Assembly (NCBI GenBank): GCA_913775275.1
Contig: CAJYIP010000059.1
Span: 1-49,042 of the forward strand
Length of the DNA: 49,042 nt
Direction of reading: 5' to 3'
Source: Patescibacteria group bacterium
GTDB taxonomy: Bacteria; Patescibacteriota; Saccharimonadia; Saccharimonadales; Saccharimonadaceae
Shown: positions 1 to 49,042 of the stretch, piece by piece
How the letters are laid out: each line of letters starts with the position of its first letter
Position numbering within the stretch: position 1 is the stretch's first letter
Position numbers and translations under genes: made by a program
The notes under the pieces: generated by a model
What the model was told of the DNA's origin: nothing
Seen by the model: only the letters and a program-made list of their open reading frames with translations
The model's database searches: none

Positions 1-2
1 AA

Positions 3-899
3 CACAAATTCGACGCCGTTCCGTTTTACGTTGCTATCATGACTAACCTGACGCAAGACCACCTCGACTACCATAAGACGATGGATCGATACGCCGCCGC
101 TAAAGCCTTACTATTCGCTAGAAAACCGGCCTATATCATCCTCAACAGAGACGATAGTTGGTATGAATACTTTGATCAGTATGCTGCAACACAACAAAAA
201 ATAACCTATGGTCAAGATTCTGAGGCCGACGTCATTATCTCTGATGTCTTACTCAATCAGCAGGGGAGTGACGCAACGATAACATACCAAAGAGCCGACA
301 CCTCAAAGCTACACACGGCACTTCCGGGTATGTATAACGTACAAAACGCTGTGGCCGCCGCCAGCGCTGCTTTTGTCCTCGGGGTGACGCCGAAAGTGAT
401 CTCCGATGGAATTGCATCTCTCCACGGCATTCCAGGGCGTTTTGAACGCATCGACATCAATACACCATACGAGGTCATCGTTGACTACGCGCACACACCA
501 GACGCCTTTGAAAAGCTCCTCGAGGCAGCCCGTGCTATTACAAAGAAAGACGTCACAATTGTCTTTGGCGCAACCGGTGATCGTGACAAAGGGAAGCGAC
601 CAATCATGGGAGGTATCGCAGCTCGATTAGCCGACCACATCATCCTAACAGATGAAGAGAGTTACACAGAGGATCCAAAAGCAATCCGCGACCAGGTTCG
701 CCAGGGCATTACCGATCAAGCAACGCTCATTGAAATTGCCGACCGCAAAGACGCCATCGCTCATGCCTTAAAAAATGCCTATCCAGGCGACACAATCCTC
801 ATCACCGGTATGGGACATGAGCTATTCAGAATCACCGACGGAAAAAAGCTTCCCTGGAACGATGCGGCCGTCGTCCGTGAACTTGCCGCTGACCTATAA
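3..899 (+). CDS. murE: Mur ligase, MurE-like (UDP-N-acetylmuramyl-tripeptide synthetase), 5'-truncated by window edge
   Basis: Frame is open from base 3 (HKFDAVPFYVAIMTNLTQDHLDYH), so the listed ATG at 39 is internal. Mur ligase motifs TNLTQDHLDYH, PGMYNVQNAVAAASAA, GRFERI, VDYAHTPDAFEKLLEAAR, FGATGDRDKGKRPIMG. Confidence 0.88.
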   Translation, partial: HKFDAVPFYVAIMTNLTQDHLDYHKTMDRYAAAKALLFARKPAYIILNRDDSWYEYFDQYAATQQKITYGQDSEADVIISDVLLNQQGSDATITYQRADTSKLHTALPGMYNVQNAVAAASAAFVLGVTPKVISDGIASLHGIPGRFERIDINTPYEVIVDYAHTPDAFEKLLEAARAITKKDVTIVFGATGDRDKGKRPIMGGIAARLADHIILTDEESYTEDPKAIRDQVRQGITDQATLIEIADRKDAIAHALKNAYPGDTILITGMGHELFRITDGKKLPWNDAAVVRELAADL

Positions 900-909
900 T
901 CAACCCCTG

Positions 910-925
910 TTATATGGTATAATTG
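910..925 (+). promoter_or_regulatory. Putative extended -10 promoter (TATGGTATAAT) upstream of valS
   Basis: TATATGGTATAATTGCC about 40 nt before the GTG start; SD-like CAGGGAG follows. Confidence 0.5.
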
Positions 926-963
926 CCTCAAAGACAAGACGATACATAATCAGGGAGCAACCA

Positions 964-3513
964 GTGAATCTAGCCAAGGCATACGAGCCGAACCAATACG
1001 AGCCGAACATTTATGCACTCTGGGAAAAAAGTGGCGCCTTTCGTCCAACAGGAACAGGTGAGCCATTTAGCACAGTTATGCCACCGCCAAATGCAAATGG
1101 CAATCTTCATATCGGTCACGCTCTCGACATGGGCCTTAAGGACATCCTTGTCCGCTACAAGCGAATGCGTGGCTATGACGCGGTATTTATTCCAGGTGCT
1201 GACCATGCTGGCTTCGAAACATGGGTCGTGTACGAAAAGGAACTGCAAAAGAAAAACCAGTCGCGCTTCGACTTTACAAGGGAGCAGCTTTACAGCCAAG
1301 TCTGGAACTTCGTTGAACAGCAACGTGGCAACATGGAGCTCCAGCTCCGTGCGATTGGTACGAGCGCATCATGGGATGACCTCGTTTTTACTCTTGATGA
1401 AAAAGTCATCAAAACAGTCTACGGAACATTCAAAAAATTATGGGACGATGGCCTCATTTACAGGGGTGAACGGATCGTTAACTACAGTACGAAATTCCAA
1501 ACAAGCTACGCCGACATCGAAGTCGATCACAAACTCGAAAAGGGAAAGCTTTGGCACATCGCTTACCCACTGATTGATAAAATCGGTGAGATTGTCATTG
1601 CGACAACACGCCCCGAAACATTATTCGGTGATGTCGCAGTTGCCGTTCACCCCGAAGACCCTCGCTACAAAGAACTCATCGGACACTACGTTCAGCTTCC
1701 ACTAACAGGGAAAGAGATTCCTATAATCGCTGATGACTACGTCGACCAGAACTTCGGAACAGGTGCTGTAAAAATAACACCAGCTCACGACCCTAACGAT
1801 TTCGAAGTAGGGAAGCGTCATAACCTGCCACGAGTCCAAGTTATCGACTTTGACGGCACAATGATCAATACTCCACAACAATTTCTCGGCCTCGACGTCG
1901 ACACTGCTCGTAAGCGGACACTTGCCGCCCTGCAAGCCGAAGAGGTCATCCGCAAAGAAGAGGACTACGAACACACCGTTGGATACGACTACAAAAGCGG
2001 CCTCCCGATTCAGCCGCTTATCAAAGATCAGTGGTTTCTTAATATCAAACCCCTTGCCGAACGAGCCCTTCAAGCTCTCGACAATGACGAAATAACATTC
2101 TTCCCAACTAGCCGCAAAAACGTTCTTCGTCAATATCTCGAGAACGTTCACGACTGGAACTTATCACGGCAAATTCCATGGGGTATTCCTATTCCAGCCT
2201 TCCAGAACGTTAATGACCCTAATGACTGGATCTTCAACGAACACGTCGATGAAAAACGTATTACTGTCGACGGAAAGATATACCAACGCGAAGAAGACAC
2301 CTTCGACACCTGGTTTTCAAGTGGCCAATGGCCGTTCATCACAACTGATTACCTCGAAGGTGGCGATTTAAGCCGTTTCTACCCAACTAGTTTCATGGAA
2401 ACTGGAACTGACCTTCTGGATCGCTGGATCGCCCGTATGATCATGCTTGGATTGTATACAACTGGTAAAATCCCGTTCAAAGACGTCTACCTGCACGGCA
2501 TGGTCCTTGATGAGCACAGCCAAAAAATGAGCAAGAGCAAGGGTAATGTCATCAACCCAATGGAATCAATCGCTGAATATGGTTCTGACGCACTTCGTCT
2601 CGGTCTCATCGCTAGCCGTAGTCCAGGGCAAAACCAAGCGTTCAGTAATGATCGCATCATCGCCGGCCGAAATTTCTGCAACAAACTATGGAACATCGCA
2701 CGATTTGTTGAACATAAGCTAGGTGAAAATTACCAACCATCACAGCCCGTAGCAAAGACGCTAGCAGATCACTGGATTATCAATGAATTAACAGCTGCAC
2801 AGCAGTCTATCGAACGTGCTCTTGATAGCTACCGCTTTGCCGAAGCAAGCGAAAGCATGTATCACGCTATCTGGGATGGTGTCGCCGACTGGTACATCGA
2901 AGCCTCAAAAGATCAAGATAGCCCCGATCTTCTCGCATGGGTACTGACGACAAGCCTTAAATTAGCGCACCCATTCGCTCCCTTTGTCACTGAAACGATC
3001 TGGCAAACGCTGCCATGGGTCAATAGCTTATTAATCAGTGAACCGTGGCCATCGTCTCTTGCATACGATGATATTGCCGCCGGCGAGTTTTCTCGTGTTC
3101 AGCAACTTGTTACTGAAGCCCGCTTTGTTAGCAGCTCACTACCTGGAAATGAGAAATACGGATTGCTCTACCAAACTGACAGCCTCATAGAAGACAACAA
3201 AGACCTTATCCAACGTCTTGCAAAATTAAAAGAAGTCACGCGCGTCGATCAAGCCCGTGGCCTCCGTCTCGCGGTTGCCAGTAGGGAAGCATGGCTTGAT
3301 GTATCGACCGAAACACTTACAGAACATCAAACCAACCTCGAACAGCGCCTTGCGACAACCCACGCCGACATAAAGGCACTTGAATCTCGTCTCGGTAACG
3401 AAAGTTACATCCAAAAAGCACCTGCTCATCTTATCGAAGAGACACAAAAACAGCTCCGTGACAAACAGGAGCTGATCGGACAGTTACAACACGAACTAGA
3501 AATTTTGCGCTAA
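964..3513 (+). CDS. valS: Valyl-tRNA synthetase
   Basis: PPPNANGNLHIGHAL (HIGH motif), KMSKSKGN (KMSKS), DxWFSSGQWPF, C-terminal coiled coil. Start moved from 775 to GTG 964 (AGGGAG SD); the longer ORF would overlap murE by 125 nt. Confidence 0.95.
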   Translation: MNLAKAYEPNQYEPNIYALWEKSGAFRPTGTGEPFSTVMPPPNANGNLHIGHALDMGLKDILVRYKRMRGYDAVFIPGADHAGFETWVVYEKELQKKNQSRFDFTREQLYSQVWNFVEQQRGNMELQLRAIGTSASWDDLVFTLDEKVIKTVYGTFKKLWDDGLIYRGERIVNYSTKFQTSYADIEVDHKLEKGKLWHIAYPLIDKIGEIVIATTRPETLFGDVAVAVHPEDPRYKELIGHYVQLPLTGKEIPIIADDYVDQNFGTGAVKITPAHDPNDFEVGKRHNLPRVQVIDFDGTMINTPQQFLGLDVDTARKRTLAALQAEEVIRKEEDYEHTVGYDYKSGLPIQPLIKDQWFLNIKPLAERALQALDNDEITFFPTSRKNVLRQYLENVHDWNLSRQIPWGIPIPAFQNVNDPNDWIFNEHVDEKRITVDGKIYQREEDTFDTWFSSGQWPFITTDYLEGGDLSRFYPTSFMETGTDLLDRWIARMIMLGLYTTGKIPFKDVYLHGMVLDEHSQKMSKSKGNVINPMESIAEYGSDALRLGLIASRSPGQNQAFSNDRIIAGRNFCNKLWNIARFVEHKLGENYQPSQPVAKTLADHWIINELTAAQQSIERALDSYRFAEASESMYHAIWDGVADWYIEASKDQDSPDLLAWVLTTSLKLAHPFAPFVTETIWQTLPWVNSLLISEPWPSSLAYDDIAAGEFSRVQQLVTEARFVSSSLPGNEKYGLLYQTDSLIEDNKDLIQRLAKLKEVTRVDQARGLRLAVASREAWLDVSTETLTEHQTNLEQRLATTHADIKALESRLGNESYIQKAPAHLIEETQKQLRDKQELIGQLQHELEILR

Positions 3514-3857
3514 ACTGACGGCCACAAGCTAACCATATCTCCGCTGCCGGATAACGATAATTTTTTGTCCTGATATCGGCGATGGTCATCGTCCCTAGGC
3601 TGAATACGTGGCATCATCGCACGAATCCCATTAATATGACGTGGCGCACTCGTTCGTTCAACGTGCGTATGTGGGTCACTCGACTTGATTTCTTTGTCTA
3701 TGGCTGCGTACGTAATAAGCGATGCGGCAGGCACAGCTAAAGCGACGGCCGTTGCACGATCTAATTGCGTATCATGAAGAAAGACACCAGCAGCCAATGT
3801 CATCGACACAGGGATGGTAAGAAAAGCGATAATAGTGTTAAAAATGTTTGATTGCAT
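3510..3857 (-). CDS. Hypothetical membrane protein (115 aa)
   Basis: Intact ORF in a gap between genes; N-terminal hydrophobic segments; convergent 4-nt overlap with valS. Confidence 0.6.
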   Translation of the reverse strand: MQSNIFNTIIAFLTIPVSMTLAAGVFLHDTQLDRATAVALAVPAASLITYAAIDKEIKSSDPHTHVERTSAPRHINGIRAMMPRIQPRDDDHRRYQDKKLSLSGSGDMVSLWPSV

Positions 3858-3927
3858 GTTTGTTTTTTATTTAACGTGTTATATGTATACTAGCATAAGC
3901 TTTACAATACGTCAAGTAGGTAACAAA

Positions 3928-4386
3928 CTATAGATGGTGGTATTTGCCGCCTGCCGCTATATCTTGGATACGATACATCTGCTCAGTCACAACTAGCCGG
4001 ACAAGTTGGTGCGGCAATACCAAAAGCGAAAGCGACCACAGCATATCAGCACGGCGCCGTAATTCTTCCGTCACCCCGAATGCGCCACCAATCACAAGGG
4101 CTATTTTCTTTCCTTCAGCAAAACGTGCAGATACTAACGATGCCAGGCGGGGAGTGTCTATCATGTCTCCGCGCTCATCAAGTAATATGACATAATCAAA
4201 CTTTTGTAATCGAGTAGTGACGCGGTCGGACTCTTCCCGTCGCGCTCTGTCCCCCTCGTATGATGAGTGTGGTAAAAGATCCCATTCAATATCATACGGT
4301 GTGCGTAACCGCTTCTGATACCGTTCAATGCCAGTTCTTACCCAGTCCTCGTGCTTTTTACCAACGGCAATTATGGTCAATGACAT
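3928..4386 (-). CDS. rlmH: 23S rRNA (pseudouridine1915-N3)-methyltransferase RlmH (SPOUT family)
   Basis: MSLTIIAVGK start, LDERGDMIDTPRLA, IALVIGGAFGVTEELRRRADMLWSLSLLVLPHQLVRLVVTEQMYR. Confidence 0.93.
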   Translation of the reverse strand: MSLTIIAVGKKHEDWVRTGIERYQKRLRTPYDIEWDLLPHSSYEGDRARREESDRVTTRLQKFDYVILLDERGDMIDTPRLASLVSARFAEGKKIALVIGGAFGVTEELRRRADMLWSLSLLVLPHQLVRLVVTEQMYRIQDIAAGGKYHHL

Positions 4387-4388
4387 AA

Positions 4389-4787
4389 TCAGGCCGTAAA
4401 GAAAAGCTTCTGCGCTAACGCCGACAGAGCAGCATGGTCAGGCTCTGCCGTCGTCTCTTTAGCATAGTAATCAGCTGGATCGGTAAACGGAACGAGATGA
4501 ACATGAGCATGCGGCACATCCAAGCCGATGATCTTCTCGCCAATCCGCTCGACACCGAGCACTTCTTTCAATCGATGCGCGACCAGCTTTGCTGTTCGCA
4601 TCACAGCGACATAATCATCATCATTTAGTGCCCAAATCGTCGCGACCTGAGCTTTAGGGATAACGAGCGTATGTCCTTTAACCGACGGATAGATACTAAG
4701 AAAGGCGAGTGTCTGCTCGTCTTCAAATATCTTATGGCTCGGTACCTCGCCTTTGATGATTTTCGTAAAAAGAGTGTCTTCTTGCAT
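4389..4787 (-). CDS. HIT family protein
   Basis: DTLFTKIIKGEVPSHKIFEDE and HAHVHLVPF (HxHxH motif). Confidence 0.92.
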   Translation of the reverse strand: MQEDTLFTKIIKGEVPSHKIFEDEQTLAFLSIYPSVKGHTLVIPKAQVATIWALNDDDYVAVMRTAKLVAHRLKEVLGVERIGEKIIGLDVPHAHVHLVPFTDPADYYAKETTAEPDHAALSALAQKLFFTA

Positions 4788-4867
4788 ACTCCGATTATAC
4801 CAGCAGTCTTTACAACGTAGGCAGTATCGAGCATAGTAATAGTCATCATTACCGAAAAGGAGAGAGC

Positions 4868-5179
4868 ATGTCGAAGAAACTGATTACCGTTATCGCGTCA
4901 AGCATTGCAATTATCGCAGGGGTCCTTTTGGTGGCTTTTGCTGATACTCGCGGAACCGCACCGGAGCTTACCTGTGCCGAAGCAGGTGCCCCAACATCAG
5001 GCTTCAGGGATGCGGCTCAAGGTGACTGTGGCGTCACCAGCGAAAGTTTCAACGAGTACGCTAAGTGGCGAAGTCAACCACAACCACTTAAGATTGTTGG
5101 TTTAGCAGCAGCCGTTGCTGGTGTCGCTGGGCTGATTAGCGTTGCTGTTGTTGCTGGCGTTCAAAAATCTCGTCGTTAG
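4868..5179 (+). CDS. Hypothetical membrane protein with two TM segments (103 aa)
   Basis: GGAGAG SD before ATG; two hydrophobic segments around a Cys-containing loop; followed by an intrinsic terminator. Confidence 0.7.
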   Translation: MSKKLITVIASSIAIIAGVLLVAFADTRGTAPELTCAEAGAPTSGFRDAAQGDCGVTSESFNEYAKWRSQPQPLKIVGLAAAVAGVAGLISVAVVAGVQKSRR

Positions 5180-5196
5180 TCGTACCTATTGACAAT

Positions 5197-5230
5197 AAAA
5201 ACCCCGCATCGAACGAGATGCGGGGTTTTA
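5197..5230 (+). terminator. Intrinsic terminator
   Basis: AAAACCCCGCATC-GAAC-GAGATGCGGGGTTTT hairpin with T-tract; usable in both directions. Confidence 0.85.
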
Positions 5231-5239
5231 AATTTCTCA

Positions 5240-5327
5240 TGGCGGAGAGGGAGGGATTCGAACCCTCGAAGGCTTGCGCCTTACCGCTTTTCGAGAGCGG
5301 CCAGTTCAACCACTCCTGCACCTCTCC
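5240..5327 (-). tRNA. tRNA-Ser (anticodon CGA)
   Basis: GGAGAGG...CCTCTCC acceptor, CCGCT-CTCGAAA-AGCGG anticodon arm, GGTTCGAATCC T arm, long variable arm, encoded CCA. Confidence 0.93.
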
Positions 5328-5434
5328 GTTACCGTCTATTGTACTAAACTTTTATATAATATGACTTACCTCAGTTTTATCTCAGCTACTTGTCATTAAA
5401 TAGTCGTAGATATAATTAATCAGAAAGGACCTCT

Positions 5435-5632
5435 ATGGGATTTATGGATGACGCCAAAGCTAAACTTGATAACGCAAAAGACACGGCAAAAAAGATTGCT
5501 GATGACGTTTCTGAAAAGGTCGACATCGCAAAGCAGCGAGTCGAAGGAGAGGTCGATAAAGCAAAAGGTGATGATCTAAAAGGTGAAGCCAAGATCAAAA
5601 CCTCCGAGGTGCGCGACAAGCTTCATAAGTAA
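5435..5632 (+). CDS. Small Lys/Asp/Ala-rich helical protein, CsbD/LEA-like (65 aa)
   Basis: AGAAAGGACC SD then ATG; MGFMDDAKAKLDNAKDTAKKIADDVSEKVDIAKQRVEGEVDKAKGDDLKGEAK; followed by terminator. Confidence 0.75.
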   Translation: MGFMDDAKAKLDNAKDTAKKIADDVSEKVDIAKQRVEGEVDKAKGDDLKGEAKIKTSEVRDKLHK

Positions 5633-5644
5633 AGCCTTCTGATC

Positions 5645-5675
5645 AAAAGCGGACGACCTGTCCGCTTTTTATTTT
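5645..5675 (+). terminator. Intrinsic terminator
   Basis: AAAAGCGGAC-GACCT-GTCCGCTTTTT. Confidence 0.85.
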
Positions 5676-6499
5676 CTTCTAGTCCTGAGATAAAGATAGC
5701 CTGCGAATACAATAATACCGCATACATATCCTATCAGTGCATTTGTGGAAAATGGCACTTCTAAGTACGATACGAGGGATTCAACCGTCCACGAGACAAT
5801 CCACCCAATGGTTAATGCTATGATTGCTTCAATCACACGCGCAAGGCGTAAGGTTTGAGTGCTCCTCAGTACAATATATGCCAGTGCTACGAGAACGGCC
5901 ATCGCAACAATGTAAATCCATACACCGTTGTCGTAAACTCCTATCGAAACACCCTGCAGATAAGGCCCGACAATAGATCCCGCAAACCCAATCAATAAAA
6001 ATATCTGAAACGGTTTGAACAAAAGTACTGATGTCTTTGTTTTACTTTTCGAATAGACAATCGCTAAGACAGACACGAAAGCAATTACAATAACAACTGG
6101 AACGATATTCGTGAAAACAATAGTGACCACGAATGGAAGAACATCCGGTGGAAACGGCAGAGAGAAACCTACAAATCCTAACAGCAATGCTGCCCAATAC
6201 CCAGCAAACCCAAACAATACACCATTATAGTGATGCATAAGCCTATTCTTGTTGTGAGTCGCTCTGTCTCCGAGGAGATAGGAAACAAACATTGGTAACA
6301 GCAGAGTCACCCCAAATACAATAATCATTAAAATGATATTAAAATGACGCGCCGTCGGATACTGCAACGACAGCCCCATTGGCAAAGCCGTCGTCAAGAC
6401 GAACGAAAGTATCGTCAGCGCAAATAAGCCGTATCCGAAAAGGGTAGTGACGTTACTATACGAAAGTTTTTTGGATTGTGGTTTTGTCATAGTAACCAT
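5669..6499 (-). CDS. Hypothetical polytopic membrane protein (276 aa)
   Basis: Long intact ORF with multiple hydrophobic segments; no family recognised. Confidence 0.75.
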   Translation of the reverse strand: MVTMTKPQSKKLSYSNVTTLFGYGLFALTILSFVLTTALPMGLSLQYPTARHFNIILMIIVFGVTLLLPMFVSYLLGDRATHNKNRLMHHYNGVLFGFAGYWAALLLGFVGFSLPFPPDVLPFVVTIVFTNIVPVVIVIAFVSVLAIVYSKSKTKTSVLLFKPFQIFLLIGFAGSIVGPYLQGVSIGVYDNGVWIYIVAMAVLVALAYIVLRSTQTLRLARVIEAIIALTIGWIVSWTVESLVSYLEVPFSTNALIGYVCGIIVFAGYLYLRTRRK

Positions 6500-6535
6500 G
6501 AGTATAATTCAAAATAATCAATTACCATAGCTTAT

Positions 6536-6568
6536 AGAAAAAAGACGAGCAAAACTCGTCTTTTTTCT
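6536..6568 (-). terminator. Intrinsic terminator downstream of tRNA-Arg
   Basis: AGAAAAAAGACGAG-CAAAA-CTCGTCTTTTTTCT, symmetric and T-rich on both strands. Confidence 0.8.
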
Positions 6569-6569
6569 A

Positions 6570-6646
6570 TGGTACACCCGACAGGATTCGAACCTATGGC
6601 CTTCGGCTCCGCAAGCCGACGCTCTATCCAGCTGAGCTACGGGTGC
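6570..6646 (-). tRNA. tRNA-Arg (anticodon GCG)
   Basis: GCACCCG...CGGGTGT acceptor, AGCTCAGCTGGATAGAGC D arm, TCGGC-TTGCGGA-GCCGA anticodon arm, GGTTCGAATCC, encoded CCA. Confidence 0.92.
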
Positions 6647-6742
6647 ATACGATATGCTCGTCATCCGAAGACGGCGGGCACATCTTTGTAAATAGAAGGT
6701 GCTTTCGCCCTTACCTACTCATGGTAAGTTCGGAAACGAACA
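6647..6742 (-). ncRNA. Candidate structured leader / small RNA upstream of tRNA-Arg
   Basis: Consecutive short hairpins: GTTCG-TTTC-CGAAC, CTTACC-ATGAGTA-GGTAAG, AAGGGC-GAAA-GCACCTT, CGTC-TTCGGAT-GACG. TACAAT -10 lies just upstream; no ORF. Confidence 0.35.
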
Positions 6743-6748
6743 GAGGTT

Positions 6749-6759
6749 ATTGTAGCACA
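6749..6759 (-). promoter_or_regulatory. Putative promoter -10 (TGTGCTACAAT)
   Basis: The same 11-mer occurs upstream of tRNA-Ser(GCT) at 8938-8948. Confidence 0.5.
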
Positions 6760-6779
6760 TAACAGAGTATCTGACCAGA

Positions 6780-7340
6780 TTAAAGGCGTAATTTACGAAC
6801 GACAACGTCGATCAGATCGAGTTTCAGTTCTTCCATTGGCAGACGCTGACCCATGATATCAACGATCTTTTCACCGGCTTCTTCCGGGAAGTAGACAGAC
6901 ACACCTGGCGCAAACCGTTTACGGGGGATGAGCATAATAGAATAGTGCTCTGCATCCCGAATCAGTCCAAATGCTTTGAAATCATCAAAATGATACAACT
7001 TCTCACCGACATACAACCCTTGCTGAGGACTAAGTGCATATGTCAACGTACGAGGTGGACGACGGATATACACAATGACTGCGACCGCCATGACGATAAC
7101 GAGAGCAGTAAATGTCCAAGATCTAAGGAGAAAGAAATCAATTGCGATAAAACCAAGCACAACAAGCGCGAATAAAACATACCACCAACCACCCTTGTCG
7201 AGATGGACATATTCTTGGGCCGACCAGGTAATAGGTTGTTGTTCAACCGCTGGCGTCTCAGAGGCAGATTGAGGTGCTTCAGCGACAGGAGCTGGCTCTT
7301 CTTGCTGTGGTTGCCAATAACCATTTTGATCAGGGTTCAT
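6780..7340 (-). CDS. Hypothetical membrane protein with P/Q-rich N-terminus (186 aa)
   Basis: Intact ORF; two TM segments after a disordered QPQQEEPAPVAEAPQ region; extended -10 six nt before ATG. Confidence 0.75.
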   Translation of the reverse strand: MNPDQNGYWQPQQEEPAPVAEAPQSASETPAVEQQPITWSAQEYVHLDKGGWWYVLFALVVLGFIAIDFFLLRSWTFTALVIVMAVAVIVYIRRPPRTLTYALSPQQGLYVGEKLYHFDDFKAFGLIRDAEHYSIMLIPRKRFAPGVSVYFPEEAGEKIVDIMGQRLPMEELKLDLIDVVVRKLRL

Positions 7341-7346
7341 GGTGAT

Positions 7347-7355
7347 AGTATACCA
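7347..7355 (-). promoter_or_regulatory. Extended -10 promoter (TGGTATACT) with probable leaderless start
   Basis: TGGTATACT-ATCACC-ATG. Confidence 0.5.
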
Positions 7356-7399
7356 CGCAATGTAAGCACGAGAGGTATACTTGACTTTTTGGAAAAATT

Positions 7400-8275
7400 A
7401 TGATAAAAATAAATGAAATGGTTCTACCAAAAATAAACAATGAACAACTCATTCACAGACAATCTCCCGAACTTCTTACGGCACGAGATCTTGTTCCCTT
7501 AGTAGCAAAAAGCGACTCGTATCGTCGCACTCGAAATGCAATTGAGAATGAATCCGACACAGACAACCGAATGGTAGCTATCTTCAACGGAGCAGAGGAA
7601 TTAAAAAACCATGAGACAAAAGGGGAGTATCTCACACTCCTAGGTCACCAATTTAATATGACGTCCCATCTCGTTACATTCATGGAATCGGTCCAAACAT
7701 TGAACACCCTTGACGAAAGAAACGCTTCCTCGCAAGAGAGACGACCTTTTACTGAGGCGGTCGCAAGCTTTAATCATGCCTTAAAAGAAATGGTCGATGA
7801 TAATCCTCGCTTGCAATATCAGGAAGTTCTGCAATTCTTGCGCGAGACGCATCAAGCGATCCATGGAATAGCATTAAATAAGCCGTTCGAAAATAACGTT
7901 CGAGCAAGACTAACCGGCATACGCCATGAAATTGGCGTTGAGCAAATGTTATATCAGATACCAGATATAGAGATAGAAGAAACGACAGTACAGGATGATC
8001 TGCAAGGTGGTGATATACGGGTATCGTTGGATGGTGTTCATTTTTATAACATTGATATTAAAGCAAGTGCATTTACGGCCGAGCGAAGAAGGCAAGACGC
8101 AGCCTATCATGGATCGTCTCGGATTATTATATGGTCACATCTTGACGAAGGTGACTTTAATGGATCGTTTCATATCCCTAGCGAAACCGCGTCTAAAAAA
8201 GCACCGGAACTCTTTAGAGAGATTAAGTCCGCTATATTTTCTCGTCGTGGTTCGGTTGCGCTAAAGATGTCGTAG
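7400..8275 (+). CDS. Hypothetical protein; C-terminal region resembles a PD-(D/E)XK nuclease fold
   Basis: Intact 291-aa ORF; E (GVEQML) ... D (GGDIRV) ... DIK (YNIDIKAS) spacing. Confidence 0.65.
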   Translation: MIKINEMVLPKINNEQLIHRQSPELLTARDLVPLVAKSDSYRRTRNAIENESDTDNRMVAIFNGAEELKNHETKGEYLTLLGHQFNMTSHLVTFMESVQTLNTLDERNASSQERRPFTEAVASFNHALKEMVDDNPRLQYQEVLQFLRETHQAIHGIALNKPFENNVRARLTGIRHEIGVEQMLYQIPDIEIEETTVQDDLQGGDIRVSLDGVHFYNIDIKASAFTAERRRQDAAYHGSSRIIIWSHLDEGDFNGSFHIPSETASKKAPELFREIKSAIFSRRGSVALKMS

Positions 8276-8340
8276 CTATTGACTTTATTATATTTTTATA
8301 GTAATATATTATTTGTTCAATCCAAGAGAGAGGATCGATT

Positions 8341-8637
8341 GTGACCACCGTCACATACGAAATCATCGGAGATTCTTCCGATGTCGACACGTTCAAGCTC
8401 ATGATCTGGCGCTTGCTTCACATGGGACAACATCCCGACCTGACAGCCAGACTTCGCACCAACGATACGTCGAGCATGAACAACACTCCGGAAGAGATCA
8501 GCTTCAAACTGATCATCAACGAAGTGAAGGTCAATCCATTCCGTGTTATCGGTCGCATGGACGACCGTCGCGGTAAAGAGATCTCCATCGAATTCGACCC
8601 GAAGACCTCTACTCCCGTCTTCGACATCCTCACCTAA
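8341..8637 (+). CDS. Hypothetical protein (98 aa), GTG start
   Basis: GAGAGAGGATCGATT SD region then GTG; strongly C-ending codons; followed by an intrinsic terminator. Confidence 0.65.
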   Translation: MTTVTYEIIGDSSDVDTFKLMIWRLLHMGQHPDLTARLRTNDTSSMNNTPEEISFKLIINEVKVNPFRVIGRMDDRRGKEISIEFDPKTSTPVFDILT

Positions 8638-8678
8638 GAACATGCAGCCTCGGCTGAAGTCGTCGGACCCTCCGGCGC

Positions 8679-8710
8679 CCCCGCGTTTCACAATGCGGGG
8701 CTATTTCTTT
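8679..8710 (+). terminator. Intrinsic terminator
   Basis: CCCCGC-GTTTCACAAT-GCGGGG followed by T-rich tract. Confidence 0.75.
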
Positions 8711-8726
8711 TGTATGTAAAACAAAA

Positions 8727-8812
8727 GACCTTCGTGTCGTTCTGAGAACTCTCTGCAGCCCTTAAACATATGTTTAAGGCTCGAAGCCCGTTCTCAGAAT
8801 GACACGAAGGTC
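8727..8812. repeat. Long nested inverted repeat (23-nt outer arms plus inner palindrome)
   Basis: GACCTTCGTGTCGTTCTGAGAAC (8727-8749) and GTTCTCAGAATGACACGAAGGTC (8790-8812) complementary except one G-T; inner AGCCCTTAAACAT/ATGTTTAAGGCT. Confidence 0.85.
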
Positions 8813-8819
8813 AATCACT

Positions 8820-8912
8820 TGGCGGAGGAGCGGAGATTCGAACTCCGGCTCCAGGTCTCCCCAGACTAACGATTTAGCAAACCGTCCCCTTCAGCCACTT
8901 GGGTACTCCTCC
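8820..8912 (-). tRNA. tRNA-Ser (anticodon GCT)
   Basis: GGAGGAG...CTCCTCC acceptor, ACGGT-TTGCTAA-ATCGT anticodon arm, long variable arm, GAGTTCGAATCTC, encoded CCA. Confidence 0.93.
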
Positions 8913-8937
8913 GTATATTGTAGGTGCAACGGATATG

Positions 8938-8948
8938 ATTGTAGCACA
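8938..8948 (-). promoter_or_regulatory. Putative promoter -10 (TGTGCTACAAT) for tRNA-Ser(GCT)
   Basis: Identical 11-mer to that upstream of tRNA-Arg. Confidence 0.5.
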
Positions 8949-9029
8949 AAACAGGGGAGTGGACTAGCATCTGGAACAAATATTTGCTATAATATTGTTT
9001 TAATTATGTAATAAATTATGGAGAATGGT

Positions 9030-9413
9030 ATGAAGAAATCGTTCCTGCTTTCACCTCTCGTTATAGCTGTCTTTGTTGTCCTCATTGCCTCCGAATCGGC
9101 CAGTGCTCTCAGTATTTTTGACGGTATCAATTCGGCTCGTGGCGCTAATGTCCCGTCCCAACTCTTTGGCTCAGGAAGCATTTTTACAACTGTCGTAAAC
9201 ATTTTATTGTTCGTCGTTGGCGCCTTGAGCGTTATCATGCTAATCATCGGCGGATTGCGGTATGCAATCTCTGGAGGCAACTCATCTGCTGTGACAGCAG
9301 CAAAAAATACCATCTTGTATGCAATTGTCGGGCTAGTAGTCGCACTATTAGCTTATGCAGCTATAAACTTTGTTATCAATTCATTTAGCGGCGGAGTCGG
9401 TACAGACATCTAG
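9030..9413 (+). CDS. TrbC/VirB2-like pilin subunit
   Basis: Signal peptide plus two TM segments; GSIFTTVVNILLFVVGALSVIMLIIGGLRYAISGGNSSAVTAAKNTILYAIVGLVVALLAYAAINFVI. Start set at ATG 9030 because the ATG at 9018 overlaps the GGAG SD. Confidence 0.82.
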   Translation: MKKSFLLSPLVIAVFVVLIASESASALSIFDGINSARGANVPSQLFGSGSIFTTVVNILLFVVGALSVIMLIIGGLRYAISGGNSSAVTAAKNTILYAIVGLVVALLAYAAINFVINSFSGGVGTDI

Positions 9414-9423
9414 CCGATTAAAT

Positions 9424-9451
9424 AAAAGAGACCCTTGAACGGGTCTTTTTT
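9424..9451 (+). terminator. Intrinsic terminator
   Basis: AAAAGAGACCC-TTGAAC-GGGTCTTTTTT. Confidence 0.8.
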
Positions 9452-9454
9452 ATA

Positions 9455-9542
9455 TGGCGGAGAGGGCGAGATTCGAACTCGCGGTGAGTTGCCCCACGCT
9501 TGTTTTCAAGACAAGTACCTTAAACCGCTCGGTCACCTCTCC
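9455..9542 (-). tRNA. tRNA-Ser (anticodon TGA)
   Basis: GGAGAGG...CCTCTCC acceptor, CTTGT-CTTGAAA-ACAAG anticodon arm, GAGTTCGAATCTC, encoded CCA. Confidence 0.93.
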
Positions 9543-10270
9543 ATCGTGGTTTCGTGCGGAACTTTGCCCATTTTAACAGATATAGGTAGCTTCGTCGAGG
9601 GCTGTCGGGCAATTGCTGCCACTGAAACATGTTTTGCACCAGCTTGTCGTAATAATCGCGCCGCTTGCCTGACAGTTGAACCGGTTGTAATGATATCATC
9701 AATGATAAGGTAATGGATGTTCGGAGACACTGTTCCGCGCAATTCAAATAGTGACGATGCTGCATCGAAACGTTCTTTTCGACTCAGATGATGCTGAGTC
9801 GTATCAGATACTGCACGGAGTAAGCGATTAATGGGCTTATGTGTCGCTTTCGATAGCTCTATGGCTATCAACTCCATATGATCATACCCTCGGACGCGTT
9901 TGTGGGCGAGCGTCGTCGGAATAGGGACAATACAATCATAGCCAGAAGATAGTAAAAGAGGGGAAAGAAGCATTGCACACTCCTTCGCTGATGATCGTAT
10001 GTACCTGAACTTCAACCCTCCAATAAGGAGCTGCAATGCATCTTGACGCATACCAACGATAATAGTCTTGTCGAAAAAATGACGACAATCGCGACAAGTG
10101 TCGCCATAAAAATCGTCACCACACACCAAACATGTGTCACCAATAGGCTTAATGATGTACGATTTACAATTATCACATAATAGCGCCCCAATTCTACCGC
10201 AAGAGCAACAGGGGTGGGGTGCTATAGATGAAAGTAGCCTATCAATTATTGTGTTTTTTACGTATTGCAT
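9533..10270 (-). CDS. comF: ComF family phosphoribosyltransferase
   Basis: N-terminal CxxC zinc-finger-like motifs, VPIPTTLAHKRVRGYDHMELIA, LIIDDIITTGSTVRQAARLLRQAGA (PRPP loop). Confidence 0.92.
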   Translation of the reverse strand: MQYVKNTIIDRLLSSIAPHPCCSCGRIGALLCDNCKSYIIKPIGDTCLVCGDDFYGDTCRDCRHFFDKTIIVGMRQDALQLLIGGLKFRYIRSSAKECAMLLSPLLLSSGYDCIVPIPTTLAHKRVRGYDHMELIAIELSKATHKPINRLLRAVSDTTQHHLSRKERFDAASSLFELRGTVSPNIHYLIIDDIITTGSTVRQAARLLRQAGAKHVSVAAIARQPSTKLPISVKMGKVPHETTMER

Positions 10271-10280
10271 GGGATTTCAG

Positions 10281-10309
10281 TTGATTATACTGCTAGTGCT
10301 CGTTATAAT
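10281..10309 (+). promoter_or_regulatory. Sigma70-type promoter upstream of hsp20
   Basis: TTGATT, 17-bp spacer, TATAAT. Confidence 0.7.
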
Positions 10310-10356
10310 ACGAAAGACTATTTGTCAAATGAGCCAAGGAGAAAGTGGAGGATATC

Positions 10357-10818
10357 ATGGCCCGCAAACAAAACGAAGATTTACTAATCGAGGATGAATT
10401 GGCAGCTGCCTTTTTAGACGAGGACCTGTCCGTGTCAGAGCCAACCGCTCCAGCACCGACCGAAGACACATGGGACGACAGCGAGGAAGAGTTCCCAGGC
10501 CAATTGGCTGTTGATGTCTACGAAACGGAAGAAAAACTTGTCGTCAAAGCACGTACAGCTGGTGTTAACAAAGAAGATCTCGATGTCAGCATTAGCGACG
10601 GCATCTTGACTATTAGCGGAACACTTAGTAGCGGTGACGACACCGACGCCATCAACTGGCACATCCAGGAATGCTACTGGGGTGAATTCAGCCGTACGCT
10701 TGCATTGCCAGTTAGCGTGAAAGAAGACGAAGTAGAAGCAGTCCTAAAAGACGGTGTCCTGACAGTTTCTTTCTCGAAGGTAAAGCAAGAACAAGCAAAG
10801 AAAATCCAAATCCAGTAG
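10357..10818 (+). CDS. Hsp20/alpha-crystallin family small heat shock protein
   Basis: Alpha-crystallin domain: LAVDVYETEEKLVVKARTAGVNKEDLDVSISDGILTISG, EFSRTLALPVSV, AVLKDGVLTVSFSK. Start at ATG 10357 after GGAGG. Confidence 0.93.
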   Translation: MARKQNEDLLIEDELAAAFLDEDLSVSEPTAPAPTEDTWDDSEEEFPGQLAVDVYETEEKLVVKARTAGVNKEDLDVSISDGILTISGTLSSGDDTDAINWHIQECYWGEFSRTLALPVSVKEDEVEAVLKDGVLTVSFSKVKQEQAKKIQIQ

Positions 10819-10835
10819 TCTTACAACGACACTGT

Positions 10836-10867
10836 AAAATAAGCTCCTTTCTATGGAGCTTATTTTA
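10836..10867 (+). terminator. Intrinsic terminator of hsp20
   Basis: AAAATAAGCTCC-TTTCTAT-GGAGCTTATTTT. Confidence 0.8.
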
Positions 10868-10890
10868 TATACCAACTATTATCTTTTCAT

Positions 10891-10920
10891 AAAAAGAACC
10901 CCGCTCGCAATCGAGCGGGG
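10891..10920 (-). terminator. Intrinsic terminator of the pilin-like operon
   Basis: Minus strand CCCCGCTCG-ATTG-CGAGCGGGGTTCTTTTT. Confidence 0.85.
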
Positions 10921-10941
10921 TAGAGTTTCGATCTATTGAGA

Positions 10942-11364
10942 TTAGCTTCCAGATGGAACGATTGCACCGATAACCCAGTTGATGATAGCAAACGCGAGGA
11001 ATGCAACAACTAGACCGATGATTGCGTAAAGAATAGTGTTCTTTGCGGCAGTTACGTTTGAGCTGTCACCAGCAGAGATGGTGTAGCGGATACCACCAAT
11101 GATCAACATGATCACACTGATCGCACCAATAAGGAAAAGGAGGATATTTACAACGGTCGTAAAGATCGAACCATCACCAAATAGTTGGCCAGGAGTATTT
11201 GCACCACGGCTACAATTGATACCTGATTGTGCACCTTGGCTAATACCGGCTTCACAGTCTGCAGCGTAAGTTGATGGAGCAAGCGGGCTTACAACAGCAA
11301 CAAACGCAAGCACAACGCCAAAGGCGAGGGATGCGAATGCACTTTTCTTAATCATTTTTTTCAT
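10942..11364 (-). CDS. TrbC/VirB2-like pilin subunit
   Basis: GSIFTTVVNILLFLIGAISVIMLIIGGIRYTISAGDSSNVTAAKNTILYAIIGLVVAFLAFAIINWVI; close paralog of the 9030 gene. Confidence 0.82.
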   Translation of the reverse strand: MKKMIKKSAFASLAFGVVLAFVAVVSPLAPSTYAADCEAGISQGAQSGINCSRGANTPGQLFGDGSIFTTVVNILLFLIGAISVIMLIIGGIRYTISAGDSSNVTAAKNTILYAIIGLVVAFLAFAIINWVIGAIVPSGS

Positions 11365-11454
11365 GTTGAGTTCTTTCCTTTCTCGATCGAATCTCTTTGT
11401 TGTCTTGTTATGTTATAGCAGATATTGAACAGTTTGAAAAGCTTAAACGTCTTC

Positions 11455-11835
11455 TTAGAAGATGTCCAAGACCCAGTTAACGATTGCGTAGGCAAAGAAG
11501 GCGACGGCCAAACCAATAATCGCATAGAGAATAGTGTTCTTTGCAGCGCTTACCGCACTCGAATCACCACCAGAAACGGTGTATCGGATACCGGCAATGA
11601 TGATCATAATCACGGCAACTGCTCCGATAATGTATAGGAGTGTATTAACGACAGTACCAATAATTGAACTGACGTTTCCGTTACTTCCTTCCTGACACAG
11701 TGTTGAACCTGGATCAGAACTACAAGCGTCTTTCAGTGCTTGGGCGGATGCCGTAGACGACATGGTTACAACTGGAAATGCGATCACACCAACTACTACC
11801 GCAATCGCAACCATACTTTTAATAAGTTTCTTCAT
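11455..11835 (-). CDS. TrbC/VirB2-like pilin subunit
   Basis: Signal peptide; VNTLLYIIGAVAVIMIIIAGIRYTVSGGDSSAVSAAKNTILYAIIGLAVAFFAYAIVNWVL. Confidence 0.82.
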   Translation of the reverse strand: MKKLIKSMVAIAVVVGVIAFPVVTMSSTASAQALKDACSSDPGSTLCQEGSNGNVSSIIGTVVNTLLYIIGAVAVIMIIIAGIRYTVSGGDSSAVSAAKNTILYAIIGLAVAFFAYAIVNWVLDIF

Positions 11836-12528
11836 TTAAAACGCTCCTATGACAAAGTTTGTAACAGCAAATGCAGATAATACGATAACAATACCGATAA
11901 CTGCATAGAGGATCTGATTTTTTGCTTTTGTTAATTTGCTACTATCTCCCGAAGAGGTGACGTATGTAAAGCCTGCAATGATTATGACGATAACTGCGAC
12001 AATACCCATGATAAAGTACACGGTGTTCAAGATATTCTGAAGTACTTGTTCACCAGTAGCAACGGGAACACGGATACCGTTTACTTCCTGCGTCGGGAGA
12101 ACAACGCCAAATATCAGGTTAAGGATCGCGACGGCCGATAATGAAATTGCCAGTCCAATAACTGCGTTCAATATAGTACGCGTTGCTTTTTCTACTGTTT
12201 GAGCGCTACCGTTATTTGCTACGAACTGGAATCCGCCAAACAAGATAAAGAAGGCGGCAATATATCCGATAATGACCATGATCATTTCAACAATATTAAA
12301 AGCAATCTTAACGATAAACGCCTGCAGACCGCCTGCTTGATCAGGACTGATGATTTTACAATCATCACCTTCAGTTAAGCCTCGGTACCATGTCGGTATA
12401 AGAAGCACACGATCAGCACAGGCTGCGCCAGCCGTAGGGACGACGGGTGATACTGCCGCCATGACAGGTCCACCGACAATCACACCGAACGTCAATAGTG
12501 CTACTAGGTAGCGTAGTGTTTTCTTCAT
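11836..12528 (-). CDS. Double-domain TrbC/VirB2-like protein
   Basis: Two successive pilin-like modules: FNIVEMIMVIIGYIAAFFILFGGFQFVANNGSAQTVEKATRTILNAVIGLAISLSAVAILNLI and LNTVYFIMGIVAVIVIIIAGFTYVTSSGDSSKLTKAKNQILYAVIGIVIVLSAFAVTNFVI. Confidence 0.78.
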   Translation of the reverse strand: MKKTLRYLVALLTFGVIVGGPVMAAVSPVVPTAGAACADRVLLIPTWYRGLTEGDDCKIISPDQAGGLQAFIVKIAFNIVEMIMVIIGYIAAFFILFGGFQFVANNGSAQTVEKATRTILNAVIGLAISLSAVAILNLIFGVVLPTQEVNGIRVPVATGEQVLQNILNTVYFIMGIVAVIVIIIAGFTYVTSSGDSSKLTKAKNQILYAVIGIVIVLSAFAVTNFVIGAF

Positions 12529-12923
12529 TAGAATACCCCTCCTGGGATCAAGAAGTTTAATGCCACATACATAATAGCGAAAGCGACAATACCAATTGCG
12601 GTATTGGTAAATATTCCCAACGCTTTTTTTACTTGCTCAGGGCTACCACCGGCCGAAGTATACAGAACAGCCCCGTAAATGATACCTCCGAGGGCAGCAA
12701 GACCAGCTAAACCGGTTAAAATATTAATCGCCATAACCAATATTTTCCATAGACCAGTATCTTTTGCGTTTGACGGGTTATCACTCGCGTCACATTTTAG
12801 AATTGCAACATCAGCACCACCACATTTTTCAGCAGCAAATGAGGTGCCAACGAACGTCATTGATGCCGTACCGATTAATGCAAGTGAAGCTAAGAAGACG
12901 GAAAATTTTTGTTTTATACTCAT
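12528..12923 (-). CDS. Divergent TrbC/VirB2-like protein
   Basis: Signal peptide; INILTGLAGLAALGGIIYGAVLYTSAGGSPEQVKKALGIFTNTAIGIVAFAIMYVALNFLI. Start likely at MSIKQKF. Confidence 0.72.
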   Translation of the reverse strand: MSIKQKFSVFLASLALIGTASMTFVGTSFAAEKCGGADVAILKCDASDNPSNAKDTGLWKILVMAINILTGLAGLAALGGIIYGAVLYTSAGGSPEQVKKALGIFTNTAIGIVAFAIMYVALNFLIPGGVF

Positions 12924-13123
12924 AACTCTTAATACCATACTGTATTTTCAAGAGGTTCGCAATATACTTTCAACCCGCCTATATTATATGTATATATAAG
13001 CTCTTTACTTTTCAACACAAATGTGATATATTTAACATAACAAAAACGTTCGTCAAGAACTTTATTTGCCAAAAGCCCAAGCCGATAAATTATCGCCAAG
13101 CGCGAAAAGGAAAATCTATCACC

Positions 13124-14053
13124 ATGACGTTGGAAGCACCGCGACCAGTAGTTCCATCACCAGAGGACTTTAATCCGAAGGTTGAAAAAAAGAACAACAA
13201 ACTTCGTAACACTCTTATTATAGGTGGTACGAGTATTGCTCTTGCCGCTGGAGCTGTAGTTGGAATTAGTGCAGCTAATCAGGCTCCTAAAAATGAACCT
13301 GTAGCGGAAGCTCCAGCAGAACCTGTCGTCGAGAACCCTCAGGTGAATGAAGGTGACAGCGAAAACCAGCCTCAAGCAGAACAGCCAGTTGCACCGGAGG
13401 GTAATGTTGATGTTACCCAATTACCGGAAAATGTTCTCACATATAATATGTTTGAAAAATTACCGGAAAATGTACAAGAGAAGCTTCTTTCATTAGATAC
13501 TATGAGCCTCGCTGATTTTCGTCAACAGCCTTATGAAGACCAACTAATGTTTGGTGATTATATCCTGGACAATAACAGCGAAATTACAACCTATCGTTTG
13601 TCAAAAAACGGAATAGTCAACTTAGAAAGTAACGCAAATCCATCAACACCACAGGAATTGTACAGTACTCTCAATTATCAATTTGCAATGCTCTCATCAC
13701 TAAAAGAATATACGCCAGATGATGGTGTCGTCTTTGACAACGAAACAGCAAAAAAAGCCAGTGTTATCGTAGCTAACCCTGAAAACTTAGAATATCAAGG
13801 ATACATTGATAGCCGAATTGACGAATGGGGCGCAAGTACCGCAATGGAGCTAACGACAAGCAAAGTAGTGGCAGGTGAGATTGACGGTGATGGTGTCGCG
13901 AAAATGAACATCGAAAGCCCTAGCGGGAATAAGACTTACGACGTATCGAGTCCTAAAAAATTTGTTAACTACTTAGGACAGTCAGATCAAATCTACACAA
14001 CCGACTTGAGCGTCATATCTACAGACGTCAGATACACAGATTTATCTAAGTAA
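13124..14053 (+). CDS. Hypothetical single-TM surface protein (309 aa)
   Basis: Intact ORF; cytoplasmic N-terminus, one TM (TLIIGGTSIALAAGAVVGIS), acidic P/E/Q-rich linker, C-terminal ectodomain; terminator follows. Confidence 0.75.
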   Translation: MTLEAPRPVVPSPEDFNPKVEKKNNKLRNTLIIGGTSIALAAGAVVGISAANQAPKNEPVAEAPAEPVVENPQVNEGDSENQPQAEQPVAPEGNVDVTQLPENVLTYNMFEKLPENVQEKLLSLDTMSLADFRQQPYEDQLMFGDYILDNNSEITTYRLSKNGIVNLESNANPSTPQELYSTLNYQFAMLSSLKEYTPDDGVVFDNETAKKASVIVANPENLEYQGYIDSRIDEWGASTAMELTTSKVVAGEIDGDGVAKMNIESPSGNKTYDVSSPKKFVNYLGQSDQIYTTDLSVISTDVRYTDLSK

Positions 14054-14070
14054 CTCTGATTCTATCAGAG

Positions 14071-14103
14071 ACCCCGTTAAGCACTAGCTTTTCGGGGTTT
14101 TTT
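14071..14103 (+). terminator. Intrinsic terminator
   Basis: ACCCCG-loop-CGGGGTTTTTT. Confidence 0.75.
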
Positions 14104-14104
14104 G

Positions 14105-17056
14105 ATGTTAAATGATGGTGTGTTCAAGTTAAAACAAAAAACATTATTACTGAGCATATTAGGGATACTTTTCAGCGTATCTTTATCCTTTTTTGCCCTT
14201 AATAGTCCTACTTTTGCGTATATTACGAAGGCAGACTGTGAGGCAAAAGGTGGTTCTTGGATTCCAGGAAATCCGAATATGTCTACGTCGTGTAACTTCA
14301 AATACACGCCAGCTAATCAATTAAAATCTTTTTCTTATTACACTGCATTGTCATCGTGCTTCCGAAACGGAAATATTGAGGGTGCTTTCCTGAGCAACCA
14401 AATGAGTATACGTATATCTGCCGCTGATATAAGTAACCCTGATAAATGGATGGGGGGTAACACCATCAGCACTGGCTACTTAATTGATGGTCAAGACGGT
14501 GAGCAGCAATGTTCAACAATGATTAAACCTGCGCTTGATATGTGGGGATATACATCGAATACTTATAGTGAATTCCTAGATAGCATCGGATATAGCGGAT
14601 CTGCAATGACCTGTACGGGCAGCACAAGCTATGACAGGACGTGTAAACCAAGCACGGGCGGAGATGTATCAGGTGATACTTCGGGGAGCAAAATGCTTAA
14701 TGCATTTCGTACAACCATTAAAAACCGTGCTTATGCAGGCTCTGATCCAACGCTAAATAATAGACCAGATCTTGTTTTCTTGCGTGGCCTTTATCATATT
14801 GAGGCATCTGGTGCGTGTAGTGCTCAGCCATTTAAAAAAGTATCTGATTTAAATGCGGATGAAAAAAATACTTACAAAAATAATGACTTAGGCCCTGCAT
14901 CACAAAATAATGGCTGGAAAGACTACTTAATAGTTTCTCTAGTGAATAGTGATAATTGGAAACGAGAGGATTGGGTATACAAAATAAATCCCGACAGATT
15001 CACGAAGTTCATTAAACTGAACGAAAAGACTGAGGGCGGAAACGACGGAAGAACCTGTATCGTCTTGGCTAGAGAAAGTGGACCTAATGCAGATGCGGTT
15101 GCTAAAGATGCCGCACAGATGATAGCGAATGGCCAAAATCCTGCCGATAAGTACAATGGCATCGTCACTACACCAGGTGGATCTTCTAACATTGGCGGTG
15201 ATGGCTCAACGAATCCAGGTGACCCTGGCACAACTACTACTTGTAATATCGAAGGTCTTGGATGGATATTATGTCCCGTCATGACATTCATGGCCGGAGT
15301 AACCGATGCAGCATATGGTTTCGTTTCAAGCTTACTTGATGTCAAACCTTTACTTATTAACGGTGAGGAACAGGGGATATATGGTGCTTGGTCGATCATG
15401 CGTAACATTGCCAATATCGCATTTGTTATCGCTTTCTTAATTATCATATTCTCTCAATTAACAAGTGTTGGCGTTTCAAACTATGGAATAAAAAAACTGC
15501 TACCAAGGCTTGTTGTTGCAGCAATACTAGCGAATATATCCTACTGGATATGCGCGGTCGCAGTTGACCTATCAAACATCGCCGGATCGTCAATGAAATC
15601 GTTATTTGACAGCCTTCAGGCAAACTTAGGCATTAAGGTGGGTGAATCGCCCTTTGATAGTGGTACTGGCTGGCTTGGCTTTGTAGGTGGAATTCTTGCA
15701 GCGGGAGGAGTCGCAGCTACACTTATGTACTTGCATATGTCCTTACTCATTCCATCCCTGATTTCTGCAGTAGTTGCAATTGTCACGGTATTTGTCGTAC
15801 TAACATTACGACAAGCACTCATTATTTTGTTAATCGTTATTGCACCTCTAGCCTTCGTCGCCTATTTACTACCGAATACCGAAGAATTATTTAATAAGTG
15901 GCGAAAACTGCTTATGACACTACTACTTATGTACCCAATTATTGCAGGTATATTCGGCGCATCTGCATTAGCATCTCAGGTTGTGATGGGGTCGAGTGAT
16001 GATTTCGCAATTGATGTAATGGGGGCGTTGATTTCCATTCTTCCTTTAGCTATCACTCCGCTAGTTATGAAGTTTGCCGGAGGAGTCCTGAATCGCTTTG
16101 GTGGTATCGTCAATAACGTAGACAAGGGTCCTATTGACTACCTAAAGAAACGCGGTGAATCATATAGAACCGCCACTCAAAACAATAGAGCAGCTGAAGC
16201 ATTAAAAGGGAAGCGATTCATCGGAGCTGGATATTTTAGACGGAAATCGCGAAGAGAATTTAGAGACACTGCAGCAAAAGACGCGCTATCGGCAGGCAAC
16301 GCTGCATTCTCAATAACTGACCAAACTGCTGGCGGATACGCACAAACTAGCTCCAGTAGTCAATTAGCAACGAGTGCCATAAACACTGCAAGAAATAATA
16401 CTATTACTAATGGACTTGCGGTAAACGGTAATCAAAATGTATTGAATGCTATGGGCAGCGAAGCTGCTGCAAACGAAGAAATCAAAAAGGCTTTGGCTGC
16501 TCAAACATCAAAAGCAGTTTCTGCAGCCATAGAAGACGTGAAGTTGAGTGCGAATATCTCACCTGGTGATCTAGGTGCGATGTCTCGACAGTTTGGAGAT
16601 GCCGTCAAAAATGGTGACTCAATTACAGCCCGAGCAATGCAAGATATGATGCTTAATTCTGGCGGGAAAGGTGTTCAAACGTGGCGTGAATCTGTTGCCG
16701 GTATCGAAGCTGGAGGCTCTGCAATAGGTGGACAGGTGGGCGAGGATCTACGTAAACATATCCTCGATAAACATCCAGGTATAAAAGGAACGGACGCCTC
16801 TATTATGTCGTGGGCTACAGTCACCGACAAGGACACTGGTCAACGAAGAAAGTTAGCAGATATTCAAGCCGACCAAAGTACATGGGGACTTACCAACGAA
16901 GAGTTCGCTGGCCAAAAAGCATTTGCTCAACATGATGCATTGAATGCAGGTGCAATATCAAAAGAACGTGCTAGCGAGATCATGGGTAATGATGAGTTAA
17001 TGAGCAAAATTGACGAAGGTGTTAAAATCAAGCTTCGAAACCTTAGTGGTTCCTAG
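14105..17056 (+). CDS. VirB6/TrbL-like polytopic T4SS membrane protein with large ectodomain
   Basis: Signal peptide, Cys-containing ectodomain (about 330 aa), then several TM segments (IANIAFVIAFLIIIFSQL, LLPRLVVAAILANISYWICAVAV, ALIILLIVIAPLAFVAYLLP) and an Ala-rich cytoplasmic tail. Confidence 0.72.
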   Translation: MLNDGVFKLKQKTLLLSILGILFSVSLSFFALNSPTFAYITKADCEAKGGSWIPGNPNMSTSCNFKYTPANQLKSFSYYTALSSCFRNGNIEGAFLSNQMSIRISAADISNPDKWMGGNTISTGYLIDGQDGEQQCSTMIKPALDMWGYTSNTYSEFLDSIGYSGSAMTCTGSTSYDRTCKPSTGGDVSGDTSGSKMLNAFRTTIKNRAYAGSDPTLNNRPDLVFLRGLYHIEASGACSAQPFKKVSDLNADEKNTYKNNDLGPASQNNGWKDYLIVSLVNSDNWKREDWVYKINPDRFTKFIKLNEKTEGGNDGRTCIVLARESGPNADAVAKDAAQMIANGQNPADKYNGIVTTPGGSSNIGGDGSTNPGDPGTTTTCNIEGLGWILCPVMTFMAGVTDAAYGFVSSLLDVKPLLINGEEQGIYGAWSIMRNIANIAFVIAFLIIIFSQLTSVGVSNYGIKKLLPRLVVAAILANISYWICAVAVDLSNIAGSSMKSLFDSLQANLGIKVGESPFDSGTGWLGFVGGILAAGGVAATLMYLHMSLLIPSLISAVVAIVTVFVVLTLRQALIILLIVIAPLAFVAYLLPNTEELFNKWRKLLMTLLLMYPIIAGIFGASALASQVVMGSSDDFAIDVMGALISILPLAITPLVMKFAGGVLNRFGGIVNNVDKGPIDYLKKRGESYRTATQNNRAAEALKGKRFIGAGYFRRKSRREFRDTAAKDALSAGNAAFSITDQTAGGYAQTSSSSQLATSAINTARNNTITNGLAVNGNQNVLNAMGSEAAANEEIKKALAAQTSKAVSAAIEDVKLSANISPGDLGAMSRQFGDAVKNGDSITARAMQDMMLNSGGKGVQTWRESVAGIEAGGSAIGGQVGEDLRKHILDKHPGIKGTDASIMSWATVTDKDTGQRRKLADIQADQSTWGLTNEEFAGQKAFAQHDALNAGAISKERASEIMGNDELMSKIDEGVKIKLRNLSGS

Positions 17057-17061
17057 AATGC

Positions 17062-17067
17062 TATACT
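17062..17067 (+). promoter_or_regulatory. Putative extended -10 (TGCTATACT), near-leaderless start for prgI-like gene
   Basis: TGCTATACT-AAACCCAT-ATG, no SD. Confidence 0.4.
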
Positions 17068-17075
17068 AAACCCAT

Positions 17076-18035
17076 ATGGCAGTCTACAAAGTTCCTCAAG
17101 ATGTTGAAGCAGATGACAAGCTCATCGGGCCGTTTAGCTTTCGTCAATTCATCTACTTGATTATCGTCGTGATGGCTGGGGCGTTGGCGTGGGCACTAGG
17201 AACTATATTCATTGGTTTAGCAATCATCCCTTTACCAGTCGTGTTATTGTTCGGCGCGCTAGCATTACCACTTCGTAAAGACCAGCCGATGGAAATCTAC
17301 TTGGCGGCGATGGTGTCATTTTATCTCAAGCCACGAAAGCGTATGTGGGATCCAGAAGGTGTCGAATCTCGCATTGAGATTACCGAACCGAAAGTAGTAG
17401 AGGTGCGCCGGACAAAAGACATCACGCAAGCTGATGCCGAGCAACGCTTTAGTTATCTTGCAAACCTGGTCGATACGGGTGGGTGGGCGATTCGTGGAAC
17501 GATTGGTGCGCCAAACAGTCCGATGAATACCGATGTATATTTTGAGGCACAGGGAACTGAAGATGTGCTTGATACGAACAATGCTGTTTCTCAGTCGTTC
17601 GATACAATGATGGAAAAGCAAACGGAGAAAATTAAAGAAGAAGCTCGCGCTAGAATGATGCATCCTCAGCCTGAACCGCAGCCACAAGTTCAGCAGACAA
17701 CGCCACAGCCAGCTCAGTCAGTAGCGCCGCCATATACTCAACAAACTCCTGACCCAGTCATCGAGTACAACCCGTATCCGAACTTCCAACAGTCAGTTAT
17801 TCAACCACTTAATGACCCGAGTCACGCGTACCAAGCAAGCCAACAACCAGTTGCCGATGAACCGGGCCCGGCGCCAATATCAACTACCACTAGCGACAAG
17901 CAGGTATCACCTGATATAATGAACCTTGCTAACAATAGCGATTTATCAATCGAAACTATTGCTCACGAGGCGCATCGTATTCATGAAAAAGAAGAACACG
18001 ATTTGACCGAAGAAGTGGTGATTTCGCTCCGATAA
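17076..18035 (+). CDS. PrgI family T4SS protein with P/Q-rich C-terminal tail
   Basis: YKVPQDVEADDKLIGPFSFRQFIYLIIVVMAGALAWALG...LPLRKDQPMEIYLAAMVSFYLKPRKRMWDPE is a typical PrgI sequence. Confidence 0.88.
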   Translation: MAVYKVPQDVEADDKLIGPFSFRQFIYLIIVVMAGALAWALGTIFIGLAIIPLPVVLLFGALALPLRKDQPMEIYLAAMVSFYLKPRKRMWDPEGVESRIEITEPKVVEVRRTKDITQADAEQRFSYLANLVDTGGWAIRGTIGAPNSPMNTDVYFEAQGTEDVLDTNNAVSQSFDTMMEKQTEKIKEEARARMMHPQPEPQPQVQQTTPQPAQSVAPPYTQQTPDPVIEYNPYPNFQQSVIQPLNDPSHAYQASQQPVADEPGPAPISTTTSDKQVSPDIMNLANNSDLSIETIAHEAHRIHEKEEHDLTEEVVISLR

Positions 18036-18068
18036 ACGAAATCTAAGAGGGAGTGGGGCGCATCCAGT

Positions 18069-18953
18069 ATGCCACCGAATAATCAATATATTCCACCGAC
18101 GCAGCCAGGCGCACAGCCAGGTCTTCCTCAACAGCCACAGCAATCAATGCCTGCCATGCAACAGCAGATGCCTGCGCAGCCACAGATGGCTATACAGCCT
18201 CAGGCTGTTGGCTCCGGACAACCATCGACGCTTCCTGCACCAAAAAACCCTAACTCAACACAGAGTACACTTCAGCTCTCAGAGGTGCGCGATAACATGG
18301 TGATCATGATGGACGGAACATTCCGTGCTGTTATTGCCTGTAAATCGATCAACTTTGATCTGATGAGTGATCGAGAGCGAGAAGGGGTTGAATATAGCTA
18401 CCAAAACTTCCTTAACTCCTTGAATTTTCCTATTCAAATCCTTATCCGTTCAGAACGGGTTGATATTGGACCGTACATCTCTCAACTAGTGGAAAAGCGC
18501 CGCTCGCAAGATAATATGCTTCTCGGTGTCCTTATGGATGACTATATTAACTTTATTGATGCACTCGCTCAAGAGGCAAACATTATGGAGAAGGCGTTTT
18601 ATATTGTTGTTCCTTATTTCCCTCTCGGCGATGCAGCTAACTTTGTCGAACAAGGGAAAGGTTTCTTTGGAAAACTATTCGGCAAACAGAAGACGACAAG
18701 CCGTATCGATTCTGCCACCTACCAGAAGGCAAAAGATGAGATCCGTCGACGAGTTGATGTGATTCAAGCCGGTTTGTTCCAGATTGGCATTCAGAGCACT
18801 CAATTAGACACCAAATCACTCGGTGAGCTGTACTACAATTTTTACAATCCCGACACGGCTGTTCGCCAGCCACTTGCTAATTTTGATGATGTAACAAGTC
18901 TCTATACTATGAAGGCGACCCCAGGGCAGCCGCAACCGGGAGGACCACAATAA
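18069..18953 (+). CDS. TraC/VirB4 N-terminal-domain-like T4SS protein
   Basis: DNMVIMMDGTFRAVIACKSINFDLMSDREREGVEYSYQNFLNSLNFPIQILIRSERVDIGPYI; precedes VirB4 and overlaps it by 1 nt. Confidence 0.8.
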   Translation: MPPNNQYIPPTQPGAQPGLPQQPQQSMPAMQQQMPAQPQMAIQPQAVGSGQPSTLPAPKNPNSTQSTLQLSEVRDNMVIMMDGTFRAVIACKSINFDLMSDREREGVEYSYQNFLNSLNFPIQILIRSERVDIGPYISQLVEKRRSQDNMLLGVLMDDYINFIDALAQEANIMEKAFYIVVPYFPLGDAANFVEQGKGFFGKLFGKQKTTSRIDSATYQKAKDEIRRRVDVIQAGLFQIGIQSTQLDTKSLGELYYNFYNPDTAVRQPLANFDDVTSLYTMKATPGQPQPGGPQ

Positions 18954-20800
18954 TGGCTCGTAAACCATCTGCTGTCGATATTGCTGCCGAGCAACGAGCA
19001 CGCGAACAAACGGAAGTCGAAGCTGCCTTCCAAAAGGGTATTTCAACACTTCGTGACCTGATCGCCCCAAGTAGTATTGAAATTCATTCATCATATTTTC
19101 GATTAGGCACAAAGTATGGTCGGACGCTCTATGTATATGGCTATCCACGCCAGATCTATACCGGGTGGCTTAGTAACTTGATTAATGTTGATGAAGTCCT
19201 CGACGTGAGTATGTATATTTACCCGGTCGAGAGCCAAGTCGTATTGAATAATTTGCGTAAAAAAGTGACACAGCTTGAGGCAAGTGCTTCGATCAACAAT
19301 GAAAAAGGGAAGACACGAGACCCAGCTATTGAAGCGGCTATTAACGACGCCGAAGAGCTCCGCGACCAGCTACAACTTGGCGCTGAACGATTCTTCCGAT
19401 ACGGTCTTTACGTGACACTTTATGCCGATAGCCTAGATGAATTGAACTTCGTTCAGAACAAGATCGAAACGATGTTCGGTCAGCAAATGGTATTCAGTAA
19501 GGTTGCCTCTTCTCAACAAGAACAAGGCTTGAATAGTACTATTCCACAGTTGAGTGACCAGTTACAAATTCGTCGAAATATGAATACCGGGGCTATTAGT
19601 ACAAGCTTCCCATTTACTAGTGCCGATTTAACCGACAATACAGGTATCCTTTACGGTATCAATATGCACAATAACGGATTGGTCATCTTTGATCGTTTCC
19701 GCTTAGAAAACGCTAACCTCGTTGTCTTTGCAAAGTCTGGTGCCGGTAAGTCATTTACCGTAAAACTTGAAGCACTCCGTAGTATGATGATGGGCAGTGA
19801 AATTATCATTATCGACCCAGAGAACGAGTACCAAAAGCTAGCCGATGCAGTAGGGGGGAGTTACATTCGTCTCAGCCTCAACTCAAGCACCCGCATCAAC
19901 CCATTCGATTTGCCGCGTGTTATCGATAATGATGAAGCCGACGATGCATTACGAGCAAATCTCGTCACTCTTCACGGTTTATTCCGTTTAATGCTTGGCG
20001 GAACACAAGTGGCCGCAAACGGCGTTCCATTGTCAGCGCTTAGTCCATCCGAAGAAGCCGACCTTGATCAAGCATTGATCGATACCTATGCGCGTGTCGG
20101 CATCACGAGCGATCCGTTAACACATAATTCACCGCCACCAACGATCAGCGACCTATACGATACGTTGCTCCATATGGGCGGAAATGGCCCCCAGCTAGCT
20201 CAACGTCTCCGTAAATATACAACCGGAACCTTTGCGGGTATCTTTAGTCAGCAATCAAATATCGATATCAACAACCCGATGGTCGTCTTTAACATTCGTG
20301 ATCTCGAAGATGAGTTGCGACCAGTCGCGATGTATATCGTCCTGAGCCACATCTGGAATATCACTCGAACCATCCAGAAAAAGCGTATGCTGATTGTTGA
20401 TGAAGCGTGGCAATTAATGAAGTATGACGACTCGGCGAACTTCCTCTTTAGCCTCGCGAAACGAGCACGTAAATATCACCTAGGATTAACAACAATTACC
20501 CAGGACGTCGAAGACTTTATGGGAAGCAAAATGGGCCGTGCTATTGTTGCCAACAGCTCAATGCAACTTTTGCTGAAACAATCATCCAGTGCCGTCGACG
20601 TCCTTTCTGATGTCTTTAAGCTGACCGAAGAAGAGAAGAAGCGCCTTGCAAACTTCCCAATCGGACAAGGCTTATTCTTTGCTGGTCAAAGTCATGTTCA
20701 CATCCAGATCCAAGCTAGCCCGACCGAACAACAACTGATTACAACGAATCCTCAAGCAACCCCCAACAATCCAACCCCTAACGTCTCGCCTCTGCTATAA
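18953..20800 (+). CDS. virB4: VirB4-family T4SS ATPase
   Basis: Walker A FAKSGAGKSFTVKLE, IIIDPENEYQKLADAVGGSYIRLSLNSSTRINPFDLP, Walker B RMLIVDEAWQLMKY, TTITQDVEDFM. Confidence 0.92.
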   Translation: MARKPSAVDIAAEQRAREQTEVEAAFQKGISTLRDLIAPSSIEIHSSYFRLGTKYGRTLYVYGYPRQIYTGWLSNLINVDEVLDVSMYIYPVESQVVLNNLRKKVTQLEASASINNEKGKTRDPAIEAAINDAEELRDQLQLGAERFFRYGLYVTLYADSLDELNFVQNKIETMFGQQMVFSKVASSQQEQGLNSTIPQLSDQLQIRRNMNTGAISTSFPFTSADLTDNTGILYGINMHNNGLVIFDRFRLENANLVVFAKSGAGKSFTVKLEALRSMMMGSEIIIIDPENEYQKLADAVGGSYIRLSLNSSTRINPFDLPRVIDNDEADDALRANLVTLHGLFRLMLGGTQVAANGVPLSALSPSEEADLDQALIDTYARVGITSDPLTHNSPPPTISDLYDTLLHMGGNGPQLAQRLRKYTTGTFAGIFSQQSNIDINNPMVVFNIRDLEDELRPVAMYIVLSHIWNITRTIQKKRMLIVDEAWQLMKYDDSANFLFSLAKRARKYHLGLTTITQDVEDFMGSKMGRAIVANSSMQLLLKQSSSAVDVLSDVFKLTEEEKKRLANFPIGQGLFFAGQSHVHIQIQASPTEQQLITTNPQATPNNPTPNVSPLL

Positions 20801-20801
20801 T
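20796..20801 (+). promoter_or_regulatory. Putative extended -10 (TGCTATAAT) overlapping virB4 stop
   Basis: TGCTATAAT then 11 nt to ATG 20813. Confidence 0.4.
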
Positions 20802-20812
20802 AGGTACCAGAT

Positions 20813-23800
20813 ATGGCGTCTCCAAACTCAACATTGCCGCCGAGAACTCCAGAGGAACAGGATAGTCGGTACAACCCTTTTGAACAGGCTCAAAAAGAGC
20901 AGATGGGCGCAGGGTACGTTTCGAGTGGCGCCGACCAAGCCGAAGCCTTTGCTAATGATCCGAATAATAGCACTGAGGCAGCTCGTAAAGCCGAAGAAAA
21001 TGTTCCGCCAGCTCAAGATGATCGACAAGGGCTCTATCGTCCATCTCGTAAAGGAAAAATTAGCTTTCGCGGCCGTGCGAAAGACTTCATCAAAAGACGT
21101 GGTGCCATTGTCGGTATCCTAGGTATTTTAGGTATTGGTGGTGGGGTAGGGGTAGGATTTTTTGGGCCAGTGACAATGTTACAAAACTTAGCTGATAATC
21201 TAACTATTTCTAATGATTCGGTATCACCATCTATGCAGAAACGGTTCATGGGGATTTTCGGAAAAGCAACTGCTGTCACACCCGACGGAATATGTATTAA
21301 TTCTTCTCGGGCGATCAAATGTAAAATGGGGCGTATTTCAAATAAAGCATTAGGTCAACTTAATAGCCGAGCCGGTATTGTACCCTTTTTCGACGACGGT
21401 GTCACTAACACAGATAGTAAAACTGGCTATCCATCGAAAAATCCAAAAGGATACACCGTTCCAACTAGCGACGGTAAGACAAGGAATATTCTCGCTAACG
21501 ATCTAATTGGTTACTTGAGTCAGAAAGAAAATAGCAAGATAGCCGCTAAAGTCCTCGGTCAAGGTGGTGCATTTAATGTTCGCTTCATGGCTATGTCAGG
21601 CGGTCATTTCAACAAGATGCTCGGTAAGTACGGTCTACAAAAAAACGGTGGATTAGCCGATGGAAAGAATAAGCGAGGAACAGTCGCTGAGAGACTCTTG
21701 GCTACTCGCGAGAAGCTCCAAGCAACGCAGCCAGATAGTGCTAAAATTGCTGAAGCAAGCAGCAAAACTATAGTTGCTGATAAAGTGAATAAACATATGA
21801 ATAGGGCAGCAAAAGGTGGTATTGGTTACCAGGTTGCCTATGGAACATGTATCGGCGTAAAAATACCTGCCTATGCCGCAATGGGTGCAGCGGCCGTTCA
21901 AATGACCCAAGTAATGCCAGCCGCTTGGAATACCGTCCTATCCCCAGCAGCGAAACAACGTGCTTCAGGTGTGGAAACTGCAAATGCTATGACTCCAGAG
22001 GATCAAGATGCGATTGGCTCAATCTTAACCGATAGAACAGCCCGTGATGGTGATGGAAAAATGACATCAGCCCTCGATTCTCCAGTTCTTTTGTCGGCAA
22101 TGGGTGTAGATAAAGGCAAGCCTGCGGTCGCAACTGATTACACACCTGGATTTAGTGTGTTGAAGAATCCAGTCGTTACTGCCGCCCAAGGTACTGAGAA
22201 GGCAACCGAACCAGCCTGTAACGTCATTATGAGTCCTGCAGCTTTATACAGTGCCATGGCAGTTGACGCAGCTATTACCATTGGAACTTCAGCAACTGTC
22301 ATTGGTGGGGTGATTAAGATCGGCGCTAGTTTAATCGTGAGTGAAATAGCGACAAAAACAGCTACCGCAGTTGCAGAGAATATTGCTGGTGGTATCCTTG
22401 CCGACTTAGCAAAGAGCGATAAGATCACCACCGCCAAAGGCCAAGCTTTTGGTGACGTTCTCGGGGTTTCAGCACTGTCGTTCTTTGCTTCAAATGGTAT
22501 GTCACGCGGGCTTCCAGCACTAAAAAAATCTCAGTTAGCCGGCTTCGCACAACTCAAACAAGAAAACGAAGCATTCGAACGACAGATGGCGATCGCATCG
22601 CTTAGTCCGTTCGATACATCTAGTCGCTACACTTTTCTTGGAAGCATCGTTCATAATTTCCAATTAGCGGCTTTAGCAAATGGAAGCTACACGACAATGT
22701 CAGCTTTCGGATCAATACCAAACATGATTGCCAGCGCACTAACTCCTCAAACGTTTGCTGCGACAAATCAAACACAAGAGTCGTGCGGCTACGCGGCCGA
22801 CTTTAATCTTGAAGCTGAAAATCCAGCAGACACGCCAGCAATTAACGCTGCTGGGTTACCTTGCACGGGACTAACGAGTGAACAGGCATCAATGTCCTCG
22901 GATGAAGCAATATCATTGCTTGAAAATGAAGGGTGGCTTGATACATCAAAAGATGTACCAGAAAATGCTTCTTTGGATACGCTACGTAGTTCCGGTATTA
23001 TCAAAAGTGACACACTAATGACTGACTTTATCGACACATGCACCGATGCGTCTAACGGAGAATATCTTATTAATTCTGGAAGTTGTACTGTAAATGGTAC
23101 ATCATCGGCGAGCGTAACAGTCGCCTGTGAAGGCGAAGGCTGTAAAAAAGAAGATGGTACCGACGAAGGTACTCCGGCAGCCGGCCTGAAGAACGCTCGA
23201 TCACTCAACGCTATCAGCGTCTTCCTTCTCGACTTCCAGATTCACCAATCGATCAATGGTGAAGACGTTATAGAATCTGAGGCTAGTCCTGGTACGAGTA
23301 CCCCAGCAACAGGCCGACCAGATGGTGCGATAGACAAGGATCGTGGCTGGACCTTAGCAAAAGGCGTCGATTACTCTAAATACCCTTGCGACCCTCGAAC
23401 AATTGATAGAGGTGTTCACACCAATGCAACTGAAGGATTTACAATTCGACGTTGTCAAATCACTCACAATACCGGCAATAACGACACGAACGGAACTAAC
23501 CAAGTTGCGTCTGTCGTATCAACCAATATGATGAATATGCTTGAAGCTGCCCGCGCAGCAGGGATCGAACTTGGAATCAGTGATGGTCTTCGTTTGAGCT
23601 TTGATAGAGGATATTACTCTGAACACATTACTGGTTTAGCAGCCGACTTAGGCGCACCACGCGCTGGTGCAACAATCTGTTTCGGTGGTGATAGTCAGAA
23701 CGGATACGGCAACCAAGCGAACGCGGAAGCTGCATGTCTGCGTAAAGGTGGTATACAAAACGAAGCGTATCAATGGCTCAAAGCAAACGCTGCGAATTAC

Positions 23801-23854
23801 GGCTATTATAATTACGTAAAAGAACCATGGCACTGGTCAACGAGTGGATCATAA
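20813..23854 (+). CDS. Large membrane protein with C-terminal VanY-like D,D-carboxypeptidase (M15) domain
   Basis: Internal hydrophobic segments (GAIVGILGILGIGGGVGVGFF; MAVDAAITIGTSATVIGGVIKIGASLIVSEIA); C-terminal zinc motifs SEHITGLAADLG and EPWHW. Confidence 0.78.
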   Translation: MASPNSTLPPRTPEEQDSRYNPFEQAQKEQMGAGYVSSGADQAEAFANDPNNSTEAARKAEENVPPAQDDRQGLYRPSRKGKISFRGRAKDFIKRRGAIVGILGILGIGGGVGVGFFGPVTMLQNLADNLTISNDSVSPSMQKRFMGIFGKATAVTPDGICINSSRAIKCKMGRISNKALGQLNSRAGIVPFFDDGVTNTDSKTGYPSKNPKGYTVPTSDGKTRNILANDLIGYLSQKENSKIAAKVLGQGGAFNVRFMAMSGGHFNKMLGKYGLQKNGGLADGKNKRGTVAERLLATREKLQATQPDSAKIAEASSKTIVADKVNKHMNRAAKGGIGYQVAYGTCIGVKIPAYAAMGAAAVQMTQVMPAAWNTVLSPAAKQRASGVETANAMTPEDQDAIGSILTDRTARDGDGKMTSALDSPVLLSAMGVDKGKPAVATDYTPGFSVLKNPVVTAAQGTEKATEPACNVIMSPAALYSAMAVDAAITIGTSATVIGGVIKIGASLIVSEIATKTATAVAENIAGGILADLAKSDKITTAKGQAFGDVLGVSALSFFASNGMSRGLPALKKSQLAGFAQLKQENEAFERQMAIASLSPFDTSSRYTFLGSIVHNFQLAALANGSYTTMSAFGSIPNMIASALTPQTFAATNQTQESCGYAADFNLEAENPADTPAINAAGLPCTGLTSEQASMSSDEAISLLENEGWLDTSKDVPENASLDTLRSSGIIKSDTLMTDFIDTCTDASNGEYLINSGSCTVNGTSSASVTVACEGEGCKKEDGTDEGTPAAGLKNARSLNAISVFLLDFQIHQSINGEDVIESEASPGTSTPATGRPDGAIDKDRGWTLAKGVDYSKYPCDPRTIDRGVHTNATEGFTIRRCQITHNTGNNDTNGTNQVASVVSTNMMNMLEAARAAGIELGISDGLRLSFDRGYYSEHITGLAADLGAPRAGATICFGGDSQNGYGNQANAEAACLRKGGIQNEAYQWLKANAANYGYYNYVKEPWHWSTSGS

Positions 23855-23855
23855 T

Positions 23856-25145
23856 ATGAAAAAATCTATTATAGTCTCGACTATTTTTGCGCTTCTGATA
23901 TCTTTTGTTCCTATAGTGTTCAGTCAATCTGCTCATGCAGCTGAGAAATGCGACACTATCTTCTACAGCTCAAACGATATTTTGTATTACAATCCATGTG
24001 AAAAATGCACGACAAGCGGATCAACCATTCTGGGTGGCTCAAATGAAGAGAAGACATTCAAATGGTTCCGCGCTAAAGGACTCAATGCGGCGGCTGCGGC
24101 GGGTATTTTAGGAAACATTGATCATGAATCAAGCTTCAATCCGTTTCGCATGCAAACAACCTACAGTGAGCGGGGGATCGACGCAGTTCACCCGATTGAA
24201 TCGGTCAGTGGATACAACCTCGCTTTCGGACTCGTTCAATGGGATGGTGGTCGCCGGCAGGAAGTCTTGAAGCAAATGTCAAATAAGTTTCCTGATTATA
24301 AAGAATTGATTAATTCTTACGGCAAATCAGCTGACGGCTATAAACAAGCACCGCCAGAGAAGAACGATGCTGTCTTAGATTTTTCACTTACCTATGTCGA
24401 TCTCGAGCTATCAAAAGGCTATACTCGCGTATACGATGAAATTAAAGGTGTACCCGACACTGAAGAAGGTGTTGTCACAGCAACTGAAACATGGAACCGT
24501 AAATATGAGGTCTCAGCTGACTATACACAACAACGCCATGAAAAAGCTAAAGGGTACTATCGGCAATTTAAAGATGCAGTTATTCCAAATGTTGACACAA
24601 GTAGTGGTGGAAATGGATGTGGTGCACCAACTCCAGCCGGGGAGGTTGTTCATTATCTTCAAACAGATCCAAAATGGACAAATGTAGGGTATGCCGGCAG
24701 TAATATCGGTGAAGTGGGTTGTGGGCCAACTTCGATGGCTATTATCCTCGCCTCGCTGGTTGATAAAAATATCACCCCTCCGGATGTTGCTGCTGTTGCC
24801 GGGCAACAGTCTGGTGGTACATCGAGTCACGGCGATTTGATTAAAGGGGTTAATCAAAAATGGGGTCTTTCTATCAGTACTACTCCTTTGACGATGCAGG
24901 AAGCGATTGAATTCGTCAAAGCAGGGAAGGGTTATGTCTGGATGGGTGGAACGGCCCCGGAAAAACAGAAAGGTCCATTTACAACCGGAGGTCACATGGT
25001 AGCAATGGTGGGTGTAAACTCTGATGGAAGTGTTATTATTGCCGATCCATACGGAGATGGTGTTGGGCATCAAAAAATAGCTAACTACCCTGCAGAACAA
25101 ATTGCCGCCGAATCAGGTGGAAGATATGGAGTACCCAAGAAATGA
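23856..25145 (+). CDS. Secreted bifunctional lysozyme-like + C39-like cysteine peptidase protein
   Basis: Signal peptide; phage tail lysozyme-like NEEKTFKWFRAKGLNAAAAAGILGNIDHESSFNPF...FGLVQWDGGRR; C39-like VGCGPTSMAIILASL ... GGHMVAMVGVNSDGSVIIADPYGDG. Start corrected to ATG 23856. Confidence 0.82.
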   Translation: MKKSIIVSTIFALLISFVPIVFSQSAHAAEKCDTIFYSSNDILYYNPCEKCTTSGSTILGGSNEEKTFKWFRAKGLNAAAAAGILGNIDHESSFNPFRMQTTYSERGIDAVHPIESVSGYNLAFGLVQWDGGRRQEVLKQMSNKFPDYKELINSYGKSADGYKQAPPEKNDAVLDFSLTYVDLELSKGYTRVYDEIKGVPDTEEGVVTATETWNRKYEVSADYTQQRHEKAKGYYRQFKDAVIPNVDTSSGGNGCGAPTPAGEVVHYLQTDPKWTNVGYAGSNIGEVGCGPTSMAIILASLVDKNITPPDVAAVAGQQSGGTSSHGDLIKGVNQKWGLSISTTPLTMQEAIEFVKAGKGYVWMGGTAPEKQKGPFTTGGHMVAMVGVNSDGSVIIADPYGDGVGHQKIANYPAEQIAAESGGRYGVPKK

Positions 25146-25825
25146 ACCGGCATGGGAAAAAAATAGTCATACTTCTTGTCATCGCTTTTCTATTGATCGT
25201 GGCAACTGTCGTATGGATCGCAGTTCAGCGAACTTCAGGTGATTCAATAGTACGCGATAAAGATACTGGTGAAACATTTGATCCGAAAGCGCCACGGGAA
25301 AATACTGGTGGAAACGGGTCCCTCGTCAGTACCGTTCAACTATTCGGTATTGAACAAGCAATTAAAAGTCTCTCTGGAAACGAATCAATCGTTGGCTATT
25401 CCGATGATATTAAGGCGAGTATCTGGCAGTTTAGTCATGATCGCTTGAATAATGAGTTTCAAACAATAACATTAAGACCTCAGAACCTAGAACAAAAAGA
25501 TGCAACTATCACAGGTGAACTTCGACTTGGGCAGTCCGACACTATCATTCCGATTGTCATCAAGCCAACCTCAACCGAACGCCATGCAATTATATCTATT
25601 AATAACGATAATAATGCCTATGGCGGCACATTCGTGTACATGGGCGGCATAAACAATCCAGACAATCTATTATTTACCATCGAACAAGTCAGTCGATCAT
25701 CAGACAAATTGCGTGTTATTTCTTACGGAGGGTACAATGAAGCAGCACTCGAATACCTGGAAAGTATCGGGTATCATATTCCTGATTTGGATATAAGCTT
25801 TGCAGCAGAAAGTGGAATGTTATGA
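25142..25825 (+). CDS. Hypothetical single-TM exported protein (227 aa)
   Basis: ATGA-type overlap with upstream gene; N-terminal TM then globular ectodomain. Confidence 0.75.
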   Translation: MNRHGKKIVILLVIAFLLIVATVVWIAVQRTSGDSIVRDKDTGETFDPKAPRENTGGNGSLVSTVQLFGIEQAIKSLSGNESIVGYSDDIKASIWQFSHDRLNNEFQTITLRPQNLEQKDATITGELRLGQSDTIIPIVIKPTSTERHAIISINNDNNAYGGTFVYMGGINNPDNLLFTIEQVSRSSDKLRVISYGGYNEAALEYLESIGYHIPDLDISFAAESGML

Positions 25826-26427
25826 GAAAAGGTATCATTATCGGCGGAATAATTTTTATTGCTGCTATCGTAGGTGTTTTTATTGCTGCCGATCAATTAA
25901 ACCGTCGAATCGTTAATTTCACGCTTCAAGATAGTGGCTACACTGTTGAAATCACGCAAAAAAACAATACTGTTGGTAAATTAACAAACTCCTCGTCACT
26001 TCGTCTTAAAGATGGTGACTACTCCTACCACATTACCACCGAAGGATTCGATACGACCAAAACCGATTTCACCGTAAAGGGTTCGGATGTTTCTATAACC
26101 ATCATTCCTCAGCTTTCCGCTGAACAACTACGAACAGTTCTGGATACTGAACGGACTGCTATCCTAGACGTATTGCGGACAGCATACCCAGGAACTCAAG
26201 TCACTTTTACTTCATTACAGTTATATAAGAAGGGTGAATGGGCCGCAGGAACATTACAAAAGATTATTACTCCTCGACAAATCCCCGATACCTATCGATT
26301 TGTCTTAGAAAAAAAGAATAATACCTGGAGTATCGTTATACCTGCACGTATCGCAATAAAAAAGACTGATTTTCCAAATGTCCCCGCGGATATTATATAT
26401 TCGCTCTACCGTTCGGCGTCAAATTAA
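25822..26427 (+). CDS. Hypothetical single-TM exported protein (201 aa)
   Basis: ATGA overlap with upstream gene; N-terminal TM; PEGA-like segment then alpha/beta C-terminal domain. Confidence 0.75.
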   Translation: MRKGIIIGGIIFIAAIVGVFIAADQLNRRIVNFTLQDSGYTVEITQKNNTVGKLTNSSSLRLKDGDYSYHITTEGFDTTKTDFTVKGSDVSITIIPQLSAEQLRTVLDTERTAILDVLRTAYPGTQVTFTSLQLYKKGEWAAGTLQKIITPRQIPDTYRFVLEKKNNTWSIVIPARIAIKKTDFPNVPADIIYSLYRSASN

Positions 26428-27451
26428 TTGTTGAATTAATATCAACCTGACTTGTAGCGGACGTAATAATAATTTGATACCCCGTTAAGCGAGTTGTTAA
26501 AAGTTTTTGTCGTTCCGCATCAAGTTCAGAAAAAACATCATCAAATAAAATGATAGGCTTCTTACCCGTCAATTCATTGATGATATGTACCTCGAGAAAT
26601 TTTAAAGCAAGAACAATTGTACGAACTTCACCCCTGGAAGCAATTGATAAAGCAGGGGAATGGTTGAGTTCAAAAATAACATCGTGTCTATGTGGACCAA
26701 CCGATGTGTTACCGAGATACCGATCTCTTTGAAGGTGAGCATGTAACTCATTTAGTATTTTTTGTTTCACGTCACCAACAAACGTATGAGAATAATGAAC
26801 AGACACTTCGACATCCGTTCCAGACAACTCTCGATAGAGAGGAGCGAGAGATTCATTGATCCGCTCAATAAACGCGATCCGCTGCTCAATTATATATGCA
26901 CCATGCTCAGCAAGAGAAATATTCCACGCAAATAAGTGATCATCACTGACCCGCTGATCCTTCAACAAGGTGTTGCGTTGTTTTAATGTTCGTTCATATT
27001 TCCGTAGTGCCGTTCCATACAACGGATTAAGTTGCGAAATAAAACGGTCAATGAATTGTCGACGTCTAACTGGTGAACCGTGCAGTAATCGCAGATCTTC
27101 CGGCTCAAACAATACGACAGGGTGTTTGTTCTTAAGTGGTAGGCGAGCAGTTTTTTTATTGTCGATAGTAAATTGCTTACGACTTGTTGGTCTACTACTA
27201 TCGAAACTAACAGTTCGATCTTCACTATCCAGAGTGATATCTATACGCCACCAAGGGTATGATACTGACAGAATATCACTGTCCGACCCTTTAAATGAAG
27301 CTCCCTGTAGTGAAATATATATAGATTCGAGTAAACTTGTTTTTCCACTTCCGTTTAAGCCGGTAATAACGGTTACATCATCATTAAATAGCACATTATA
27401 GTCAGTATGCGAGCGTACATGTTGAACCCGAAGACGCGAAACAGAAGCCAT
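26393..27451 (-). CDS. recF: DNA replication/repair protein RecF
   Basis: TVITGLNGSGKTSLLESIYISLQGASFKGSD, PVVLFEPEDLRLLHGSPVRRRQFIDRFI, TSVGPHRHDV, ASRGEVRTIVLALKF, PIILFDDVFSELDAERQ. Confidence 0.95.
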   Translation of the reverse strand: MASVSRLRVQHVRSHTDYNVLFNDDVTVITGLNGSGKTSLLESIYISLQGASFKGSDSDILSVSYPWWRIDITLDSEDRTVSFDSSRPTSRKQFTIDNKKTARLPLKNKHPVVLFEPEDLRLLHGSPVRRRQFIDRFISQLNPLYGTALRKYERTLKQRNTLLKDQRVSDDHLFAWNISLAEHGAYIIEQRIAFIERINESLAPLYRELSGTDVEVSVHYSHTFVGDVKQKILNELHAHLQRDRYLGNTSVGPHRHDVIFELNHSPALSIASRGEVRTIVLALKFLEVHIINELTGKKPIILFDDVFSELDAERQKLLTTRLTGYQIIITSATSQVDINSTINLTPNGRANI

Positions 27452-27452
27452 A

Positions 27453-28553
27453 CTAACTCTTTAGTGGCATGATAACGTGATAGTAATTCGTGTCTTTCTT
27501 GGTTGATTTCAAGATTGAAGGGGAGAGTTTGCCACTAAAGCTCAAAGAGATTTCGTCCGCGTCGACGGCCGACAGCGCCTCGGAGAGATAGCGAGAGTTG
27601 AGTGTGATCTGACCTTCACCCGAGACTTCCGCTGTTAGTTCGGATGTATTTTCACCGAATTGCGAGGCAACCGAATGAAGCGAGACGGCACTTTTATCGC
27701 TATCAACAGTCAGAATGACACTTCCGCCAGATTCCCGAGCAAAAAGACCGGCCACTTTCGTTACACGGGTAAACTCTTGCTTATTCATAACCGCAGTGAT
27801 ATCGGATGAAGCGGGGATAAGTTGGCGATAATTTGGGAAGTTGCCGTCAACGAGGCGACTAATAATCTCGGCTTCACTGATACGGAAACGGACTTGGGTT
27901 TCATCGAAAAGAATGTCGACCGTTTCGATACTATCATTAATGGTTCGAAGCACTTCTTGAAGTGTTGTTGTTGGAATGATAGCTGATACATCGCTCTGTG
28001 TTTCGACAAGACGTCGTTCAGACAGCCTGTAACCGTCCGTTGCAGCTAAATAGAGGAATCCTTCGTGTGAATGCCAATACACGCCAGTAAGGACTGGACG
28101 AGTGCTGTCAGAGCTTGTTGTAATGATGGTCTGAGAGACCGCCTGCTTAAAGTCTTCGATATTAATTGTGTAACTAATTGATGATTCTTCGTTAATGGTC
28201 GGTAGTTCCGGAAAGTCATCAGCGATCACACCATTGATGACTGATTGATAATTACCAGAGCTGATATGAATGTTATCATTCACTACCTTTAGTTCGATAG
28301 GGCCTTTCGGTAAACTGCTCACAAATTCTGAAATCAAACGCGCGGGGACAGTGATTGCACCAGGTTTGGCAATCTTTGCACCTATATATTGCGTTGTTGC
28401 GACTTCGAGGTTTGTTGCTGCAACTAATAGACGGTTACCGTCAGTTCGTAAAAGGATATTATTCAAAATAGGTAAGCCGGTTTTGTTACTTGCTACCCGA
28501 CCTACTGCACTGAGTGATCGAGCAAAGTTTTCTTGTGTGACAGATAGCTCCAT
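27453..28553 (-). CDS. dnaN: DNA polymerase III beta subunit (sliding clamp)
   Basis: MELSVTQENFARSLSAVGRVASNKTGLPILNNILL, ATDGYRLSER, YHVIMPLKS C-terminus. Confidence 0.96.
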   Translation of the reverse strand: MELSVTQENFARSLSAVGRVASNKTGLPILNNILLRTDGNRLLVAATNLEVATTQYIGAKIAKPGAITVPARLISEFVSSLPKGPIELKVVNDNIHISSGNYQSVINGVIADDFPELPTINEESSISYTINIEDFKQAVSQTIITTSSDSTRPVLTGVYWHSHEGFLYLAATDGYRLSERRLVETQSDVSAIIPTTTLQEVLRTINDSIETVDILFDETQVRFRISEAEIISRLVDGNFPNYRQLIPASSDITAVMNKQEFTRVTKVAGLFARESGGSVILTVDSDKSAVSLHSVASQFGENTSELTAEVSGEGQITLNSRYLSEALSAVDADEISLSFSGKLSPSILKSTKKDTNYYHVIMPLKS

Positions 28554-28600
28554 TATGTATTCCTTTCTTTATTTTCTTTCGTTTTACTAATAATAGGGTA

Positions 28601-28803
28601 TGTGGATAGTGTGTATAAGTGGGTCATTAACAGTGGTATTTTTGAAAATAGAGCTGTGGATTGTTGGGGAGAAAGTCTGGGGATAGGTGGGGGTAAAAGC
28701 AGGAGTTTATTCACGGTAGGGATGGGTATATGTCGTCTCATGTTGAAGTGTGGGGATAACAATCCACTAGTTATCCGTTGCACAATCCCCACGTTGTACA
28801 CAT
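28601..28803. promoter_or_regulatory. DnaA-box-like cluster between dnaN and dnaA (candidate part of oriC)
   Basis: TGTGGATAG (28601), TGTGTATAA (28610), TGTGGATTG (28655), TGGGGATAA (28751), TTGTACACA (28794); near-matches to TTATCCACA/TGTGGATAA. Confidence 0.6.
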
Positions 28804-28829
28804 TTTTTACCCAGGTAATAGACAGGGGA

Positions 28830-30209
28830 TTAGGCATATAACTTATCTCTAATTGTGGCGACTTGTTCACGAATAACAAAGTCTAACTTAATCGCTTTCT
28901 CGATTTTTTCAACAGAGTGAATAGCGGTCGTATGATCCTTCCGTCCTAGTTCACCAGCAATTTTAGGAAAACTTAAATGAAGTTCGCTACGGAGGAGGTA
29001 CATTGCAATTTGACGCGGCGTAACAATATGCTTGTCACGGCGTGAACTACATATTTCATCAACAGCAATTTGGAAATGTTTCGCGGTTCGATCGATGATC
29101 TGCTTACTCGTTAAATGTTGTGGCCGTGTTTGACGGACGTTACCAAGGAGACCTTCAGCAGTTGAAACGTCCGGAGCAACACCACGTAGCTCCGCATGAG
29201 CTAATAGTTGGTTTAAAGCACCCTCTAACTCACGGATATTCGTTTTAATATTCGTTGCAAGGTACTCGACGGTATCATTATCGAGATCAACGTCAGATAA
29301 TGCGGCTTTCGCTTTCAGAATTGCACAGCGAGTTTCGAAGTCTGGCATCTGAATATCAATCGTCATTCCCATTTCGAAACGACTTCGGAGACGCTCGGTG
29401 AGTGTTGGAATACTTCGCGGCGGCTTGTCACTACTAATGATAATCTGTTTGTTATTTTGGTGGAGGAAATTAAAGGTATGGAAAAACTCTTCTTGTGTTT
29501 TTTCTTTATTAGCAATGAATTGCATGTCGTCAACGATCAGGACATCAATATTACGATATTTATCAGCAAAGCCTTTTTTCTTGAAACGAATATGATCCAG
29601 GAATTCATTGACGAATGTTTCTGAACTGACGTAGAGAACTTTCGCGTCAGGGTTGGTCTTTAGTATTTCATTACCAACAGCTTGCATGAGGTGAGTTTTA
29701 CCCAGACCGACGCCACCGTAGAAGTAGAGCGGATTATATTTTTCACCAGGGTGTGCTGCAACAGCTTGGCTGGCAGTGTGAGCCAAGTCATTACTTGAAC
29801 CGACAATAAAGTTGTCAAAAGTATAGCGTGGATTAAGATTTCCACGAGCCGACAGAGGGGAGCTAACAGGGCGACTAAATTGTGACTCTCTATTCGTACC
29901 ACCAATCAGCTCGTCGGCCGTATTAACTGGATTGATTGTCGTTTCACGATTAACGCGCGTTTTTTTCCCAGCTAATGCGATAGTATAGGTGATCCGAGCC
30001 GGCTTCACACCATTTTTCGCAAGTACTTCACGGACAAGATCGCCGAATTTACTATCAAACTGCTTTTTAGCAAAGATATTTGCCACACTGATGACAACCT
30101 CATCTTCAGTTTGACTGACTAGTTCAGTTGTCTTGAACCACGTATTAAAGTTTCCTGATGAAACCGAAAGCTCGACTTCACCGAGAACACTTTTCCATAA
30201 CGCGCTCAT
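28830..30209 (-). CDS. dnaA: Chromosomal replication initiator protein DnaA
   Basis: NPLYFYGGVGLGKTHLMQAVGNEI, VLIVDDMQFIANKEKTQEEFFHTFN, C-terminal RRDKHIVTPRQIAMYLLRSELHLSFPKIAGELGRKDHTTAIHSVEKI. Start MSALWKSVLGEVE after AAGGGAG; ORF-track start is 24 codons too long. Confidence 0.97.
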   Translation of the reverse strand: MSALWKSVLGEVELSVSSGNFNTWFKTTELVSQTEDEVVISVANIFAKKQFDSKFGDLVREVLAKNGVKPARITYTIALAGKKTRVNRETTINPVNTADELIGGTNRESQFSRPVSSPLSARGNLNPRYTFDNFIVGSSNDLAHTASQAVAAHPGEKYNPLYFYGGVGLGKTHLMQAVGNEILKTNPDAKVLYVSSETFVNEFLDHIRFKKKGFADKYRNIDVLIVDDMQFIANKEKTQEEFFHTFNFLHQNNKQIIISSDKPPRSIPTLTERLRSRFEMGMTIDIQMPDFETRCAILKAKAALSDVDLDNDTVEYLATNIKTNIRELEGALNQLLAHAELRGVAPDVSTAEGLLGNVRQTRPQHLTSKQIIDRTAKHFQIAVDEICSSRRDKHIVTPRQIAMYLLRSELHLSFPKIAGELGRKDHTTAIHSVEKIEKAIKLDFVIREQVATIRDKLYA

Positions 30210-30271
30210 ACCCGCTTTTTTCTCCCTTATACCTGATAAACTCTTTCCTTTACTATACGTGAGTAGGGTAG

Positions 30272-30398
30272 TTTTCCACAACCTTTAATAAGTTGTAAAA
30301 AGAGAGCAGGTGAATAGGCCGTAAAGAGGTTTGACTTATGCACAGTAAATCATCACCTCTGTTAAATCTGTGGATAACGTATACTAAAGTGTGGATAT
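30272..30398. promoter_or_regulatory. oriC: DnaA-box cluster between dnaA and rpmH (candidate oriC)
   Basis: TTTTCCACA (30272), TTATGCACA (30336), TGTGGATAA perfect (30369), TGTGGATAT (30390) in the rpmH-dnaA intergenic region. Confidence 0.7.
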
Positions 30399-30444
30399 CT
30401 TTTATATACGACGTCACTAAATGGACTAAAAAGCAAACAATTCC

Positions 30445-30473
30445 TTGAAGAATAGGGGTGAATACGGTAAAAT
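30445..30473 (+). promoter_or_regulatory. Sigma70-type promoter of rpmH
   Basis: TTGAAG, 17-bp spacer, TAAAAT; 9 nt to ATG 30483. Confidence 0.6.
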
Positions 30474-30482
30474 GGTTGAGAT

Positions 30483-30620
30483 ATGCCAAAACGAACCCAC
30501 CAACCACACACACGTCACCGTGCTCGTACGCATGGTTTTCGTGCTCGTATTTCTTCGAAAGCTGGCCGCGCTGTCTTGAAGCGCCGACGCATCAAAGGAC
30601 GCGCACGTCTGACTGTCTAG
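30483..30620 (+). CDS. rpmH: 50S ribosomal protein L34 (absent from ORF track because <60 aa)
   Basis: [45 protein letters not shown]; canonical L34 next to rnpA and dnaA. Confidence 0.96.
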
Positions 30621-30625
30621 TAATC

Positions 30626-30650
30626 ATCCGCCTTCACGGGCGGATTTTTC
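30626..30650 (+). terminator. Intrinsic terminator/attenuator between rpmH and rnpA
   Basis: ATCCGCC-TTCAC-GGGCGGATTTTTC. Confidence 0.7.
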
Positions 30651-30666
30651 GTATATACTGGAACTA

Positions 30667-31020
30667 ATGGTACCGACCGCATTTCGATTTCACGGACATA
30701 ACAGCTTACGATTTGTATATGCAAATGGAAAAGCTGTTCGTTCGCAGTATATTACGATCAAATGGGTAAAGAATGCTCGTCGTTCAAAGCCTCGGCTTTC
30801 GATCGTCGTGAGTAAAAAAGTATTAAAAAGTGCCGTCGGTCGAAACCGCATTAGAAGACGTTTATACGAATATATGCGCCCTCACCTGTCTTCTCTTCCC
30901 GATATTTACGATATCGTTATCATTGTGACGTCGAGCGAATTGCGTGATATGCCAGCACAAGAGCTATCGACGCATCTTGACGGCTTGCTTGAGAAGGCAC
31001 AGCTGACGTCAACAGCGTAA
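30667..31020 (+). CDS. rnpA: Ribonuclease P protein component
   Basis: SLRFVYANGKAVRSQYITIKWVKNARRSKPRLSIVVSKKVLKSAVGRNRIRRRLYEYMR. Confidence 0.94.
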   Translation: MVPTAFRFHGHNSLRFVYANGKAVRSQYITIKWVKNARRSKPRLSIVVSKKVLKSAVGRNRIRRRLYEYMRPHLSSLPDIYDIVIIVTSSELRDMPAQELSTHLDGLLEKAQLTSTA

Positions 31021-31071
31021 ATGTGGTATAATTTAACAGATAAGTAACTGTTTTCTAGTGAGGCTGCCTGC

Positions 31072-32016
31072 GTGAACATTTTTGAAACGCTCATTGTTCA
31101 ACCTATTTTTAACCTGCTGATTGGACTCTATAGTGTCATCGGTGATTTTGGTATTTCGATTATTATCTTTACCATTATTATTCGTTTTGCGCTCTGGCCG
31201 CTCGTCGTTAAGCAACTTCATCAAGTAAAGGCGATGCGTAAGCTCCAGCCTGAACTTGCAAAGATCAAAAAAGCGTCAAAGGGCAATCGTCAACTGCAGG
31301 GTATGCAGATGCTCGAACTATATAAAAAGCATGAGGTGAAACCTTTCCGTTCAATTCTTGTATTATTGATCCAACTTCCTATATTTATTGCACTCTTCCA
31401 GGTGATCCAAATCTTTACGACCCACCGTGAACGAATCGAAACCTTTACCTACGGTTTCATGCAAAACATTCCAGCTGTTCGCGCACTGATTGATAACCCT
31501 CAACAGTTCAATGAGACATTGTTGAATTTTGTCGATCTCACAAAATCTGCACTGACGTCAAACGGTTTCGCACTCGTATTCCTCATCGCGTTAGCCGGTA
31601 TCGCCGCCTACACACAATACGTGATCTCGAAGCAAACAATGCCACAGCAAACAACGAAACGTTTCCGTGATGTCATGGCAGAGGCTGCTAATGGCAAAGA
31701 ACCCGATCAATCAGAACTGAATGCAGTTATGATGAGCAAAATGGTGAAAATTCTTCCAATCATGATGCTATTTATTATGATTGGACTACCAGGTGCACTC
31801 GCCCTTTACTATGCGACATCGAACATCTTTGCATCTATTCAGCAATATTACTTGTTGAAAAAAGACGAGAAGGAAATGGATGCGCTTGCAACAAAAGAAA
31901 TCAAACGTGAAGGCAAGAAAGCAACAGCGAAAGCTCGTGCCAAAGTCGCTCAAAACGCTGAGGTAACAAAGGTCACGCGTATCGTTGCGAAAGATGAAAG
32001 CAAAGGTAAAAAATAA
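31072..32016 (+). CDS. yidC: YidC/Oxa1 membrane protein insertase
   Basis: GDFGISIIIFTIIIRFALWPLVVKQLHQVKAMRKLQPELAKIKK; GTG start; TGTGGTATAAT promoter upstream. Confidence 0.95.
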   Translation: MNIFETLIVQPIFNLLIGLYSVIGDFGISIIIFTIIIRFALWPLVVKQLHQVKAMRKLQPELAKIKKASKGNRQLQGMQMLELYKKHEVKPFRSILVLLIQLPIFIALFQVIQIFTTHRERIETFTYGFMQNIPAVRALIDNPQQFNETLLNFVDLTKSALTSNGFALVFLIALAGIAAYTQYVISKQTMPQQTTKRFRDVMAEAANGKEPDQSELNAVMMSKMVKILPIMMLFIMIGLPGALALYYATSNIFASIQQYYLLKKDEKEMDALATKEIKREGKKATAKARAKVAQNAEVTKVTRIVAKDESKGKK

Positions 32017-32477
32017 TGGATAAAGCAGCCTCTATCTTGTTCGCGCAAAAATATGTCTCTGACCTTATCTCGTTTTTCGGTGAGAATATTGACGTTACCG
32101 CGCAAACGAGTGATGATGTCATTGAACTGTCAGTTCCGTCAACATCAAGCAATAGTCTATTGATTGGTCGAAACGCAGAAACACTCAGGAGTCTCCAGTA
32201 TCTTGTCTCGACCGTACTTCGTAATAATGACGCAGCTTTATGGCGAGTTAATATTGATATTGCCGACTATAAACGTCAGCGGGCTGAAAAGCTCGCTAAA
32301 CAAGCTCGTGAGTGGATCGAAGGTGTCCGAACGTCAGGTGACTCGTATGTTGCTCATCTGAACGCTGCTGACCGTCGTATCGTTCACCAAGTTGCAATCG
32401 AATTCGATGATATCAAAACGCATTCCGAGGGTGAAGGTCGCGACCGTGTCCTGATTATTTCTCAGGCTAGCTCGTAA
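32016..32477 (+). CDS. jag: Jag/KhpB-like RNA-binding protein (KH + R3H)
   Basis: LLIGRNAETLRSLQYLVSTVL (KH) and LNAADRRIVHQVAIEFDDIKTHSEGEGRDRVLIIS (R3H); follows yidC. Confidence 0.92.
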   Translation: MDKAASILFAQKYVSDLISFFGENIDVTAQTSDDVIELSVPSTSSNSLLIGRNAETLRSLQYLVSTVLRNNDAALWRVNIDIADYKRQRAEKLAKQAREWIEGVRTSGDSYVAHLNAADRRIVHQVAIEFDDIKTHSEGEGRDRVLIISQASS

Positions 32478-33558
32478 GCACTTTCTCGTATACCGCTAAT
32501 GTCTCCTGGGCCATCTTTTCCCAGGAGTATTTTTTTATCTGTTCGTAACCAGCGGAACGTAGTTCATTTTGGATTTCCACGCTATTTATAACTGTAGCGA
32601 TAACTTTTGCTATATCATTGCTATTAGCTGGATTAAAGTACTGTGCGGCGCTACCGTAAATTTCTGGTAAACATGTCGCACTACTGCTGGTTACGGGAAG
32701 ACCGTGAGCCATTGCCTCGAGCCCTGGGAGGCCGAACCCTTCCATGAGTGATGGGAAGGCGTAAGCGGTTGCATGCTCGTAGAGCCAATTCAGTTGTTCG
32801 TCTGTGACAAAATCAGTAAATATAATATTCTTATACTCTTTTAATTCAAAGAGTGTTTTGTTTTTTTGTGCGGAAGCGTTCAATTTCCCCGCCAGCACAA
32901 GGCCAAGCTGAGGGTGCTGTGCTAGTAACTCTTGATGAGCTTTTGCGAGCTGTGGAATGTTCTTGTAATCTGATTGCTGACCAACATATAGCAAATAGTG
33001 TGTGAATGGGAGCTTATATGGATTACTTTCGCCACTCGTTGTCTCACCTGCCTCATAGATAACAGAGATTTTGTAGTCATCGACCCGAGTGAATGATTGC
33101 AGGTCTTTTTTCGTGTACTGACTGATCGCGATAATGTGATTACTTTTGCGGGCAACGTGTTTGAATACGTATTTCCCGACAAGTTGTTTGGCATGAAAAA
33201 TAACCCAATTCTTGTCAGAGTTATAAGTCTTTATTAATGTGAGATCGTGAAACGTCGTAACGGTTTTACCTTTATATCCAAGCGGTTGCTGCGGCATACA
33301 AAAGTGAACAAGATCAGCCCCAAGCTCATCTAAGAATGTCTTAAACCTAGTCTGCTCAGCAAATGAATAGTTATCATAGTCGGCAATACGGATGGTGAAA
33401 TTCTTGTTTGTTGGCTGCCAGTACGCTGCATCTTTCGCTAGGACAAGGACAGAGTAGACATTATGTGTGTCATTCTTTTCCAGATAATGTAACAAACGTT
33501 CAACGTACCGGCCGGTACTTGAGTTAATGATACGAGCATCGATGGCGATATGAGCCAC
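32467..33558 (-). CDS. Glycosyltransferase family 4 protein
   Basis: HIAIDARIINSSTGRYVERLL, GRYVE..., FPSLMEGFGLPGLEAMAHGLPVTSSSATCLPEIYG. GTG start at 33558 overlapping GtrA stop; the longer ORF is spurious. Confidence 0.9.
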   Translation of the reverse strand: MAHIAIDARIINSSTGRYVERLLHYLEKNDTHNVYSVLVLAKDAAYWQPTNKNFTIRIADYDNYSFAEQTRFKTFLDELGADLVHFCMPQQPLGYKGKTVTTFHDLTLIKTYNSDKNWVIFHAKQLVGKYVFKHVARKSNHIIAISQYTKKDLQSFTRVDDYKISVIYEAGETTSGESNPYKLPFTHYLLYVGQQSDYKNIPQLAKAHQELLAQHPQLGLVLAGKLNASAQKNKTLFELKEYKNIIFTDFVTDEQLNWLYEHATAYAFPSLMEGFGLPGLEAMAHGLPVTSSSATCLPEIYGSAAQYFNPANSNDIAKVIATVINSVEIQNELRSAGYEQIKKYSWEKMAQETLAVYEKVLTS

Positions 33559-33977
33559 TAATGAGCTGCTTTCTTGAATACGAGGCGTGAATAGAAGAAA
33601 TAGTTCCAGATTAGTGACGCTACCGTTGCAATAATCTTTGCGACAAACAGAACAACGCTTTCGTTCCACTGAAGTGGCTGAAGCAACGATGTCATAGCGA
33701 GGATAATAATTGGCTGGATGACCCATAAACCGATAATCGTGACAGCTATGAACAATATGAATTGACGAGCAACTTTACCGCCCTTATTTTTAAAAGTAAA
33801 CGACTTATTAACGAAAAAGCTAAAAATGAACGAAATACCCGTAGATAAATAGTTTCCGACAATTGCGTTTATGCCTAAAGAGACAAAGATGAATAATAAT
33901 GTGAAATCAAGTGCCGTATTCGCACCGCCAACAATGGCGAATCTAATCTTTTCGGCGTGTTTTTTTACGAGATCCAT
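33558..33977 (-). CDS. GtrA family membrane protein
   Basis: RFAIVGGANTALDFTLLFIFVSLGINAIVGNYLSTGISFIFSFFVNKSFTF; start MDLVKKHAEK after GAGGAG. Confidence 0.9.
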   Translation of the reverse strand: MDLVKKHAEKIRFAIVGGANTALDFTLLFIFVSLGINAIVGNYLSTGISFIFSFFVNKSFTFKNKGGKVARQFILFIAVTIIGLWVIQPIIILAMTSLLQPLQWNESVVLFVAKIIATVASLIWNYFFYSRLVFKKAAH

Positions 33978-34899
33978 TGTGATACTCCTCAATTAAATAT
34001 AACGGACGCTGTTTCGTCTCTAGGAAAATCCGGCCGACGTACTCACCAATGATGCCAAGAGACAATAACTGGACGCCGCCGAGGAAGAGGATGACAGCGA
34101 GAGTTGACGGGTAACCGGCAATATCAGCACCGAGAAAAACGGTACGGAACACAATAAAGATGAGGTAGAGAAAAGCTATTAAAGATACGATAAAACCAAC
34201 GTATGTTGTGATGCGAAGAGGTGCAGTTGTAAACGATGTGATCCCATCAATAGCAAAGTTGATAAGTTTGCGGTAATTCCATTTCGTCTCACCAGCTGCG
34301 CGAGGGTCACGATCGTACAGGATTTCTTTTTTATAGAACCCAATCCAACTAAACATACCTTTGGTGTATCGTTCTGATTCGCGCATTCCTTTTAATGCTT
34401 CGATTGCACGGCGATCGAGTAGGCGGAAATCGCCGGTATCTTTTTGGATAGGAACGTGACTTAGTTTTTCTAGAATCTGGTAGAACTTTTTCGAACTCCA
34501 TTTCTTGAACCAGGTCTCACCTTCACGGCTACGTCGTTTGGCATACACATCGTCAAACCCTTCTTCCCAATAATGAATCATTTCAGGAATCAGTTCCGGT
34601 GGATCTTGCAGATCGGCATCTATAATAACGGTTGCATCACCACTGACATGGTCGAACCCGGCTACCATGGCAATCTCTTTACCGAAGTTGCGAGACAAGT
34701 TTACGTAGGAAACGCGATCGTCTACTTCAGCCAGTTCACGAATAATTTTCAGTGTATTGTCTCGACTGCCGTCATTAACAAATAGAAATTCGAACGTGTA
34801 TTTCTTTATGTCATTGGCGAGAGTTCCGAGACGAGCATAGAGAGCTTCAAGGACAGCTTCTTCATTGTAAGCGGGAATAAGAATAGAGATTTTTTTCAT
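33943..34899 (-). CDS. Glycosyltransferase family 2 (DPM1/GtrB-like, two C-terminal TMs)
   Basis: KISILIPAYNEEAVLEALYARL, VIIDADLQDPPELIPEMI, GDFRLLDRRAIEAL, C-terminal TM pair. Confidence 0.93.
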   Translation of the reverse strand: MKKISILIPAYNEEAVLEALYARLGTLANDIKKYTFEFLFVNDGSRDNTLKIIRELAEVDDRVSYVNLSRNFGKEIAMVAGFDHVSGDATVIIDADLQDPPELIPEMIHYWEEGFDDVYAKRRSREGETWFKKWSSKKFYQILEKLSHVPIQKDTGDFRLLDRRAIEALKGMRESERYTKGMFSWIGFYKKEILYDRDPRAAGETKWNYRKLINFAIDGITSFTTAPLRITTYVGFIVSLIAFLYLIFIVFRTVFLGADIAGYPSTLAVILFLGGVQLLSLGIIGEYVGRIFLETKQRPLYLIEEYHNGSRKKTRRKD

Positions 34900-34916
34900 T
34901 GTTTTTAGTATAGCAT

Positions 34917-35777
34917 TCAGTCGGCTGAAAAGGTGTGGATCAATTCGGTAATACTCGTTGCGGTAATAATACCCTGCGAGGCTAAATAGTCTGTTTTTGC
35001 ACCTGCTGATTCATTATCTGAATTTAGAATCGCACCTGCATGGCCCAACTGAATACCAGCTGGAGCATGGTGCCCGGCGATGTATGCGAAGACAGGCTTT
35101 GTCACTGATGATGAAACATAGTTGGCTGCGTCGATCTCTTCTTTACCGCCAATCTCACCGATGAGAATGATACGGTCGACATCTTTATCCTCTTGAAATA
35201 GTTTCAAGCAATCGATATATCCTATTCCATGAATTGTATCGCCACCAATACCAATGACATACTTCTGACCAATACTTTTTGCAGTTAAACCTGCCATTGT
35301 TTCGTATGTGAGCGTACCGGAGCGACTGACGATCGCCGTCTTGCCGGGAAGCGATAGCGAAGCCGGAATGATTCCTAACTTATGAAGACCCGGAAGAAGG
35401 GCACCAGGAGAGTTAGGACCAAGTAATTGTGATGATGATGTTTCAAGCGCACGTTTCACTACAAGCATGTCGTGAATAGGAATATTCTCCGTAATACAGA
35501 TGATAAGAGGTATATTGGCATGTATTGCCTCAAGCAGAGCAGCTTTTGCGAATGGGGCGGGTACGAAAATGACACTAATATCAATCGTATGGAATATGGT
35601 AGCACTCGCGATTGAATCGAATACCGGAACTCCTTCGACGACCTCGTTAGCTTTTCCTGGTGTAACACCTGCAACAATTGTCGTTCCGGCGGCGAGCATA
35701 GCTCGAGTTTGAAAACGTCCGTGCGTACCGGTTATACCTTGCACGATGACGTTTTTACCTAAAAAAACGTTTTTCAT
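34917..35777 (-). CDS. sucD: Succinyl-CoA ligase (ADP/GDP-forming) subunit alpha
   Basis: VQGITGTHGRFQTRAMLAAGTTIVAGVTPGK, GPNSPG, VSRSGTLTYE, GIGGDTIHG, LGHAGAI (phospho-His region). Start MKNVFLGKN. Confidence 0.92.
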   Translation of the reverse strand: MKNVFLGKNVIVQGITGTHGRFQTRAMLAAGTTIVAGVTPGKANEVVEGVPVFDSIASATIFHTIDISVIFVPAPFAKAALLEAIHANIPLIICITENIPIHDMLVVKRALETSSSQLLGPNSPGALLPGLHKLGIIPASLSLPGKTAIVSRSGTLTYETMAGLTAKSIGQKYVIGIGGDTIHGIGYIDCLKLFQEDKDVDRIILIGEIGGKEEIDAANYVSSSVTKPVFAYIAGHHAPAGIQLGHAGAILNSDNESAGAKTDYLASQGIITATSITELIHTFSAD

Positions 35778-36832
35778 ACCACGACCTCTTTGGCTGCGAT
35801 AAGGCACGACTCGAGATCCTCATAAAGTGTAAATGACGCTTCTTTTAACATTGCCGCTGCTTCGACTTTGTTTGTTCCTGCGATCCGGATAAAGAGAGGT
35901 GGGAGATGAGAGATAGAATTACTTGCCGTTATAATTGCCCGAGCTACCTCATCGGCCCGAGTAATGCCAGCAAATATATTAATAACAATAGCTTTGACGT
36001 CAGCGTAAGCTGCTATTTGATTGAATGCGATGATAAGTGTTTCGGCTGTCGCACCGCCACCTATATCAAGAAAGTTGGCTGGTTTCATACCAAAGTCATA
36101 CACAGCATCAACAGTTGCCATCGCAAGGCCAGCACCATTTGCGACAGTTGCGACCATCCCGTGTGTATCTATGGTGACAAAATTATTATTTGTTTCCGGT
36201 TGACTAAAGTTCCAGTCATGACGAAAAGCGGCGGCTTGATCGAGTGTTATTTTAGCGTCTCCTGCAACAAGAAAGCCTTCACTAGTGAGGATAAGGGGAT
36301 TGATCTCGATGAGCGTGGCATCGTTTTCGATGAAACATTTGTAAAGCTGTTCCACTATGTCCTGTAAAAGAAATGTTTTTTCAGGAATATCGTAATAGTC
36401 GGCTAAAGCCTGTCCAATATGATCGACATCACTTGTATTTTCTATTGACCATAGATTGAAATGACTATTATCTTCAACTTCGACACCACCATTATTATGG
36501 GCGACAACTTGAATTAATTGACTCGAGCGATCAACGAGAATTGAAAGATACAATTCACGTTCGATGCTAAGGAGCTCTTCCGCAAGGAGTAAATCTGGTG
36601 TATGGCCTTTAACTGGTAATGACATGATATCAGACACAGCCTGTATATATTCACTTTCTGACGAAGCTATTTTAATCGCACCCGCCTTGCCGCGTCCACC
36701 GACAGGAACTTGTGATTTAAGCACAAGGGGAAGAAATGGAGGTGTTGAGTCGTTTCGAACAAGGACACCTTTAGGAACGGCAATACCAGAAATGGAGAGG
36801 AGGGATTTTGCTTCGTGTTCGAGGAGATTCAT
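35774..36832 (-). CDS. sucC: Succinyl-CoA ligase subunit beta
   Basis: MNLLEHEAKSLLSISGIAVPKG, SQVPVGGRGKAGAIK, EINPLILT, NGAGLAMATVDAV, PANFLDIGGGA, INIFAGITRADEVA. Confidence 0.92.
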   Translation of the reverse strand: MNLLEHEAKSLLSISGIAVPKGVLVRNDSTPPFLPLVLKSQVPVGGRGKAGAIKIASSESEYIQAVSDIMSLPVKGHTPDLLLAEELLSIERELYLSILVDRSSQLIQVVAHNNGGVEVEDNSHFNLWSIENTSDVDHIGQALADYYDIPEKTFLLQDIVEQLYKCFIENDATLIEINPLILTSEGFLVAGDAKITLDQAAAFRHDWNFSQPETNNNFVTIDTHGMVATVANGAGLAMATVDAVYDFGMKPANFLDIGGGATAETLIIAFNQIAAYADVKAIVINIFAGITRADEVARAIITASNSISHLPPLFIRIAGTNKVEAAAMLKEASFTLYEDLESCLIAAKEVVV

Positions 36833-36977
36833 CTCTTGTCATTATAAAGCCAATATGCCTAAAAACTATATAAAGGCTCATACTAAACCATGCTATACGG
36901 TTTGATTGACCGACCAACAGATGGTAATATGTTTACAGTTATATGCTTTTATTTACTAAATACTGTGAGGAAAATTG

Positions 36978-37973
36978 ATGTCTGAAGTAAAACGCGCACT
37001 GATTACTGGAATTACTGGCCAAGATGGTGGACACTTAGCTGCACTATTACACGAAAAAGGGTATGAAATTTACGGAATTATTCGTGGGCAACACAATCCG
37101 AAGCGTGAAGCAGTGATATCAGAGTTTCCTTACGTCACGCTTATCGATGCCGATCTTACTGATCAATCTTCGCTTATTCGCGCGATGCAGACTGCACGAC
37201 CCCACGAAGTGTACAACCTTGGTGCGATTAGCCATGTTGGATACTCTTTTAAAGATCCAATGCTTACTAATGACGTTACTGCTAAGGGTGTTCTTAATAT
37301 GCTGGAAGCGATCCGGCTGACTGATCCTGAAAACACTGTTCGTTTTTATCAGGCCTCTACTTCAGAGATGTTTGGTGGTCTAGAATACAACCGTCCTGAA
37401 AAAGGATACACAGAAGAATCAGCCTTTCATCCACGTAGCCCTTATGGTGTAGCAAAATTGTACGGTCACTGGATAACTCAAAACTATCGAGAAAGCTACG
37501 ACATGTTTGCTGTATCTGGCATTCTGTTCAACCACGAAGGTGACCGACGCGGTGTAGAATTTGTCACTCGTAAAATTACTAATGCTGTTGCTCGTATTAA
37601 GCTCGGTCTTCAGGATCATATTGAACTCGGTGATTTATGGCCAAAGCGTGACTGGGGATACGCTGGTGACTACGTCGAAGGTATGTGGCGCATGCTTCAA
37701 CAGGACCAGCCTAAAGACTACGTACTTGCAACAGGAGAAACTCATTCGATTGAAGAATTCCTCGATCTGGCGTTCAAAGAAATTGGTATCGAAGATTGGA
37801 AACCATATGTGAAGCAAAACCCTGCATTCATGCGTCCTGCTGAGGTTGATCTTCTATTGGGAGATCCGACAAAAGCTGAAACTGAACTTGGGTGGAAGCG
37901 AAAAGTAGATTTTCCTGGTCTTGTGAAGCTTATGGTTCAGCATGACCTGGCTGTTGAATCAAAGAAGATCTAA
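36978..37973 (+). CDS. gmd: GDP-mannose 4,6-dehydratase
   Basis: ALITGITGQDGGHLAALLHEKGYEIYGIIR, YNLGAISHVGYSFKDP, YQASTSEMFGG, YGVAKLYGHWITQNYRESYDMFAVSGILFNHEGDRRG. Confidence 0.93.
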   Translation: MSEVKRALITGITGQDGGHLAALLHEKGYEIYGIIRGQHNPKREAVISEFPYVTLIDADLTDQSSLIRAMQTARPHEVYNLGAISHVGYSFKDPMLTNDVTAKGVLNMLEAIRLTDPENTVRFYQASTSEMFGGLEYNRPEKGYTEESAFHPRSPYGVAKLYGHWITQNYRESYDMFAVSGILFNHEGDRRGVEFVTRKITNAVARIKLGLQDHIELGDLWPKRDWGYAGDYVEGMWRMLQQDQPKDYVLATGETHSIEEFLDLAFKEIGIEDWKPYVKQNPAFMRPAEVDLLLGDPTKAETELGWKRKVDFPGLVKLMVQHDLAVESKKI

Positions 37974-37982
37974 CTGCACAGT

Positions 37983-38519
37983 ATGGAGCCTAAGCCTTGG
38001 CAAAAAAATGCCAGAAAAACGGTAATTGATTCCAAATTCTTGAAAGTTCATTTCGATGAAGTAACATTATCTTCAGGTGTCACTATTGATGACTATTCAG
38101 TTGTCACACTACCTAGTGGTGTGGTCGTTGTTGCTACTGACGAGGATGGACGACTCGTGACTCAATATGAATATAAGTACGCTATTGATAAAGTTATACT
38201 CAATCTCCCTTCGGGTAGTGTCGAGGGCGGCAAAAGCCCGTTAGAAATGGCAGCAATTGAGTTAAAAGAAGAGACAGGGTATATGTCTGATGACATGGAA
38301 CTTGTTGGTACGTTATATGAGTATCCATCGAAACTTGACCACGTTATTCATATTGTCCGTGCAAAAAATGCAAAAAAAGTTTCAGACGTTCAACATGAGA
38401 CCACGGAATCTATAGGACCTGTTCATCTTTTATCTGCCGACGATGCTCGCGGTAAAAGCGTGTTTAACACTACGTATGCTGTCAGTGCGTTGGCGCTGAC
38501 ACTTCCAGAGTTTTTGTAG
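37983..38519 (+). CDS. NUDIX hydrolase (ADP-ribose pyrophosphatase-like)
   Basis: LPSGSVEGGKSPLEMAAIELKEETGY NUDIX box. Confidence 0.92.
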   Translation: MEPKPWQKNARKTVIDSKFLKVHFDEVTLSSGVTIDDYSVVTLPSGVVVVATDEDGRLVTQYEYKYAIDKVILNLPSGSVEGGKSPLEMAAIELKEETGYMSDDMELVGTLYEYPSKLDHVIHIVRAKNAKKVSDVQHETTESIGPVHLLSADDARGKSVFNTTYAVSALALTLPEFL

Positions 38520-38521
38520 AT

Positions 38522-39469
38522 TCAAGCGTTGTCTTTATCGACAAAATCTTTGATGGCGGTTTGAGGAGATGATTCTGGTTTCCATCCTAATTCTTCTTGG
38601 AGTCGAGTTGGATCACCTATAATGTCCATAGCATCAGTTGGACGAACACGGCTTTGATCAACCACCGGTGTAATATTCGTGATACCAGACGCCTCTTTGA
38701 TGAATTCGAGCATCTCCAGTCCGGAATATGACACACCACTTGCAATGTTGTAAGTGTCATATGAAAGATGACTTGCTGTTGCTAGCTTTACATACGCCTT
38801 AACGATGTCGCGTACATCAGTGTAGTCACGTTTTGTGTGAAGGTTTCCGACGTTGATAATAGATTCGTCGTGAGCGGAGGCTTCTTTTAACTGTTCGTAA
38901 AGGTCGGGAATAAGAAAGCCTGTGCCTTGTCCCGGTCCAATATGGTTGAAAGGTCGAGCGACGACAACATCATTGCCAGTTTCAATGTATTGTTTTGCCA
39001 CTTCTTCTGCCCGTAATTTACCGGTTGCATACGGTGAGTTTTCAACTGTTGCAGACTCTTCATTTAAGGGCATCGCTTGATTTGGATCATACAAAGCTCC
39101 GGTACTAACAACAAGTGTTCTCCCGTTGAATCCTTGCTTTGTAGCTACAGATAAAAGATTGTCTGTCATTTCTGCGTTACCGGTTGTGTAGAGGTCTGGG
39201 TATTTGAATGAGTCTGCTACGGACGCGAGGCCGGCAAGATGAATGATAGCAGAGGCACTTTTAAAGGATATCTTTTCTAGACTAGCGGTATCTAGTAGGT
39301 CTGCACGAGCGTATGTATCTAGAAATGGGGCTACTTTTTCGTTAGGATGATTTTCACGGCCTAAGCCAGTTGTGAAAAAACCAGACTCTTTAAGGTGTTT
39401 CGATAGATGTTCACCGACAAAGCCGTTGACTCCCGTGACGATAACTTGAGGTCTTATTTCTTGGTCCAT
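38522..39469 (-). CDS. rmd: NAD-dependent epimerase/dehydratase; probable GDP-4-keto-6-deoxy-D-mannose reductase
   Basis: VIVTGVNGFVGEHLSKHL Rossmann, YATGKLRAEEVAKQY, ARPFNHIGPGQGTGFLIPDL, YNIASG; near gmd. Confidence 0.8.
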   Translation of the reverse strand: MDQEIRPQVIVTGVNGFVGEHLSKHLKESGFFTTGLGRENHPNEKVAPFLDTYARADLLDTASLEKISFKSASAIIHLAGLASVADSFKYPDLYTTGNAEMTDNLLSVATKQGFNGRTLVVSTGALYDPNQAMPLNEESATVENSPYATGKLRAEEVAKQYIETGNDVVVARPFNHIGPGQGTGFLIPDLYEQLKEASAHDESIINVGNLHTKRDYTDVRDIVKAYVKLATASHLSYDTYNIASGVSYSGLEMLEFIKEASGITNITPVVDQSRVRPTDAMDIIGDPTRLQEELGWKPESSPQTAIKDFVDKDNA

Positions 39470-39523
39470 TATCTTAAGTATACCATTGCCTATGTATACC
39501 CGTACCCCTATAATAGACTTATT

Positions 39524-40345
39524 GTGAATTCATTAAAAAACATTCGTAGCAAGTATAGATACTCTACAATTCTTCTGCGTCAACTTGTTATTACAGATTT
39601 TAAATTGAGGTACAAAGGGTCGACTCTAGGATATGTATGGAGTCTTCTTCGTCCGCTCGCTTTATTTGCTGTCCTCTATGTTGTATTTGTTCATTTCCTT
39701 CGATTTGGACAAGGTATTCAACATTATGAAGTCTCATTGTTGCTCGGTATTGTGTTGTGGAATTATTTTACTGAAGTTACTTCAAATGGCCTCTCGGCTA
39801 TCGTAGGTAGAGGGGATCTGATGCGCAAGCTATCTTTCCCACGATATATTATTATTGTTGCGGGATCGGCTTCAGCCCTAATCAACTTGGCGATCAATTT
39901 GATTGTTGTTTCTATATTTATGGTAATCAACGGCGTACAGCTTAGCTGGAGCGTTTTATTAATAATTCCTTTAATATTAGAGCTATTTGTCTTTGCGATC
40001 GGCGTCGCATTTTTACTTGGGGCTCTATTCGTTCGATTTAGGGACATTAACTATATATGGGAAGTTATTCTACAGGCAGGATTTTATGCAACACCCATAC
40101 TCTATCCTTTGAGTATGGTTGTTGCCTTTTCTACGACCGCAGCACAACTTATTATGCTGAATCCTGTAGCACAAATAGTTCAAGACGTCCGAGCGGCTGT
40201 TATAAACCCAGATACACCAACCTTACTTAGTTTGTACGGTACTTGGTATGTATACCTCATTCCATTAACGATAGTAGTAATGGTTGCAGTAATCGGTGCT
40301 ATCTACTTTAGAAAACGTTCACCCGGTTTCGCGGAGGAGATTTAG
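39524..40345 (+). CDS. Polysaccharide ABC-2 type exporter permease (Wzm-like)
   Basis: LVITDFKLRYKGSTLGYVWSLLRPLALFAVLYVVF; GTG start; six-TM pattern. Confidence 0.9.
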   Translation: MNSLKNIRSKYRYSTILLRQLVITDFKLRYKGSTLGYVWSLLRPLALFAVLYVVFVHFLRFGQGIQHYEVSLLLGIVLWNYFTEVTSNGLSAIVGRGDLMRKLSFPRYIIIVAGSASALINLAINLIVVSIFMVINGVQLSWSVLLIIPLILELFVFAIGVAFLLGALFVRFRDINYIWEVILQAGFYATPILYPLSMVVAFSTTAAQLIMLNPVAQIVQDVRAAVINPDTPTLLSLYGTWYVYLIPLTIVVMVAVIGAIYFRKRSPGFAEEI

Positions 40346-40347
40346 CT

Positions 40348-41556
40348 ATGAAAGACATCCAAAATGCAGTCGAAGTGAGTAGTGTATACAAAAACTTTGT
40401 ATTACCGCACGAACGTACAGATTCAATAAAATCGTTATTCATATCTCCATTCAAAAAGAGAATGAAAGCCGAGACTCAGCACGCCCTCAAAGATATTTCT
40501 TTTTCAGTCAAAAAAGGTGAATTCTTCGGTATAGTTGGACGTAACGGAAGTGGAAAAAGTACGCTATTGAAGATGATTGCTGGTATCTATCAACCATCCT
40601 CTGGAACAATTGATGTTGAAGGAAGGCTTGTACCGTTTATTGAGCTTGGTGTAGGATTCAACCCTGAATTAACGGGTCGCGAAAATGTATTTCTTAACGG
40701 TGCTTTAATGGGATTTTCTCGTAAAGAAATATTTGACAAGTATGATGCAATTGTTGATTTTGCGGAAATCAAAACCTTTATGGATCAGAAACTAAAAAAT
40801 TATTCTTCCGGTATGCAAGTACGACTCGCATTTTCTGTAGCTACTATACTTGCAGAATCAGATGTTCTTATAATAGATGAAGTCCTAGCGGTTGGTGATG
40901 CTTCATTTCAAAAAAAATGTTTTGCGTATTTTCGTCAATTAAAAAAAGCTAAGAAAACAGTTATCTTCGTCAGTCATGATATGAATGCGGTTTTAGAATA
41001 TTGCGATCGTGCAATTCTTATAGAAGGAGGAGACAAAATAATTGATGGTAGTACAGCCGAAGTAGCCGCCGCTTACAACCGTATGTTTAATGACCCCGAT
41101 GCTAAAAAATCAAACCTTGCTAAAGTGAAAAAGCGGTGGGGTACTGAAGAAGTAACTATTAAGAGTATTGATGAGAAACCAACATTGATTAAAGCTGTTG
41201 ATGAAAAGTTACGTATCGGCCTTACTATTCAGGCGAAAAAAGTATTTAAAGGCAAGGTTATCGCTGGGTTCAAGATAAAAGATAGTGACAATAAACCACT
41301 TATTGGTACAAATACGCACATTAAGAAAATAGATATAGATTTGATAGACGGCGCTGCAGCACATATAACATGGGATATACCTGTAATATTTAATGATGGT
41401 TTTTATTCTATAGATATCGTTCTTGAATCAGAAAACTATAATAGTACTTTTGATTTCTGGACGGACGCTATCAAGTTTGAAGTTCAGCGTAAAGAGCAGA
41501 GCTCCTATGAAATAAATCCAGTAATTACTACAAAACTGGAACATGTCACGAAATAA
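40348..41556 (+). CDS. Polysaccharide ABC transporter ATP-binding protein (Wzt-like) with C-terminal domain
   Basis: FGIVGRNGSGKSTLLKMIAGIYQPSSG, LKNYSSGMQVRLAFSVA, VLIIDEVLAVGD; C-terminal beta-rich domain about 140 aa. Confidence 0.93.
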   Translation: MKDIQNAVEVSSVYKNFVLPHERTDSIKSLFISPFKKRMKAETQHALKDISFSVKKGEFFGIVGRNGSGKSTLLKMIAGIYQPSSGTIDVEGRLVPFIELGVGFNPELTGRENVFLNGALMGFSRKEIFDKYDAIVDFAEIKTFMDQKLKNYSSGMQVRLAFSVATILAESDVLIIDEVLAVGDASFQKKCFAYFRQLKKAKKTVIFVSHDMNAVLEYCDRAILIEGGDKIIDGSTAEVAAAYNRMFNDPDAKKSNLAKVKKRWGTEEVTIKSIDEKPTLIKAVDEKLRIGLTIQAKKVFKGKVIAGFKIKDSDNKPLIGTNTHIKKIDIDLIDGAAAHITWDIPVIFNDGFYSIDIVLESENYNSTFDFWTDAIKFEVQRKEQSSYEINPVITTKLEHVTK

Positions 41557-42694
41557 ATTATATATAGACGGATTTTCCTTTGCACAGCCGCGAAAAAGTG
41601 GTATTGGCCACATAGCAGAAGGACTGTTAGTTGCGCTAGAAAAAGAAATTCGACTTAAAAATCTTAATACACGCATATATATAGTTGTTGCCTTTAATAA
41701 ACTTAAGTATGTTCAGAAGTACCACTCTGATATCATATCAATTAAAGCGTTGCCCTTACCCGCACGAATATTTAATCTCTTAAACAATCTCAATTTAGTT
41801 CTGCCACTCGATATCTTTTTAGGTCGTGGTTCGTATATATTTCCAAATTACCGTAACTGGCCTCTCCTATTTTCAAAATCCTATACATATATTCATGACT
41901 TATCCTTCATTTTATATCCAGAATATACTGAGCCTAAGAATCTCTCCTACTTGAAAAAACACATTAAACGTTGGATTAGAAGGTCTGATACGCTCATTAC
42001 TGCATCGCAATATACTAAGAATGAGATATGTGAAACATTCAATTTAAAAAGCACTTTCGTCAAAGTTGTTCCTCATGGCGTGACAATGCCCGACAAAGTA
42101 CGGTACTCGGAAGATTTTATAAGAAAAACATTAAAAAAGCATGAAGTAGCCTTTGAAAAGTATATTCTCGTGATCGGAAACATTGAACCGCGAAAGAATA
42201 TTATTAATCTTATTAATGCGTACGAAAGCCTTCCTCAGCAAACGCGCAATTCATTTGGCTTGATCATTGTTGGCGGTGGTGGATGGAAAAGCCAGTCAAT
42301 CACTGAGCGAATCGAACATTCGATAGCAGCCGGGTATAATGTATTTAGGCCAAAAAGCTACGTTACTGACGATGAACTCCAGGCTTTTTACGCACGATCT
42401 AGTCTACTCGCGATGCCGTCGTTTTACGAAGGATTTGGGTTACCTCCACTACAGGCAATGTCTTGGGGGCGACCCACATTGGTAGCAAACACCTCTTCAC
42501 TTGCTGAATTATTTGGGAACGCCTCCTTTTTAGTGGATCCAGGCAGTGTACCAGACATATGTCGCGGGTTACTACAGGCTCTAAGTGATACCGATTATAG
42601 ACACAAAGATGCGGCATATCGTATTGTTAAGCAATATTCTTGGTCAAACACTGCTCGTAAAATGTTAGAGGTATTAGATGAAAAAAATGATTAA
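41543..42694 (+). CDS. Glycosyltransferase family 4 protein
   Basis: DGFSFAQPRKSGIGHIAEGLL, YIHDLSFILYPEY, VIGNIEPRKNIINLINAYESL, MPSFYEGFGLPPLQAMSWGRP. Confidence 0.92.
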   Translation: MSRNKLYIDGFSFAQPRKSGIGHIAEGLLVALEKEIRLKNLNTRIYIVVAFNKLKYVQKYHSDIISIKALPLPARIFNLLNNLNLVLPLDIFLGRGSYIFPNYRNWPLLFSKSYTYIHDLSFILYPEYTEPKNLSYLKKHIKRWIRRSDTLITASQYTKNEICETFNLKSTFVKVVPHGVTMPDKVRYSEDFIRKTLKKHEVAFEKYILVIGNIEPRKNIINLINAYESLPQQTRNSFGLIIVGGGGWKSQSITERIEHSIAAGYNVFRPKSYVTDDELQAFYARSSLLAMPSFYEGFGLPPLQAMSWGRPTLVANTSSLAELFGNASFLVDPGSVPDICRGLLQALSDTDYRHKDAAYRIVKQYSWSNTARKMLEVLDEKND

Positions 42695-42920
42695 ATTCTT
42701 ACGTGCAATTGACAAGGCTATCTTAATGACATTAGGGCTTGAGACGTCTACATATAGATACGTATCACCGAAAGCGGATAATGTGTCCGCAATGCGGCTT
42801 GCGTTAATCGATCTGTATTTTAAAGAACAGCCGGGCTTTATCAGATTTAATATCGGAAGAATGTATATAAAATTGAAACACATTGCCGGCAAAATTATGA
42901 GATGGTTGATGGGGAAGTGA
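42678..42920 (+). CDS. Hypothetical small protein (80 aa) within GT operon
   Basis: Overlaps upstream GT by 17 nt and ends 1 nt before the next GT; fills the only gap in a translationally coupled operon. Confidence 0.6.
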   Translation: MKKMIKFLRAIDKAILMTLGLETSTYRYVSPKADNVSAMRLALIDLYFKEQPGFIRFNIGRMYIKLKHIAGKIMRWLMGK

Positions 42921-42921
42921 T

Positions 42922-44637
42922 ATGAAAAAGAAGATAATTATATTTGATGGGCAGCTTTTTCAGACTCAGGCATGGCATCGCGGTATGGGCAGGTATGTTA
43001 TTCAAATGATGAAGCATATGTCCGAACAATTTAATGTCAGTGACACAAAGGCTTATATCATATTTAACAATCGCATTGAGACTGAAGCGATTCGCTTCGA
43101 AACTATCGAATATGTCGCACCGAATTTCCAGCATATCCATGTAGATCTACCACTCCCTAATAAGAAACAAACAAATGAAGACGAATACGTAAAAGCGCTC
43201 GACAAGGCAATTGCGACGTCCATTAGCGCTGACAATGACAATGAAAGTATATCCTATACCATTACGAGTCCTTATTCATTTGACTTCTTCGCACAGTACC
43301 CAACGAACGCAAAAAACAAATCGATGATTTTCTATGACCTTACTCCGTTACTGCAGTGGAAAGATCTTGGGGGATATTTTCCACCGCACATGTACATGCA
43401 CAGATTTCGTCAGGTATATGAATCCGATCAAATATTTGCAATTTCGGAAACGACTCGACGAGACTGTATTGATATTTTTGGTCTCGATAATAAAAAAGTC
43501 ATCAACATAAATGGTGGTTTTACGGAACATCCAGAAAAACCCAAGGAACCAGCGCACTTTACCGTCCCAAAAAAGTACATTCTTTTTCCGACAGGTGATT
43601 TACCACATAAAAACAACGATATTGTTATGAGGGCTTTCAAACAGGTTGCCAAACACCATACTGACATAAGCTTGCTTGTCACTTCCGAGTTTTTGCCTTC
43701 CTCAAAAGATCGTCTTATGAAGTTAGCCGGTGACAGAGTAATATTCACAGGAAACGTTTCAAACGAAGAACTAGATTACCTTAATCGAAACGCAACTATT
43801 GTACTATTTGCATCTAAATATGAAGGACTTGGATTGCCGATATTAGACGCAGTTCATTACGGAAAAGCTGTTGTGGCGTCTGATATTCCTGTTTTTAGGG
43901 AAATGTCAGAGCATGCATTTCAACTTTTTAAATATGACGATGTAGACAGCGCAATACATGCTATTGAAAGTGCTATTACCACAACGAAGTCCGTCAATGA
44001 GCGTGCGTACCTTTCAATCAAGAGTAAATATACATGGAATCGTGTCGCTCAGGACTTTTTAGAAGCACTCAATTTTGATACCACTTATCTGGTAAATGAC
44101 TACCCATTACGTAATATTGCCATTCTTTCATCTAATCCAGGCATTAAAGACACGATTGCTCGCATATTAGAGCCGTTACACGGTCATATGATCACGGATA
44201 ATGTACGCGTTGATTATTTCTTTGATAGTCAAGGAGCACACCACTCAGGGCTTGAGCGGCCAACATTCCTTGATTATGTAGGGCCGCTCGTCTACGACTT
44301 ACGTGAGTTTTCACGGCGCAAGTATAATAAATATGATGCGGTATATTTTTTAGTTGATGATAAATCCTTAAGCCACAAACTCGCCATGTATATCACGGCA
44401 ATTCCAGGATATATTATCAAAGATACATCAATCTCATCAAATGATAAACTATATAGAGCAGCACGTTGGCAGGCACTTGATGAAGTGACAATATCTAACG
44501 ATAATGCTCTAGGTGAACTTCGAAGCTATCTTATAAAAACGCCAACAGATCTAGGTAAAGATCGTCGTATGACAGTTCCGCTTCCAAGATTTTTACAAAA
44601 AATTCAAATGAAACGAATGGCAAGGCAATATGAATAA
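42922..44637 (+). CDS. Glycosyltransferase family 4 protein with C-terminal extension (571 aa)
   Basis: FQTQAWHRGMGRYVIQMM, LFPTGDLPHKNNDIVMRAF, LFASKYEGLGLPILDAVHYGKAVVASD. Confidence 0.88.
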   Translation: MKKKIIIFDGQLFQTQAWHRGMGRYVIQMMKHMSEQFNVSDTKAYIIFNNRIETEAIRFETIEYVAPNFQHIHVDLPLPNKKQTNEDEYVKALDKAIATSISADNDNESISYTITSPYSFDFFAQYPTNAKNKSMIFYDLTPLLQWKDLGGYFPPHMYMHRFRQVYESDQIFAISETTRRDCIDIFGLDNKKVININGGFTEHPEKPKEPAHFTVPKKYILFPTGDLPHKNNDIVMRAFKQVAKHHTDISLLVTSEFLPSSKDRLMKLAGDRVIFTGNVSNEELDYLNRNATIVLFASKYEGLGLPILDAVHYGKAVVASDIPVFREMSEHAFQLFKYDDVDSAIHAIESAITTTKSVNERAYLSIKSKYTWNRVAQDFLEALNFDTTYLVNDYPLRNIAILSSNPGIKDTIARILEPLHGHMITDNVRVDYFFDSQGAHHSGLERPTFLDYVGPLVYDLREFSRRKYNKYDAVYFLVDDKSLSHKLAMYITAIPGYIIKDTSISSNDKLYRAARWQALDEVTISNDNALGELRSYLIKTPTDLGKDRRMTVPLPRFLQKIQMKRMARQYE

Positions 44638-45850
44638 AATACAAAAAAGCATTTTAGTAGTAGGGACATACCCAATTCGCGAACCAAGGCACGGTGGTCA
44701 GAAAAGGCTCCATGCAATCGTAGAGGAATATAAAAAAAGATTCACTTCAGTAACATATGTTAGTGTTTTCTTTGATGGCTTCTATTCCGAATATTCTCCA
44801 ATCGATATCCCATTAGGAGAATATAGTCGTCGTCTTGTGCAGCAATCACCGATGACAGGTGATATTATCTGCGGTGAAGCAATATATAGTGATCCTGAAG
44901 TGAAAAAAAGATTCACAGAAGTCGTAAACACTCAAAATCCTGATGTGATTCATATCGAGCAGCCTTACCCGTATATTGGCTTAAAGAAACTTATATCAGA
45001 GCTTGGAATTAGTCCAAAATTAGTCTTCGGCTCGCAGAACGTCGAAGGTCCTATGAAGTCAGAAATTCTCGCAGGATACGGAACTGATGCCAAAGCGATT
45101 ATCGATATAGAGAATCAGATTACCGCACTTGAAGAAGACCTTTCGAAGCGTGCAGACTTGACTATAGCTTGTACTACCGCTGACCTAGCGGTGCATGCAA
45201 AAATGGGTGCAACAAATCTCGCACTTGCTCCTAACGGCGTTGACAGGCCAGAATTTAGTGAGAATAGTGTTCAGTATTGGCGCTCAAAGTTTCACGCTCA
45301 AGACGTAGAGTCTACCGCTTTATTTGTGGGAAGCGCACATCCGCCTAACTGGGCAGGTTTCTTATCGATGGTCGGTAAGGGGCTCGGATTCGTTCAGCGT
45401 CAACAAAGGATTGTGGCTGCTGGAAGCATCTCTGATTATTTTGATCGAGAAATTAAAGAAGACAGCTTAAATGTCCAGGATGCGACATTTTGGCTGAGAG
45501 CTTTTTCAGCAGGGAGATTGAGTGAGCCAAAGCTACAGGGTATTATTGCAGCTGCCGACGTGATACTCCTTCCCATTACAGAGGGTGGAGGATCAAATCT
45601 GAAAACAGCTGAAGCCATTATTTCAGGTAAAAAGGTAGTAGCGACAAGTCATGCTTTGAGGTCGTTTGAATGGTTTGCTGATTTTCCTGGTGTCTGGAAA
45701 GCTGATACGAAGAAAGATTTCCAGTCTGCAATCATCGAAGCATTTGCTGCGCCGCTACCTTACAGGACGAAAGAACAGACACAAAGGGCACAGGAAGTGC
45801 TTTGGCAAAACTGTCTCAAGGAAATGATTGAAGGAGTAGAGAAATTATGA
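44630..45850 (+). CDS. Glycosyltransferase (GT4-like)
   Basis: LVVGTYPIREPRHGGQKRLHAIVEEY, NPDVIHIEQPYPYIGL, LALAPNGVD, LPITEGGGSNLKTAEAIISGKKVVATS. Confidence 0.87.
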   Translation: MNKIQKSILVVGTYPIREPRHGGQKRLHAIVEEYKKRFTSVTYVSVFFDGFYSEYSPIDIPLGEYSRRLVQQSPMTGDIICGEAIYSDPEVKKRFTEVVNTQNPDVIHIEQPYPYIGLKKLISELGISPKLVFGSQNVEGPMKSEILAGYGTDAKAIIDIENQITALEEDLSKRADLTIACTTADLAVHAKMGATNLALAPNGVDRPEFSENSVQYWRSKFHAQDVESTALFVGSAHPPNWAGFLSMVGKGLGFVQRQQRIVAAGSISDYFDREIKEDSLNVQDATFWLRAFSAGRLSEPKLQGIIAAADVILLPITEGGGSNLKTAEAIISGKKVVATSHALRSFEWFADFPGVWKADTKKDFQSAIIEAFAAPLPYRTKEQTQRAQEVLWQNCLKEMIEGVEKL

Positions 45851-47202
45851 GCCAGAACAGGGTATTGATCGATTTGACTGATATTGCCCAATGGGCGGGT
45901 CATCATGGTGGAACACAGCGTGTTGTGTACGGTATCGCAAAAAATTATTTTCTTGATGAAAATGTGTCTGTAAAGTTTTTTACGTATTCATCACATAGTA
46001 ATGAATTTATTGAAGCAGACTTTAAGCCCATTTTTGACCGCGTAGAAAACACGGTTATCGCAGCAGGGTCACGGGATTCTGTTAAATTATCACAAAAGCT
46101 ACGTATTAAGACACTCATTTTACCCTACGTCCCTAAAGCCGTACTGCGTAATGAAGAGTTAAAGAAAAAAATAAAGTCAACTATTCGGACAGGTATTCAT
46201 AATGCGCGAGCAATTAAGGGGCGTATTAAAGGTGTGTACGCGCAGGCAAAAAGTACGGTAGTTAATTCTGAAGTTGGGCGAACTGTCATCTTCAAAGAGA
46301 ACGATATTGTGCTTATTCTTGGTAAGCCATGGGATGAACCAAAACTCCAGAGCTTACTTGATGAAAAAAAATCACAAATTGGCTTCAAAGTTGTTGAGCT
46401 TGTATACGATCTGATCATAAGCCTCTACCCTCATCTTCATCACCCAAGTCTTTTCAAAAGGTATACGCAACAGATGTTTAAAGCGGGGCAGGCCTCCGAC
46501 CTTCTTTTGTCTATTTCTGAGTCGTCAAAAAATGATTTCTTGAAACTATCGAATCAGTTAGAATTAACACCACCTCCTATTGACGTCATAAGGCTGGGTG
46601 ATGAGGTGGAGATATCTATGTCCGATGATGATTTAAATGCTATCAATTTATCTGGCTATGGAGTAGAAGAAGAATATCTACTGTGTGTTGGAACCGTTGA
46701 AAATCGTAAAAATCACGCCTTATTGTATTACACCTACAAGCTTGCGCATGAAAGGGGTATCACGCTTCCGCAGCTTATAATTATCGGTGGTAATGGATGG
46801 CTATCTGATGATATACAGTATCTAATTAGAACAGACCCTGCGTTGAAAGAAAAAATAAAGATATTTTCAAATATTAATGATGTTACTCTCGCTGCGCTAT
46901 ATAAAAGAACTTTATTTACTGTTTATCCAAGTTTCTACGAAGGATGGGGGCTTCCTGTTGCGGAAGCTCTTGCTTACGGAAAAGTATGTGTTGCATCTAA
47001 ATACTCGTCTATACCTGAAGTCGGTGGTGATCTGGTAACCTATTTCTCACCCTACAGTACAGATGAGTGTCTAGCAGCTATTGTCAAGATGCTAAATGTA
47101 AAAAATCGTACTGCTCTTGAAGCTAGGATAAGTCGTGAATACAAGATGACTACATGGCATGATACATACACGCAGGTTAAGCTGTCTTTAGAAAAATTAT
47201 AA
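45847..47202 (+). CDS. Glycosyltransferase family 4 protein
   Basis: DLTDIAQWAGHHGGTQRVVYGIAKNYF, LCVGTVENRKNHALLYYTY, YPSFYEGWGLPVAEALAYGKVCVAS. Confidence 0.9.
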   Translation: MSQNRVLIDLTDIAQWAGHHGGTQRVVYGIAKNYFLDENVSVKFFTYSSHSNEFIEADFKPIFDRVENTVIAAGSRDSVKLSQKLRIKTLILPYVPKAVLRNEELKKKIKSTIRTGIHNARAIKGRIKGVYAQAKSTVVNSEVGRTVIFKENDIVLILGKPWDEPKLQSLLDEKKSQIGFKVVELVYDLIISLYPHLHHPSLFKRYTQQMFKAGQASDLLLSISESSKNDFLKLSNQLELTPPPIDVIRLGDEVEISMSDDDLNAINLSGYGVEEEYLLCVGTVENRKNHALLYYTYKLAHERGITLPQLIIIGGNGWLSDDIQYLIRTDPALKEKIKIFSNINDVTLAALYKRTLFTVYPSFYEGWGLPVAEALAYGKVCVASKYSSIPEVGGDLVTYFSPYSTDECLAAIVKMLNVKNRTALEARISREYKMTTWHDTYTQVKLSLEKL

Positions 47203-47213
47203 ATAACTTCTTG

Positions 47214-48974
47214 TTATTTTTTGATAACGAAAGGGTATAAGGAAGGATCTGCTTGTATAGTAATCGTATTAGAACTGTCTTTAATGATGAAAGGGACGTA
47301 AGCTTCGACAGTACGTATCGATGTATCTCGATTACCGTTCACGGTAAAATAACGTGAGTTATTCATATTTAATTCGATGTCTCCAGGAGATGTTCGCTTT
47401 AGTACAATTTTATTAGGAGACCACATAATTACGGTGGCGTTATTAGATAATATGAGTGGACATCCGTCCTCATAGCCACAACGCGGAGACGGTAGTGTGT
47501 TTAAGTCTATCAGAGAGTCGTTCGCTTGAATTGTTCCTATATTGTATGTCGTTGCTTCATACTCTCTGTAGAAGTGGGGCATATCATTATCAGTGTTTTT
47601 GATTCGATTGCCTTCAGGGAAAAACAATGTAGCACCAAATTGCTTACTTTGTTCGAAACTATAGGATGAAGCGATTGAGGGCGCGGTGCGGGTTTCGTGA
47701 GATAGAATATGCTTTTGGTAGCCAAAATTTGATACATACATTTCTCCTACGCCTATTAACAAAAAAACAAGTATAAGTAGTTTGGCGTTACTTTTTGGCA
47801 ATCGAGTATACACGATAGACATGAAAATTATTACGGCAAGTATCGTAAAAATAAACCATCGTGAAGATACCCGCATACTGCTAATGACAGGAAGATGTTT
47901 TAATATGCCATAGGGAGCGAGGTCTGTGAATGCTCCCAAGCCTATTAAGAATGTCCCTATGATAGCTACGCCTATAATCCCAATATGAATTGCATTTAGT
48001 CCTTGAGGCAGTTTACGCTTATTAATGATTACTATCAAAATTAACATAATAGATATCAGGAATGCCACAATTGTCCCTACCCCAATATAAGCTGTTATTT
48101 CTTGCCATCCAAACGGAGGGGATGGGTAATTGATAAAAGAATATTGCGGCACCTTATAAGGAATCAAAAAGGCAAGTACAGATTGTGATAACGTAGCGGC
48201 ATTATCTATTAGCGTACGTGGAAATTCAAGGGCATTCTGTACTGTATATAAAAGTCTATGACCAGCGATAATTGCAAATATACCGACAGATATTGCAAGT
48301 TGTAAGAGAATATTTTTTAGATTTTTTCGATTCCTAACGACTCTGACCAGGATAATAGTCGAAATAAGTATTGATATGTGAAAGAAGGGGTTATGTATTT
48401 GAGATAACGCCATAATGCCAAACGCACAGCCAAGTAAAGCTCCGCCAATGCGACTTTTATCAAAAGTCAAAGCTAAATACGCAAAAAGAGGTGTTAGCGC
48501 ATACCAAATGAAGGTGTAATGAGACGGTAAGTGAGCAATAAAGAAGGAATTAAGTATCCAAACAAGACTCAATAATGAAGTAATAATCCAATCGGCCTTA
48601 AAATACCTTCGAAGCAAGAGGGCCATGGAAAGATAAGCAATAATTGAATAGATGATTATAGATACTTTTATCCCCATAGGCGCACCGAATATGATGGAAA
48701 GTAAGGACTGGATAGAGAAGACGCCTATTTGTGGATTTGCGTATAGAGGAGTGCCACCAGCCATCCAAGCATTCATCCAAGGAAATTGACCGTATTCCAC
48801 GACACTTATACGGATAGCTTCATACGCCTGAGCGAACATACTGAAGTCACCCCATTCAATTGAGTTTCCGGTAAAGATATATTGAGCTTCCCATATCATT
48901 AACAGGACAAGACCCAGATAGAATGCCCACCGCTTATGCGAAAGATGTAAAGAGATTTTTTTAATTAGCGGCAT
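47214..48974 (-). CDS. Large polytopic membrane protein (YfhO/PMT-like, 586 aa)
   Basis: About 12 hydrophobic segments followed by a soluble C-terminal domain; next to glycosyltransferase genes. Confidence 0.75.
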   Translation of the reverse strand: MPLIKKISLHLSHKRWAFYLGLVLLMIWEAQYIFTGNSIEWGDFSMFAQAYEAIRISVVEYGQFPWMNAWMAGGTPLYANPQIGVFSIQSLLSIIFGAPMGIKVSIIIYSIIAYLSMALLLRRYFKADWIITSLLSLVWILNSFFIAHLPSHYTFIWYALTPLFAYLALTFDKSRIGGALLGCAFGIMALSQIHNPFFHISILISTIILVRVVRNRKNLKNILLQLAISVGIFAIIAGHRLLYTVQNALEFPRTLIDNAATLSQSVLAFLIPYKVPQYSFINYPSPPFGWQEITAYIGVGTIVAFLISIMLILIVIINKRKLPQGLNAIHIGIIGVAIIGTFLIGLGAFTDLAPYGILKHLPVISSMRVSSRWFIFTILAVIIFMSIVYTRLPKSNAKLLILVFLLIGVGEMYVSNFGYQKHILSHETRTAPSIASSYSFEQSKQFGATLFFPEGNRIKNTDNDMPHFYREYEATTYNIGTIQANDSLIDLNTLPSPRCGYEDGCPLILSNNATVIMWSPNKIVLKRTSPGDIELNMNNSRYFTVNGNRDTSIRTVEAYVPFIIKDSSNTITIQADPSLYPFVIKK

Positions 48975-49042
48975 CTAATAGAATATTGTACCACTCGGAA
49001 TTTTGAAATGCCACCCGGTTGCGTCTGCCCATGCATGTCGTA
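48975..49042 (-). CDS. Possible C-terminal end of a CDS truncated by window edge
   Basis: Minus frame reads RHAWADATGWHFKIPSGTIFY-stop, with the stop directly abutting the ATG of the next gene (TAGATG). Confidence 0.35.
   Translation of the reverse strand, partial: RHAWADATGWHFKIPSGTIFY

Follow-up and report, generated by a model that had tools for sequence, protein, structure and literature searches.

Two wall hydrolases encoded with the T4SS of a Patescibacteria group bacterium appear, from comparison with close relatives, to swap their enzyme ends and to be replaced much more rapidly than the other components of the machine. The T4SS locus occupies positions 9018-26427 of the window, by which we mean the whole stretch of 49,042 nucleotides analyzed (Saccharimonadaceae, GCA_913775275.1, contig CAJYIP010000059.1, positions 1-49,042), and profile searches and the ORF list place it next to recF-dnaN-dnaA. 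Our reading, held with about as much confidence as doubt, is that it encodes a chromosomal, relaxase-free T4SS of Gram-positive type (MPF-FATA-like) whose hydrolases act mainly on the host wall and are exchanged at a fixed locus.

Gene content of the locus

The locus encodes five VirB2-type pilins, a VirB6-like protein, PrgI/VirB3, TrsD, VirB4, an M15-ended membrane protein, a lysozyme with a C39 end, and three single-TM proteins (Table 1). The VirB2-like, VirB6-like, PrgI, TraC/VirB4-N-like, VirB4, M15, and lysozyme/C39 genes named in the initial annotation were all recovered by profile searches, apart from that for the VirB6-like protein, which matches no model in Pfam or NCBIfam and is assigned by size, position, and TM cluster. 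Both of the single-TM proteins listed in that annotation are also present, but a third, encoded at 13124-14053, belongs to the locus as well.

VirB4 scores 380 bits against NCBIfam NF045971, a model for CD1110-type VirB4 with a cut-off of 325, and its sequence relatives in the PDB are 4ag5 and 4ag6 only; by sequence, it is assigned to the MPF-FATA type. PrgI/VirB3 and TrsD (the latter with a match below cut-off) adjoin virB4 as they do in patescibacterial chromosomal T4SSs. The pilin array consists of six domains in five genes, and all five proteins exceed the Pfam cut-off for PF18895. These genes lie on both strands, and the series is interrupted by comF and hsp20. ORF coordinates reveal gene overlaps at 18953, 23844-23854, 25142-25145, and 25822-25825, and both hydrolase genes are found inside a close-packed run with VirB4. 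A promoter and terminator scan of 12900-14150 gave nothing above chance, and the only direct repeats found in the locus are the pilin paralogues.

The first single-TM protein has no Pfam or NCBIfam match and no solid match in the PDB. A profile search for a VirB8 counterpart gave no solid assignment for it, the VirB10 match (E 0.006) spanning only the N-terminal TM and a proline-rich part. The model of the last one resembles in outline the VirB8-like proteins TcpC (pCW3) and OrfG (ICESt3), in which a single TM is followed by NTF2-like folds, although the Foldseek matches (TcpC 3ub1, E 0.04; OrfG 8s7l, E 0.09) are not significant and a sequence-profile search gives no match. It is a weak VirB8/TcpC-like candidate.

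Table 1. Features of the T4SS locus and its conserved flank
Feature	Coordinates	Strand	Evidence
VirB2-type pilin (T4SS_pilin), alone between two tRNA-Ser genes	9018..9413	+	PF18895 34 bits, above cut-off
VirB2-type pilin	10942..11364	-	PF18895 41 bits
VirB2-type pilin	11455..11835	-	PF18895 49 bits; TrbC/VirB2 PF04956 34 bits
Double pilin, two T4SS_pilin domains	11836..12528	-	PF18895 two stretches, 65 bits
VirB2-type pilin	12528..12938	-	PF18895 31 bits
Single-TM exported protein	13124..14053	+	family of 36, same place in other Saccharibacteria
VirB6-like large polytopic membrane protein	14102..17056	+	TM cluster at residues 439-655; precedes prgI; homologue in same place in relatives
PrgI (VirB3-like)	17076..18035	+	PF12666 E 3e-12
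TrsD (VirB4 N-terminal-like)	18069..18953	+	NCBIfam TrsD E 3e-5, below curated cut-off; same place in relatives
VirB4 ATPase	18953..20800	+	PF19044 E 7e-28; NCBIfam NF045971 380 bits; PDB 4ag5 E 1e-51
Conserved ~770-aa membrane scaffold, exchangeable C-terminal wall hydrolase, here VanY/M15	20813..23854	+	85 homologues; VanY match
Secreted phage-tail-type lysozyme, exchangeable C-terminal domain, here C39-like	23844..25145	+	PF18013 (Phage_lysozyme2) E 8e-20; PF13529 E 2e-12
Single-TM exported protein	25142..25825	+	no family match
Single-TM protein, PEGA-like and cystatin/NTF2-like domains	25822..26427	+	AlphaFold mean pLDDT 92
recF, dnaN, dnaA (flank, conserved neighbours outside the machine)	26393..30281	-	ORFs and synteny

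Chromosomal setting

The initial annotation had read the locus as a fixed chromosomal machine rather than a conjugative element, and comparison across the class points the same way. VirB4 is carried by 183 of the 195 Saccharimonadia genomes and by all 10 of the genus sample, so the variable presence among close relatives that the annotation had named as contrary evidence is not seen. Synteny shows the block beside recF-dnaN-dnaA to be kept in most of 80 named loci. Three relaxase families were searched one by one in the organism's own genome, from which PF03432 and PF03389 are absent and in which PF13814 gives only a match below cut-off; in the class, PF03432 exceeds its cut-off in 1 genome of 195. 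The near-universal presence of VirB4, the fixed place beside dnaA, and the relaxase searches together support the locus being a fixed chromosomal machine and not an ICE.

A decayed or complete ICE with its relaxase elsewhere is very improbable, and we reject that reading on presence, place, and searches for three relaxase families, even though the components of the machine derive from those used in Gram-positive conjugation. As first annotated, no relaxase, coupling protein, VirB11, integrase, or att-like repeat stands out within the locus. However, the genome encodes two VirD4/TraG-type ATPases on other contigs (C21 and C57), which rules out the absence of any coupling protein at all, their link to the T4SS being putative. 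They are also a caveat to the finding that no relaxase/VirD4 pair or integrase completes an ICE with this locus. Against their belonging to an ICE, the VirD4-like genes lie beside gyrB/gyrA and near topA, and such ATPases occur in 117 of 117 genomes, including some with no detected VirB4.

The idea of a fixed machine is already published (PMC10633639; PMC12102498), and the window locus adds one more member. The T4SS of Southlakia epibionticum ML1 (SEML1_0006-0019) is like it in its Gram-positive-type parts, its pilin series, and a cluster without a coupling protein or relaxase. That system is essential and is needed to live on the host bacterium (Wang et al. 2023; PMC10633639); S. epibionticum is another species, the only one for which essentiality is known, and its genome is left out of the loci compared here. 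The account of Quinonero-Coronel et al. 2025 (PMC12102498) describes a patescibacterial T4SS clade that shares with the window VirB4, TrsD, PrgI/VirB3, VirB6, and VirB2 arrays, mostly lacks a relaxase, lies near dnaA in several classes, and has VirD4 homologues elsewhere. It also reports that the peptidase and lysozyme genes directly after virB4 in S. epibionticum are essential.

Architecture and turnover of the hydrolases

Both hydrolases appear to be modular, with conserved holders carrying changing enzyme ends. The M15 end of the scaffold keeps the catalytic motifs SEHITGLAADL and EPWHW; the lysozyme has its catalytic motif, HES, and its C39 end keeps GCGPTS, H384, and D401. The scaffold was modeled by AlphaFold with a pTM of 0.71, and matches of its fold to PDB structures are confined to the C-terminal VanY end. 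The lysozyme is the only part of the machine with phage kin, which are tail tape-measure proteins and endolysins (PHROGs).

Among 47 scaffolds, the ends include VanY (14), M23 (12), and CHAP (1), along with other domains. About a quarter of the scaffolds lack a recognized hydrolase end, which counts against the host-facing reading. Among 59 lysozyme proteins, the ends include C39 (12), CHAP (11), M23 (4), Amidase_3 (4), NlpC (4), and M15 (3) and, in a few, GH43, GDSL, GDPD, or Exo_endo_phos. Mapped on the VirB4 tree, end-class changes number about 28 for the scaffold and 24 for the lysozyme protein, compared with shuffled means of 38.5 and 29.7. The window (VanY/C39) and its VirB4 sister L007 (M23/C39), with 95% VirB4 identity, already differ in the scaffold end.

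Identity to the window tracks that of dnaN for virB4, trsD, prgI, and pilE (rho 0.63-0.78) but not for the scaffold (0.08), the lysozyme core (0.19), or VirB6 (-0.10); scaffold identities are low (median 27%), and saturation may cause part of the lost correlation, although the AU tests give very strong results. The pairing of the window with L007 is incompatible with the scaffold tree (lnL 620 lower; p 6e-56), and the clade seen for the scaffold is likewise rejected by the VirB4 tree (p 9e-7), with the proviso that some loci (L070, L079, and L080) hold more than one scaffold copy and that paralogue sorting can mimic exchange. Paralogue choice within the window's own genome was rejected because only one scaffold copy is present, the second match being the peptidase end alone. 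The available parts of published accounts of this T4SS (PMC10633639; PMC12102498) contain no description of the scaffold, the exchange of enzyme ends, or the gene-tree conflict.

Proposed target and role

The job of the T4SS in Saccharibacteria has been described as completely unknown (PMC11665869). In the mechanism that we propose, an energized membrane channel would consist of VirB4, PrgI, TrsD, and the VirB6-like protein. The pilin array would give rise to a pilus on the cell surface, and connectors spanning the wall might be provided by the three single-TM proteins. The two hydrolases would open peptidoglycan at the contact between epibiont and host, after which the machine may deliver proteins or take up nutrients, its own DNA not being transferred.

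Import of host DNA or nucleotides, in the manner of archaeal Ced/Ted or H. pylori ComB, is a distinctly improbable use of such a channel. The idea has been raised before (PMC11665869), S. epibionticum can do without comEC (PMC12857230), comF is found among the pilin genes, and CedB/CedD models weakly match VirB4 and the VirD4-like ATPases. However, these matches are far below cut-off and are expected for any VirB4/VirD4 kin, comF is separated from the plus-strand run, and that run has no DNA-processing gene.

The wall that is cut has two candidates. VirB1-type hydrolases, such as PrgK of pCF10, TraG of pIP501, and CwlT of Tn916 in Gram-positive conjugation, act in ordinary T4SSs on the cell's own wall, which counts against a host-facing role. 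Both window enzymes share features of the VirB1 type, being encoded with a T4SS and keeping their catalytic residues, and the known VirB1-type enzymes likewise cut wall and often have two catalytic domains. The window enzymes may be ordinary remodelers that open the epibiont's own peptidoglycan for T4SS assembly, their diversity reflecting epibiont wall diversity or drift. Such enzymes are known from Gram-positive T4SSs (VirB1, PrgK, and CwlT; PMC12102498), lysozyme plus peptidase in a single protein is the usual design, and both genes lie in the VirB4 run. Nevertheless, we judge own-wall remodeling unlikely, as sisters so close in VirB4 have already swapped, the gene trees are incongruent, and the extra domains found in some (GH43, esterase, GDPD, and nuclease-like) seem more than wall maintenance needs. 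The window also differs from the VirB1 type in its phage-tail-type lysozyme core and in placing the second enzyme on a separate scaffold, and its kind differs in taking ends from many enzyme families.

The fast turnover hints instead that the enzymes face the host. We infer that they are mainly host-directed because the core seems to pass down vertically, whereas the hydrolase genes move between lineages and have their ends swapped, as would be expected if they had to fit different host envelopes. More tentatively, the scaffold and lysozyme may act as a host-facing, exchangeable cassette whose ends, swapped to match the host envelope, help to set host choice. Should the hydrolases prove to be the variable part that faces the host, laboratory pairs would offer a way to test what underlies host choice in an obligate epibiont of bacteria, and the envelope attacked by a given epibiont could be suggested from its sequence alone. 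Such a cassette may be likened to the tail lysins of phages.

Gene content and position of the locus

The genome carrying the window comprises 758 kb in 61 contigs (the window is contig C59), and the closest relatives of the window are Saccharibacteria. The T4SS locus spans 9018-26427. From trsD to the end of the plus-strand run, neighboring genes share 1 to 11 bases, the exception being a 12-base spacing after virB4. For a VirB8-like component, the last gene of the run is a reasonable though unproven candidate, and the family of its first gene is a second one by position. One VirB6-like gene is found here; two are found in the relatives' loci L030, L034, L037, L039, L040, L046, L052, L057, L058, L068, and L082, in most of which they flank an approximately 300-aa single-TM gene on both sides. 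In L009, L012, L015, L026, and L065, comF likewise has a pilin gene upstream, and the comF-pilin neighborhood recurs in many relatives.

Features of the T4SS locus and of related loci
Feature	Coordinates	Strand	Remarks
Lone pilin gene	9018-9413	+	Between two minus-strand tRNA-Ser genes (8820-9542); Pfam
hsp20			3' of lone pilin gene, before other four
comF-like phosphoribosyltransferase	9533-10270		Amid T4SS pilin genes
Four further pilin genes		-	Pfam
Single-TM protein, 309 aa	13124-14053	+	First of plus-strand run
VirB6-like membrane protein, 984 aa		+	Second of run
PrgI		+	After VirB6-like gene; Pfam
TrsD		+	After PrgI; NCBIfam, weak
VirB4		+	After TrsD; Pfam and NCBIfam
Membrane protein (scaffold), 1013 aa	20813-23854	+	After VirB4; C-terminal M15/VanY peptidase (Pfam VanY)
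Secreted lysozyme+C39 protein	23844-25145	+	After scaffold protein; Pfam lysozyme, C39
Two single-TM proteins		+	Close plus-strand run
recF, dnaN, dnaA		Opposite	Directly beyond run
VirD4/TraG-type ATPase (L090)	C57:5169-8090		One N-terminal TM; beside gyrB/gyrA
VirD4/TraG-type ATPase (L091)	C21:4757-7420		One N-terminal TM; near topA
Exo_endo_phos scaffold	L034:14333-16510		M23 end
Exo_endo_phos scaffold	L032:10238-11620		M23 end
Exo_endo_phos scaffold	L046:14170-16686
Exo_endo_phos scaffold	L040:14307-15305

Of the 80 named loci, most of those reaching that far keep the order virB6-prgI-trsD-virB4-scaffold-lysozyme-small TM proteins-recF/dnaN/dnaA, and VirB4 is present in 183 of 195 Saccharimonadia genomes (10/10 sampled from the window's genus), which bears out the initial annotation of a fixed chromosomal locus. 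In Southlakia epibionticum, a pilin-bearing T4SS that lacks coupling and relaxase proteins has been described as essential (SEML1_0006-0019; Wang et al. 2023, PMC10633639), and a survey covers patescibacterial T4SSs phylum-wide (Quinonero-Coronel et al. 2025, PMC12102498); because these papers already cover its kind, the present system is a further example. A 2024 review calls the role of the Saccharibacteria T4SS “completely unknown” (PMC11665869). The present analysis adds the exchangeable ends of the hydrolases together with the gene-tree conflict, although domain swapping may have been noted in papers other than the open ones consulted.

Coupling ATPases and relaxases

The absence of a coupling protein, as first read, is true of the locus but not of the genome, which encodes two VirD4/TraG-type ATPases, both among housekeeping genes. 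Homologues of the C57 protein occur in all 117 Saccharimonadia genomes sampled. These ATPases are not strictly linked to the T4SS, since several genomes (G002, G003, G065, G074, G101, and G115) have the C57 type and VirB4 was not found in them. The 2025 survey reports a matching pattern of VirD4 homologues outside the T4SS cluster and a dispensable VirD4 homologue in S. epibionticum (PMC12102498). Among the three relaxase families surveyed, the window's genome has no PF03432 or PF03389 and at most a sub-cutoff match to PF13814; PF03432 exceeds the cutoff in 1 of 195 genomes.

Wall hydrolases and their enzyme ends

In nearly all loci, the protein directly after VirB4 belongs to a single family (85 members), with a conserved part of about 770 aa, the scaffold, that has conserved cysteines, a structure model with a pTM of 0.71, and no PDB matches outside the C-terminal end. 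By Pfam, that end is VanY in 14, M23 in 12, and CHAP in 1 of 47 scaffolds; others have M15-like HxH ends and Exo_endo_phos domains, the latter being nuclease- or phosphodiesterase-like enzymes on a shared holder. In the PDB, VanY structures and M23 structures are matched by identical positions of the profile. A phage-tail-type lysozyme is kept in 51/59 lysozyme proteins, accompanied by C39, CHAP, NlpC, M23, amidase, or M15 and, in a few, by GH43, GDSL, GDPD, or Exo_endo_phos. One such protein (L064:16562-18793) has an N-terminal GH43 glycosidase and a terminal CHAP.

Turnover and possible exchange

Across loci, identity to the window tracks dnaN for virB4, trsD, prgI, and pilE (rho, 0.63 to 0.78) and does not for the scaffold, the lysozyme core, and VirB6. 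Enzyme classes were assigned by purpose-built HMMs and mapped on the VirB4 tree; with rough labels and a quick tree with open forks, the scaffold-end class changes 28 times (6 states, 69 rows; shuffled labels, mean 38.5, minimum 32) and the lysozyme-protein class 24 times (7 states, 55 rows; shuffled mean 29.7, minimum 25). Both counts fall below the shuffled minima, indicating some inheritance, yet much turnover. A vertical core with fast-changing hydrolases fits enzymes meeting a changing target, for which the host envelope would be the obvious choice in an epibiont. The main rival explanation is that the hydrolases act on the cell's own wall, as VirB1 does.

The window's scaffold is nearer to those of L013, L011, L065, and L082 than to that of L007, its sister on the VirB4 tree, a conflict taken here as exchange, or else sorting, with the locus itself staying in place. 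Constraining the scaffold tree to window plus L007 costs 620 log units (P = 6e-56), and constraining the VirB4 tree to the scaffold group costs 120 (P = 9e-7); the groups were picked after the trees were seen, so these P values err on the optimistic side, but the gaps in likelihood are large. Old paralogues may contribute to the conflict, because some loci hold two scaffold copies. In L070, L079, and L080, a second copy lies downstream of the first; the window's genome carries one.
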